Shown here in pieces: positions 1-64,000 of a stretch of DNA of 64,000 nucleotides. A program made the translations under genes and the position numbers. Each line of letters opens with the position of its first letter. Within the stretch, counting starts at the first letter, position 1. The notes beneath the pieces were generated by a model, which did no database searches, was not told the origin of the DNA, and saw only the letters and a list, made by a program, of their open reading frames with translations. The stretch comes from Chaetoderma sp. LZ-2023a (lineage: Eukaryota; Mollusca; Caudofoveata; Chaetodermatida; Chaetodermatidae), in the NCBI GenBank assembly GCA_034401795.1, contig CM067370.1, positions 59,197,333-59,261,332 of the forward strand, written 5' to 3'.

Positions 1-498
1 TAATTTTTTGGTCACAAAAAAGAACAGGCGCACGATATGGAGGGGGACAAACTTTAAGTTAATCCATTGAGACCTCTAGGAGTAGTTGCCTTGACAACAC
101 GGGGACAGACAGATGGACATGCTAAATGTTCTGTGTGGAGTAAATTAATTTTCAAATTTTTTTGCCATTTTCTAATCATTAAAATTTTGTTGTTGAAATA
201 AGTTAAATTTAAGTCTATACTTCAGACTGTAACGCCCCAGGCACCCCTTACTTTACCAATAGTATATCTGGCAATGCTAAGTGATTATAAAAATATATAT
301 AAATTAAATCGCCATATGACCTGTGACGATTTTCTTTTGCAATATTACTGTATTTAGTGGGTGGGCAAGCTGCCAATCATCAATGCGTATACTGGTACTG
401 TATTTCACAACACAAATATACCTGCAATACACACACGGCTAGCAGCTAAAGGAAGAGCACTTGCAGGCAAATTTTTGTTATTGCCATTGCTAATGTAT
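1..498. other. Intronic AT-rich sequence, no gene seen
   Basis: No exon is recognised here. The stretch 60-125 ends in 'gacagacagatggaca', which resembles the 3' parts of the dispersed repeats elsewhere in the window (63860-63900, 56515-56580). The next PIWI-domain exon of the minus-strand piwi gene would be expected at lower coordinates, but none is visible, so it probably lies outside the window. Confidence 0.5.
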
Positions 499-1543
499 GG
501 GGCGGCCTGGGCCGTTACAGTCTGGAATAAGCAGGGCGGCCTGGGCCGTTACAGTCTGGAATAAGCAGGGCGGCCTGGGCCGTTACAGTCTGGAATAAGC
601 AGGGCGGCCTGGGCCGTTACAGTCTGGAATAAGCAGGGCGGCCTGGGCCGTTACAGTCTGGAATAAGCAGGGCGGCCTGGGCCGTTACAGTCTGGAATAA
701 GCAGGGCGGCCTGGGCTGTTACAGTCTGGAATAAGCAGGGCGGCCTGGGCCGTTACAGTCTGGAATAAGCAGGGTGGCCTGGGCTGTTACAGTCTGGAGT
801 GAGCAGGGTAGCCTGGGCTTTTACAGTCTGGAATGAGCAGGATGGCCTGGGCTGTTACAGACTGGAGTGAGCAGGGTGGCCTGGGCTGTTACAGTCTGGA
901 ATGAGCAGGGTAGCCTGGGCTGTTAGTCCTGTTAGTCTGGAGTGAGCAGGGTGGCCTGGGCTGTTACGGTCTGGAGTGAGCAGGGTGGCCTGGGCTGTTA
1001 CGGTCTGGAGTGAGCAGGGTGGCCTGGGCTGTTACGGTCTGGAGTGAGCAGGGTGGCCTGGGCTGTTACAGTCTGGAGTGAGCAGGGTGGCCTGGGCTGT
1101 TACAGTCTGGAGTGAGCAGGGTGGCCTGGGGCGTTACAGTCTGGAGTGAGCAGGGTGGCCTGGGCTGTTACAGTCTGGAGTGAGCAGAGTGGCCTGGGAC
1201 GTTACAGTCTGGAGTGAGCAGGGTGGCCTGGGACGTTACAGTCTGGAGTGAGCAGGGTGGCCTGGGACGTTACAGTCTGGAGTGAGCAGGGTGGCCTGGG
1301 ACGTTAGTCTGGAGTGAGCAGGGTGGCCTGGGACGTTACAGTCTGGAGTGAGCAGGGTTGCCTGGGCTGTTAGAGTCTGGAGTGAGCAGGGTGGCCTGGG
1401 ACGTTACAGTCTGGAGTGAGCAGGGTGGCCTGGGCTGTTAGAGTCTGGCATGAGCAGGGTGGCCTGGGACGTTACAGTCTGGAGTGAGCAGGGTTGTCTG
1501 GGCTGTTAGTCTGGAGTGAGCAGGGTGGCCTGGGACGTTACAG
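499..1543. repeat. 34-bp minisatellite, about 31 copies
   Basis: Tandem copies of a 34-bp unit built on 'ggcggcctgggccgttac' plus 'agtctggaataagca'. The leftmost 8-9 copies (to about 770) are nearly identical and keep the short palindrome CGGCCtgGGCCG. Further right the copies drift to 'ggtggcctgggctg' and then 'ggtggcctgggacg', with 'ggagtgagca' replacing 'ggaataagca', and a few are shortened. The period is not a multiple of three, so the apparent ORFs here are not genes. It lies about 100 bp below a piwi exon, inside the following intron. Confidence 0.95.
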
Positions 1544-1644
1544 GCAGCAAAGCGTTAAAGAGTTACATGTAAATGAAGGCATTAGCAGGTACAGAAAATC
1601 AGATACAACTTTAAAGGAATTTTGCACTCCCATTACAAACGTAC

Positions 1645-1796
1645 CAGGCCTTTCACAGCATGTTAATTTCTTGATCGCATCATAGCGATCTTTCCGATTA
1701 TTTGGCAATAGACACAGTACCAACTGCGTTGTAGGCATCACCGTTTCACGGAGGGCATTCAGATATGATTCATTTCGATCATTGCTCAACCTAACC
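1645..1796 (-). CDS. piwi: piwi exon, MID/PIWI-domain start
   Basis: Exon of a PIWI-clade Argonaute, the piRNA-guided silencing effector of the animal germline. It encodes about 50 residues including ESYLNALRETV, QLVLCLLPNNRKDRYDAIKK and CCERP. These match the segment of PIWIL1-type proteins that reads EAYLRxLQQKV...VVCLLSSNRKDKYDAIKK (recalled family sequence). A pyrimidine-rich acceptor ending CTAG precedes position 1796 and a GTACGT donor follows 1645. Its first base completes the CA left by the exon at 10126-10313, giving a Gln codon, so the two exons join in frame across an intron of about 8.3 kb. The catalytic PIWI residues lie further downstream, outside the window. Confidence 0.92.
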
Positions 1797-1840
1797 CTAG
1801 AAATAAGAGAGCAGCAAATAATCATTTGTCACGTTTTTAG

Positions 1841-2025
1841 CTCTTTCACCGTTAAATCCAGGCAATAGTAAATTCTTCACAATTTATATCATGTTATGTT
1901 GAATATTTTGAAATTAATATAAGGCAGTAGCTTCCACTTCCCCCCCCCCCACCCCCTTAAATTAATTTTAAAATATTCAACAATTGCCTTGAAAATAAAA
2001 TATGGGGAATTTATCGGTGAAAGGA
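1841..2025. mobile_element. Short TTAA-flanked palindromic MITE
   Basis: The ends are inverted: the left end begins CTCTTTCACCGTTAAATCC and the complement of the right end begins TCCTTTCACCGATAAATTCC. They are flanked by TTAG (1837-1840) and TTAA (2026-2029), which fits a piggyBac-like TTAA target site with one flank mutated. An inner hairpin pairs 1899-1918 with 1961-1980 (19 of 20 bases), with a C-rich loop. No coding capacity. It sits just upstream of a piwi exon acceptor. The superfamily call rests on target site and end bases only. Confidence 0.65.
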
Positions 2026-2179
2026 TTAAGAAGACATTTGCCACCAAGAGCTATGCAAATGGCGCATAATACCACGCCATAATGACAAACCAATAAATGA
2101 GAGCTATTAGAAAATGTTTATTTTTTCCTCAGACCCAGACCAGCCATCCTATGAAGCGTCAAAGCCATCCGTTAACTGG

Positions 2180-3553
2180 TTAAAGAGCTATCAATCGGAA
2201 ACAAATTTTCAAGATGGCCACCAGTGACTGGTGGCCTTATTGGATTCCAGATTATAGTAAATTTTGTTAAGTTTCTTCACCAGAAGTAGTCCAACCACCC
2301 CAATGGGCCCGTGTTGCTCACCTGGAGCACCATCAATTTTTGTCAAAATTGTTGGTGGGTGGTTTAGTAGTCGGGACATTTTTGCAAGTGCAATATGGCC
2401 GCCAAACACGCTACATTTGATTGGCCGACGGCGCCGATGTTTTTTAATGGATCCACTTCCCTTGAACAAACTTTAATGGCCCTAAGTCCTTAATCATACC
2501 GCCCAAATTTCGGTCCGATCACTTCCACGGTTCTGGAGGAGTCGTTTTCGGGAAAACTAGGTCATCCAAGATGGTCACAGAACCATTTGGTCAATCAAGT
2601 CCTCTTGAAGAAACTTTGCTTACCTCTTGGCCTAGATGACGATTTCCCAAGCAGTTTCGGGAGATTTTTAAAGACGTTTCGCAAAATGGGCTGAAATCCA
2701 AAATGGCCACCATGCAAATTGGCCGATCGGGTTCATTTGAGCAAAATTGGATCCCTATGCTGTAAGGATGCTTCCTGCCAAATATAATTGAGATTGGTCC
2801 AGTAGTTCTCGAGAAGACATTTTAAGTGCTTTAGCATGGGAGCTTTTGATGAGAAAATTATCCAAGATGGTCGCCAAACTGTCTATCCAAGTTTCAAAAA
2901 TTGCAAATTTGAGCTCAGAATATCCAAAAAACATATATAGAACCAATTTTGGCCTCAAGATCCATGAAGTAAAAAAATCTAATGTGGCCGCCAACCACGC
3001 TACATCTTGATTGGCCCACAGCGGCCATGTTTTTTGACGAAGCAACTTCCCTCGAACAAACTTTAATGGCCCTTAGTCCCTAATCATATCTCCCAAATTT
3101 CGGCCTGATCCCTTCAGCGGTTCAGGAGGTCGTTTTCGGGAAAACTAAGTCATCGGCCATCGAACATTTCGGTCAATCAAGTCGTCTTGAACAAACTTGG
3201 CTTACTTCTTTCCCTCGATGAGGTTTCATAAGTTTTGAATCGATTCCCCAAACGGTTTCGAAGATTTTTAAAGGCATTTCCTAAAATCGGCGGAAATGCA
3301 AGATGGCCACCGGCCAAATTAGCGGATCAGCTTCATTTGAACAAAATCCAAAATGGCCACCGGTCAAATTAGCAGATCGGCTTCATTTGAACAAACTTGG
3401 AATCTCATGCCCTAAGGATGCTTCCTGCCAAATATAATTTGAATCGGCCCAGTGATTCTCGAGAAGTTGTATAAAGGAAAAGTTGACGGACGACTGGTGG
3501 ATGGTCGCCATGGCATAAGCTCACTTGGCCTTTCAGGCCAGGTGAGCTAAAAA
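2180..3553 (+). repeat. Dispersed repeat with 585-bp internal duplication and hairpin-CTAA end
   Basis: Two diverged direct copies of a unit of about 585 bp: 'aacaaactttaatggccc' recurs near 2465 and 3052, and 'ggatgcttcctgccaaatat' near 2767 and 3417. The right end reads 'catggcataagctcac', then hairpin GGCCTttcAGGCC, then AGGTGAGCTAA. The same style of end occurs at 50199. A hairpin shortly before CTAA recalls Helitron 3' termini, but no Rep/helicase ORF or 5' TC end is seen, so the class is open. All ORFs here are short and unconvincing. Confidence 0.6.
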
Positions 3554-3563
3554 TGTTAGTTTT

Positions 3564-3750
3564 CATAACAAGAGGCTCAAGGGCCTGTGGCACTCACCTG
3601 GATCATTAGCATTTGAACCATCTCATTTAAAGAAATGATGGATAATTTTCGAAGAATCCAAGACACCTAAGAAATTGACCACGCCCAATTCTCATTTGAT
3701 AGGTTGAAGATTACCACCATATAGTCCAGTAAGAATTGACATGATTTTGG
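3564..3750 (+). repeat. Left end of a hairpin-ended dispersed repeat, truncated
   Basis: Begins AACAAGAGGCTCAAGGGCCTG followed by CACTCACCTGG and 'catttgaacc', the left-end signature also found near 50717, 61481 and 62881. After about 3750 the similarity fades. It directly follows the right end of another copy at 3553, so two copies may have sat head to tail or recombined. Confidence 0.55.
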
Positions 3751-4405
3751 TCGAACCCGGACATTTTAAGTAACAAGCAAATTTATTTTTCAAAGTTGCC
3801 TATATATACCAGTGTCATGGGGAAAGTAGGTTATTTCAAGGTCAAAGAGGTGACCTCTAAAAACAGATTTTTGTTGGTTCAAAATTTGCTTACTCACGTC
3901 TCAATGGGAATACCTCGATGAATCATTGCTAGATTGTTGTCCATATACATAGTCATATTCATGTCTCCAAACGGTCAAATGCCAAGGTCACAGTGGATAA
4001 CTTTCTGCACCCTTTTTAGCATATTGTTAAATACATATCGTTTGAGAAATATAGGTTCCGGGGTAATTTTAGAAATCGGCAATTTAAGTAAATTATATAA
4101 ACCACATTTTATACGGTTGAATTTGTGTGTCGTTTGCTTGTTAGACATAGTAAAAGTTGAATATATGCCATATGAACACCAGGTTACGCCTGATTTAATA
4201 TCCCTTTCCTTTCCCTCGTGTTTATATTGCATGTTTGATATATTTAAGTATTATTGTCCGTGCTGTCTCGTTGCGAGATGAAGTAAAACTCGGATCAAGC
4301 ACAGATTGCACTTGTTCTTTTTTAATGCTCGTACTTTCTCCAATTTCACGATTTACACTGTATGACCTTTGATTTCTTTTCATTCTCGCATTGTTGATCT
4401 TATAG
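3751..4405. other. No recognisable feature
   Basis: AT-rich intronic sequence. It holds small overlapping ORFs on both strands without recognisable motifs. The 3' part from 4381 to 4405 is a good splice-acceptor context (TTGTTGATCTTATAG) for the exon that follows. Confidence 0.4.
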
Positions 4406-4678
4406 TATCACTCGCTACGTGTACATCACCAAGTAAGCACATGGCGTCATCTGCAAACGATTCTCCAAAAGGAAGAGTTCGGATACAAGATTGAAGGTGA
4501 TGCCGTAGTGCCGGTAATCACTGATAAAGAAGCAGCACCAGCAGACATATTAGCAGAGATCAGATGCTCCTGTAAGAGCGAGAGTTGTGTATCTTGTACT
4601 TGTGCCAAGAGAGGAATTCCATGCAGCATACACTGCAAATGCGAGGGGCAATATATAAATTCTCACATTGAACTTTAG
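4406..4678 (+). CDS. Terminal exon of a Cys-rich uncharacterised protein
   Basis: A 90-codon open frame starting at a splice acceptor (TTATAG) and ending in TAG. It carries HHQVSTWR, then KEEFGYKIEGDAVVPVITD, then ADILAEIRCSCKSESC followed by CTC, a Cys near IPCS and HCKCEG. This order (RVYHQVQ-W, a W/F-G-Y/W segment, then C-x-C-K-x3-C-x2-C-x-C...C-x3-C-x-C) is one I recall from the C-termini of multi-copy uncharacterised invertebrate proteins. The cysteines could bind zinc. No upstream exon is visible, so it is probably a fragment inside the piwi intron, on the opposite strand. A possible AATAAA lies near 4773. Confidence 0.6.
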   Translation, partial: YHSLRVHHQVSTWRHLQTILQKEEFGYKIEGDAVVPVITDKEAAPADILAEIRCSCKSESCVSCTCAKRGIPCSIHCKCEGQYINSHIEL

Positions 4679-4929
4679 CAGAATACTACTTGGTGGAGCC
4701 AGTCGTAATTTGCTGACTACGCACCATGCATAATTTTAGTTATATCTGCCATCCTGACAGGTCAATTATGATGAATAAATTACCATAATAAGCATGTGTT
4801 ATTCTGTAAAAATAATATCAGAATTCAATTCCTTGACCCCCAAAACATTAACTTTAGAGGTTTTAATCACCACTCTAGCTTATATAGTAACTGAACTATC
4901 TAGAAATGTATAATTTTCAGCCATTTTGA

Positions 4930-5651
4930 ATTTTTGCTAAAAAAAGCATTTCCCCCAATTGGGATTCATGGGATCATAACAACTTTTCGCAAAAATCTTA
5001 AATGGGCGCTAAAAAAAAATCGGCCAACCAAAATTTTTAACAGAATTTCTAGAGCCTACAACTATAGAATCTGTTCCCCCCCCCAAACTTGGATAAAATC
5101 CACCAAGCGGTTAAGATGCATTTTGACAATTTCCAGTAAACTGTTCATAAAGTCTCATTTTCACACCAAACATCGAAGCAAAATTCAAAATTTCAAAGTT
5201 CTGGAGGCTACCATGATATGGCCAGGCTAGTCAATTTTTATTGAAAGCTGTCAAACAGCTATGGAGAAGCATTTTGATAATTTCAGTAAATATTTCATAA
5301 AATCTGAGATTTTCACCCAACAAATCAATCAACCAAAATTCTGAATAGAGTTTCTGGCGCCTATCCCGATAGGGTCCATCCAGCCAACTATGGTTGAAAT
5401 GCGTCAAAATTGTGTCAAGCGGTTAATGATGAGTAGTGTTTTGACAATTTTAGATATTCATAAAATCTCAGATTTTCAGCCAAAAAATTGACCAATTAAA
5501 ATTCTGTATACAGTTTCTGAAGCCTACGATTAAGCAAACGAGATATAAACAGTTGAGCTAAACACAAAACCGTAAAGTTGAAGAAAAAAATTTCCAAACA
5601 CCACAATGACCTTTGACCCCAAAGGATATTGTGTCATTAGGAACCATGTGC
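4930..5651 (+). repeat. Tandem-repeat block A (about 157 bp) passing into block B
   Basis: Diverged tandem copies built on 'cataaaatctcagatttt', 'gaccaatcaaaattct', 'agagcctac' and 'gccaagcggttaa'. At about 5524 it changes to block B ('gattaagcaaacgagatat', 'ttgagctaaacacaaa', 'cctttgacccc'). The A-then-B order recurs at 51030-52570, so A and B are parts of one composite repeat. Block B breaks at 5651 at a foldback insertion and resumes at 8403. Confidence 0.7.
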
Positions 5652-5655
5652 TTAA

Positions 5656-8398
5656 AGCTCTCGTATTCCATTAAATATACACTTTTGCACGAGATATTAG
5701 ATGCCTGTTGAATTTACCCAGCATGCAATGCCCTGACTCCATAATCGTTGTAACTATTGGACGCCATATTCGTTTAGTCCAGTCTGCACAAGCCAGGATT
5801 TCTCAAACAAAACCACCATGCTTGCACGTGCAAATAGTCATTTGTCTTCCAGCTCTGGAAGCGTAAGCATGCACGTATGGTGTATTCACGGCAGTACAAT
5901 CGACAGTCTATTTCAATACTGTTCAGAGAAAGTGTGTCAATGTCCAGGAGAAAATAGGAGAAAGATTTTATATACATTGACAGTAATTTGTGTGAAAGTT
6001 GTTGCTATCAACATTCAAATTGTCAAAATAAATTGTATGTAATGCAATTACTAGCTGTTATATATTTGATAAAAACTGCATTGAAGTGTTGCTTCAACAG
6101 GTTTCAGTCCATGTATTCTAAAACAATCATCATAAATTTCAGTCAACACTTGCTACGGATTTGAAGACCAATTTGACTGAGTTGTTGCTGTCTAAGGCAC
6201 CAACGTTATCAAATTGGTGTCCATAGAATCACACGGCGCTCAGTATTACTATCTAAGTAGAGTGAGTATATGGCCAAAATACGCTTTACCCGAAGGAAGG
6301 AAATATTTTGCCAAGCTAGCACATGTACGTTTCTGTTGGACCAATGCATTTCAAACAAAAGCACAAATCCGTCAACGAAACATATAACGCTGTTTGCTAA
6401 GCATTCATTCTTGGCGAGAAAACGTATACAGGCCTACTATCATTTTGCCTAAATAGTAATATACTGATTGCACGTGTGTGGATAATAATTTGACAATGTT
6501 GTTGGTGTCTTAGAAACCAACAACGTAGTCAAATTGCTATTCAAATCGGTAGCGAGAGTAGACTAAAAATTATGATGATTATTTTAGACTATAGTGATTG
6601 AAAGCTGTTGTAGCAACAACTTTCATTAAAATTAGTATCTGTACCAGGTAGTAATCGCATTACCGTATAATTATTTTGACAATAACTTTACTGAATGCTG
6701 TTGCTGTCACTGATAGCAATAACTTTCACGCAAATTATTGGGTGAGGTCCAGTCTGGGTATTAGTGTTGGTGTTAGTGTTAACACTGATCATTAAAACGA
6801 AACCAGGTGTTAACACCACTAGTGATAACATTAACACTGGCCATGTTAACACTACACTGCTAGTGTCGGGGTGTAGGAACGTACTCTGATCAGGGGTGGT
6901 GGTAGGGTGGCTAATCTATGGGTGGGGCCAAAAACTAGGTGAGCTATATAGACACACTATGGCAGAAGAAAAACCTGGGGGTGGGGGGGGGGGGTGCCCT
7001 CGCCTCTATCCCACCTGTTCCTACGCCTATGATCGAGTGTTAAATTAAACACGAATCCAGTTATGAGATTTTACATAGTGCCCCGGTCTCCCCTTATGCC
7101 TAAAATGGCAAAGGCTTGGAATGCAGTGATAAAGTGGGTAAATAGGTGAACTAGTCGTCAGGAATTCATGTTTTTCATTATAACTATGTTTTCAGACTTT
7201 TCATTAACCTAAATTAAATGTTACCAGCAAACAGTCTTCAGAATTTACCATAGATATCTGAGATATGTGAATCAGGCTATATACCATCTCATATTTGTGA
7301 CCATTATGCAAGGGAGGTAATCAACTAAAAATCAAGTCATTTTATTTTTAGCTTAAATTGTCTATATGTCCAATATTTAATATCCGGTACGTTACATTTA
7401 TAAAAAGAGCGGAGAACACTCTAGATAGATATTGCATCGATGTCTTCTCTCTTCCTATTTGACGTAAATAACTATTTTCTATATAGACCAAGAAATAAAC
7501 TGGTGTCCCACAATAACGTATGGGAGTTGGAATATCGCTATATACAGTATAAAGCTATCGTTTTATGCTACGACTACAAATTTGGATCTCTTTTTATGTT
7601 AGATTGCGTTGCATATAAAAGAAATTATACGTTGACTTGTCGTTTATTAGCAGCAAGCACTAACACTAACACCAAGACTTGACCTCAACATGGTGTTAAC
7701 CTCCAGAGGTTAGTGTTAACACCAAGCTAGATATAGCTATAAATGACTAAATTTTCATCTGTCAGTGAAAAGGTAAGCTAATAACTCATTCGTATCAAGT
7801 AAATTCAGCTTATTTTATGCTGATTTGTATCTGATCCCCTTTTATTCGCTAATGACTAATGTGAAAATGAAGGCAAAAGCAGGGGTTGATATTAACACTA
7901 AAACTAACACAATATTTGGTGTTAACACCAGGCGCTAACACGTTGTTAACACTAACACGAACGTCGAGGTCAAGTCTTGTGTTATCTCAGTGTTAGTGTT
8001 GCACTAACACTAACACCCAGACTTGACCTCACCCACTGTCAAAATATATATAAAAGCTTTCTCTAATTTTCTCCTGGAAATAGATACACTTGCGTTGAAC
8101 AGTATTGAAATGCAGGCTGTCGAATGTACTGCCGTGAATAGTACAGCCTACGTGCATGCGTACGCTTCCAGAACTGGAGGACAAATGACTATTTGCAAGT
8201 GCAGACGGGTTGGTTTTGTTTGAGAAATCCTGGCCTATACAGACAAGACTAAACGAATATGGCATCCAATATTTACACTGATTATGGAGTCATGAAATTG
8301 CATGCTGGTAGCGTTGCATGCTGGGTAAATTGAACAGAAATCAGCAGGTATCCCATATCTCATGCAAAATGGTCTATATTTAATGGAACTTGAGAGCT
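5656..8398. mobile_element. Foldback-type TTAA-flanked element (nearly whole-length inverted repeat)
   Basis: The left half is the imperfect reverse complement of the right half. Left end AGCTCTCGTATTCCATTAAA pairs with right-end complement AGCTCTCAAGTTCCATTAAA, and pairing can be followed inward to a centre near 6340. It is flanked by TTAA at 5652-5655 and 8399-8402. Removing the element and one TTAA restores a block B repeat unit ('catgtgcTTAAgtttgggtcc'), so the boundaries are well supported. No transposase is seen. The arms hold smaller hairpins of the GTTGTTGCTG type (6168-6217, 6487-6535). The right arm is interrupted at 6739-8035 by another element; without it the foldback is about 1.45 kb. 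The TTAA site suggests piggyBac-type mobilisation, but the terminal bases are not the usual CCC. Confidence 0.8.
6739..8035. mobile_element. Nested non-autonomous TIR element with GTTAACAC subterminal motifs
   Basis: The left end TGGGTGAGGTCCAGTCTGGG is matched by the complement of the right end TGGGTGAGGTCAAGTCTGGG. Both ends carry clusters of GTGTTAACAC, GTTAGTG and CACTAAC words, possible transposase-binding sites. Internal terminus-like copies occur at 7658-7686 and 7963-8035, the latter a palindrome in itself. The uninterrupted opposite arm of the host foldback, near 5985-6000, reads 'caaattactgtcaa' and shows the pre-insertion site. No clear target duplication remains. An 80-codon ORF at 7440-7682 has no recognisable domain. 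Superfamily unassigned. Confidence 0.75.
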
Positions 8399-8402
8399 TT
8401 AA

Positions 8403-9310
8403 GTTTGGGTCCAGTATGATTAACCAAACATGAGATATGAACTACTAAGTTGAGCTAAACGCACAATGTTAATGCTGAAAAAACTATATTATTGACCTTT
8501 GACATTTTAGCCCAAAGGTCATTGTGTCATGCACTCTCCTTATAAGGAAGTATGAATCTATGTTTCTGTCCAGGAAGATTAAGCAAACATGAGATGAACT
8601 GCTAAGCTGAGCCAAACACAAAATGTTAATGTGGAAAAAAACACCCTAGTTTTGATCAATTATACAATTACCTTGACTTTTGCCATTTTGACACTAACAT
8701 CAGTGTGTGATGCCCACGGCTGGGTTCAGTATACTTACCCAAAGATGAGATATGTAGTTAATTGAAAAATGTTAATATTGAAAAAGCAGTTTTTACCAAT
8801 GTCACAGTGCCCTTTACCTTTTGACCCTAACTTCATTATGTGATGCCCACATCCCGCCCGCCCCACCCCCCCCCCCCCTCATTATATTAAATCATGTGTC
8901 CATGTTTGGGTCCAGTATGATTAACAGTTTGGGATATGAACTGCTAAGTTGAGCTAAAATATCAATGTTTATGTTAGAAAAGCAGTTTTTACTAATAAGT
9001 TCACAATGACCTTACCCTTTGACCTTTGACCCCAACATTGCGTGCTGCCCCGTAATTATACGGTAGCATGTGCTCAACCAAAGATGGGATATGAACTGCT
9101 ACGTTTAGTGACCTTGACCTTTGGACGCCAAGCTCTTTGTGAGATGCTGTGTTATTATAAGGAAGATGTCCAAGTTTGGGTCCAGTAGGATTAATCAAAC
9201 GAGATATAAATATAAAAGTTGAGCTAAATGCAAATTGTCCGCCGCCGCCACCACCACTGCCAGACGACGTGCATGGCCATGGTATCCAAATAGCTAATTG
9301 TAAAATTGAG
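8403..9310 (+). repeat. Tandem-repeat block B, units of about 160-180 bp
   Basis: Units begin 'gtccagtatgattaaccaaa', continue 'gagatatgaactgctaagtt', 'gagctaaacgcaaa', 'gaccttgacctttgacc' and 'gtgatgcc'. Starts are seen near 8413, 8569, 8731, 8911, 9075 and 9180, the later ones shortened or diverged. The block ends with a GCCGCCGCCACCACC run and 'catggccatggtat', recalling the 'gccatggcataagc' ends of related repeats. It continues the copy interrupted at 5651. Confidence 0.75.
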
Positions 9311-9554
9311 CTAAAAATACTTGTTAAAGTTCCGTTGAAATCGGGCCATTGACTAAGGAGGGATTTTAAAGGATTCCCTGAAAATGTTTGGAAAATCCAA
9401 TGTGGTAACCGGGCCAGTGATTCCAGTGATAAATGCATTACAAATAGTCTTCTTTTGGTCTGCAAATGGACATTTTTTGAGAGATTTGAGTATTAGAGCG
9501 CTAAGGGTTTCAAATATGTACATTAGTTATCAGGTTATGATCAATGAAATAATT

Positions 9555-10045
9555 ATGCGATTCTGTATGATATGGTGTTTCGACGAAATTGACAAAAATC
9601 ATGACTTTAAAACTAAAAAGCTCATTTTCACCCAAAGTCTTGGACCTGTATAGGTGAATCCTTCAAAAGGCACATTCGTGTATCATAACTGAGGACATAT
9701 ATCAAGTTTCATTAAATTTTTTTAAGCCATTTTGTATGATATGGTGTTTACAAGAGTTTTTGCATTAAAAGTCCATTTTCACCCAAAGTCTTGGACATAT
9801 AAAGGTGAATCCTTCATACCCATCATAAAGAAGCCACCTGTCAAGTCTCATTAAATTATTTTAAGCAACTCTGTATGACATTGTGTTTACCAGGCAATTG
9901 ATAAAAATCCAGAGTTTTTGCATTACAAAGCCAATTTTCACCCAAAATATTGGGCCTAAGGTTAATTCTTCAAAAAGGCACACCTGCGTATCATAACTGA
10001 GGCATACACCAAGTTTAATTAAAATATCTGAAGTAGTTCTGGTGA
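9555..10045 (+). repeat. Tandem repeat C, about 3 units of 140-170 bp
   Basis: 'tgtatgatatggtgttt' recurs near 9564, 9732 and 9872, and 'cattttcacccaaagtcttg' twice, with 'cataactgaggcatacacca' closing units. Non-coding. It abuts the 3' side (for the minus-strand gene, the intron start) of the piwi exon at 10126. Confidence 0.7.
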
Positions 10046-10125
10046 TTACTATAGGGCTTCCGCACATTCCAGTGTGGGGCCCTATAACTAAAGCCGACTG
10101 TTTAGCGGAACAATGGTATTCTTAC

Positions 10126-10313
10126 TGCTTAGGTACACTGATCATGAATCCCATTGGGGAGCCAACTCGTTGTAGTGTCTTGACTAATTCGCTCGCTTGA
10201 TTTTCATGATGCTGGACATATATGATAGCCCAGTCCACAAGGTTGATGGCAGACTGCAGCTTTTTGCCACGCATGTCACGTGACCAGTCAGCTTCAGCTT
10301 GTCTGTAATTCAG
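10126..10313 (-). CDS. piwi: piwi exon, segment leading into the MID domain
   Basis: A 188-bp exon encoding LNYRQAEADWSRDMRG, then LVDWAIIYVQHHENQASELV and RVGSPMGFMISVPK. PIWIL1-type proteins have here DYNPQFADWSKETR...WLLIYTRRNxEAA..L...KVTPAMG (recalled), so position and order agree. The acceptor is a T-rich tract ending TTTTAG before CTGAATTAC, and the donor is CA|GTAAGA. The exon ends two bases into a codon and the next exon supplies G (Gln). The expected preceding residues, between the exon at 47290-47401 and this one, are not found in the 37 kb between them. Confidence 0.92.
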
Positions 10314-10319
10314 CTAAAA

Positions 10320-10850
10320 CAGAAAAGCATTCAGTTAGGATTAGGACTCATCCCGCTGGACTTTATTTAGATTAATTGAGTGGAAGGTGAGCAAATTCAA
10401 ATTATTATCAAATTATTCAGGTTGCAAGTTCAGTTCCTCCTCACTGGAGACCATATTGTATTTTGCATCCGGATCTATTTTAACCTGTTAACTCAAGCTG
10501 GCCAAAACTGACTTCCTGGCTCGATAAGCAAGTCATTCCAGTGATAAATATTCCAATGTCAGAGGGAAATACTCAGGCATTAAGTATTTAACCCATGGTT
10601 GTTTATATGCCTAAGAAAATAGTGTCAGTCATAAGTAAAAACGATCTACGGTATAGAATGCAAGCATTGAGTAAGCTGCAAACACATACATAGTGTATAC
10701 AGTATAATGAGTCTTCTAACTGATAAAGCAACCCATCAGACAAAAACGAACATCCACTGAACTGCCATTACAATTTTGATCAGGTATGGTCGGATTTCTG
10801 ACAATAAATCACCTAAGTAATTATAAACTAGGGGTGTCAGAACAGAACGT
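10320..10850. other. No recognisable feature
   Basis: Intronic, moderately AT-rich sequence upstream (in gene sense) of the piwi exon. Its first bases, on the minus strand, form the polypyrimidine tract and branch region of that exon. No ORF or repeat structure was recognised. Confidence 0.4.
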
Positions 10851-10851
10851 G

Positions 10852-11484
10852 GTGGGAGATGCTGATCCTCGATTCGCGGCTACAGGAGGGAGGTGGGCTG
10901 TCAGAACAGAGGCGACTACAGGAGGCTGACTATTGTAGACTGTTCTAACCGGTGGTAGCCATGGATCGCCGATTTGCGGCTACAGGAGGGAGCTGGGTTG
11001 TCAGAACAAAAGCGACGACTGGCTGCGATGTGTTTTACAACGTAAGGCCCACCGCAACACCACCCTATCCCACCCCAGGGGCCCCCTTCCATTGTTCAGA
11101 CAATGTCAGGCAAGTACAAAACTTCCATTTAGACCTACAACATCATAAGTTTATTCACGCCAGACAAGTACAAAACTTCCACTACAAATCCACTATTAGT
11201 AAAGGTTTACTCATAAGATTTCGAACCATGGATACATATAATCACAATAAGTTCACAGATGAGGTGTATTACAACGTAGGGCCCACCACGGCCTCTCACA
11301 CTGAGCCACCCGTTCCAGCACCATACAGGAAACCCAAAGCAGAGACATGCCTGCGCCCATACAGGAAGCCCAAAGCAGACACTTGCACAAGAACCTCACA
11401 GATGAGGTGGTGTATTACAATGTAGAGACACAACCGCGCAAAATGCGCTTTGAGTGCCTCATTGATGAAATTACTCTAAAATAA
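10852..11484 (+). CDS. Putative tyrosine-motif receptor tail, partial
   Basis: Coding-like sequence with a repeated peptide theme: DVFYNVRPTAT, then FTDEVYYNVGPTTAS plus PYRKPKAETC and PYRKPKADTC, then NLTDEVVYYNVE. The YYNV repeats look like phosphotyrosine (YxN, SH2-binding) sites of a receptor cytoplasmic tail; that role is inference. The long open frame runs 10952-11425, but the last YYNV motif is in a neighbouring frame that ends at TAA 11482-11484, next to an overlapping AATAAA. So there is an intron, an assembly error or a one-base shift near 11395. The 5' part also shows a direct duplication of about 110 bp ('gcggctacaggaggga' near 10876 and 10977). No signal peptide or membrane segment is visible, so the gene is a fragment or lacks its upstream exons. 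Confidence 0.45.
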
Positions 11485-11513
11485 AAAATATAGCAACACA
11501 TTTATTCAATATA

Positions 11514-11738
11514 TCATCGTTCGATAGCATCATCCATATTGATACTTTGGATCGTTAGCAGACGATCTAAATACCGTCTTAGTTCTGTCATTGCCATTGC
11601 TGTCAGTGGACAGCATTTAACCCCTAACTCAGTGCCTGGTGGGGTTTCTCGGGTGAGTAAATCGTCTGCTACTATTACGAATGATAGATCAGGAGCTCTC
11701 CAGAACTCAAGTGATTTATTTGCAGTCGCCCAGGTCAT
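11514..11738 (-). CDS. Unrecognised small ORF with poly(A) signal
   Basis: Encodes 74 residues, MTWATANKSLEFWRAPD... through DDLLTRETPPGTELG to TELRRYLDRLL and DDAIER. The composition is balanced and protein-like, and an AATAAA follows on the minus strand about 8 bases past the stop. The start codon is the first available, but coding-like sequence also lies just upstream (11745-11812, beginning near MGYPEELW) in another frame, so the true 5' structure is uncertain. It converges tail to tail on the ORF ending at 11484, with only 29 bp between the stops. Function unknown. Confidence 0.4.
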   Translation of the reverse strand: MTWATANKSLEFWRAPDLSFVIVADDLLTRETPPGTELGVKCCPLTAMAMTELRRYLDRLLTIQSINMDDAIER

Positions 11739-12420
11739 GTAATGATCTTGTCACTTTTTCCCCGCCGTGCCGCCCAGCCAACACCATCCATGTAACTCCA
11801 TAGCTCTTCGGGGTACCCCATGATTGAGATTCAGATTCAGATTCAGTTAGTTTGATTACCTATACAGTTCGTTTCTCTAATAGGGCATCACCTGGTGGTA
11901 GGGCACATGAACATCTATAATTCCGTATTAGAGAAATGACTTCCTAAGTATATCTCGCAATACATTTTATGAGCTATTTTATGACATTTTATGAAATAAT
12001 TTATGAAACAACATAGCTACAATGTCTATCCTCTGGGTTGAAGATATTATTTCCGCTTTTCAAAAAGCTGAACAATCCGGTCTTCATGTTTTACAAACCG
12101 ACTGCGCCCATATTCGAGCCGGGAAACATAACGTTAAAGGATAACTAATCCCATCTCTTGATAGCTATTCAGGTGATGTAACACGCCGGTCATAAACTAT
12201 CCAGGTAATTTTAAGCTTTTTATCACGCCGCTAAGGAAAGATATTCAGGATTTAGTAGTTAAATGTTGGTTGATTTCTACACCCTATGATGGCTGTCATG
12301 ATTTACTTTTCAACCAATCAGAAAAACCCTAGTGTGTCTGCCTCGGTATATAAGCTCAGTCATAGAGGCGCCAGCAATAGTTTGACAATGTGGTATAAAA
12401 GCAATCCTACAGGTAAGCTG
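11739..12420. other. Intronic sequence with small inverted repeat and possible TATA box
   Basis: A GATTCA run lies at 11828-11848. An inverted repeat pairs GTTTCTCTAATA near 11870 with TATTAGAGAAATGAC near 11930. A TATATAAG at about 12348 precedes TCAGTC and could be a promoter, but no ORF of interest follows. A 40-codon ORF at 12021-12143 has no recognisable motif. Confidence 0.3.
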
Positions 12421-12505
12421 TTGAATATTTTGAAACTAATTTGATGAAGTTGTTGTTGCCATATGCAGCAACACCTTCCAGTCAAATTAGTTTCAAAATA
12501 TTCAA
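12421..12505. repeat. Near-perfect 85-bp hairpin (MITE-like)
   Basis: The left arm TTGAATATTTTGAAACTAAT plus TTGA is exactly mirrored by the right arm (24 of 24). The inner arms GAAGTTGTTGTTGC and GCAGCAACACCTTC pair with few mismatches around CATATG. The same arm words recur at 63148-63224, 63451-63550, 6487-6535 and 6168-6217, so this is one member of a dispersed hairpin family. Flanks show only weak extended symmetry (GGTAAGCT / AGCCTTAC). Confidence 0.8.
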
Positions 12506-13229
12506 TGGGATGAGCCTTACATAATAAAGAATGTGATGCATTGGAGCTTACATGACATCACACACAATAGCTTGAGGAGACAAAATGGTGTCGATCACTG
12601 TTCAACATTTACTCGATATTACAAAACAGATAATTGCGATACAGATCAGGGAATGTGACAGGATATGAATGATATGGAATTTATAAACCATATTTTATCG
12701 GTGCAATACACCATTTGAGATGAGATTAGCATCGCTTTAAGTACGCGAGTGTCTTTATCGTGATAGATGGACATCGTTATCCATTACGTTACCGTTTTGA
12801 GGGAGAGAAGCATGTAGGCCAATAACAGCATCCCATGGTCGGAATTCCTCCTCAACTTCAAGTTCAGAAATATCCAACCGTAAGAATATCAAGGGGTTGC
12901 TAAGCCTGATGAGAAAACCAGCAGGGTCATTCCATGCCAAATCACCTAGAGGTCCCCAGGTGACCATCTCTGATTTTTATTAAATTTCACCCAGATGCAC
13001 ATATATGGAAATGATGCCTGCATGCAAAATTTCATTGCAAAATTCCAATTAGTTTTGAAGTTTTGGTTGATTGATTTTAGGGGGCGTGGCACTTTTTTTG
13101 CACTCGCGAATCCAGTGAGTGGTTTGGAAGGATTTTTAAACGCTGATAACTTTCTTAATATTAAAGATATTAAGCTGAAATTGCTGTGCCACCTAATTGA
13201 TGCATGAGGAGTCTGGAACTGAACACATA
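12506..13229. other. No confident gene; probable old dispersed repeat
   Basis: Contains a weak minus-strand ORF (12755-12967) with an acidic stretch ELEVEEEFRPWD, and a segment around 12918-12965 ('gggtcattccatgccaaatc') that looks like a common dispersed motif. Nothing here can be named. Confidence 0.3.
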
Positions 13230-13456
13230 TTATAGACTGTTATAAGACTCGGCAGTTTTGTTGAGGGAGGCAACTGATATCTCTCCTGGTTGATAATCTG
13301 TATCAAACATCTCGGATATTTCCGTATCATGTTGACTTCTAGCCAAATCTCTTTTATTACACTCAGGACAAAGTTTTTGACCAGGTTTCAAAACAAGCTG
13401 CGATGCATTTTTTCTCTCAACAGCTCTCAATGACTTTGTAAGATATAAAGTAAAGA
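13230..13456 (-). CDS. Second exon of an uncharacterised CxxC protein
   Basis: Reads FTLYLTKSLRAVERKN, then QLVLKPGQKLCPECNKRD and an acidic stretch with FDTDYQPGE, ending SYNSL and a stop. PGQKLCPxC with a preceding KxLRxV is a module I recall in uncharacterised multi-copy invertebrate proteins, after a C-x-DPF-x2-HKK segment. That segment is present in the exon at 15885-16154, in one of its frames. With the acceptor AACCAG before 13456 the join from that frame is in phase. A Tc1 transposon lies in the intron. Function unknown; the CxxC may bind metal with partners elsewhere. Confidence 0.5.
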
Positions 13457-13511
13457 CTGGTTTAAAATCAGATACCATTTACTACTCCATGAAATCACCC
13501 ATATATATATA

Positions 13512-15169
13512 TACACCTGTCCAAAAGTTAAGCACCACCCTATTTTTACGCACATGCGAGGGTATATTCATGTGCTATGAAGAAAGCAATAGCATAAACA
13601 TTTATGTATCCATCCATCTTAGTGCAAGAGGTAATAATGCAACTAGAGGAATGCTGATTATGATGGTGGGGAAACACTGTATGTTTTTGTTTGAACTTGA
13701 AAACGAGGCCTGAATATGGTTACGTTGACACAACTGACAACTATTGCCCTACAGTTGACACACGTGGCTAGATTGTCATTAATGGTGTCTGAAAACGAAG
13801 TTTAACATCTGTGCACGAGTTTGAGACTGTCATTATTAATACCGGGTATATCCACCTTGTGCCTGGATGACGGCCTGGACACGACGTCTCATGCTGGTCA
13901 CCAACCGACTGATACGCCATTGTGGTATTCGTTGCCATTCAAGATGGAGTGCGTCTGTTAATTCCTGTAGGTTCTGCACAGGAGGATCCCTCCTTCTCAC
14001 CATGTTTCCCAGAATGTCCCAGATATGCTCAATATGGTTCATGTCAGGGCTCCTTGCTGGCCATGGTAGGGTTTCGATGGCATTCTGGCGGAGGTATTCA
14101 TGCACAGCTCTAGCACGATGTGGTCGGGCGTTGTCATCCATGAATATAGGGTGGGTTCCAGGTGCATGATTTACAAAATGAGGGACCACAACTCTATCCA
14201 GTATGGAATCTTGATATCTTTGTCCATTTAGTGTTCCAGGTACAGTCAACAGATCCAGCTTACAATCAAATGAGATGCACCCCCATATCATAACGGAACC
14301 TCCACCAAATGGAACTTCTTCCATGATGTTACGTTGGTCGTACGCCGTGCGTCTGGACTTCCATACACGAGTTCGACCATCTGTGGCATGAAGCAGGAAC
14401 CGACTTTCATCGGACCAGTGTACCCGTCTCCAGGATCTCATGTTCCAGTGTCTTCTTTCGTTGCACCACCTCAGACGCTCCTCTTTGTGGTGTGCAGTGA
14501 GGAGAGGACGTCTGACAGGTCTCCTAGCTTTCATGCCAGCAGCATACAGTCTCCTTTTGACGGTAGACATTGACACTCTATTGCGCGTTTCCCATTGCTG
14601 GCTGAGCACTCTGCTGTTGGTGAATGGAGATATCCTAACAAGGCGTACTAGGGCTCGATCATCACGGGCAGTAGTCTTCGGTCTTCCAGATCTAGGCCTG
14701 TCCTTCACCTCGTTAGTTTGCCCATGTTTTGCAATCAAACGACTGATTACAGTATGGTTAATGTTCAGCTGTCTGCCAATCTCTCTGCATGACATACCAG
14801 TGGTATGCATGCCTATGATTTGCCATTTCACACGATCACTTAACCTTCGTCTTGCCATAGCGGTTCACAATCAAGAGCTAATTCTCTCTGTACAAATAAA
14901 CCACGGTCATGAACACAAAATTCCTAATCTTGTCGCCTAAATCTGTATGTAATGTTCTACACCTCAAACTGGACTTTTACATAACTGAACACGTGTGCTG
15001 TTTCCCGCCACACACGGACATCAAGCGGCGTGAAGTCATGCATGCATGTGCATTTCATACTTGGAATTATGTCAGCTAACGCGGGGACAAAAAGTATGGC
15101 AGCCTAGTTGTACCATCATGTTTCTACGTTCTATTGTTTTTGCTGGTGCTTAACTTTTGCACAGGTGTA
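13512..15169 (-). mobile_element. Tc1-type DNA transposon, apparently complete
   Basis: Terminal inverted repeats of about 28 bp: left TACACCTGTCCAAAAGTTAA, right-end complement TACACCTGTGCAAAAGTTAA, both continuing GCACCA. Each end is flanked by a TA (13510-13511 and 15170-15171), the Tc1/mariner target duplication. The 1,658-bp length and a single uninterrupted transposase ORF in the middle fit a complete autonomous copy. It lies in the intron between the exons at 13230-13456 and 15885-16154. Confidence 0.92.
13836..14858 (-). CDS. Tc1-like DD34E transposase, intact ORF
   Basis: A 340-residue cut-and-paste transposase, the usual Tc1 length. The N-terminus (residues about 6-50) is a helix-turn-helix with REIGRQLNINHTVISRLI, followed by the basic DRPRSGRP linker (53-60) typical of Tc1/Tc3 proteins and a second DNA-binding segment (about 63-120). 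The DDE_3 catalytic core has D150 in VHWSDESRF, D242 in FMDDNARPH and E277 in SPDMNHIEHIW. There are 34 residues between the last two, giving DD34E. An internal glycine-rich patch FGGGSVMIWGCI (184-195) is also typical. No stop or frame change is present, so the copy could be young or still active; activity is inference. The ATG is followed by G. Confidence 0.96.
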   Translation of the reverse strand: MARRRLSDRVKWQIIGMHTTGMSCREIGRQLNINHTVISRLIAKHGQTNEVKDRPRSGRPKTTARDDRALVRLVRISPFTNSRVLSQQWETRNRVSMSTVKRRLYAAGMKARRPVRRPLLTAHHKEERLRWCNERRHWNMRSWRRVHWSDESRFLLHATDGRTRVWKSRRTAYDQRNIMEEVPFGGGSVMIWGCISFDCKLDLLTVPGTLNGQRYQDSILDRVVVPHFVNHAPGTHPIFMDDNARPHRARAVHEYLRQNAIETLPWPARSPDMNHIEHIWDILGNMVRRRDPPVQNLQELTDALHLEWQRIPQWRISRLVTSMRRRVQAVIQAQGGYTRY

Positions 15170-15171
15170 TA

Positions 15172-15562
15172 GTTGTTTGACTACTTTTGAAAATGATTTG
15201 AAAATTTTGAAATTGAGTATATCATGCCGCTGGCCTAAGAATGCTAAGTAGCAATGATTTCCCAGGCAAATCACATTAGTCTCTAATGGTGATAGGGTTA
15301 TGGCAATTATCCAAACATTTAGAAACAAAAATGTTAATTTAAAAATTAAACAAGAATGACAATCAGAGATTGCTAAAATTCATGCCCCCATCACCCTTAG
15401 GAAGCAAACTTAACAACAGAATTGTCTTAATTGGTCAATCTGACCTTGACCTTTAACACCAAAATCAAAAGGGTTCTTAGGGACCCGAAGAGTAAGCTTC
15501 CATCCAAGTTTGGATAAAGTTGGCCAAATTGGTCTTGAGTTATTGCATGGGAACGAAAGCTG
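15172..15562. other. Intronic dispersed-repeat remnant
   Basis: No gene. The part near 15430-15555 ('gaccttgacctttaacacca', 'tccaagtttggataaa') resembles the block A/B composite repeats and ends in a microsatellite, as the ends of such repeats often do. Confidence 0.35.
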
Positions 15563-15602
15563 ACGCACGCGCGCGCGCGCACGCACGCACGCACGCACGC
15601 AC
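15563..15602. repeat. (CG/CACG)n microsatellite
   Basis: An alternating purine-pyrimidine run: GCGCGC core followed by CACG/GCAC repeats. Simple-sequence repeat, non-coding. Confidence 0.95.
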
Positions 15603-15699
15603 TATGCATGGCTTATGGACCATCAGATTGATAAGTAAAAACAGGTAGTCGGATAATAAATATGATTTAATTTGCAGACCAAACAGCATATTATTTTTT

Positions 15700-15760
15700 T
15701 TGCAAATTTACCACTAGAATGACTGGCTAGGTAACCAAGCTAGTCATTTCAGTGGTATTT
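15700..15760. repeat. Hairpin of about 50 bp
   Basis: ACCACTAGAATGACTGGCTA pairs with the complement of 'tagtcatttcagtggta', around GGTAACC. T-rich and A-rich flanks extend the symmetry a little. Probably a short palindromic repeat, of a different family from the GTTGTTGC hairpins. Confidence 0.6.
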
Positions 15761-15884
15761 TTTCAAAAAATATACTTTTTGACAACAAATTTGTGGGTTA
15801 TAGCAGAATGTGTGGGCAAACTATGAGCGCTCCAAAAACTTACAAGTGTCCATTATAGAAAGGCTCATAAGATACTAAACTTAC

Positions 15885-16154
15885 TTGTAATGCGCTTCTT
15901 ATGGAAGGTAAATGGATCAGAGCAATACTTCTTAAGCTTTCATAGCGAGACAAATATGTTTTTTCATGGTGGAGGCAAACTTCATCCTGGTCAGTAAAAT
16001 ATATTCTGCATCTCCATTGTAGTAATTGTTGTCTATCTTCTTGTTTGAACTCAGACAGAAGAATAAGTCCTGTTTTTCTACAGTATGTCAATTTGTGACA
16101 GTCTTCATTCAAGCACATTCCTATTTTACAGATTGATAAACTAGTTGACGCCAT
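15885..16154 (-). CDS. First coding exon of an uncharacterised Cys/His protein
   Basis: Starts at ATG 16154: MASTSLSICKIGMCLNEDC, continues RQQLLQWRCRIYF, then CLHHEKTYLSRYESL. The first frame then runs on to SALQ at a strong donor (CAA|GTAAGT, exon end 15885). The neighbouring frame from YESL onward reads KYCSDPFTFHKKRIT, which is what I recall for this family (C-x-DPF-x2-HKK), and joins in phase to the exon at 13456. The frame carrying the family-like motif thus changes near residue 78. That could be a one-base sequence error or a pseudogene lesion. Cys and His spacing suggests a zinc-binding module; function unknown. Confidence 0.5.
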
Positions 16155-16560
16155 TTTGATGCTTTCACAACAAATAATCTCTGAATGGCAGATATCACTG
16201 GCTTAACTAAGTTCACTGTCTAAATAAAGAAATTACGCAACACATCCCCTCCCTAAATAGTCATGATGCAATACTGCAAGATATTACAGTGCACAGGTGC
16301 TGGTGTTATATGTGCTGAGAGTTGCAAAATCCAGTATTATTTCTGTAAATGATCACATGCACTTCCATTCACTGTTCAAAGCAACTACAAAATTCATGAA
16401 CTCAGAATTAATACTATCGTTTTAAAACACCTAGAAACGACAATACTGTTACAAAAGATATAGACCTAGCCGATGTGTACAGATTTTTTCCCGTAGGATA
16501 TTCATAACATAGATAACACGCAGGTTACCAGCTAAATCTAGGTCATTTTTTAATTAATGC
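16155..16560. other. No recognisable feature
   Basis: AT-rich sequence upstream of the ATG at 16154. It would contain the 5' UTR or promoter of that gene if the gene is real. No TATA box stands out. Confidence 0.3.
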
Positions 16561-16640
16561 ATACATAGCCGAGATAGCTAATGCGTTGTATTATATGTCG
16601 AATTACACTTAAAATCGTCGGTTCAAATCTCGCTATGTAT
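16561..16640 (+). other. tRNA-like sequence (decayed tRNA or SINE head)
   Basis: A B-box-like GGTTCAAATC lies near 16620, an A-box-like TAGCTAATGCG near 16575, and the outer ends pair well (ATACATAGCCGAG with CTCGCTATGTAT). The T-stem pairs poorly and no clean cloverleaf or anticodon arm can be drawn by eye, so this is probably a tRNA-derived relic, not a working gene. Confidence 0.35.
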
Positions 16641-16801
16641 TATTAGTAAATGTTACTGAGAGTAAGAGTACTGCCAGATAGTAGAGCAGACTGGACAACT
16701 TGATGATGAACTCCTCTTGGAATATCTGTGTCATATTGAGTCCTGTGCCATCCTCAATGCTGATCTACATCCCATCTGGGGCAGGTCTTAGCGGCTTCAC
16801 T

Positions 16802-17390
16802 TTACCACCAGCTAGAAGCCGCAACTCTAGCACAATGGGTGTTGTTTGCAGACTTGTGAGCCCGACACACTCGAGCAGCTTCAGAGCCCTTCGCCTTCGA
16901 GGAGTGCGACACACCCTCAACCCGTAAGACACCATCCTGAATATTGATAACTTCCTCTGGTCCATCAAAGGGGTGATGCAGCAGAAGCTTTCCTAACACC
17001 ACACCATCATGTGACATCGGTGGGGCATGTTTCACAGTCGGCTCTACGACATGAAAGCGGAGATCAACGCCCAAATTGTTTACATTGTCAACCTTGTCTG
17101 GTGCCTGTTCTATCAGGGGATGGAGGATGAACTTCTTCTTCGGGAAGTCATAGCGGAACACTATTTTATCCCCATCTCTCGCTCGACCCAGACGTTCTTT
17201 CGAGACATCATTTAGGTCAGTGAGCATCTCTACGCCATCTCCACCTACGGGATGGAGGGAGAATGTCTTGGAGTCTGCTCCATATTGGAGTATGAATGAC
17301 TTGCCATCGCTTCCCTTAACCTTGGTGGCATCAACGTCGTACACATCCACGAGATCAGCTAGACCGGTAGAGCGAGCAAATATAGGCTCC
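16802..17390 (-). CDS. Unrecognised ORF, coding-like
   Basis: The believable part is about 195 codons, from [20 protein letters not shown] through [30 protein letters not shown] and [13 protein letters not shown] to [18 protein letters not shown]. Charged and hydrophobic residues alternate as in a folded beta-rich domain, and the DNA is visibly richer in G+C than its surroundings. No domain is recognised. The open frame continues upstream into a TA/CGTG microsatellite, which is not plausible coding sequence, so the real 5' end or splice site is near 17390. It may be a host exon or part of a mobile element; I cannot tell which. Confidence 0.4.
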
Positions 17391-17391
17391 A

Positions 17392-17529
<138 letters not shown>

Positions 17530-17765
17530 GGGGTTTAATCGGAGTGCACAGCCATGCCAATTGCTACTCCAAAATGGGGACAATGTCATAAGATCATCTC
17601 TAGTTGGTAGATGTGCGGTTCAGTATCGCATAGAATGGCTTCTCTTCAAGGTAGCTCAACATTCCACCACGTACGTACATGCCGATGTGTTACATCCACC
17701 ACCGAGTACTTAACGGATGCCCAATTGGAGCTTACGCTGCTACTACTTATTGACCTATCACCATC

Positions 17766-18011
17766 ATGACGATGACATTATCATATCAGACCTATCAGGC
17801 ATTTGCCGAGTTGTGGAAAAAGGCAATAGAGCAGCCACACACCTCCGGGATGGCAGATATAGCGGTACAGGAAATGCGTTGTCGACAAGAAGGCGAGCGA
17901 CTGAAGCGGGTGAGCTGGTATGAACAGAATGCCAGAGAGGCAAGGCGACGAAGGGACTACAACTCTGTCCAAGAATATGAGAGCCTCATCCGGCAGGAGG
18001 AGGGCATCTAG
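17766..18011 (+). CDS. Unrecognised ORF ending just before the gap
   Basis: The coding-like part runs from about residue 8: TYQAFAELWKKAIEQPHTSG, then QEMRCRQEGERLKRVSWYEQ and RRRRDYNSVQEYESLIRQE. It is highly charged, probably helical or coiled-coil, and ends at TAG 26 bp before the N run. The start is uncertain. It lies on the strand opposite the ORF at 16802-17390, 240 bp away across a microsatellite. No family recognised. Confidence 0.35.
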   Translation: MTMTLSYQTYQAFAELWKKAIEQPHTSGMADIAVQEMRCRQEGERLKRVSWYEQNAREARRRRDYNSVQEYESLIRQEEGI

Positions 18012-18036
18012 GGCCAAACTTGTATGATTACTTGGA

Positions 18037-18536
18037 NNNNNNNNNNNNNNNNNNNNNNNNNNNNNNNNNNNNNNNNNNNNNNNNNNNNNNNNNNNNNNNN
18101 NNNNNNNNNNNNNNNNNNNNNNNNNNNNNNNNNNNNNNNNNNNNNNNNNNNNNNNNNNNNNNNNNNNNNNNNNNNNNNNNNNNNNNNNNNNNNNNNNNNN
18201 NNNNNNNNNNNNNNNNNNNNNNNNNNNNNNNNNNNNNNNNNNNNNNNNNNNNNNNNNNNNNNNNNNNNNNNNNNNNNNNNNNNNNNNNNNNNNNNNNNNN
18301 NNNNNNNNNNNNNNNNNNNNNNNNNNNNNNNNNNNNNNNNNNNNNNNNNNNNNNNNNNNNNNNNNNNNNNNNNNNNNNNNNNNNNNNNNNNNNNNNNNNN
18401 NNNNNNNNNNNNNNNNNNNNNNNNNNNNNNNNNNNNNNNNNNNNNNNNNNNNNNNNNNNNNNNNNNNNNNNNNNNNNNNNNNNNNNNNNNNNNNNNNNNN
18501 NNNNNNNNNNNNNNNNNNNNNNNNNNNNNNNNNNNN
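18037..18536. other. Assembly gap, 500 N
   Basis: Exactly 500 N, a conventional placeholder, so the true distance is unknown. Tandem-repeat-like sequence ('catga', then 'agtgcatactg') starts at its right edge, so the satellite probably continues into the gap and the gap marks where the assembly failed. Piwi exons not found elsewhere may be hidden here. Confidence 1.
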
Positions 18537-21500
18537 CATGACACGTGTGTTTAGTGCATACTGAGGAATAGTACACAATCTCCACTCATAATTAACATGA
18601 AATCGTTAAGGCGCTAGTGCATACTGAGGAATAGTACACAATCTCCACTCATAATTAACATGAAATGGTTAAGGCGCTAGTGCATACTGAGGAATAGTAC
18701 ACAATCTCCACTCATAATTAACATGAAATGGTTAAGGCGCCAGTGCATACTGAGGAATAGTACACAATCTCCACTCATAATTAACATGAAATGGTTAAGG
18801 CCCTAGTGCATACTGAGGAATAGTACACAATCTCCACTCATAATTAACATGAAATGGTTAAGGCGCTAGTGCATACTGAGGAATAGTACACAATCTCCAC
18901 TCATAATTAACATGAAATGGTTAAGGCGCTAGTGCATACTGAGGAATAGTACACAATCTCCACTCATAATTAACATGAAATGGTTACAGCGCTAGTGCAT
19001 ACTGAGGAATAGTACACAATCTCCACTCATAATTAACATGAAATGGTTAAGGCGCTAGTGCATACTGAGGAATAGTACACAATCTCCACTCATAATTAAC
19101 ATGAAATGGTTAAGGCGCTAGTGCATACTGAGGAATAGTACACAATCTCCACTCATAATTAACATGAAATGGTTAAGGCGCTAGTGCATACTGAGGAATA
19201 GTACACAATCTCCACTCATAATTAACATGAAATGGTTAAGGCGCCAGTGCATACTGAGGAATAGTACACAATCTCCACTCATAATTAACATGAAATGGTT
19301 AAGGCGCTAGTGCATATTGAGGAATAGTACACAATCTCCACTCATAATTAACATGAAATGGTTACAGCGCTAGTGCATACTGAGGAATAGTACACAATCT
19401 CCACTCATAATTAACATGAAATGGTTACAGCGCTAGTGCATACTGAGGAATAGTACACAATCTCCACTCATAATTAACATGAAATGGTTACAGCGCTAGT
19501 GCATACTGAGGAATAGTACACAATCTCCACTCATAATTAACATGAAATGGTTAAGGCGCTAGTGCATATTGAGGAATAGTACACAATCTCCACTCATAAT
19601 TAACATGAAATGGTTACAGCGCTAGTGCATACTGAGGAATAGTACACAATCTCCACTCATAATTAACATGAAATGGTTAAGGCGCCAGTGCATATTGAGG
19701 AATAGTACACAATATCCACTCATAATTAACATGAAATGGTTAAGGCGCTAGTGCATACTGAGGAATAGTACACAATCTCCACTCATAATTAACATGAAAT
19801 GATTAAGGCACTAGTGCATACTGAGGAATAGTACACAATCTCCACTCATAATTAACATGAAATGATTAAGGCGCCAGTGCATACTGAGGAATAGTACACA
19901 ATCTCCACTCATAATTAACATGAAATGGTTAAGGCGCTAGTGCATACTGAGGAATAGTACACAATCTCCACTCATAATTAACATGAAATGGTTAAGGCGC
20001 TAGTGAATATTGAGGAATAGTACACAATCTCCACTCATAATTAACATGAAATGGTTAAGGCGCTAGTGAATATTGAGGAATAGTACACAATCTCCACTCA
20101 TAATTAACATGAAATGGTTAAGGCGCTAGTGAATATTGAGGAATAGTACACAATCTCCACTCATAATTAACATGAAATGGTTAAGGCGCTAGTGAATATT
20201 GAGGAATAGTACACAATCTCCACTCATAATTAACATGAAATGGTTAAGGCGCTAGTGAATATTGAGGAATAGTACACAATCTCCACTCATAATTAACATG
20301 AAATGGTTACAGCGCTAGTGCATACTGAGGAATAGTACACAATCTCCACTCATAATTAACATGAAATGGTTAAGGCGCTAGTGAATATTGAGGAATAGTA
20401 CACAATCTCCACTCATAATTAACATGAAATGGTTAAGGCGCCAGTGCATATTGAGGAATAGTACACAATCTCCACTCATAATTAACATGAAATGGTTAAG
20501 GCGCTAGTGCATACTGAGGAATAGTACACAATCTCCACTCATAATTAACATGAAATGATTAAGGCACTAGTGCATACTGAGGAATAGTACACAATCTCCA
20601 CTCATAATTAACATGAAATGATTAAGGCGCCAGTGCATACTGAGGAATAGTACACAATCTCCACTCATAATTAACATGAAATGGTTAAGGCGCTAGTGCA
20701 TATTGAGGAATAGTACACAATCTCCACTCATAATTAACATGAAATGGTTAAGGCGCTAGTGAATATTGAGGAATAGTACACAATCTCCACTCATAATTAA
20801 CATGAAATGGTTAAGGCGCTAGTGAATATTGAGGAATAGTACACAATCTCCACTCATAATTAACATGAAATGGTTACAGCGCTAGTGCATACTGAGGAAT
20901 AGTACACAATCTCCACTCATAATTAACATGAAATGGTTAAGGCGCTAGTGAATATTGAGGAATAGTACACAATCTCCACTCATAATTAACATGAAATGGT
21001 TAAGGCGCCAGTGCATATTGAGGAATAGTACACAATCTCCACTCATAATTAACATGAAATGGTTAAGGCGCTAGTGCATACTGAGGAATAGTACACAATC
21101 TCCACTCATAATTAACATGAAATGATTAAGGCACTAGTGCATACTGAGGAATAGTACACAATCTCCACTCATAATTAACATGAAATGATTAAGGCGCCAG
21201 TGCATACTGAGGAATAGTACACAATCTCCACTCATAATTAACATGAAATGGTTAAGGCGCTAGTGCATATTGAGGAATAGTACACAATCTCCACTCATAA
21301 TTAACATGAAATGGTTAAGGCGCTAGTGAATATTGAGGAATAGTACACAATCTCCACTCATAATTAACATGAAATGGTTAAGGCGCTAGTGAATATTGAG
21401 GAATAGTACACAATCTCCACTCATAATTAACATGAAATGGTTAAGGCGCTAGTGAATATTGAGGAATAGTACACAATCTCCACTCATAATTAACATGAAA

Positions 21501-24500
21501 TGGTTAAGGCGCTAGTGAATATTGAGGAATAGTACACAATCTCCACTCATAATTAACATGAAATGGTTAAGGCGCTAGTGAATATTGAGGAATAGTACAC
21601 AATCTCCACTCATAATTAACATGAAATGGTTAAGGCGCTAGTGAATATTGAGGAATAGTACACAATCTCCACTCATAATTAACATGAAATGGTTAAGGCG
21701 CTAGTGCATATTGAGGAATAGTACACAATCTCCACTCATAATTAACATGAAATGGTTAAGGCGCCAGTGCATACTGAGGAATAGTACACAATCTCCACTC
21801 ATAATTAACATGAAATGGTTAAGGCGCTAGTGCATATTGAGGAATAGTACACAATCTCCACTCATAATTAACATGAAATGGTTAAGGCACTAGTGCATAC
21901 TGAGGAATAGTACACAATCTCCACTCATAATTAACATGAAATGGTTAAGGCGGTAGTGCATATTGAGGAATAGTACACAATCTCCACTCATAATTAACAT
22001 GAAATGGTTAAGGGGCTAGTGCATATTAGGAATAGTACACATCTCCACACATAATTAACATGAAATGGTTAAGGCACTAGTGCATATTGAGGAATAGTAG
22101 ACAATCTACACACCTAATTAACATGAAATGGTTATGGAGCTAGTGCATATTGAGGAATAGTAGACAATCTACACACCTAATTAACATGAAATGGTTATGG
22201 AGCTAGTGCATATTAGGAATAGTACACATCTCCACACATAATTAACATGAAATGGTTAAGGCACTAGTGCATATTGAGGAATAGTAGACAATCTACACAC
22301 CTAATTAACATGAAATGGTTATGGAGCTAGTGCATATTGAGGAATAGTAGACAATCTACACACCTAATTAACATGAAATGGTTATGGAGCTAGTGCATAT
22401 TGAGGAATAGTAGACAATCTACACACCTAATTAACATGAAATGGTTACGGCGCTAGTGCATATTGAGGAATAATACACAATCTCCACTCATAATTAACAT
22501 GAAATGGTTACAGCGCTAGTGCATACTGAGGAATAGTACACAATCTCCACTCATAATTAACATGAAATGGTTAAGGCGCTAGTGCATATTGAGGAATAGT
22601 ACACAATCTCCACTCATAATTAACATGAAATGGTTACAGCGCTAGTGCATACTGAGGAATAGTACACAATCTCCACTCATAATTAACATGAAATGGTTAA
22701 GGCGCCAGTGCATATTGAGGAATAGTACACAATCTCCACTCATAATTAACATGAAATGGTTAAGGCGCTAGTGCATACTGAGGAATAGTACACAATCTCC
22801 ACTCATAATTAACATGAAATGATTAAGGCACTAGTGCATACTGAGGAATAGTACACAATCTCCACTCATAATTAACATGAAATGATTAAGGCGCCAGTGC
22901 ATACTGAGGAATAGTACACAATCTCCACTCATAATTAACATGAAATGGTTAAGGCGCTAGTGCATACTGAGGAATAGTACACAATCTCCACTCATAATTA
23001 ACATGAAATGGTTAAGGCGCTAGTGAATATTGAGGAATAGTACACAATCTCCACTCATAATTAACATGAAATGGTTAAGGCGCTAGTGAATATTGAGGAA
23101 TAGTACACAATCTCCACTCATAATTAACATGAAATGGTTAAGGCGCTAGTGAATATTGAGGAATAGTACACAATCTCCACTCATAATTAACATGAAATGG
23201 TTAAGGCGCTAGTGAATATTGAGGAATAGTACACAATCTCCACTCATAATTAACATGAAATGGTTAAGGCGCTAGTGAATATTGAGGAATAGTACACAAT
23301 CTCCACTCATAATTAACATGAAATGGTTACAGCGCTAGTGCATACTGAGGAATAGTACACAATCTCCACTCATAATTAACATGAAATGGTTAAGGCGCCA
23401 GTGCATACTGAGGAATAGTACACAATCTCCACTCATAATTAACATGAAATGGTTAAGGCGCTAGTGCATATTGAGGAATAGTACACAATCTCCACTCATA
23501 ATTAACATGAAATGGTTAAGGCACTAGTGCATACTGAGGAATAGTACACAATCTCCACTCATAATTAACATGAAATGGTTAAGGCGGTAGTGCATATTGA
23601 GGAATAGTACACAATCTCCACTCATAATTAACATGAAATGGTTAAGGCGCTAGTGGATACTGAGGAATAGTACACAATCTCCACTCATAATTAACATGAA
23701 ATGGTTAAGGCGCCAGTGCATACTGAGGAATAGTACACAATCTCCACTCATAATTAACATGAAATGGTTAAGGGGCTAGTGCATATTGAGGAATAATACA
23801 CAATCTCCACTCATAATTAACATGAAATGGTTAAGGCGCCAGTGCATACTGAGGAATAGTACACAATCTACACACCTAATTAACATGAAATGGTTAAGGG
23901 GCTAGTGCATATTGAGGAATAATACACAATCTCCACTCATAATTAACATGAAATGGTTAAGGCGCTAGTGCATATTGAGGAATAGTACACAATCTCCACA
24001 CCTAATTAACATGAAATGGTTAAGGGGCTAGTGCATATTGAGGAATAATACACAATCTCCACTCATAATTAACATGAAATGGTTAAGGCACTAGTGCATA
24101 CTGAGGAATAGTACACAATCTCCACTCATAATTAACATGAAATGGTTAAGGCGCTAGTGCATATTGAGGAATAATACACAATCTCCACTCATAATTAACA
24201 TGAAATGGTTAAGGCGCCAGTGCATACTGAGGAATAGTACACAATCTCCACTCATAATTAACATGAAATGGTTAAGGCGCTAGTGCATATTGAGGAATAG
24301 TACACAATCTCCACTCATAATTAACATGAAATGGTTAAGGCGCTAGTGCATACTGAGGAATAGTACACAATCTCCACTCATAATTAACATGAAATGGTTA
24401 AGGCGCTAGTGCATATTGAGGAATAATACACAATCTCCACTCATAATTAACATGAAATGGTTAAGGCGGTAGTGCATACTGAGGAATAGTACACAATCTC

Positions 24501-27500
24501 CACTCATAATTAACATGAAATGGTTAAGGCGCTAGTGCATATTGAGGAATAATACACAATCTCCACTCATAATTAACATGAAATGGTTAAGGCGCTAGTG
24601 CATACTGAGGAATAGTACACAATCTCCACTCATAATTAACATGAAATGGTTAAGGCGCTAGTGCATATTGAGGAATAGTACACAATCTCCACTCATAATT
24701 AACATGAAATGGTTAAGACACTAGTGCATATTGAGGAATAGTACACAATCTCCACTCATAATTAACATGAAATGGTTAAGGGGCTAGTGCATATTGAGGA
24801 ATAATACACAATCTCCACTCATAATTAACATGAAATGGTTAAGGCACTAGTGCATATTGAGGAATAGTACACAATCTCCACTCATAATTAACATGAAATG
24901 GTTAAGGCGCTAGTGCATACTGAGGAATAGTACACAATCTCCACTCATAATTAACATGAAATGGTTAAGGCGCTAGTGCATACTGAGGAATAGTACACAA
25001 TCTCCACTCATAATTAACATGAAATGGTTAAGGCGCTAGTGCATACTGAGGAATAGTACACAATCTCCACTCATAATTAACATGAAATGGTTACAGCGCT
25101 AGTGCATACTGAGGAATAGTACACAATCTCCACTCATAATTAACATGAAATGGTTAAGGCGCTAGTGCATACTGAGGAATAGTACACAATCTCCACTCAT
25201 AATTAACATGAAATCGTTAAGGCGCTAGTGCATACTGAGGAATAGTACACAATCTCCACTCATAATTAACATGAAATGGTTAAGGCGCTAGTGCATACTG
25301 AGGAATAGTACACAATCTCCACTCATAATTAACATGAAATGGTTAAGGCGCCAGTGCATACTGAGGAATAGTACACAATCTCCACTCATAATTAACATGA
25401 AATGGTTAAGGCCCTAGTGCATACTGAGGAATAGTACACAATCTCCACTCATAATTAACATGAAATGGTTAAGGCGCTAGTGCATACTGAGGAATAGTAC
25501 ACAATCTCCACTCATAATTAACATGAAATGGTTAAGGCGCTAGTGCATACTGAGGAATAGTACACAATCTCCACTCATAATTAACATGAAATGGTTACAG
25601 CGCTAGTGCATACTGAGGAATAGTACACAATCTCCACTCATAATTAACATGAAATGGTTAAGGCGCTAGTGCATACTGAGGAATAGTACACAATCTCCAC
25701 TCATAATTAACATGAAATGGTTAAGGCGCTAGTGCATACTGAGGAATAGTACACAATCTCCACTCATAATTAACATGAAATGGTTAAGGCGCTAGTGCAT
25801 ACTGAGGAATAGTACACAATCTCCACTCATAATTAACATGAAATGGTTAAGGCGCCAGTGCATACTGAGGAATAGTACACAATCTCCACTCATAATTAAC
25901 ATGAAATGGTTAAGGCGCTAGTGCATATTGAGGAATAGTACACAATCTCCACTCATAATTAACATGAAATGGTTACAGCGCTAGTGCATACTGAGGAATA
26001 GTACACAATCTCCACTCATAATTAACATGAAATGGTTACAGCGCTAGTGCATACTGAGGAATAGTACACAATCTCCACTCATAATTAACATGAAATGGTT
26101 ACAGCGCTAGTGCATACTGAGGAATAGTACACAATCTCCACTCATAATTAACATGAAATGGTTAAGGCGCTAGTGAATATTGAGGAATAGTACACAATCT
26201 CCACTCATAATTAACATGAAATGGTTAAGGCGCTAGTGAATATTGAGGAATAGTACACAATCTCCACTCATAATTAACATGAAATGGTTAAGGCGCTAGT
26301 GAATATTGAGGAATAGTACACAATCTCCACTCATAATTAACATGAAATGGTTAAGGCGCTAGTGCATACTGAGGAATAGTACACAATCTCCACTCATAAT
26401 TAACATGAAATGGTTAAGGCGCCAGTGCATACTGAGGAATAGTACACAATCTCCACTCATAATTAACATGAAATGGTTAAGGCGCTAGTGCATATTGAGG
26501 AATAGTACACAATCTCCACTCATAATTAACATGAAATGGTTAAGGCGCTAGTGAATATTGAGGAATAGTACACAATCTCCACTCATAATTAACATGAAAT
26601 GGTTAAGGCGCTAGTGAATATTGAGGAATAGTACACAATCTCCACTCATAATTAACATGAAATGGTTAAGGCGCTAGTGAATATTGAGGAATAGTACACA
26701 ATCTCCACTCATAATTAACATGAAATGGTTAAGGCGCTAGTGAATATTGAGGAATAGTACACAATCTCCACTCATAATTAACATGAAATGGTTAAGGCGC
26801 TAGTGAATATTGAGGAATAGTACACAATCTCCACTCATAATTAACATGAAATGGTTAAGGCGCTAGTGAATATTGAGGAATAGTACACAATCTCCACTCA
26901 TAATTAACATGAAATGGTTAAGGCGCTAGTGAATATTGAGGAATAGTACACAATCTCCACTCATAATTAACATGAAATGGTTAAGGCGCTAGTGCATATT
27001 GAGGAATAGTACACAATCTCCACTCATAATTAACATGAAATGGTTAAGGCGCCAGTGCATACTGAGGAATAGTACACAATCTCCACTCATAATTAACATG
27101 AAATGGTTACGGCGCTAGTGCATATTGAGGAATAGTACACAATCTCCACTCATAATTAACATGAAATGGTTAAGGCACTAGTGCATACTGAGGAATAGTA
27201 CACAATCTCCACTCATAATTAACATGAAATGGTTAAGGCGGTAGTGCATATTGAGGAATAGTACACAATCTCCACTCATAATTAACATGAAATGGTTAAG
27301 GCGCTAGTGCATACTGAGGAATAGTACACAATCTCCACTCATAATTAACATGAAATGGTTAAGGCGCCAGTGCATACTGAGGAATAGTACACAATCTCCA
27401 CTCATAATTAACATGAAATGGTTAAGGGGCTAGTGCATATTGAGGAATAATACACAATCTCCACTCATAATTAACATGAAATGGTTAAGGCGCCAGTGCA

Positions 27501-30500
27501 TACTGAGGAATAGTACACAATCTACACACCTAATTAACATGAAATGGTTAAGGGGCTAGTGCATATTGAGGAATAATACACAATCTCCACTCATAATTAA
27601 CATGAAATGGTTAAGGCGCTAGTGCATATTGAGGAATAGTACACAATCTCCACACCTAATTAACATGAAATGGTTAAGGGGCTAGTGCATATTGAGGAAT
27701 AATACACAATCTCCACTCATAATTAACATGAAATGGTTAAGGCACTAGTGCATACTGAGGAATAGTACACAATCTCCACTCATAATTAACATGAAATGGT
27801 TAAGGCGCTAGTGCATATTGAGGAATAATACACAATCTCCACTCATAATTAACATGAAATGGTTAAGGCGCCAGTGCATACTGAGGAATAGTACACAATC
27901 TCCACTCATAATTAACATGAAATGGTTAAGGCGCTAGTGCATATTGAGGAATAGTACACAATCTCCACTCATAATTAACATGAAATGGTTAAGGCGCTAG
28001 TGCATACTGAGGAATAGTACACAATCTCCACTCATAATTAACATGAAATGGTTAAGGCGCTAGTGCATATTGAGGAATAATACACAATCTCCACTCATAA
28101 TTAACATGAAATGGTTAAGGCGGTAGTGCATACTGAGGAATAGTACACAATCTCCACTCATAATTAACATGAAATGGTTAAGGCGCTAGTGCATATTGAG
28201 GAATAATACACAATCTCCACTCATAATTAACATGAAATGGTTAAGGCGCTAGTGCATACTGAGGAATAGTACACAATCTCCACTCATAATTAACATGAAA
28301 TGGTTAAGGCGCTAGTGCATATTGAGGAATAGTACACAATCTCCACTCATAATTAACATGAAATGGTTAAGACACTAGTGCATATTGAGGAATAGTACAC
28401 AATCTCCACTCATAATTAACATGAAATGGTTAAGGGGCTAGTGCATATTGAGGAATAATACACAATCTCCACTCATAATTAACATGAAATGGTTAAGGCA
28501 CTAGTGCATATTGAGGAATAGTACACAATCTCCACTCATAATTAACATGAAATGGTTAAGGCGCTAGTGCATACTGAGGAATAGTACACAATCTCCACTC
28601 ATAATTAACATGAAATGGTTAAGGCGCTAGTGCATACTGAGGAATAGTACACAATCTCCACTCATAATTAACATGAAATGGTTAAGGCGCTAGTGCATAC
28701 TGAGGAATAGTACACAATCTCCACTCATAATTAACATGAAATGGTTACAGCGCTAGTGCATACTGAGGAATAGTACACAATCTCCACTCATAATTAACAT
28801 GAAATGGTTAAGGCGCTAGTGCATACTGAGGAATAGTACACAATCTCCACTCATAATTAACATGAAATCGTTAAGGCGCTAGTGCATACTGAGGAATAGT
28901 ACACAATCTCCACTCATAATTAACATGAAATGGTTAAGGCGCTAGTGCATACTGAGGAATAGTACACAATCTCCACTCATAATTAACATGAAATGGTTAA
29001 GGCGCCAGTGCATACTGAGGAATAGTACACAATCTCCACTCATAATTAACATGAAATGGTTAAGGCCCTAGTGCATACTGAGGAATAGTACACAATCTCC
29101 ACTCATAATTAACATGAAATGGTTAAGGCGCTAGTGCATACTGAGGAATAGTACACAATCTCCACTCATAATTAACATGAAATGGTTAAGGCGCTAGTGC
29201 ATACTGAGGAATAGTACACAATCTCCACTCATAATTAACATGAAATGGTTACAGCGCTAGTGCATACTGAGGAATAGTACACAATCTCCACTCATAATTA
29301 ACATGAAATGGTTAAGGCGCTAGTGCATACTGAGGAATAGTACACAATCTCCACTCATAATTAACATGAAATGGTTAAGGCGCTAGTGCATACTGAGGAA
29401 TAGTACACAATCTCCACTCATAATTAACATGAAATGGTTAAGGCGCTAGTGCATACTGAGGAATAGTACACAATCTCCACTCATAATTAACATGAAATGG
29501 TTAAGGCGCCAGTGCATACTGAGGAATAGTACACAATCTCCACTCATAATTAACATGAAATGGTTAAGGCGCTAGTGCATATTGAGGAATAGTACACAAT
29601 CTCCACTCATAATTAACATGAAATGGTTACAGCGCTAGTGCATACTGAGGAATAGTACACAATCTCCACTCATAATTAACATGAAATGGTTACAGCGCTA
29701 GTGCATACTGAGGAATAGTACACAATCTCCACTCATAATTAACATGAAATGGTTACAGCGCTAGTGCATACTGAGGAATAGTACACAATCTCCACTCATA
29801 ATTAACATGAAATGGTTAAGGCGCTAGTGCATATTGAGGAATAGTACACAATCTCCACTCATAATTAACATGAAATGGTTACAGCGCTAGTGCATACTGA
29901 GGAATAGTACACAATCTCCACTCATAATTAACATGAAATGGTTAAGGCGCCAGTGCATATTGAGGAATAGTACACAATATCCACTCATAATTAACATGAA
30001 ATGGTTAAGGCGCTAGTGCATACTGAGGAATAGTACACAATCTCCACTCATAATTAACATGAAATGATTAAGGCACTAGTGCATACTGAGGAATAGTACA
30101 CAATCTCCACTCATAATTAACATGAAATGATTAAGGCGCCAGTGCATACTGAGGAATAGTACACAATCTCCACTCATAATTAACATGAAATGGTTAAGGC
30201 GCTAGTGCATACTGAGGAATAGTACACAATCTCCACTCATAATTAACATGAAATGGTTAAGGCGCTAGTGAATATTGAGGAATAGTACACAATCTCCACT
30301 CATAATTAACATGAAATGGTTAAGGCGCTAGTGAATATTGAGGAATAGTACACAATCTCCACTCATAATTAACATGAAATGGTTAAGGCGCTAGTGAATA
30401 TTGAGGAATAGTACACAATCTCCACTCATAATTAACATGAAATGGTTAAGGCGCTAGTGAATATTGAGGAATAGTACACAATCTCCACTCATAATTAACA

Positions 30501-33500
30501 TGAAATGGTTAAGGCGCTAGTGAATATTGAGGAATAGTACACAATCTCCACTCATAATTAACATGAAATGGTTACAGCGCTAGTGCATACTGAGGAATAG
30601 TACACAATCTCCACTCATAATTAACATGAAATGGTTAAGGCGCTAGTGAATATTGAGGAATAGTACACAATCTCCACTCATAATTAACATGAAATGGTTA
30701 AGGCGCCAGTGCATATTGAGGAATAGTACACAATCTCCACTCATAATTAACATGAAATGGTTAAGGCGCTAGTGCATACTGAGGAATAGTACACAATCTC
30801 CACTCATAATTAACATGAAATGATTAAGGCACTAGTGCATACTGAGGAATAGTACACAATCTCCACTCATAATTAACATGAAATGATTAAGGCGCCAGTG
30901 CATACTGAGGAATAGTACACAATCTCCACTCATAATTAACATGAAATGGTTAAGGCGCTAGTGCATATTGAGGAATAGTACACAATCTCCACTCATAATT
31001 AACATGAAATGGTTAAGGCGCTAGTGAATATTGAGGAATAGTACACAATCTCCACTCATAATTAACATGAAATGGTTAAGGCGCTAGTGAATATTGAGGA
31101 ATAGTACACAATCTCCACTCATAATTAACATGAAATGGTTAAGGCGCTAGTGAATATTGAGGAATAGTACACAATCTCCACTCATAATTAACATGAAATG
31201 GTTAAGGCGCTAGTGAATATTGAGGAATAGTACACAATCTCCACTCATAATTAACATGAAATGGTTAAGGCGCTAGTGAATATTGAGGAATAGTACACAA
31301 TCTCCACTCATAATTAACATGAAATGGTTAAGGCGCTAGTGAATATTGAGGAATAGTACACAATCTCCACTCATAATTAACATGAAATGGTTAAGGCGCT
31401 AGTGCATATTGAGGAATAGTACACAATCTCCACTCATAATTAACATGAAATGGTTAAGGCGCCAGTGCATACTGAGGAATAGTACACAATCTCCACTCAT
31501 AATTAACATGAAATGGTTAAGGCGCTAGTGCATATTGAGGAATAGTACACAATCTCCACTCATAATTAACATGAAATGGTTAAGGCACTAGTGCATACTG
31601 AGGAATAGTACACAATCTCCACTCATAATTAACATGAAATGGTTAAGGCGGTAGTGCATATTGAGGAATAGTACACAATCTCCACTCATAATTAACATGA
31701 AATGGTTAAGGGGCTAGTGCATATTAGGAATAGTACACATCTCCACACATAATTAACATGAAATGGTTAAGGCACTAGTGCATATTGAGGAATAGTAGAC
31801 AATCTACACACCTAATTAACATGAAATGGTTATGGAGCTAGTGCATATTGAGGAATAGTAGACAATCTACACACCTAATTAACATGAAATGGTTATGGAG
31901 CTAGTGCATATTAGGAATAGTACACATCTCCACACATAATTAACATGAAATGGTTAAGGCACTAGTGCATATTGAGGAATAGTAGACAATCTACACACCT
32001 AATTAACATGAAATGGTTATGGAGCTAGTGCATATTGAGGAATAGTAGACAATCTACACACCTAATTAACATGAAATGGTTATGGAGCTAGTGCATATTG
32101 AGGAATAGTAGACAATCTACACACCTAATTAACATGAAATGGTTACGGCGCTAGTGCATATTGAGGAATAATACACAATCTCCACTCATAATTAACATGA
32201 AATGGTTACAGCGCTAGTGCATACTGAGGAATAGTACACAATCTCCACTCATAATTAACATGAAATGGTTAAGGCGCTAGTGCATATTGAGGAATAGTAC
32301 ACAATCTCCACTCATAATTAACATGAAATGGTTACAGCGCTAGTGCATACTGAGGAATAGTACACAATCTCCACTCATAATTAACATGAAATGGTTAAGG
32401 CGCCAGTGCATATTGAGGAATAGTACACAATCTCCACTCATAATTAACATGAAATGGTTAAGGCGCTAGTGCATACTGAGGAATAGTACACAATCTCCAC
32501 TCATAATTAACATGAAATGATTAAGGCACTAGTGCATACTGAGGAATAGTACACAATCTCCACTCATAATTAACATGAAATGATTAAGGCGCCAGTGCAT
32601 ACTGAGGAATAGTACACAATCTCCACTCATAATTAACATGAAATGGTTAAGGCGCTAGTGCATACTGAGGAATAGTACACAATCTCCACTCATAATTAAC
32701 ATGAAATGGTTAAGGCGCTAGTGAATATTGAGGAATAGTACACAATCTCCACTCATAATTAACATGAAATGGTTAAGGCGCTAGTGAATATTGAGGAATA
32801 GTACACAATCTCCACTCATAATTAACATGAAATGGTTAAGGCGCTAGTGAATATTGAGGAATAGTACACAATCTCCACTCATAATTAACATGAAATGGTT
32901 AAGGCGCTAGTGAATATTGAGGAATAGTACACAATCTCCACTCATAATTAACATGAAATGGTTAAGGCGCTAGTGAATATTGAGGAATAGTACACAATCT
33001 CCACTCATAATTAACATGAAATGGTTACAGCGCTAGTGCATACTGAGGAATAGTACACAATCTCCACTCATAATTAACATGAAATGGTTAAGGCGCCAGT
33101 GCATACTGAGGAATAGTACACAATCTCCACTCATAATTAACATGAAATGGTTAAGGCGCTAGTGCATATTGAGGAATAGTACACAATCTCCACTCATAAT
33201 TAACATGAAATGGTTAAGGCACTAGTGCATACTGAGGAATAGTACACAATCTCCACTCATAATTAACATGAAATGGTTAAGGCGGTAGTGCATATTGAGG
33301 AATAGTACACAATCTCCACTCATAATTAACATGAAATGGTTAAGGCGCTAGTGGATACTGAGGAATAGTACACAATCTCCACTCATAATTAACATGAAAT
33401 GGTTAAGGCGCCAGTGCATACTGAGGAATAGTACACAATCTCCACTCATAATTAACATGAAATGGTTAAGGGGCTAGTGCATATTGAGGAATAATACACA

Positions 33501-36500
33501 ATCTCCACTCATAATTAACATGAAATGGTTAAGGCGCCAGTGCATACTGAGGAATAGTACACAATCTACACACCTAATTAACATGAAATGGTTAAGGGGC
33601 TAGTGCATATTGAGGAATAATACACAATCTCCACTCATAATTAACATGAAATGGTTAAGGCGCTAGTGCATATTGAGGAATAGTACACAATCTCCACACC
33701 TAATTAACATGAAATGGTTAAGGGGCTAGTGCATATTGAGGAATAATACACAATCTCCACTCATAATTAACATGAAATGGTTAAGGCACTAGTGCATACT
33801 GAGGAATAGTACACAATCTCCACTCATAATTAACATGAAATGGTTAAGGCGCTAGTGCATATTGAGGAATAATACACAATCTCCACTCATAATTAACATG
33901 AAATGGTTAAGGCGCCAGTGCATACTGAGGAATAGTACACAATCTCCACTCATAATTAACATGAAATGGTTAAGGCGCTAGTACATATTGAGGAATAGTA
34001 CACAATCTCCACTCATAATTAACATGAAATGGTTAAGGCGCTAGTGCATACTGAGGAATAGTACACAATCTCCACTCATAATTAACATGAAATGGTTAAG
34101 GCGCTAGTGCATATTGAGGAATAATACACAATCTCCACTCATAATTAACATGAAATGGTTAAGGCGGTAGTGCATACTGAGGAATAGTACACAATCTCCA
34201 CTCATAATTAACATGAAATGGTTAAGGCGCTAGTGCATATTGAGGAATAATACACAATCTCCACTCATAATTAACATGAAATGGTTAAGGCGCTAGTGCA
34301 TACTGAGGAATAGTACACAATCTCCACTCATAATTAACATGAAATGGTTAAGGCGCTAGTGCATATTGAGGAATAGTACACAATCTCCACTCATAATTAA
34401 CATGAAATGGTTAAGACACTAGTGCATATTGAGGAATAGTACACAATCTCCACTCATAATTAACATGAAATGGTTAAGGGGCTAGTGCATATTGAGGAAT
34501 AATACACAATCTCCACTCATAATTAACATGAAATGGTTAAGGCACTAGTGCATATTGAGGAATAGTACACAATCTCCACTCATAATTAACATGAAATGGT
34601 TAAGGCGCTAGTGCATACTGAGGAATAGTACACAATCTCCACTCATAATTAACATGAAATGGTTAAGGCGCTAGTGCATACTGAGGAATAGTACACAATC
34701 TCCACTCATAATTAACATGAAATGGTTAAGGCGCTAGTGCATACTGAGGAATAGTACACAATCTCCACTCATAATTAACATGAAATGGTTACAGCGCTAG
34801 TGCATACTGAGGAATAGTACACAATCTCCACTCATAATTAACATGAAATGGTTAAGGCGCTAGTGCATACTGAGGAATAGTACACAATCTCCACTCATAA
34901 TTAACATGAAATGGTTAAGGCGCTAGTGCATACTGAGGAATAGTACACAATCTCCACTCATAATTAACATGAAATGGTTACAGCGCTAGTGCATACTGAG
35001 GAATAGTACACAATCTCCACTCATAATTAACATGAAATGGTTAAGGCGCTAGTGCATACTGAGGAATAGTACACAATCTCCACTCATAATTAACATGAAA
35101 TGGTTAAGGCGCTAGTGCATACTGAGGAATAGTACACAATCTCCACTCATAATTAACATGAAATGGTTAAGGCGCTAGTGCATACTGAGGAATAGTACAC
35201 AATCTCCACTCATAATTAACATGAAATGGTTAAGGCGCTAGTGCATACTGAGGAATAGTACACAATCTCCACTCATAATTAACATGAAATGGTTACAGCG
35301 CTAGTGCATACTGAGGAATAGTACACAATCTCCACTCATAATTAACATGAAATGGTTAAGGCGCTAGTGCATACTGAGGAATAGTACACAATCTCCACTC
35401 ATAATTAACATGAAATGGTTAAGGCGCTAGTGCATACTGAGGAATAGTACACAATCTCCACTCATAATTAACATGAAATGGTTAAGGCGCTAGTGAATAT
35501 TGAGGAATAGTACACAATCTCCACTCATAATTAACATGAAATGGTTAAGGCGCTAGTGAATATTGAGGAATAGTACACAATCTCCACTCATAATTAACAT
35601 GAAATGGTTAAGGCGCTAGTGAATATTGAGGAATAGTACACAATCTCCACTCATAATTAACATGAAATGGTTAAGGCGCTAGTGAATATTGAGGAATAGT
35701 ACACAATCTCCACTCATAATTAACATGAAATGGTTAAGGCGCTAGTGAATATTGAGGAATAGTACACAATCTCCACTCATAATTAACATGAAATGGTTAA
35801 GGCGCTAGTGAATATTGAGGAATAGTACACAATCTCCACTCATAATTAACATGAAATGGTTAAGGCGCTAGTGCATATTGAGGAATAGTACACAATCTCC
35901 ACTCATAATTAACATGAAATGGTTAAGGCGCCAGTGCATACTGAGGAATAGTACACAATCTCCACTCATAATTAACATGAAATGGTTACGGCGCTAGTGC
36001 ATATTGAGGAATAGTACACAATCTCCACTCATAATTAACATGAAATGGTTAAGGCACTAGTGCATACTGAGGAATAGTACACAATCTCCACTCATAATTA
36101 ACATGAAATGGTTAAGGCGGTAGTGCATATTGAGGAATAGTACACAATCTCCACTCATAATTAACATGAAATGGTTAAGGCGCTAGTGCATACTGAGGAA
36201 TAGTACACAATCTCCACTCATAATTAACATGAAATGGTTAAGGCGCCAGTGCATACTGAGGAATAGTACACAATCTCCACTCATAATTAACATGAAATGG
36301 TTAAGGGGCTAGTGCATATTGAGGAATAATACACAATCTCCACTCATAATTAACATGAAATGGTTAAGGCGCCAGTGCATACTGAGGAATAGTACACAAT
36401 CTACACACCTAATTAACATGAAATGGTTAAGGGGCTAGTGCATATTGAGGAATAATACACAATCTCCACTCATAATTAACATGAAATGGTTAAGGCGCTA

Positions 36501-39500
36501 GTGCATATTGAGGAATAGTACACAATCTCCACACCTAATTAACATGAAATGGTTAAGGGGCTAGTGCATATTGAGGAATAATACACAATCTCCACTCATA
36601 ATTAACATGAAATGGTTAAGGCACTAGTGCATACTGAGGAATAGTACACAATCTCCACTCATAATTAACATGAAATGGTTAAGGCGCTAGTGCATATTGA
36701 GGAATAATACACAATCTCCACTCATAATTAACATGAAATGGTTAAGGCGCCAGTGCATACTGAGGAATAGTACACAATCTCCACTCATAATTAACATGAA
36801 ATGGTTAAGGCGCTAGTGCATATTGAGGAATAGTACACAATCTCCACTCATAATTAACATGAAATGGTTAAGGCGCTAGTGCATATTGAGGAATAATACA
36901 CAATCTCCACTCATAATTAACATGAAATGGTTAAGGCGGTAGTGCATACTGAGGAATAGTACACAATCTCCACTCATAATTAACATGAAATGGTTAAGGC
37001 GCTAGTGCATATTGAGGAATAATACACAATCTCCACTCATAATTAACATGAAATGGTTAAGGCGCTAGTGCATACTGAGGAATAGTACACAATCTCCACT
37101 CATAATTAACATGAAATGGTTAAGGCGCTAGTGCATATTGAGGAATAGTACACAATCTCCACTCATAATTAACATGAAATGGTTAAGACACTAGTGCATA
37201 TTGAGGAATAGTACACAATCTCCACTCATAATTAACATGAAATGGTTAAGGGGCTAGTGCATATTGAGGAATAATACACAATCTCCACTCATAATTAACA
37301 TGAAATGGTTAAGGCACTAGTGCATATTGAGGAATAGTACACAATCTCCACTCATAATTAACATGAAATGGTTAAGGCGCTAGTGCATACTGAGGAATAG
37401 TACACAATCTCCACTCATAATTAACATGAAATGGTTAAGGCGCTAGTGCATACTGAGGAATAGTACACAATCTCCACTCATAATTAACATGAAATGGTTA
37501 AGGCGCTAGTGCATACTGAGGAATAGTACACAATCTCCACTCATAATTAACATGAAATGGTTACAGCGCTAGTGCATACTGAGGAATAGTACACAATCTC
37601 CACTCATAATTAACATGAAATGGTTAAGGCGCTAGTGCATACTGAGGAATAGTACACAATCTCCACTCATAATTAACATGAAATCGTTAAGGCGCTAGTG
37701 CATACTGAGGAATAGTACACAATCTCCACTCATAATTAACATGAAATGGTTAAGGCGCTAGTGCATACTGAGGAATAGTACACAATCTCCACTCATAATT
37801 AACATGAAATGGTTAAGGCGCCAGTGCATACTGAGGAATAGTACACAATCTCCACTCATAATTAACATGAAATGGTTAAGGCCCTAGTGCATACTGAGGA
37901 ATAGTACACAATCTCCACTCATAATTAACATGAAATGGTTAAGGCGCTAGTGCATACTGAGGAATAGTACACAATCTCCACTCATAATTAACATGAAATG
38001 GTTAAGGCGCTAGTGCATACTGAGGAATAGTACACAATCTCCACTCATAATTAACATGAAATGGTTACAGCGCTAGTGCATACTGAGGAATAGTACACAA
38101 TCTCCACTCATAATTAACATGAAATGGTTAAGGCGCTAGTGCATACTGAGGAATAGTACACAATCTCCACTCATAATTAACATGAAATGGTTAAGGCGCT
38201 AGTGCATACTGAGGAATAGTACACAATCTCCACTCATAATTAACATGAAATGGTTAAGGCGCTAGTGCATACTGAGGAATAGTACACAATCTCCACTCAT
38301 AATTAACATGAAATGGTTAAGGCGCCAGTGCATACTGAGGAATAGTACACAATCTCCACTCATAATTAACATGAAATGGTTAAGGCGCTAGTGCATATTG
38401 AGGAATAGTACACAATCTCCACTCATAATTAACATGAAATGGTTACAGCGCTAGTGCATACTGAGGAATAGTACACAATCTCCACTCATAATTAACATGA
38501 AATGGTTACAGCGCTAGTGCATACTGAGGAATAGTACACAATCTCCACTCATAATTAACATGAAATGGTTACAGCGCTAGTGCATACTGAGGAATAGTAC
38601 ACAATCTCCACTCATAATTAACATGAAATGGTTAAGGCGCTAGTGCATATTGAGGAATAGTACACAATCTCCACTCATAATTAACATGAAATGGTTACAG
38701 CGCTAGTGCATACTGAGGAATAGTACACAATCTCCACTCATAATTAACATGAAATGGTTAAGGCGCCAGTGCATATTGAGGAATAGTACACAATATCCAC
38801 TCATAATTAACATGAAATGGTTAAGGCGCTAGTGCATACTGAGGAATAGTACACAATCTCCACTCATAATTAACATGAAATGATTAAGGCACTAGTGCAT
38901 ACTGAGGAATAGTACACAATCTCCACTCATAATTAACATGAAATGATTAAGGCGCCAGTGCATACTGAGGAATAGTACACAATCTCCACTCATAATTAAC
39001 ATGAAATGGTTAAGGCGCTAGTGCATACTGAGGAATAGTACACAATCTCCACTCATAATTAACATGAAATGGTTAAGGCGCTAGTGAATATTGAGGAATA
39101 GTACACAATCTCCACTCATAATTAACATGAAATGGTTAAGGCGCTAGTGAATATTGAGGAATAGTACACAATCTCCACTCATAATTAACATGAAATGGTT
39201 AAGGCGCTAGTGAATATTGAGGAATAGTACACAATCTCCACTCATAATTAACATGAAATGGTTAAGGCGCTAGTGAATATTGAGGAATAGTACACAATCT
39301 CCACTCATAATTAACATGAAATGGTTAAGGCGCTAGTGAATATTGAGGAATAGTACACAATCTCCACTCATAATTAACATGAAATGGTTACAGCGCTAGT
39401 GCATACTGAGGAATAGTACACAATCTCCACTCATAATTAACATGAAATGGTTAAGGCGCTAGTGAATATTGAGGAATAGTACACAATCTCCACTCATAAT

Positions 39501-42500
39501 TAACATGAAATGGTTAAGGCGCCAGTGCATATTGAGGAATAGTACACAATCTCCACTCATAATTAACATGAAATGGTTAAGGCGCTAGTGCATACTGAGG
39601 AATAGTACACAATCTCCACTCATAATTAACATGAAATGATTAAGGCACTAGTGCATACTGAGGAATAGTACACAATCTCCACTCATAATTAACATGAAAT
39701 GATTAAGGCGCCAGTGCATACTGAGGAATAGTACACAATCTCCACTCATAATTAACATGAAATGGTTAAGGCGCTAGTGCATATTGAGGAATAGTACACA
39801 ATCTCCACTCATAATTAACATGAAATGGTTAAGGCGCTAGTGAATATTGAGGAATAGTACACAATCTCCACTCATAATTAACATGAAATGGTTAAGGCGC
39901 TAGTGAATATTGAGGAATAGTACACAATCTCCACTCATAATTAACATGAAATGGTTAAGGCGCTAGTGAATATTGAGGAATAGTACACAATCTCCACTCA
40001 TAATTAACATGAAATGGTTAAGGCGCTAGTGAATATTGAGGAATAGTACACAATCTCCACTCATAATTAACATGAAATGGTTAAGGCGCTAGTGAATATT
40101 GAGGAATAGTACACAATCTCCACTCATAATTAACATGAAATGGTTAAGGCGCTAGTGAATATTGAGGAATAGTACACAATCTCCACTCATAATTAACATG
40201 AAATGGTTAAGGCGCTAGTGCATATTGAGGAATAGTACACAATCTCCACTCATAATTAACATGAAATGGTTAAGGCGCCAGTGCATACTGAGGAATAGTA
40301 CACAATCTCCACTCATAATTAACATGAAATGGTTAAGGCGCTAGTGCATATTGAGGAATAGTACACAATCTCCACTCATAATTAACATGAAATGGTTAAG
40401 GCACTAGTGCATACTGAGGAATAGTACACAATCTCCACTCATAATTAACATGAAATGGTTAAGGCGGTAGTGCATATTGAGGAATAGTACACAATCTCCA
40501 CTCATAATTAACATGAAATGGTTAAGGGGCTAGTGCATATTAGGAATAGTACACATCTCCACACATAATTAACATGAAATGGTTAAGGCACTAGTGCATA
40601 TTGAGGAATAGTAGACAATCTACACACCTAATTAACATGAAATGGTTATGGAGCTAGTGCATATTGAGGAATAGTAGACAATCTACACACCTAATTAACA
40701 TGAAATGGTTATGGAGCTAGTGCATATTAGGAATAGTACACATCTCCACACATAATTAACATGAAATGGTTAAGGCACTAGTGCATATTGAGGAATAGTA
40801 GACAATCTACACACCTAATTAACATGAAATGGTTATGGAGCTAGTGCATATTGAGGAATAGTAGACAATCTACACACCTAATTAACATGAAATGGTTATG
40901 GAGCTAGTGCATATTGAGGAATAGTAGACAATCTACACACCTAATTAACATGAAATGGTTACGGCGCTAGTGCATATTGAGGAATAATACACAATCTCCA
41001 CTCATAATTAACATGAAATGGTTACAGCGCTAGTGCATACTGAGGAATAGTACACAATCTCCACTCATAATTAACATGAAATGGTTAAGGCGCTAGTGCA
41101 TATTGAGGAATAGTACACAATCTCCACTCATAATTAACATGAAATGGTTACAGCGCTAGTGCATACTGAGGAATAGTACACAATCTCCACTCATAATTAA
41201 CATGAAATGGTTAAGGCGCCAGTGCATATTGAGGAATAGTACACAATCTCCACTCATAATTAACATGAAATGGTTAAGGCGCTAGTGCATACTGAGGAAT
41301 AGTACACAATCTCCACTCATAATTAACATGAAATGATTAAGGCACTAGTGCATACTGAGGAATAGTACACAATCTCCACTCATAATTAACATGAAATGAT
41401 TAAGGCGCCAGTGCATACTGAGGAATAGTACACAATCTCCACTCATAATTAACATGAAATGGTTAAGGCGCTAGTGCATACTGAGGAATAGTACACAATC
41501 TCCACTCATAATTAACATGAAATGGTTAAGGCGCTAGTGAATATTGAGGAATAGTACACAATCTCCACTCATAATTAACATGAAATGGTTAAGGCGCTAG
41601 TGAATATTGAGGAATAGTACACAATCTCCACTCATAATTAACATGAAATGGTTAAGGCGCTAGTGAATATTGAGGAATAGTACACAATCTCCACTCATAA
41701 TTAACATGAAATGGTTAAGGCGCTAGTGAATATTGAGGAATAGTACACAATCTCCACTCATAATTAACATGAAATGGTTAAGGCGCTAGTGAATATTGAG
41801 GAATAGTACACAATCTCCACTCATAATTAACATGAAATGGTTACAGCGCTAGTGCATACTGAGGAATAGTACACAATCTCCACTCATAATTAACATGAAA
41901 TGGTTAAGGCGCCAGTGCATACTGAGGAATAGTACACAATCTCCACTCATAATTAACATGAAATGGTTAAGGCGCTAGTGCATATTGAGGAATAGTACAC
42001 AATCTCCACTCATAATTAACATGAAATGGTTAAGGCACTAGTGCATACTGAGGAATAGTACACAATCTCCACTCATAATTAACATGAAATGGTTAAGGCG
42101 GTAGTGCATATTGAGGAATAGTACACAATCTCCACTCATAATTAACATGAAATGGTTAAGGCGCTAGTGGATACTGAGGAATAGTACACAATCTCCACTC
42201 ATAATTAACATGAAATGGTTAAGGCGCCAGTGCATACTGAGGAATAGTACACAATCTCCACTCATAATTAACATGAAATGGTTAAGGGGCTAGTGCATAT
42301 TGAGGAATAATACACAATCTCCACTCATAATTAACATGAAATGGTTAAGGCGCCAGTGCATACTGAGGAATAGTACACAATCTACACACCTAATTAACAT
42401 GAAATGGTTAAGGGGCTAGTGCATATTGAGGAATAATACACAATCTCCACTCATAATTAACATGAAATGGTTAAGGCGCTAGTGCATATTGAGGAATAGT

Positions 42501-45500
42501 ACACAATCTCCACACCTAATTAACATGAAATGGTTAAGGGGCTAGTGCATATTGAGGAATAATACACAATCTCCACTCATAATTAACATGAAATGGTTAA
42601 GGCACTAGTGCATACTGAGGAATAGTACACAATCTCCACTCATAATTAACATGAAATGGTTAAGGCGCTAGTGCATATTGAGGAATAATACACAATCTCC
42701 ACTCATAATTAACATGAAATGGTTAAGGCGCCAGTGCATACTGAGGAATAGTACACAATCTCCACTCATAATTAACATGAAATGGTTAAGGCGCTAGTGC
42801 ATATTGAGGAATAGTACACAATCTCCACTCATAATTAACATGAAATGGTTAAGGCGCTAGTGCATACTGAGGAATAGTACACAATCTCCACTCATAATTA
42901 ACATGAAATGGTTAAGGCGCTAGTGCATATTGAGGAATAATACACAATCTCCACTCATAATTAACATGAAATGGTTAAGGCGGTAGTGCATACTGAGGAA
43001 TAGTACACAATCTCCACTCATAATTAACATGAAATGGTTAAGGCGCTAGTGCATATTGAGGAATAATACACAATCTCCACTCATAATTAACATGAAATGG
43101 TTAAGGCGCTAGTGCATACTGAGGAATAGTACACAATCTCCACTCATAATTAACATGAAATGGTTAAGGCGCTAGTGCATATTGAGGAATAGTACACAAT
43201 CTCCACTCATAATTAACATGAAATGGTTAAGACACTAGTGCATATTGAGGAATAGTACACAATCTCCACTCATAATTAACATGAAATGGTTAAGGGGCTA
43301 GTGCATATTGAGGAATAATACACAATCTCCACTCATAATTAACATGAAATGGTTAAGGCACTAGTGCATATTGAGGAATAGTACACAATCTCCACTCATA
43401 ATTAACATGAAATGGTTAAGGCGCTAGTGCATACTGAGGAATAGTACACAATCTCCACTCATAATTAACATGAAATGGTTAAGGCGCTAGTGCATACTGA
43501 GGAATAGTACACAATCTCCACTCATAATTAACATGAAATGGTTAAGGCGCTAGTGCATACTGAGGAATAGTACACAATCTCCACTCATAATTAACATGAA
43601 ATGGTTACAGCGCTAGTGCATACTGAGGAATAGTACACAATCTCCACTCATAATTAACATGAAATGGTTAAGGCGCTAGTGCATACTGAGGAATAGTACA
43701 CAATCTCCACTCATAATTAACATGAAATCGTTAAGGCGCTAGTGCATACTGAGGAATAGTACACAATCTCCACTCATAATTAACATGAAATGGTTAAGGC
43801 GCTAGTGCATACTGAGGAATAGTACACAATCTCCACTCATAATTAACATGAAATGGTTAAGGCGCCAGTGCATACTGAGGAATAGTACACAATCTCCACT
43901 CATAATTAACATGAAATGGTTAAGGCCCTAGTGCATACTGAGGAATAGTACACAATCTCCACTCATAATTAACATGAAATGGTTAAGGCGCTAGTGCATA
44001 CTGAGGAATAGTACACAATCTCCACTCATAATTAACATGAAATGGTTAAGGCGCTAGTGCATACTGAGGAATAGTACACAATCTCCACTCATAATTAACA
44101 TGAAATGGTTACAGCGCTAGTGCATACTGAGGAATAGTACACAATCTCCACTCATAATTAACATGAAATGGTTAAGGCGCTAGTGCATACTGAGGAATAG
44201 TACACAATCTCCACTCATAATTAACATGAAATGGTTAAGGCGCTAGTGCATACTGAGGAATAGTACACAATCTCCACTCATAATTAACATGAAATGGTTA
44301 AGGCGCTAGTGCATACTGAGGAATAGTACACAATCTCCACTCATAATTAACATGAAATGGTTAAGGCGCCAGTGCATACTGAGGAATAGTACACAATCTC
44401 CACTCATAATTAACATGAAATGGTTAAGGCGCTAGTGCATATTGAGGAATAGTACACAATCTCCACTCATAATTAACATGAAATGGTTACAGCGCTAGTG
44501 CATACTGAGGAATAGTACACAATCTCCACTCATAATTAACATGAAATGGTTACAGCGCTAGTGCATACTGAGGAATAGTACACAATCTCCACTCATAATT
44601 AACATGAAATGGTTACAGCGCTAGTGCATACTGAGGAATAGTACACAATCTCCACTCATAATTAACATGAAATGGTTAAGGCGCTAGTGCATATTGAGGA
44701 ATAGTACACAATCTCCACTCATAATTAACATGAAATGGTTACAGCGCTAGTGCATACTGAGGAATAGTACACAATCTCCACTCATAATTAACATGAAATG
44801 GTTAAGGCGCCAGTGCATATTGAGGAATAGTACACAATCTCCACTCATAATTAACATGAAATGGTTAAGGCGCTAGTGCATACTGAGGAATAGTACACAA
44901 TCTCCACTCATAATTAACATGAAATGATTAAGGCACTAGTGCATACTGAGGAATAGTACACAATCTCCACTCATAATTAACATGAAATGATTAAGGCGCC
45001 AGTGCATACTGAGGAATAGTACACAATCTCCACTCATAATTAACATGAAATGGTTAAGGCGCTAGTGCATACTGAGGAATAGTACACAATCTCCACTCAT
45101 AATTAACATGAAATGGTTAAGGCGCTAGTGAATATTGAGGAATAGTACACAATCTCCACTCATAATTAACATGAAATGGTTAAGGCGCTAGTGAATATTG
45201 AGGAATAGTACACAATCTCCACTCATAATTAACATGAAATGGTTAAGGCGCTAGTGAATATTGAGGAATAGTACACAATCTCCACTCATAATTAACATGA
45301 AATGGTTAAGGCGCTAGTGAATATTGAGGAATAGTACACAATCTCCACTCATAATTAACATGAAATGGTTAAGGCGCTAGTGAATATTGAGGAATAGTAC
45401 ACAATCTCCACTCATAATTAACATGAAATGGTTACAGCGCTAGTGCATACTGAGGAATAGTACACAATCTCCACTCATAATTAACATGAAATGGTTAAGG

Positions 45501-47244
45501 CGCTAGTGAATATTGAGGAATAGTACACAATCTCCACTCATAATTAACATGAAATGGTTACAGCGCTAGTGCATACTGAGGAATAGTACACAATCTCCAC
45601 TCATAATTAACATGAAATGGTTAAGGCGCCAGTGCATATTGAGGAATAGTACACAATCTCCACTCATAATTAACATGAAATGGTTAAGGCGCTAGTGCAT
45701 ACTGAGGAATAGTACACAATCTCCACTCATAATTAACATGAAATGATTAAGGCACTAGTGCATACTGAGGAATAGTACACAATCTCCACTCATAATTAAC
45801 ATGAAATGATTAAGGCGCCAGTGCATACTGAGGAATAGTACACAATCTCCACTCATAATTAACATGAAATGGTTAAGGCGCTAGTGCATATTGAGGAATA
45901 GTACACAATCTCCACTCATAATTAACATGAAATGGTTAAGGCGCTAGTGAATATTGAGGAATAGTACACAATCTCCACTCATAATTAACATGAAATGGTT
46001 AAGGCGCTAGTGAATATTGAGGAATAGTACACAATCTCCACTCATAATTAACATGAAATGGTTAAGGCGCTAGTGAATATTGAGGAATAGTACACAATCT
46101 CCACTCATAATTAACATGAAATGGTTAAGGCGCTAGTGAATATTGAGGAATAGTACACAATCTCCACTCATAATTAACATGAAATGGTTAAGGCGCTAGT
46201 GAATATTGAGGAATAGTACACAATCTCCACTCATAATTAACATGAAATGGTTAAGGCGCTAGTGAATATTGAGGAATAGTACACAATCTCCACTCATAAT
46301 TAACATGAAATGGTTAAGGCGCTAGTGCATATTGAGGAATAGTACACAATCTCCACTCATAATTAACATGAAATGGTTAAGGCGCCAGTGCATACTGAGG
46401 AATAGTACACAATCTCCACTCATAATTAACATGAAATGGTTAAGGCGCTAGTGCATATTGAGGAATAGTACACAATCTCCACTCATAATTAACATGAAAT
46501 GGTTAAGGCACTAGTGCATACTGAGGAATAGTACACAATCTCCACTCATAATTAACATGAAATGGTTAAGGCGGTAGTGCATATTGAGGAATAGTACACA
46601 ATCTCCACTCATAATTAACATGAAATGGTTAAGGGGCTAGTGCATATTAGGAATAGTACACATCTCCACACATAATTAACATGAAATGGTTAAGGCACTA
46701 GTGCATATTGAGGAATAGTAGACAATCTACACACCTAATTAACATGAAATGGTTATGGAGCTAGTGCATATTGAGGAATAGTAGACAATCTACACACCTA
46801 ATTAACATGAAATGGTTATGGAGCTAGTGCATATTAGGAATAGTACACATCTCCACACATAATTAACATGAAATGGTTAAGGCACTAGTGCATATTGAGG
46901 AATAGTAGACAATCTACACACCTAATTAACATGAAATGGTTATGGAGCTAGTGCATATTGAGGAATAGTAGACAATCTACACACCTAATTAACATGAAAT
47001 GGTTATGGAGCTAGTGCATATTGAGGAATAGTAGACAATCTACACACCTAATTAACATGAAATGGTTACGGCGCTAGTGCATATTGAGGAATAATACACA
47101 ATCCCCACACCTAATTAACATGAAATGGTTAAGGGGCTAGTGCATATTGAGGAATAGTAGACAATCTACACACATAATTAACATGAAATGGTTAAGGAGC
47201 TAGTGCATATTGAGGAATAGTAGACAATCTACACACCTAATTAA
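18537..47244. repeat. 63-bp satellite array, about 456 units, with higher-order structure
   Basis: Head-to-tail copies of a 63-bp unit: 'gtgcatactgaggaatag', 'tacacaatctccactc', 'ataattaacatgaaatgg', 'ttaaggcgcta'. GC is about 38%. All six frames of the consensus contain stops, so it is non-coding. Variants (gtgaatatt, gcgccag, ttacagcg, gattaaggcac, ggggctag, gcggtag, and tagacaatctacacacc with atggagctag) recur in the same order in large blocks. The marker 'aaatcgttaagg' occurs only at 18600, 25211, 28865, 37681 and 43725. Allowing for eight 61-bp units, these lie 105, 58, 140 and 96 whole units apart. The left edge is hidden by the gap. The right edge is sharp at 47244, 45 bp before a piwi exon. 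The array lies within the piwi intron. Confidence 0.98.
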
Positions 47245-47289
47245 TTCCATCTGTTACCGTTGATACATTTACAACTGTTTGCTACTTAC

Positions 47290-47401
47290 AGTGAGATAGT
47301 ACTCATTGTACGATATCGGTTCACCATTCCTCCGATTAAATGTATGGCTGGGATTTTTCTCCCACTCAATGTCATCAATCCTGTAGGTCTTGTTATTATA
47401 C
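47290..47401 (-). CDS. piwi: piwi exon, end of PAZ domain
   Basis: A 112-bp exon encoding [20 protein letters not shown], then [21 protein letters not shown]1-type proteins read RYNNRTYRIDDI...NPKSTF...ISFxEYY at this point (recalled). The acceptor is TTTGTTACAG and the donor is CACT|GTAAGT. Its first base G completes AG from the exon at 55787 to give Arg, so LTR-YNNK is continuous. The last codon is complete (phase 0). The exon begins to lose its intron context only 45 bp from the satellite, so repeat growth stopped just short of the splice donor. Confidence 0.93.
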
Positions 47402-47984
47402 CTGTAACAAAGATCCATACAAAACCAAAATGTCTACATCTACAAACAAAAACGGTCAAACCCGCCTATAGCAGTTCTATAGTCTATGGGCCATTAAAAT
47501 GCAATTACTAATCACAGATAGCTTTTGTGCAGGTTAAATGAGGAATGGTGGTGGTTAAACAGGATTCCTTAAGGAGGTTGTCTTACAAACATCTGTCTTA
47601 CAGGGTTCATACAGCTGGCAGGTTTTCTTATTCAAGGACTTTTCCAGGATTTTCAAGATTAAAAAAGTTGATTTCTCAAGGGCTCAGAACCAGCATCCCA
47701 GACAAAGTGAGAATATGACACGTGTGCAAAATTTCATACAGCTTACCGTTAGAACCTTTCAAATTATGAAACTATCTGAGTATCAGCTGAAATGCATTAA
47801 GTTAGAAGACAGTAATACAGTTCAAATTTGATGATGGCGAACCATATACATCAAGTTACTATTCCTGCTGATATTGCCGATAAGAAAATAAACATTGTGA
47901 CTAATATTATTGACCGATTTGCCTTTATTATTAAGTATAGATTCCATGAAAGCAGCGGAAACAATTGATTTTGTAAGACTTAAT
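47402..47984. other. No recognisable feature
   Basis: Intronic sequence between a piwi exon and the LTR fossil. A fragment near 47600-47660 ('cagggttcatacagctggca') looks like a generic repeat motif. The start of the fossil may lie in the latter part, but nothing can be assigned. Confidence 0.35.
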
Positions 47985-48389
47985 ATGCTTGGAAGAAATT
48001 CCTTTAAAATACAAACTAAGTGGGCGTTATTGTATTTCATTATCGAGTGTCAATGCCATTATAAGCACCATCATGGATAAAATAATTGATGTTACCCGTT
48101 TCCTAGACATTGCTGTAGCCTGGGTTCTAAGTGCTAAAAATACTCTTCATAATGTTTATGGCTATAGCCCTAACAAATGTCTTCGGGGAAAAAATCCAAA
48201 TCTACCTTCAGTCTTAATAGATAAACTTCCTGCTTTGCAAGGTAGCGCAAATAGTCGAGTAATTGGTTCAATCTAAACTCAATGCATGCCGCTAGAAAAC
48301 CCTTTATTGCAAATGAATCATCCCAAAAAAAATAAGAGCTTTGAGCCATAAAGTTAGGTCCTTAATTACCCATTCACCAGCCGCCATTA

Positions 48390-48640
48390 GTAGCACACCG
48401 GCTACACACAATCATTCTTTCACCGGCTACACATAGCACAGCAAACTCTTTGCCGGCTACACTATAAAGCAAACCGGCTACACAATCAGTTTCTATCTTT
48501 TCCTGGCTACACTAGTCTTTGCCACCGGCTACAGATACACCTCATCCCAGCTACAACTTTAGCATCCCGGCTACACAAAAGCTGTATTCCGGCTACAAAT
48601 TGTCTATTCCGGTAGCCGCATTGGAAAAGTATAAAAGGAA
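48390..48640 (+). promoter_or_regulatory. CCGGCTACA motif array followed by a TATA box
   Basis: About ten copies of CCGGCTACA or close variants (CTGGCTACA, CCAGCTACA, CCGGTAGCC) start near 48397, 48423, 48453, 48475, 48503, 48525, 48547, 48567, 48589 and 48609. Spacing is 20-30 bp, tightening to 20-22 bp at the end. GTATAAAAGG follows at 48629, and a pyrimidine/A-rich stretch with CATCCAGACTC lies about 30 bp beyond. The arrangement looks like an activator-site array on a TATA promoter driving the ORF at 48779. It could belong to a host gene or to another mobile element. Promoter function is inference. Confidence 0.5.
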
Positions 48641-48778
48641 GGCCTAAACTGTGTTTTGGCATCCAGACTCAAACTTACACACACATGTTCGCGTCAGGAA
48701 CAATAAGCGCTACCAAGTTTTTGAAGAATTATATCATTTTATAGAAGTTTAGCGTGATTCTTTCCAAGAATCAACAGT

Positions 48779-48955
48779 ATGGAATCAGCAAGCACGTCTT
48801 CCATCAACCCAGCGGGATTCACAGAAACCATTGTGAAGCCACGCCACGACCCTGACAGCACAGAAGCAACTGCTTTCCGCAAGGATTGTGAAGAATTCTG
48901 GATCCATCAATCACTTTGCATGTATCCTATAGGCATCAATCACGCTGATTGGTAA
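48779..48955 (+). CDS. 58-codon ORF or first exon downstream of the TATA box
   Basis: Begins MESASTSSINPAGFTETIVK, continues RHDPDSTEAT and FRKDCEEFWIHQSLCM, and ends in NHADW with TAA. The bases at the end, GATTG|GTAATC, could also be a splice donor, in which case this is a first coding exon. About 150 bp of leader separates it from the TATA box. The sequence is acidic and coding-like; no family is recognised. It lies in the segment that splits the LTR fossil, so it arrived with the promoter array. Confidence 0.4.
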   Translation: MESASTSSINPAGFTETIVKPRHDPDSTEATAFRKDCEEFWIHQSLCMYPIGINHADW

Positions 48956-49512
48956 TCTCACTCTACCTCTGGTAGTAAAACATCTTAGATCATTAATGAC
49001 ACTGATATTTAATAATTGGAATGCCGTTTTCCATAAAAGAAATGACAACAAAATATGGAAAGGACCAGGAACTGTCATTGGCAAATATGGCTGTCGGGTT
49101 TTTGCAAGATGGTGGCACATATTTAAGAGTGTCTCCATGTAATTTAAGACACACTTCTGATGAGATTATCTCTGAAGAAAAAGGAACATCTTCAAATAAT
49201 TCTTATGATGCTGAAAACATCGAGTATGATAATCCAGTATTAGAATCATATGAAGAAAGCAATCTTAATTTATTATTTGACCCAAAGACTTCACAAGATA
49301 TCATATATTTGCCAACAAAGAATCTGTCGATGCTCAAAATGTTCATGTTAGTGTTACTACAGATACTGATGAAATTCTTAACGCAAACCCTACTATAGAA
49401 ACAACAGAACTTCCTGAAATCAATTCCAGAATACAGTATTTACTTAATGAGTGGTTGTAATTATTAGAGCTGGTAAAGTTAGAGGTAGAAACAAGTACTG
49501 GCCAAATATTAA

Positions 49513-49713
49513 CCCGTAGCACACTGATGTCAATATTCTATCTTTTATGGTGTCAATAGCAAAGAAACCAAGTGTTTATTTTTCAACAATTTTGGTGGAA
49601 GATGTTGCTGTCTATGATAGCACCATCTTCACCAAATTTGTTAAAAAATAAACACCAGTTCAAATTTTACTCTAATTTGAAAATTTTAAATCTTGACATC
49701 AAAATGCTAAGGG
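49513..49713 (+). mobile_element. 201-bp piggyBac-type MITE, copy 1
   Basis: Flanked by TTAA at 49509-49512 and 49714-49717. Left end CCCGTAGCACACTGATGTCA, right-end complement CCCTTAGCATTTTGATGTCA. The centre is a long hairpin: GTGTTTATTTTTCAACAA at 49572 pairs with its mirror ending 49655, around TGGTGGAAGATG / CATCTTCACCA. TTAA target sites plus CCC ends are the hallmark of piggyBac-family MITEs. No coding capacity. Inserted in the tail of the LTR fossil. The same family, inverted, is at 51859-52068. Confidence 0.85.
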
Positions 49714-49850
49714 TTAAAGATGATCATGATGATACAGTTAAGTGTCCATTTTGAAAGTTTAAGAGTGGAGAAGAATTAGTGAAGAAGTTGAAGTTTTACT
49801 CAGTTTATCTGATTATGAAGCAATTGAGATAAAAGCTAAAAAAAAAAGCC

Positions 49851-50199
49851 ACCTTAACCTTTCGGAAAATCCGAGATGGCCACTGGAAAAATCAACCAAT
49901 CAAAATTCTCATGAGAAATGTCAAAGCGTACCACCACATGATCATTACAAACCAAGTTTTGTCTAAATTGCTATTGGAGGAGTAGCATTTTCGGATAATT
50001 TTTTGAAAATCCAAGATGGCTGCCAGAACAATCGCCCAATTAAAATTTTTAGTAGAGGTTCTGGAACTTACAACCATAGGATCCTTACAAGCAAATTTGG
50101 TCGAAATCGGTCAAACCGTTAAGGAGATGCAATTTGACAGACGGACGGACGATTGACAGCCATGGCATAAGCGCACTGCCCTTTGGGCTAGGTGAGCTA
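49851..50199 (+). repeat. Right-end part of a hairpin-ended dispersed repeat
   Basis: Two diverged block-A-like units ('accaatcaaaattctcatga', 'tccaagatggctgccag') lead to 'gacggacggacgattgacag', 'ccatggcataagcgcac', hairpin GCCCTTTGGGC and TAGGTGAGCTAA at 50199. This end matches 3553 in design. The left end is missing. Confidence 0.65.
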
Positions 50200-50481
50200 A
50201 TGAACTGGCGAATTAAACAAAACAAAATGTATATGTAGAAGTACTTGATCAGGGCTTTAGATTATCCCTTAGCTTTGACTTCAAGTTATGCCCAAAGGAA
50301 ATCTGCCAATATTTGTGAGCCCAAATTAAAATCCTCCTGGCTGCTATGAACTTTAATTAACTGAGTGATACATGTACAGCCAATTAAATACTCAGAGATG
50401 GATACTGTGCCATTTGATGGTCTTATAGTGATATTAAAACTAAAATGGCTCAATATCAATCTCTCAGATTTCAAAATTCTC

Positions 50482-50560
50482 TTAGTTTCTAGGAGCATTG
50501 ATGGATCCCAGACCAGATCTTAGTTTCTAGGAGCATTGATTGATCCCAGACCAGATAGGT
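50482..50560. repeat. 38-bp tandem duplication
   Basis: 'cttagtttctaggagcattg' followed by 'atggatcccagaccagat' occurs twice in direct tandem with a one-base difference. A recent local duplication. The surrounding 50200-50716 has no other recognised feature. Confidence 0.85.
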
Positions 50561-50716
50561 GGTGTGCCCAAATGACCAAAATCTAGAGCCCTGTTGATGT
50601 ACATGTAGATAAAACCAGAACTGTGGTTGCAATGCAACCATGAAGCTAGACTTTATGACTGCAATGAACTATGAAGCTTGACCCCCAAACAAATAATAAA
50701 TATTAAGGCCTTATCA

Positions 50717-52570
50717 CCAAGAGGCCCAAGGGCCTGTAACACTAACCTGGACCATTATGATTTGAACCATTTGCATTTAAATACTGGTAGACGTCGTAAT
50801 TTTTGAAAGAAATCCAAGATGCCCACCAAAGAAGTTGACCAATCAAAATTCTCAATTGATATGTTGAAGCCTACCACCATATATAATCATTCTACCCAAT
50901 TTAAGGGGTAGCGTTTTAAATGATTAGAACTGTAGTTTTCAAAAAATCCAAATGGCCACCAAAGAATTCTGCCTAGAAGTTCTAGAGCCTACTACTATAG
51001 AATCCTTCCAGTCCAATTTGGATCAAATCCACCAAGCAGTTTCGGAGATGCACTTTGACAATTTCTGGTAAACCTTTCGTAAAATTTATGATTTGCACCA
51101 GACAAATTGACCCATTAAAATTTTTAATAGATTTTCAGGAGCCTACCATGATAGGGTCTGTCTAGCCAAATAGGGTTGAAATCTTTCAAGTGGTTAATGA
51201 TGAGTAGCGTTTACACAATTTCCGGTAAATTATTCATAAAATCTCAGGTTTTCACCAAATGAATTGACCAATTACAATTCTGTATATAAGTTCTGAAACA
51301 TACTCCCATAAGGTCCTTCCAGCCAATGTAAGTCGAAATCTGACGAGCCGTTAATGAGGAGTATCATTTTGACAATTTCCTTTAAATTTCTCATAAAATC
51401 TATGGTTTTCACAAAAAAAATTGACCAGTCAAAATGCTGTATATAAGTTCTTAAGCATATCCCCATAAAGTCCTTCCAGCCAAAGTAATTTGAAATCTTC
51501 CAACCGGTTAATGAGTAGTAGTGTATTGGCAATTTCAGGGAAGACTTTTCATAAAATCTAAGGTTTTCACCACAAAAAAAACCCTGTGACTAATAAAAAT
51601 TCTATATATAACTTCTGAAGCATATCCCCATAAGGTCATTACAGCCAAAGTAAGTTAAAACCTGCCAAGCGGTTAATAAGTAGAGTTATGACAATTTCTG
51701 GTAAATCGTTCATAAAATCAAGTATTTTCACACAAATAACTTGACCAAGCAAAATTCTGTGTACATGTTCTGAAACCGAAAGCATAAGGCTCTGAAACCG
51801 AAAGCATTAGGCTCCTTCAGGTTAATTTTAGGTTGAAATATACCAAGCGGTTAATTAACTCTTACCGCTGTCAAAATTTTAAAAATTTTAAATTAAATTA
51901 AAAGATGAACTGGTGTTCATTTCTCTACTTCCTTGTTCTACAAATTTGGTGGAAGATGGTGCTGTCATGGACACCAACATCGTTCACCAAAATCGTTGAA
52001 AAATCGACACCAGTTTCTCGTCTACTGACACAGTAATGGATAGAATATTGACGTCAGTGTGGTAAGGGTTAAGTGCTTTGACAATTTTCGTTAAATTTTT
52101 CATAAAATTTCAGAAAACCTAAAAAAATGTACCAATCAAAACTCTATACAAATTCTGAAGACTTCCCGTAGTCCTGTCCAGCAAAATTAGGTTGAAATCT
52201 GCCAAGCGGTTAATGAGCAGCATTTTTACACAAAGGTTGACGGATAGATGACGGATGAAAGACAAAGACGGTCATCATGCATATCAGTCACCTTGACCTT
52301 TCAACAAAAACATTGTGTGATGCCGTGTCATTATAAGGAGACATGTGTCCAAGTTTGGGTTCCAGTATGATGAAACAAACCTGAGATAAACAGAAAAGTT
52401 GAACTAAATGGAAAATGTTAATGTTGAAAAAAAAAAGGTTTCTACCAAGGTCACAGTGGCCTTGACCTTTTGACCACAAGGTCATCGTGCAATGCCGCAT
52501 CATTATAAGGAAGCATGTGCCCAAGTTTGCGTCCACTATGATTAACCAAACATGAGATAAACAGAAAGTT
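50717..52570 (+). repeat. Hairpin-ended composite repeat: left end, block A, block B
   Basis: Starts CAAGAGGCCCAAGGGCCTG with CTAACCTGGACC. At least six block A units follow, marked by 'cataaaatc' near 51076, 51234, 51391, 51549, 51709 and 52098, about 157 bp apart apart from the last. Two block B units follow at 52280-52570 ('ccagtatgatgaaacaaacc', 'gaccttgaccttt'). A 23-bp duplication sits at 51767-51812. A TTAA MITE interrupts it at 51859-52068. The right hairpin-CTAA end is absent. No protein is encoded. Confidence 0.75.
51859..52068 (-). mobile_element. 210-bp piggyBac-type MITE, copy 2
   Basis: Same family as 49513-49713, in reverse orientation. Flanked by TTAA at 51855-51858 and 52069-52072. 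Ends are CTCTTACCGCTGTCA and, as complement of the right end, CCCTTACCACACTGACGTCA. The central hairpin words TGGTGGAAGATGGTGCTG and CACCAACATCGTTCACCA are shared. Removing it with one TTAA restores the block A phrase 'gccaagcggttaa...gtgctttgacaattt', so the insertion is clean and younger than the block A array. Confidence 0.88.
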
Positions 52571-52604
52571 GACGATGACGTTACAGCATGATGTGCAGGG
52601 TATC

Positions 52605-52960
52605 AGGGTTTCTCATAAGGGTCCTTTTGAGGGTGTAGACCCCCAAAATGTAACTTGCAACCCGCAAAGGTTGTGGTAGTGGGTCCATGAGACCCCTGGA
52701 AATATTGCATGATTGTTAAATATGAATTAGTTTTATAGGTTTTTGCACAAAACATACCCACAGAATATAGCATGGGACCCCATAATACATAGCTGTGCAC
52801 CCATGGTACTCTCTAATTTTAGCATCGATGAGAAAAACGGCATGGGAATCCCAAATTTCAGTTTGGGACCCCCAGATTTCAGACTTGGAGCTCTAGATTT
52901 CTAGGTGTGGGGTACTTGGGACCTCCAAAATGTAGATGCCATGATAAGCACTGCAGGGTA
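52605..52960 (+). repeat. 350-bp dispersed repeat, copy 1
   Basis: Shares long stretches with 57985-58325 in the same orientation: 'agggtccttttgagggt', 'gtagtgggtcc', 'gcacccatggtactctctaa', 'gatgagaaaaac', 'gtgtggggtac'. GGGACCCC and GGGTCC words recur inside. It is framed by 'cagggtatc' at both ends (52597, 52955). Non-coding; family unknown. Confidence 0.8.
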
Positions 52961-53234
52961 TCGAAATAGCTCATTTTACTTCATAAAGTTGAGTTAAAAA
53001 ACCATTTCACTTCAATAGGTTACTACAGAAAAAACAAGCGTAGTTGTGCAATTATTGATGATAATGGCAAGTTCTCTTTGTTAGTTTGGCAATCAAAAAG
53101 AGTAGGCGCATAGTCAAAAGTACATTAGCAGCAGAAACATTAACTTTGATAGATTCTTCTGAATGATGCTGTTTAATTAGAACAATTATCAATGAAATGT
53201 ATGGCTATAATCAGAGCAGGCCTGTACAAATTGT

Positions 53235-55045
53235 AACCCATTTTTTTGTTTGCGCAACGGTTACCAGGGTTCGATCTCTACTTATGTCCGCTAGTCCGAG
53301 ACTACCAGATTGTCATACAGACTACTTATAGTCTGTTGGTCACAACTCCGGTGGACTAGTACAAAATTTGTCAAAATTATCCATTAGACTTGCAAAAATG
53401 AAATATTCCATGACATTGAAAAAACTAATGCATTAAGTTTCTTGCAAACACGCAAGCTTACCCGCTTAAAATTACCGTAGAAGCTATATATGTTAAAATC
53501 TATGATAGCAGTGCCTGTTCATAGTCGGCAACCATTCTGGAGTGTTTGCATTTAATTCATGCTCAGTTTTTTTTGGTTTCTATATGATAGGACATAAAAG
53601 ATTCGAAAACAACCGAATTGCGAAATCGCTTAATGTGTGCAAAGGTGCTGACATCGTAAAACGAATTACTTGGTCAATTCAGCCTAGAGGGATACAAGAA
53701 TTGCTCACTGCCTCGTAGCTGGGTTGCATGACTTATGAATTGATCGGTAATTAAGTAGAATTCATAAAATTGATTTTGACCGATAATGACATATCTGTAT
53801 GGCTTGGAAACTACATATAATATAGTATAACGATTAAACCAAAGCGAATATCTGTACACTCTACATTTAATAATTAAACAAGTATACTGATGACAGATTT
53901 TGCCGAGTAACATATACACACACTCCCAACGTTCACGACGTATTGAAAATTCCGGTTCATTTTGTACTAGAGGGGGATATGAGAATTGCTATTATCCCGG
54001 AACATTGTCATGTCGAATAGTAATGTCTATATCAAGCGATTTTGGGACAAATGTTATGATAAAATGTATTAAATTATCACTAAGCTACTATTAGAACATC
54101 GTGAGCACACTTTCTGGACAATACAATTCGATATTTAATCATTTCACGGCTTGAATTGACAACTTTTTAAAGACAAAATGGTGGTAGGATAGTCAGAACT
54201 GAAAAAATTATGCCATTACACATACTCCAATTCAATGACTGACCATCTAAGAGTCTGTTTTAGATAAAATATCACAGCGCATAGTAGCTACACGATGTAT
54301 GATACCATGTAGCCTGGTTCCCAAATAAATGCCCCCGGGAACCAAGCTCCCGCAATGGGTAAGGTGTACTGCAGCTCTGAATGCATTAACTTCCTGGTTA
54401 GTGTGCTATAAAAATATGTGCGTGTTAAGATATTGCCATGACTTGTAAAATAGTAACGCAATTTGGACACGTAACATGTTAATTTTTCTTAGATGCACCA
54501 AAATTTATGATCATGGCGTCTATTATTTAACATGTGCAATGCGTTAATCCTGTATTTCGATCAGAAATTTAAAGAAAAAATCTTATTTAACATGACTGCG
54601 CATATATATTCATACACGTGATTTGCCGATTACCGGAACTACACAACAAATTACATATGGTGCCTGGTTCCCTGTACAATATAATTTTATAGTGCTAAAA
54701 GAATTGATAGCGGTTCCAAACTAATTATGCAATATCAAATCAAGCGATAAGAGTACTAAAAACCTTGGCGGGAAATGTGAGTACCATAGGATATGTATTG
54801 TGTGGTATGTAAGATTTTCCGAACCCCCATTAACAGGACTAGTGCTTTTATCTGCGGACTCATCTATTTTCAAAATCACTAGTCCGACAGACTAGTGGCA
54901 TAAAAAGTTAAGATCGACCCCTGGTTACGCAAATATTTTTAGCGCAACACTTTTGAGTTATAGTTTTCTTTACTCTGTACATAAATATATGTAAAAACAA
55001 ATGGGTTAGCTAAAATAAATTTGGATAACCCAAATATGGGTTGCA
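53235..55045. mobile_element. Candidate long-TIR element, decayed
   Basis: A left segment ('gtaacccatttttttgtttg', 'ggttaccagggttcgatctc', 'gctagtccgagactac') is matched in inverted order near 54830-55040 ('gactagtccgacagactagt', 'gatcgacccctggttacgca', 'aacccaaatatgggtt'). The similarity is interrupted on the right by about 60 extra bases. The interior has no recognised protein; the minus-strand ORF at 53674-53919 is low in information. GGTTCGATC in the left arm resembles a pol III B box. Boundaries and class are uncertain. Confidence 0.4.
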
Positions 55046-55786
55046 CTAGTACCATTTTGCCAATAACTTTCATTACTGACAATAGAGCTTTAGTAGATGC
55101 AGTTTATTCCATGACATCTGTAACAGACAAGCCTTTGCGTATAGATATCAGTGTTGTTAGCGATATATAGTGAGATGTGAAGTCCTTTGGGTTTCTAAAG
55201 AAAAGCAATTAGTTTACTGTCTCACAAAAGGCGGTTAGTTGACTGTCTCACAAAAGGCAGAGATCCGAGAAATAAGCTACTTGATGTCATAAATGGAAGT
55301 GTTGGTTTTAATTCTAAACCTCTTTATAATGTTGGGTTATTTTATTATTATCCCTCAGTAATGTCACATGACCAAATGCTGTTATTTGATTGGTTAAGAT
55401 CAGGGATGTATTATCCAGTATTTTCCTCACGCGAGGGCAATAATACACAGTATCCACCCGACCCAACCCCATGGTTTATGACTTTAACACAGTTCCAACT
55501 AACAACCTGTCACCATTACTGATGACACACAGACCCATGGTCGGATGCCTGGACACTGGATCACCACTCCAGTTCAGCTAACTGACATGTCAGCCGAAGT
55601 AAAAATTGTCTTATCTTGTCCGGCAAAGACATTTCTCAAGAGCCCTTGATAATCAAGCTAGTCAGTCCCATGCTAAATTAAAAAAGTGTTCTCATGGTCT
55701 GCAAATGAACATTTTCTATGAGACGATTACAATTTTCTTGACAAAATTTTAGGGTTACAGGGTAAGCTTACTATTAATAAACTCAC
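55046..55786. other. No confident feature
   Basis: Intronic sequence. It includes a duplicated 'agttgactgtctcacaaaaggc' type phrase (about 55210-55260), a segment around 55520-55590 that may be a decayed repeat, and the intron start of the piwi PAZ exon at its right edge. Confidence 0.3.
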
Positions 55787-55981
55787 CTGGTAAGTACAAT
55801 TGAACCAGTCAAACGACGTGTACATACTTCATGAAAGTTTGCCTGATTACTCCCATACAACTCGTACATAATGTCTAAAACCGTATCACTGCGGAGGATT
55901 TTATGGGACACGTCGGCACATAACATGACCTTGGATTCGTACTGGAGGATAGACGTTATAAATCCCGGCATGACCTTTAAC
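55787..55981 (-). CDS. piwi: piwi exon, PAZ domain
   Basis: A 195-bp exon encoding LKVMPGFITSILQYESKVML, then CADVSHKILRSDTVLDIMYE and ARRLTGSIVLTR-like sequence (here CTRRLTGSIVLTR). PIWI proteins read LELWPGFVTAV...LMLCxDVSHRxL...TVLxxxxDIY...LVGSIVLTRYNN (recalled), so this is the start of PAZ, which holds the 2'-O-methylated 3' end of the piRNA. The acceptor is TTCTTTTTACAG and the donor is ACCAG|GTGAGT. The last two bases plus the G of the exon at 47401 make Arg. This is the most upstream exon recognised; N-terminal exons were not found up to 64000. Confidence 0.94.
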
Positions 55982-56415
55982 CTGTAAAAAGAAGTACAGG
56001 TGACAGATAATACATCTCTCTAACATCTCATGCGGAGTAAGTTCAAAGATGCTCAGTCCACCTATCGGTCTAAGCATAATGATTCATAACACAATGTAAT
56101 AACTTTCCATGTGGTCTACAATATATAAGAACTAGATGATATAAATTAAATAATCCCTCCCCGCAATGGCAGCCATGTTCGTGGGATGACATAATCCCAC
56201 TGATTTGTATAGACATATGGATGGATACACAGACAAATTGGAGCTAATAATCATAAACTAGCCACATGAGATTACTAACCTATTCAATAACACATTCAAG
56301 CAGAAGGTTTAGTTATTGAATGATAATAACCAAAGATAATGGGCACAATCTTGTTTGACCATCTCAAAACACAAATGACATGACATTTATTGTAACATGT
56401 AATTAATCTATATTA
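55982..56415. other. No recognisable feature
   Basis: Intronic, AT-rich. The first 30 bases hold the acceptor tract of the PAZ exon. Nothing else stands out. Confidence 0.35.
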
Positions 56416-57015
56416 AATAATGTACATTTCCCTAGAAACATAGCCAATGTTCCCATGAAGTTTTGTCACAATACTCCAAGAAAAAATAAAGTTATTGAAC
56501 GAAAACCCCAAATTTGCACGGGCAGACAGACACAAATTCAGAGACAAAGGGATGGATGGATGGACGGAGGGACGGGCTGACCGACCCACAAAATAATGTA
56601 CATTTCCCTAGTACCATAGCCAATGTTCCCATGAAGTTTTGTCACAATACTCCAAGCACAGATAAAGTCATTGAACGAAAACCCAAAATTTGCATGGACG
56701 GACCGACACAAAGGGATGGATGAATGGAGGGATGGGCTGGCTGGTCCCCAAAATAAGGTACATTTCCCTAATACCATGGCCAACGTTCCGATGAAGTGTT
56801 CTCAAAATACTCCAAGCAAAGACAAAGTTATTGAACGAAAACCCAAAATTTGCACGGACAGATGGACACAAATTCAAAGGGATGGACATGACTGACCCTT
56901 AAACTAAGCTGCATTTGCCTACTACCATAGCCAACCTTCCCATGAAATGTTGTCACAATATTCCAAGCAAAAGTAGTTATCGAAAGAAAATCTGTGTGTG
57001 TGACGGACGGAAGCG
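56416..57015. repeat. Tandem repeat D, four units of 150-172 bp
   Basis: 'gtacatttccctagtaccat', 'agccaatgttcccatgaag', 'gtcacaatactccaagcaaa', 'ttgaacgaaaacccaaaatt' and 'gacagacacaaattcag' recur in order. Units begin near 56421, 56595, 56757 and 56909. ORFs across the units are repeats of one another, not genes. A G-run of 29 bases follows at 57036-57064. Confidence 0.85.
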
Positions 57016-57035
57016 AAAACATAATCCCCCATCTA

Positions 57036-57064
57036 GGGGGGGGGGGGGGGGGGGGGGGGGGGGG
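57036..57064. repeat. Poly-G tract, 29 bases
   Basis: An uninterrupted G homopolymer preceded by a short CCCCC. Length is likely to be unreliable in assembly. Confidence 0.95.
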
Positions 57065-57984
57065 AGATGGAGATAATAAGAGGCTTTATGGCTCACATGA
57101 AACATCAGTATTTGAACAAGGCACATGAAATGTTATATGACCACTTTTAATAGAAATGCACATGTTAACTCTATAAGAAACCAAACTAGAGTGTTAGTGA
57201 TGCACAAGGAAGGGGCATGCCACCTGCTGAAAGCCGCCTTTAAACGAATGCATGCAATTAACCTTGAAGTTTTGTGAACTATGTAAAGTACATCACACCG
57301 ATCTACTTTTGATACTACAAGTACAATGCATTAAGCATTGAATTTGTTCAAGAAAACTTCTAATTTTTTTTCAAAGAAAGTGTCAATTTGCAGACCAAGA
57401 GAAGACTATTTTTTTAAGTTTAGCATTGGAATGAAAGGGTTAATGTATACACGGACCGGTTTTTCCAATACCCGCATCATTCATGTTTTTAATTAGGCTG
57501 CGGTGAGTTCAAGTGTCGGTTTTGGAAACACTGAAAGCCGATGCAGTTGCACTTTAGCTTTTTAATCCCAAATAGGTACACATTATTGGGACCCAATGGA
57601 CATGTATCTATTTAAGTTTGGAGAAGATCACTACAATAGAGCTAGTTATTGAAAAATGTGTCAATCATCCCATTTTGAAAACAATGTTGCTTAAACTTGT
57701 TGCCTTTTAGCGTTCACCCCTAAATTGGAAGACCTCTTCCAGACCCTATGGCCGAGCTCCCGCCCAAGTTTTCAGTAAAATCAGAGTTATTGACAAATAT
57801 ATCAATTGTCCATTTTGAAAACAATGTTACGCTTTACTGTTTGACCCAACAAAATTGTCACATGTCTTCAGGAAGATATGGGGAAGATTCCATCGAAGTC
57901 TGGAGACAATCACTCCATTAGAACTAGAGTAGGACTTCACAGTATCACAAAACCAAATACGGTATCGATATCACTATTCATACC
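57065..57984. other. No gene; weak old repeat traces
   Basis: Phrases such as 'gtcaattgtccattttgaaa' / 'caatcatcccattttgaaaa' recur about 140 bp apart (57650-57830), hinting at a decayed tandem repeat. Nothing codes. Confidence 0.3.
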
Positions 57985-58325
57985 AGTATTCAGGGTCCTT
58001 TTGAGGGTATAGACCACCAGAATGTAACCGGGGAGTGGGGACCCCCAAGAGTGGTTGTAGTGGGTCCTATGGAACCCCCGAAAATCTTGTATGATTGTTA
58101 AATATTAATTAGTTTTAAAGCTTTTTACCAAACATAGCCAGAAAATCTAGGTTGGGCACCATAATTCATAATTGTGCACCCATGGTACTCTCTAATTTTA
58201 TCATGGATGAGAAAAACTGCAGAATACCAAATTTGAGTTTGGGACCCCAAGATATCAGGTTGGGGCCCCTGGATTTCTATGTGTGGGGTACCTGTGACCT
58301 GCAAAATCTATATGACATGAGAAAC
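57985..58325 (+). repeat. 350-bp dispersed repeat, copy 2
   Basis: Direct copy of 52605-52960, diverged by point changes and small gaps. The two lie 5.4 kb apart in different parts of the piwi region, one on each side of the PAZ exon. Confidence 0.8.
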
Positions 58326-60130
58326 AGTTAGTATCTATCGAATATCTGTATTATTACCATGGAAAGTTGGATAATTGTGAGGGCATTGTAAACCATGTTT
58401 ACTGTTCAATAAAACAGTCTTACTGCGTCTGATTTGTTCCACAAAATTCTGCTTTGACAGCTTGAAGATTTTCGATCTTCGGGTCTAATTTAGAAATATA
58501 TCTACTACACTTCTGATAAGAATATGATGTACCGGTTGCTGCGACAACCTCTTATCAAAGATGCAGTAGTACGATTATCTGCTCGCCTCGTCTAAGGTGA
58601 TGGTGACGATATTTGTATTCGATAATCTGGGCCTGATCTGACTCGGGTAAAAGATGGTGGCTCGGGACGGTGGTCTTCCGTCGCTTCCAGACTGGACAAT
58701 ACACAACCCAAACTCTTGCTTCGAGAATATCGAAGTGATAATTTATTCTCTTCTTTTTGACTGTCTAATATGGCTACGGATATGTGTGACTTATGCTGTC
58801 ACGATAGAAAACAAACTGTTAAATAAAACTCTAAGTAAATATGAGTGGCTTATACTACCACCAATCTCTATCAATCATGGGTGGCTTATACTACCACCAG
58901 ATACTTTGAGTAACTTTTACTGTCACTCGCGTCTATAGAAATAACTGATTTTCATACAATACGAATACTGGTTATTCTATCATTACAAAGTTGCGTTTCA
59001 CGATTCTCTAAATCATTTTCGTCAAAAACCGTTCTTGGCTACTTAAAACCATTCACCAAAAACTTATTTGAATTTCGACAAATTCAGTTCCACAGAACTA
59101 TACGGACTCGAGGCTAGGTTTTTCCTAAGCGCAATAATTTCGGAACCAAGCTTTTTCTAAAAAGTTAAAGTCCTATCTTATACTTCTTTGGAGCTCTTTA
59201 CCATGTTCGTTTGGGTTCTTCTTTCCAGAGTTTGATTCGATGCTCATTGATTGTGACGTCATCCTGACTAATCAAACTCCGATTTTTCTCTCTTAGGAAA
59301 AGAACATCGAACAAGTTAAAGCGGCCTAATTGACTCATGAGTGTGGAATTCTATCCGATAACCTCCCCCAAACTTGACAGCGATGGATATTGTTTCGACA
59401 ATTTTTGTCTGGTTTTCTAATCTTCTTGGCGCCAGACGCTATCATGCCCACGTCCAGCCCCTTGCTTATTAGGCCTACGCCTGCATTTCAGAAGGGTGTC
59501 ATGACGTAGTGACCATGTACCACATCTGATTCACCAACATCTGGTGTCGTATCTGGTGTCGTGGGTCGCCTCTATAGAAATATAGAAACCCGGTCACCTT
59601 ATTGTAAGTCGGTCGTCGCCACGTTTACTACGTCATTTTATGAGTCATTCAGTCTGTGCTACGTACACTCTGTGCGTGGCATCCTACCGACGCTCTTGCT
59701 TGAATATTTAGAAAACTATTGGTCATAACTTCTGTTGAATACTATAAAACGTTATGCCGCGCCTGCAGCAACAGCTTTCATCTTTCAATCACCGATAGAT
59801 TCCATCAGCTCACTGCCCTAAGTCTTAGTCTATTCTATTCCAATTTCATATTCCAATTTCACTTATTGTATCAGCTATATTTTCGTGTCAGTTTTGCATC
59901 GACTTGATGCACACACTAGATCGCGCTAATACATTTTCGCTCATTGTGTTATCCGTTCCCTAGCTCGTCTGGTATTCAAAAATATAGTCATATTCTTCGC
60001 TGGGGGTCTTGGACTGCAAATATAAGATGTCCCCGGGGTCATGACCCCCCAGAAGACAATCCCATATCTACAAGCTGTGTGAAGCTCCCTCCTCAGCAAA
60101 TATCGGCAATTCCCTTACATCTGTTGTTCT
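58326..60130. other. No confident gene
   Basis: Mixed-composition sequence. A direct repeat 'gtggcttatactaccacca' occurs at 58846 and 58881. A minus-strand stretch at 58435-58545 is open and protein-like but has no recognised motif. N-terminal piwi exons might be expected in this region, but none could be identified by reading. Confidence 0.3.
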
Positions 60131-60208
60131 CAAATATACTAGTTGTGCAAGTTACAATATCATCTAAAGCATTAGATGATAGTATATCTTGCATAATTTG
60201 CATATTTT
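60131..60208. repeat. Hairpin, about 78 bp
   Basis: TGCAAGTTACAATATCATCT pairs with AGATGATAGTATATCTTGCA around AAAGCATT, and AT-rich outer arms extend the pairing. A TTAACCC follows at once, resembling the end of a TTAA MITE, but no partner end was found. Confidence 0.65.
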
Positions 60209-61477
60209 AACCCTCTGGGTCCTACCAAGAATTTACAAGAAAGTGCTCTACAGCCAAAAGCTGGAAACTTGCTTAGAACCCGAGCCTATAAGCTGTAGTA
60301 GCGTGATAGCGGCGTAGTGCTACCATGACAACTATATTAACTTTTTTTGGCAAAGTAACAGACCACTGTATATAAAACTATATATCATTAGAAAGAGCAA
60401 TAAAATTCATTTTAGTAGATATAAAATTTGTACAAATAAAATATATTTTAGTTGGTCAACCTGCCTCTCAAAATGGACACGCCTTGTAGGATAAATACAT
60501 TGGTCTATTTTTTGCAAAATTTATCGAATTTTTTTATAATTTTGTGAATGCCATTGATAAATTTATCACAATGGTATTAAACTAACAGATACGTACCAAC
60601 GTTTCGTCAAGGGTCTCATCTGATAAGATGTGAAAAAGACAATTATATTATGCCATCGTACCATAAAATTTCACGGAATTCCGGTCCAAATCTTTTGGGG
60701 GGGGGGGGGGAGGGAGGAAGACCTGATTTATACATAACCGAACACATACCAAGGTTTCTCAGCATTGACAGCGAATAAATGACAAATCTTATGCTATGTA
60801 GCATTGCTGGTTGCAATCAGCCATTTAAAAAGTGAACGCGAATGTTTTACACTAAGATTCTATAGCATCAGACATTTTTCTGTAGCGGCGTCTCCAATAG
60901 GAATCGTTTATTGTGAAAGATCTTGAGAAAACGAGAGAAATTTGTAGAATTGTACCCGTATCTAATATACGAGTACCAAGCCAGTTATTGCCAACACCGT
61001 ATCACATGCTATAAGATTGACTCATCTGATTGGTCGAGAATTCATGAATATTAATTTTTCCGGCAAGATGGCGACACGATCAGCTGTTTTTCAAAATAGT
61101 TGTGTATTCAAATATGTCAATCTATGCATATTTCATGTACGCCACAAACTAAAAAGTAAACAGATGACTAGATTAACGATATTGCCAATCGGGAAGTGGG
61201 ATGCCGATATATTCGACAGCTTTCGCATCTCAACTCAACCTTATTACAGACGGTAATTTGAAGAGTAAGTTTTCTCGGAAATTGTAAACAAAGACATGCA
61301 TCGATGATTGACCTTACAAGATTTTTTATCTATAACCTTGTTGTTATTTCATGACCAGAGGTAAAAGAAATGGATTTATATATTATTGGTTCTGCTGCTC
61401 TCTTACCACAATCTATGACTTTCTCGGTTAAATTAGTCATTGAGTAATTAAAAGCTTAGAAGTAACAGCACATTTAC
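60209..61477. other. No recognisable feature
   Basis: AT-rich with a 13-base G run near 60697. A plus-strand ORF at 61017-61256 (79 codons) has some protein-like character and overlaps 'aagatggcgacac', but no known motif. Confidence 0.3.
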
Positions 61478-62712
61478 TAACAAAAGGCCCAAAGGCCTGT
61501 GACGCTCACCTGGACCATTAACATTTGAAGTATTTGCATTTAAATATACATGATTCGTTACATTAAACAAGATGGGGAAACAAATATTAACAGGAAAAAT
61601 CTACCAATCAAAATTCTGAATGGAAATTCTGGCGCCTATGATCTTAGGATCATTTTAGCTAAGTTTGGTTGAAATTTCTAAAAGTAGTAAGAAGCAATTT
61701 GATCATTTCTGGTAAATTTGTCATAAAATCTAATATTGTCACCCAAAAAATTGATTAATCACAATTCCGAATGGAAGTTCTAGAGCTGAGCACCATAGAA
61801 TCCATCTAACCAAATTTGGTTGAAACATGTCAATTGGAGGAGTAGCATTTTGACCATTTTTGCTAAATTTTTCATAAATTCTAAGATTTTCACCCAAAAA
61901 ATTGATGAATCAAAATTCTGAATGGATGTTCTAGAGCCTACAACCATAGGGTCTTTTCATCCAAATTTGGTTGAAATCAGGCAGAATGGTCAGAAGAACC
62001 AGTTTGACAATTTCCAGAACATTTCCCCCAAAATCTAGGATTTTCACCCAAAAAATTTATGAATCAAAATTCCGAATGGATGATTTGGAGCCTACGACCA
62101 TTGAGTTCTTTCAGCCAAGTTTGGTTGAAATCGCTGAGAATGGTAAGAAGCATTTTGACAATTTTTGGTACATTTCCCCTAAAATCTAAGATTATCACCC
62201 AAAAAATTGAACAATCAAAATTCTGAATAGAAGTTCTAGAGCTTAGCACCATAGAAGCCATCTAGCCAAATCTGGTTGAAATATAATAGGAGGAGTAGCA
62301 TTTTGACCCCTTTCGGTAAATTTTTCATAAATTCTAAGATTTTCACCAAAAAATTGATGAATAAAAATTTCGAACGGATAATCTGGAACCTACAACCATT
62401 GAGTTCTTTCAGCCAAATTTGGTTGAAATCGCTCAGAAGCATTTTGATAATTTCCGGTACATTTTTTCTAAAATCTAAGATTTTCACCCAAATAATTGAG
62501 GAATCAAAATTTCGAATGGTTGTTCTTGAGCCTACGACCATTGGGTACTTTCAGCCAAATTTGGTTGAAATCGGTCAAAATACTAAGGAGAAAAAGCATT
62601 TTGACAATTTATGCCAATTTTTTCAAATCTATGATTTTGACCCAAATAATTGAGGAATCAAAATTCCGAATGGAAGTTCTGAAGCCTACGACTATAAGGT
62701 CAGGTGAGCAAA
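61478..62712 (+). repeat. Hairpin-ended composite repeat with about seven block A units
   Basis: The left end AAAAGGCCCAAAGGCCTG with CGCTCACCTGGACC is followed by tandem units of about 147 bp: 'aaatctaagattttcaccca', 'gaatcaaaattctgaatgg', 'agagcctacgaccatagg', 'ccaaatttggttgaaatcgg'. The series stops at 'caggtgagcaaat' (about 62700), which resembles the start of the usual right end but lacks the hairpin. The overlapping ORFs on both strands simply repeat each other every unit and are not genes. Confidence 0.8.
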
Positions 62713-63147
62713 TAATCACTGATGATTGGAATTCCTTGGAAAACAAATAGTTCACTATTGCCCTGGTTACAAACATTCTATCACCATTTACTGTGTGGCC
62801 AGTATCCTCTGATCAAAGTTATAGAGAACTGGGGCCTTGAAACAAACTTGCATTATCATGGAAGCGTGCCCAAAATAAAAACAAGAGGCCCAATGGGCCT
62901 GTATCGCTCACCTGGCATTTCAACTAATCTTACTAAGTTTTACATCCATCGGTGTCACTTCCAATGACTTTCAGTCAAATGGTTTAGTTTTCGAGATATT
63001 GACAACAATCTCTGGACATTTTTTTTTTTTTGCATTAGTGATTTTGAACAATGTTTAAGTGAAAATAGATGATATCGGTGATAACTACAGATGGTTTCTC
63101 AACAGTGCAGACAATAATTTCAATTTTCAAAAGCTCTACTTCTTGAG

Positions 63148-63224
63148 TATTTTGAAAACAATTTGACTGAAAGTTGTTGGCAGCTTAGCCACCAACAACT
63201 TTCAGTCCAATTGTTTTCAAAATA
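63148..63224. repeat. Near-perfect 77-bp hairpin (GTTGTTGG family)
   Basis: The left arm TATTTTGAAAACAATTTGAC then TGAAAGTTGTTGG is mirrored by CCAACAACTTTCA and GTCCAATTGTTTTCAAAATA, with one mismatch in 33. The loop is around CAGCTTAGCC. Weaker inverted symmetry continues outward (GATAACTACAGATGG / CCGTCTGACTGAG complement), suggesting a MITE of about 220 bp. Same family as 12421-12505. Confidence 0.85.
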
Positions 63225-63450
63225 TTTATCAGGTTCAGAGATATAACCTTTGGAATATGTCGTCTGCAAAAACTCAGTCAGACGGTTACCAGAGGTTTAA
63301 ATACAATTGAAGAAAATGGTCTCTAAAGGCAGGTAGGTGGTCTTTATAGCAGGTTATTCCCCACCACCACACAATCCATTTAACACATGCGCATCTGGCT
63401 GAATCACCAAGTTAGCAGCAGGGGTAGGGTGAGCTGGAGTTGATTAAAAA

Positions 63451-63550
63451 AATAATTTGACTGAGTCATTGCTGCCTTAGGCAGCACCAACTTTCATTGC
63501 TGCCTAAGGCAGCAACAACTTTCAATCAAATACATTTCAAAATATTTTTA
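63451..63550. repeat. Hairpin with duplicated arm (GTTGCTGC family)
   Basis: 'ttgctgccttaggcagca' and 'ttgctgcctaaggcagcaa' are both self-complementary and also direct copies, each followed by a 'caactttca' word. Outer words AATAATTTGACTGAG and CAATCAAATACATTTCAAAA give the family signature. The doubling suggests a local duplication or a hairpin-mediated rearrangement. Confidence 0.75.
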
Positions 63551-64000
63551 AGAGCATAGATGTCAGAGCACATAACACATATCTTAAATATTTCGGCAGG
63601 ATTGGAAAGGTTAATCCGTTAATTGGAATTTAATATCTAGTTTGCCAATAAAATCTGACATGGTGATAAATCAATGGACAGTGGGAACAAACCTGCATTT
63701 GCCCTATGAAAATGAGACTGCAAATATTTACAGTGATAACTCTGGCATTTTACATCCTATCAGTTTCATTTTCACAACACAGATATTAGATGCCGACATT
63801 AACATTGTGACCAAGTTTGGTGTCAATCCATCAAGAAATAACAAAATGAGCCGCCATTGTTGGTGACGGACAGACAGATGGATGGACAGACATACAGAAG
63901 GTGGATGAGGTCATCGCTATACGACAGCTGACTGACAAGCAAGCGGAGTTAAGAAAACCAATTTCGGCTTCAAAATCCATCAAATAAAAAAATTTAATAT

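What the first reader, a model, noticed from the sequence alone, without database searches (positions are those of the whole stretch)
1645..55981. A piwi gene spread over more than 54 kb of repeats
Four minus-strand exons with PIWIL1-type peptides occur in the correct order, and both testable splice joins keep frame (Arg across 55787/47401, Gln across 10126/1796). The introns hold a satellite, a minisatellite, foldbacks, MITEs, a live-looking Tc1 and an LTR fossil. A gene of the transposon-silencing pathway that is itself this full of repeats could feed piRNAs back onto its own transcript. That feedback is inference; the exon calls are direct.
Basis: partly seen in the sequence, partly recalled or inferred. 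Interest (0 to 1): 0.85.

Follow-up and report, generated by a model that had tools for sequence, protein, structure and literature searches.

The report
Piwi gene with duplicated catalytic exon
The window holds the middle of a real, very long animal Piwi gene whose repeat-filled introns look ordinary for its genome, but just outside the window the gene carries two versions of the exon for its cutting site, suggesting it can make two different Piwi proteins.

Summary
The four exons are real: minus strand, in order, correct splice borders, both claimed joins in frame, best match human PIWIL1. The gene is larger than claimed: 106 kb from exon A to the stop, 140.6 kb if an RG-rich ATG exon upstream belongs to it. 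e2 and e3 are not neighbours: about 120 residues between them were not found in the assembly, and a 500-N gap lies there. Most of that intron is a 28.7-kb, 63-bp satellite; all 353 exact genome copies of a 22-mer from it lie here, none inverted. But 2 of 10 random 3-kb stretches are pure tandem array and one tested array also looks single-locus, so this is ordinary here. piRNA feedback has no support and was not testable. Unexpected: outside the window, the exon with the catalytic Asp and Glu occurs twice in tandem (G1, G2), same phases, 175 bp each, 40 of 58 residues shared, third-position changes dominating: probable mutually exclusive exons giving two PIWIL1 proteins. No RNA evidence exists for this.

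The parts
55787..55981 (-). exon e1 of the PIWIL1-type gene (into the PAZ region), 195 bp
   Evidence: TTTTTACAG| acceptor, |GTGAGT donor; PIWIL1 244-311 at 53% identity
47290..47401 (-). exon e2 (PAZ, first part), 112 bp
   Evidence: TTACAG| acceptor, |GTAAGT donor; PIWIL1 311-346 at 56%; Pfam PAZ E 3.0e-7 at C12:59244622-59244741
18552..47244 (+). 63-bp satellite array, 28.7 kb, nested higher-order repeats, inside the e2-e3 intron; begins 45 bp after the end of e2
   Evidence: TRF 455.7 copies, 96%; 448 parsed segments of 34 kinds; longest exact internal repeat 5975 bp; exact 43-mer 345 of 345 and 22-mer 353 of 353 genome copies here, 0 inverted
18037..18536 (.). 500-N assembly gap, the only one in the fetched 184-kb locus; probable place of the missing PAZ/linker exons (inference)
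   Evidence: missing stretch not found elsewhere
13510..15171 (-). Tc1-type DNA transposon in the e2-e3 intron, open transposase frame on 14864-13836, same strand as the gene
   Evidence: 28-nt TIRs at 96%; Pfam HTH_Tnp_Tc3_2 2.3e-16, DDE_3 4.1e-11; exact 24-nt TIR end 14 times in the genome, this place included
10126..10313 (-). exon e3 (linker L2/MID), 188 bp
   Evidence: CTGTTTTAG| acceptor, |GTAAGA donor; PIWIL1 469-523 at 35%
1645..1796 (-). exon e4 (MID), 152 bp
   Evidence: TTTCTAG| acceptor, |GTACGT donor; PIWIL1 535-580 at 54%
500..1543 (.). 34-bp minisatellite in the intron after e4
   Evidence: TRF 30.6 copies, 92%
5718..8308 (.). foldback-like inverted repeats in the e3-e4 intron
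   Evidence: arms 167 and 69 nt at 86%
49509..52072 (.). foldback-like inverted repeats in the e1-e2 intron
   Evidence: arms 60, 75 and 45 nt at 80-84%

Best explanation
This is a working-looking PIWIL1-type gene of an unidentified animal with a 2.44-Gb genome. Its located exons run from C12:59271354 to the stop at C12:59165318 on the minus strand (a probable RG-rich start exon lies at C12:59305931); the window covers PAZ and MID exons. The pre-mRNA must be transcribed through long repeat-rich introns that are the genome's usual background, including one locus-private 63-bp satellite that probably grew recently by unequal exchange. The PAZ-end/linker exons most likely exist but fell into the 500-N gap where the assembly broke beside the satellite. 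The gene most likely makes two proteins: exon F is spliced either to G1 or to G2, two tandem versions of the 58-codon exon that carries the first catalytic Asp (GID-YHD) and the Glu finger (QEL/EEL), and then to H. Because each version is 175 bp, using both or neither breaks the frame, so one alone must be used. Shown: exons, borders, phases, duplication, constraint, satellite location. Inferred: expression, mutual exclusion, functional difference, exons in the gap, the RG exon's membership.
For: Fourteen exons (13 in any one transcript) in PIWIL1 order with AG/GT borders and compatible phases within the two blocks A-e2 and e3-K, the second ending in a stop, no internal stop. The e3-K block (with G1) aligns to human PIWIL1 in one stretch, E 5.7e-153, with D, E, D, H kept (which residues are catalytic is recalled). 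RG-rich exon with ATG upstream. Missing stretch: human PIWIL1 and Ephydatia Piwi-A probes find the exons of the C14 piwi gene and nothing on C12, and the only gap of the fetched locus lies at that point. G1 and G2: both 175 bp, enter in phase 0 and leave in phase 1; 40 of 58 residues equal but only 12 of those 40 codons identical; 41 of 58 third positions against 35 of 116 first and second positions differ; NG86 dN 0.40, dS not computable, taken as saturated: an old duplication with both copies under constraint. G1 has the weakest acceptor tract and donor of the gene (6 of 12 pyrimidines against 7-11 in the other constitutive exons; donor score 2.4 against 5.1-11.7); G2 is at the low end (7 of 12, equal to e2; donor 5.7).
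Against: No RNA evidence for any junction. The exon(s) between the RG exon and A, and the missing PAZ/linker exons, were not found, so the whole frame is untested and the RG exon's membership rests on position, strand and composition only. The missing exons could be lost rather than in the gap: e2 ends and e3 begins in phase 0, so direct joining would keep frame, at the cost of about 120 conserved residues. G2's splice sites are not clearly weaker than those of e2, e3 or I. Whether other animals share G1/G2 could not be tested.
Confidence: 0.72

Rival explanations
1. One reading: the intronic repeats feed piRNAs back onto the gene's own pre-mRNA and tune piwi expression.
For: By exact words the satellite is private to this intron, so an antisense small RNA matching those words could act only here; in flies satellites do yield piRNAs (PMC8321551 abstract) and in culicine mosquitoes satellite piRNAs regulate genes (PMC9962485 passages); a Tc1 copy with relatives elsewhere lies in the intron.
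Against: No inverted copy of the satellite by exact words (0 reverse against 345 and 353 forward), so antisense RNA would need antisense transcription of the piwi intron itself; long arrays are common in this genome and the one tested also looks single-locus; the Tc1 frame lies on the gene's strand. No RNA data.
Confidence: 0.06
2. Splicing gate: the long satellite intron makes productive piwi splicing depend on the exon junction complex or on a dedicated long-intron program, so output is set by splicing capacity.
For: Drosophila piwi intron 4 splicing needs the EJC, and AGO3, with very large introns, loses mRNA on Tsu but not Acn depletion (PMC4197968 abstract and passages); satellite-filled giant introns of fly kl-3/kl-5 need special RNA-binding proteins (PMC6508621 abstract); 226 of the satellite's TTCCTCA(G/A) sites read TTCCTCAG on the sense strand, a possible decoy acceptor (222 read TTCCTCAA).
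Against: Long introns are usual here (C14 piwi: about 31 kb between two located exons), and 28.7 kb is far from the megabase introns of the fly cases. No splicing data.
Confidence: 0.15
3. G2 (or G1) is a dead duplicate, not a used exon.
For: G1 has the weakest splice sites of the gene and G2 low ones; G2 departs more from human PIWIL1 (20 of 58 identical against 28 for G1).
Against: Open frames, matching phases and splice borders, and changes concentrated at third positions in both-constrained fashion over a saturated synonymous distance.
Confidence: 0.2
4. Pseudogene or mis-scaffolded locus: the gene is broken at the gap and the other Piwi gene (C14) does the work.
For: About 120 conserved residues were not found in the assembly; the join between e2 and e3 is an N gap, not sequence.
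Against: No stop or frame break within either spliced block, one order and orientation on both sides of the gap; C14 looks PIWIL2-like rather than a copy (E 1.2e-12 with a PIWIL2 stretch, 2.6e-11 with PIWIL1; weak evidence).
Confidence: 0.08

Closest known systems
Human PIWIL1 / molluscan Piwil1 clade (PDB 9s0z_B; PMC6128900)
   Same: Exon-encoded domain order, catalytic positions, best hit E 5.7e-153; Piwil1 and Piwil2 are conserved in molluscs (PMC6128900 abstract and passages)
   Different: Gene of 106-141 kb; duplicated catalytic exon; a stretch missing at the gap; the species is unidentified, so the mollusc clade is only a guess
Drosophila piwi and AGO3 with EJC-dependent or very large introns (PMC4197968)
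   Same: Piwi-family gene whose expression must pass demanding introns
   Different: No splicing data here; fly piwi is described as compact and euchromatic, this intron is mostly satellite
Satellite-filled introns of Drosophila kl-3/kl-5 (PMC6508621, abstract)
   Same: Tandem satellite inside an intron
   Different: Tens of kb here, megabases there; 63-bp unit here, simple satellite there; transcription here not shown
Culicine tapiR / MCpiRCL satellite piRNA loci (PMC9962485, passages)
   Same: A satellite locus as a possible small-RNA source
   Different: Here inside a piwi intron; no small-RNA evidence
Shrimp Ago1 isoforms (PMC3510085, search listing and start of abstract only)
   Same: Argonaute gene with several isoforms
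   Different: Here a tandem exon pair for the catalytic core of a PIWI protein, isoforms inferred only

Membership tests
PIWIL1-type PIWI protein | PIWI domain with D-E-D-H positions | tested here: met
   alignment to 9s0z_B (GID, QEL, YRDGVGD, YAHKLAF) for the G1 form; GID and EEL in G2; tetrad identity is recalled
PIWIL1-type PIWI protein | complete PAZ domain | tested here: inconclusive
   first part present; rest not found, gap there
PIWIL1-type PIWI protein | RG-rich N-terminus | tested here: inconclusive
   RG-rich ATG exon upstream on the same strand; its join to exon A not found
PIWIL1-type PIWI protein | closer to PIWIL1 than to PIWIL2 or Ago | tested here: met
   E 5.7e-153 PIWIL1, 6.1e-120 PIWIL2, 7e-47 Ago2 for e3-K with G1; no tree built
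Mutually exclusive exon pair | tandem homologous exons, same phases, length not divisible by 3 | tested here: met
Mutually exclusive exon pair | one alone used per transcript | not testable with these tools
   needs RNA
piRNA source locus | 24-30-nt RNAs, antisense or phased | not testable with these tools
   no RNA data
piRNA source locus | antisense or inverted copies of the repeat available | tested here: not met
   satellite: 0 reverse against 345 and 353 forward by exact words; for the Tc1 other TIR copies exist
Tc1/mariner transposon | TIRs beginning at TA, HTH plus DDE transposase | tested here: met
   the left flank is a TA run, so the target duplication itself is ambiguous
   ungapped direct repeats >=90 bp only; one pair 5.4 kb apart (105 nt, 81%), not followed up

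The most novel reading that the evidence does not exclude
One PIWIL1 gene encodes two alternative catalytic cores: tandem exons G1 and G2, each carrying the first catalytic Asp and the Glu finger, are spliced in a mutually exclusive way, so the animal can switch its PIWIL1 protein between two slicer versions, for example between germline and soma.
Probability: 0.5. Interest if true: 0.68.

Novelty: new variant of a known kind. Interest (0 to 1): 0.5.

Why it matters
If G1 and G2 are both used, a PIWI protein's cutting centre would be a spliced, switchable module, which would let different slicing roles, or soma and germline roles, be separated within one gene. I saw no report of this in the listings (15 of 40, 15 of 350 and 0 of 0 papers listed).

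Tried and rejected
Rejected: a candidate missing exon at window 50507-50436 (37.5% over 24 residues, E 0.61): out of order, and it overlaps a 38-bp tandem duplication. Direct e2-e3 joining keeps frame but would delete about 120 conserved residues. Satellite as RNA hairpin: z -1.5, 16 of 200 shuffles fold as well, so no case. Rfam: 0 matches at gathering score in the window. Pfam on 8 window frames: only the Tc1 frame passes a cut-off. Literature: 40 papers with piwi and mutually exclusive exons, 15 listed, none by title on a piwi gene's own exon pair; two more searches gave 350 (15 listed) and 0 papers. Species: a paper search with 2.44 Gb gave 0, the COX1 search did not complete; the animal stays unidentified and mollusc is a guess. 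A Tc1 count by protein did not complete; only the TIR count exists. The second control array (L033) was not counted in the genome. I built no tree and ran no structure prediction.
Full report
What was claimed and what is there. All four are present with correct splice borders: e1 55981-55787, e2 47401-47290, e3 10313-10126, e4 1796-1645; the e1-e2 join reads Arg and the e3-e4 join Gln. Joined, they match human PIWIL1 best (9s0z_B, E 2.5e-58), then Ephydatia Piwi-A and other Piwi chains. Chance is not a serious option.

The whole gene. The window is C12:59197333-59261332 of a 2,438,752,110-base genome in 2,753 contigs. Fourteen exons were delimited, each with AG before and all but the last with GT after: A, B, C upstream of the window; e1-e4 in it; F, G1, G2, H, I, J, K downstream, K ending in a stop. 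From A to the stop this is C12:59165318-59271354, 106.0 kb. An RG-rich frame with an ATG at C12:59305931, on the same strand, is a probable start exon and would make the coding span 140.6 kb; its membership rests on position and composition, since the exon or exons between it and A were not found. The e3-K block aligns to human PIWIL1 residues 480-870 at E 5.7e-153, against 6.1e-120 for PIWIL2 and 7e-47 for Ago2.

Other Piwi/Argonaute genes. The Pfam Piwi search gave 18 exon-size matches: 5 on C12 (this gene), 3 on C14, 10 on C17 in two opposite clusters; only the best candidates are scored there, and G1 was not among them. C14 is a second piwi gene over about 81 kb (97510849-97591910), PIWIL2-like on weak evidence; the C17 pair looks Argonaute-type (by eye).

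The missing piece. e2 ends near PIWIL1 residue 357 and e3 starts near 476. The roughly 120 residues between (end of PAZ and linker) have no match in the C12 locus with four reference stretches at E 0.5. Genome-wide, Ephydatia Piwi-A gives three rows, two on C14 and one on C13 at E 7.6, and human PIWIL1 three rows, all on C14, one of them at E 6.4; none is on C12. The fetched locus has a single gap, 500 N, at window 18037-18536, between e2 and e3. The simplest reading is that the exons lie in the gap.

The repeats. The e2-e3 intron (36,976 bp as assembled, gap included) is mostly a 63-bp satellite, 18552-47244, 455.7 copies by TRF. Cut into units it gives 448 segments of only 34 kinds, arranged in long repeated strings of kinds; the longest exact internal repeat is 5,975 bp. 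Such a structure fits recent unequal exchange of large blocks, though an assembly error cannot be ruled out. An exact 43-mer occurs 345 times in the genome and 345 times in the window; a 22-mer 353 and 353; none inverted. Diverged copies elsewhere are not excluded by exact words. A 1.66-kb Tc1-type element with TIRs and an open transposase frame sits in the same intron on the gene's strand; the exact 24-nt end of its TIR occurs 14 times in the genome, this one included.

Controls. In the other 155 kb of the C12 locus and 80 kb of the C14 and C17 loci the next-largest array is 1.28 kb. The 184-kb locus has 35.6 kb in arrays of 400 bp or more (summed, stricter threshold), about a fifth. A 24-mer from one random array occurs 237 times, none inverted; the 100 listed places all lie in C12:80975001-80981939, beside the sampled stretch. 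The other random array was not counted. So long arrays, at least one of them apparently single-locus, are a habit of this genome, and the size and repeat load of this piwi gene are not special.

The duplicated exon. PIWIL1 residues of about 621-682 are encoded twice in tandem: G1 (C12:59190994-59191168) and G2 (C12:59189575-59189749), 1,244 bp apart. Both are 175 bp, enter in phase 0 and leave in phase 1, so a transcript with both or neither is out of frame downstream. Both keep GID-YHD and the Glu of QEL/EEL. 40 of 58 residues agree, but only 12 of those 40 codons are identical; third positions differ at 41 of 58, first and second at 35 of 116; NG86 gives dN 0.40 and no finite dS, YN00 gave no result. 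That is an old duplication with both copies constrained. G1's splice sites are the weakest of the gene; G2's are at the low end but overlap those of e2, e3 and I. G1 is closer to PIWIL1 (28 of 58) than G2 is (20 of 58); G2 with its neighbours hits PIWIL2 chains best (2.7e-13, against 8.6e-10 for PIWIL1). The fetched part of the C14 gene shows one copy. No third copy shows in the rows printed, whose output was cut. I saw no report of such a pair for a piwi gene in the listings.

How it most likely works. The gene is transcribed as a long pre-mRNA, the repeat-rich introns are removed, and one of the two core exons is chosen (inference). A splicing gate, as for Drosophila piwi intron 4 and the large introns of AGO3 (PMC4197968, abstract and passages) or the satellite introns of kl-3/kl-5 (PMC6508621, abstract), is a better-grounded way in which such an intron could matter.

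Verdict. Observation confirmed and enlarged; interpretation partly supported. As a repeat-rich piwi gene it is ordinary; the probable mutually exclusive catalytic exons are the part worth following.

Noticed in passing
G000:C17:69638495-69659927 (-) and 70042810-70055641 (+): Two Argonaute-type gene copies about 0.4 Mb apart in opposite orientation; one piece of the first (69640307-69640498) reads through 2 stops. Inverted duplication or uncollapsed haplotype.
   Followed up: no
G000:C15:121431682-121432101 (+) and 121672460-121672879 (-): Two PAZ matches in very long open frames (863 and 681 aa), about 240 kb apart in opposite orientation, perhaps Dicer-like (name is a guess); same inverted-pair pattern as the C17 genes.
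   Followed up: no
L030 (C12:80986534-80989533) and L033 (C12:25923578-25926577): Random stretches that are tandem array from end to end; about a quarter of the sampled 30 kb is tandem repeat.
   Followed up: partly
window 51054-51776, 56415-56971, 61606-62696 and the C14 and C17 loci: Short arrays with periods of about 150-176 bp recur in the C12, C14 and C17 loci, perhaps one dispersed family.
   Followed up: no
C12, about 59327000-59341332 (upstream of the gene, L018-L020): Long open frames resembling a reverse transcriptase and a recombinase, in similar copies (by eye).
   Followed up: no
window 18552-47244, sense strand of the gene: 226 TTCCTCAG and 222 TTCCTCAA sites: about half the units carry a possible decoy splice acceptor.
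   Followed up: no
window 18537-18551: After the gap come 15 bases that fit the satellite badly before the array begins; contig-end error or true array edge.
   Followed up: no
   Followed up: partly
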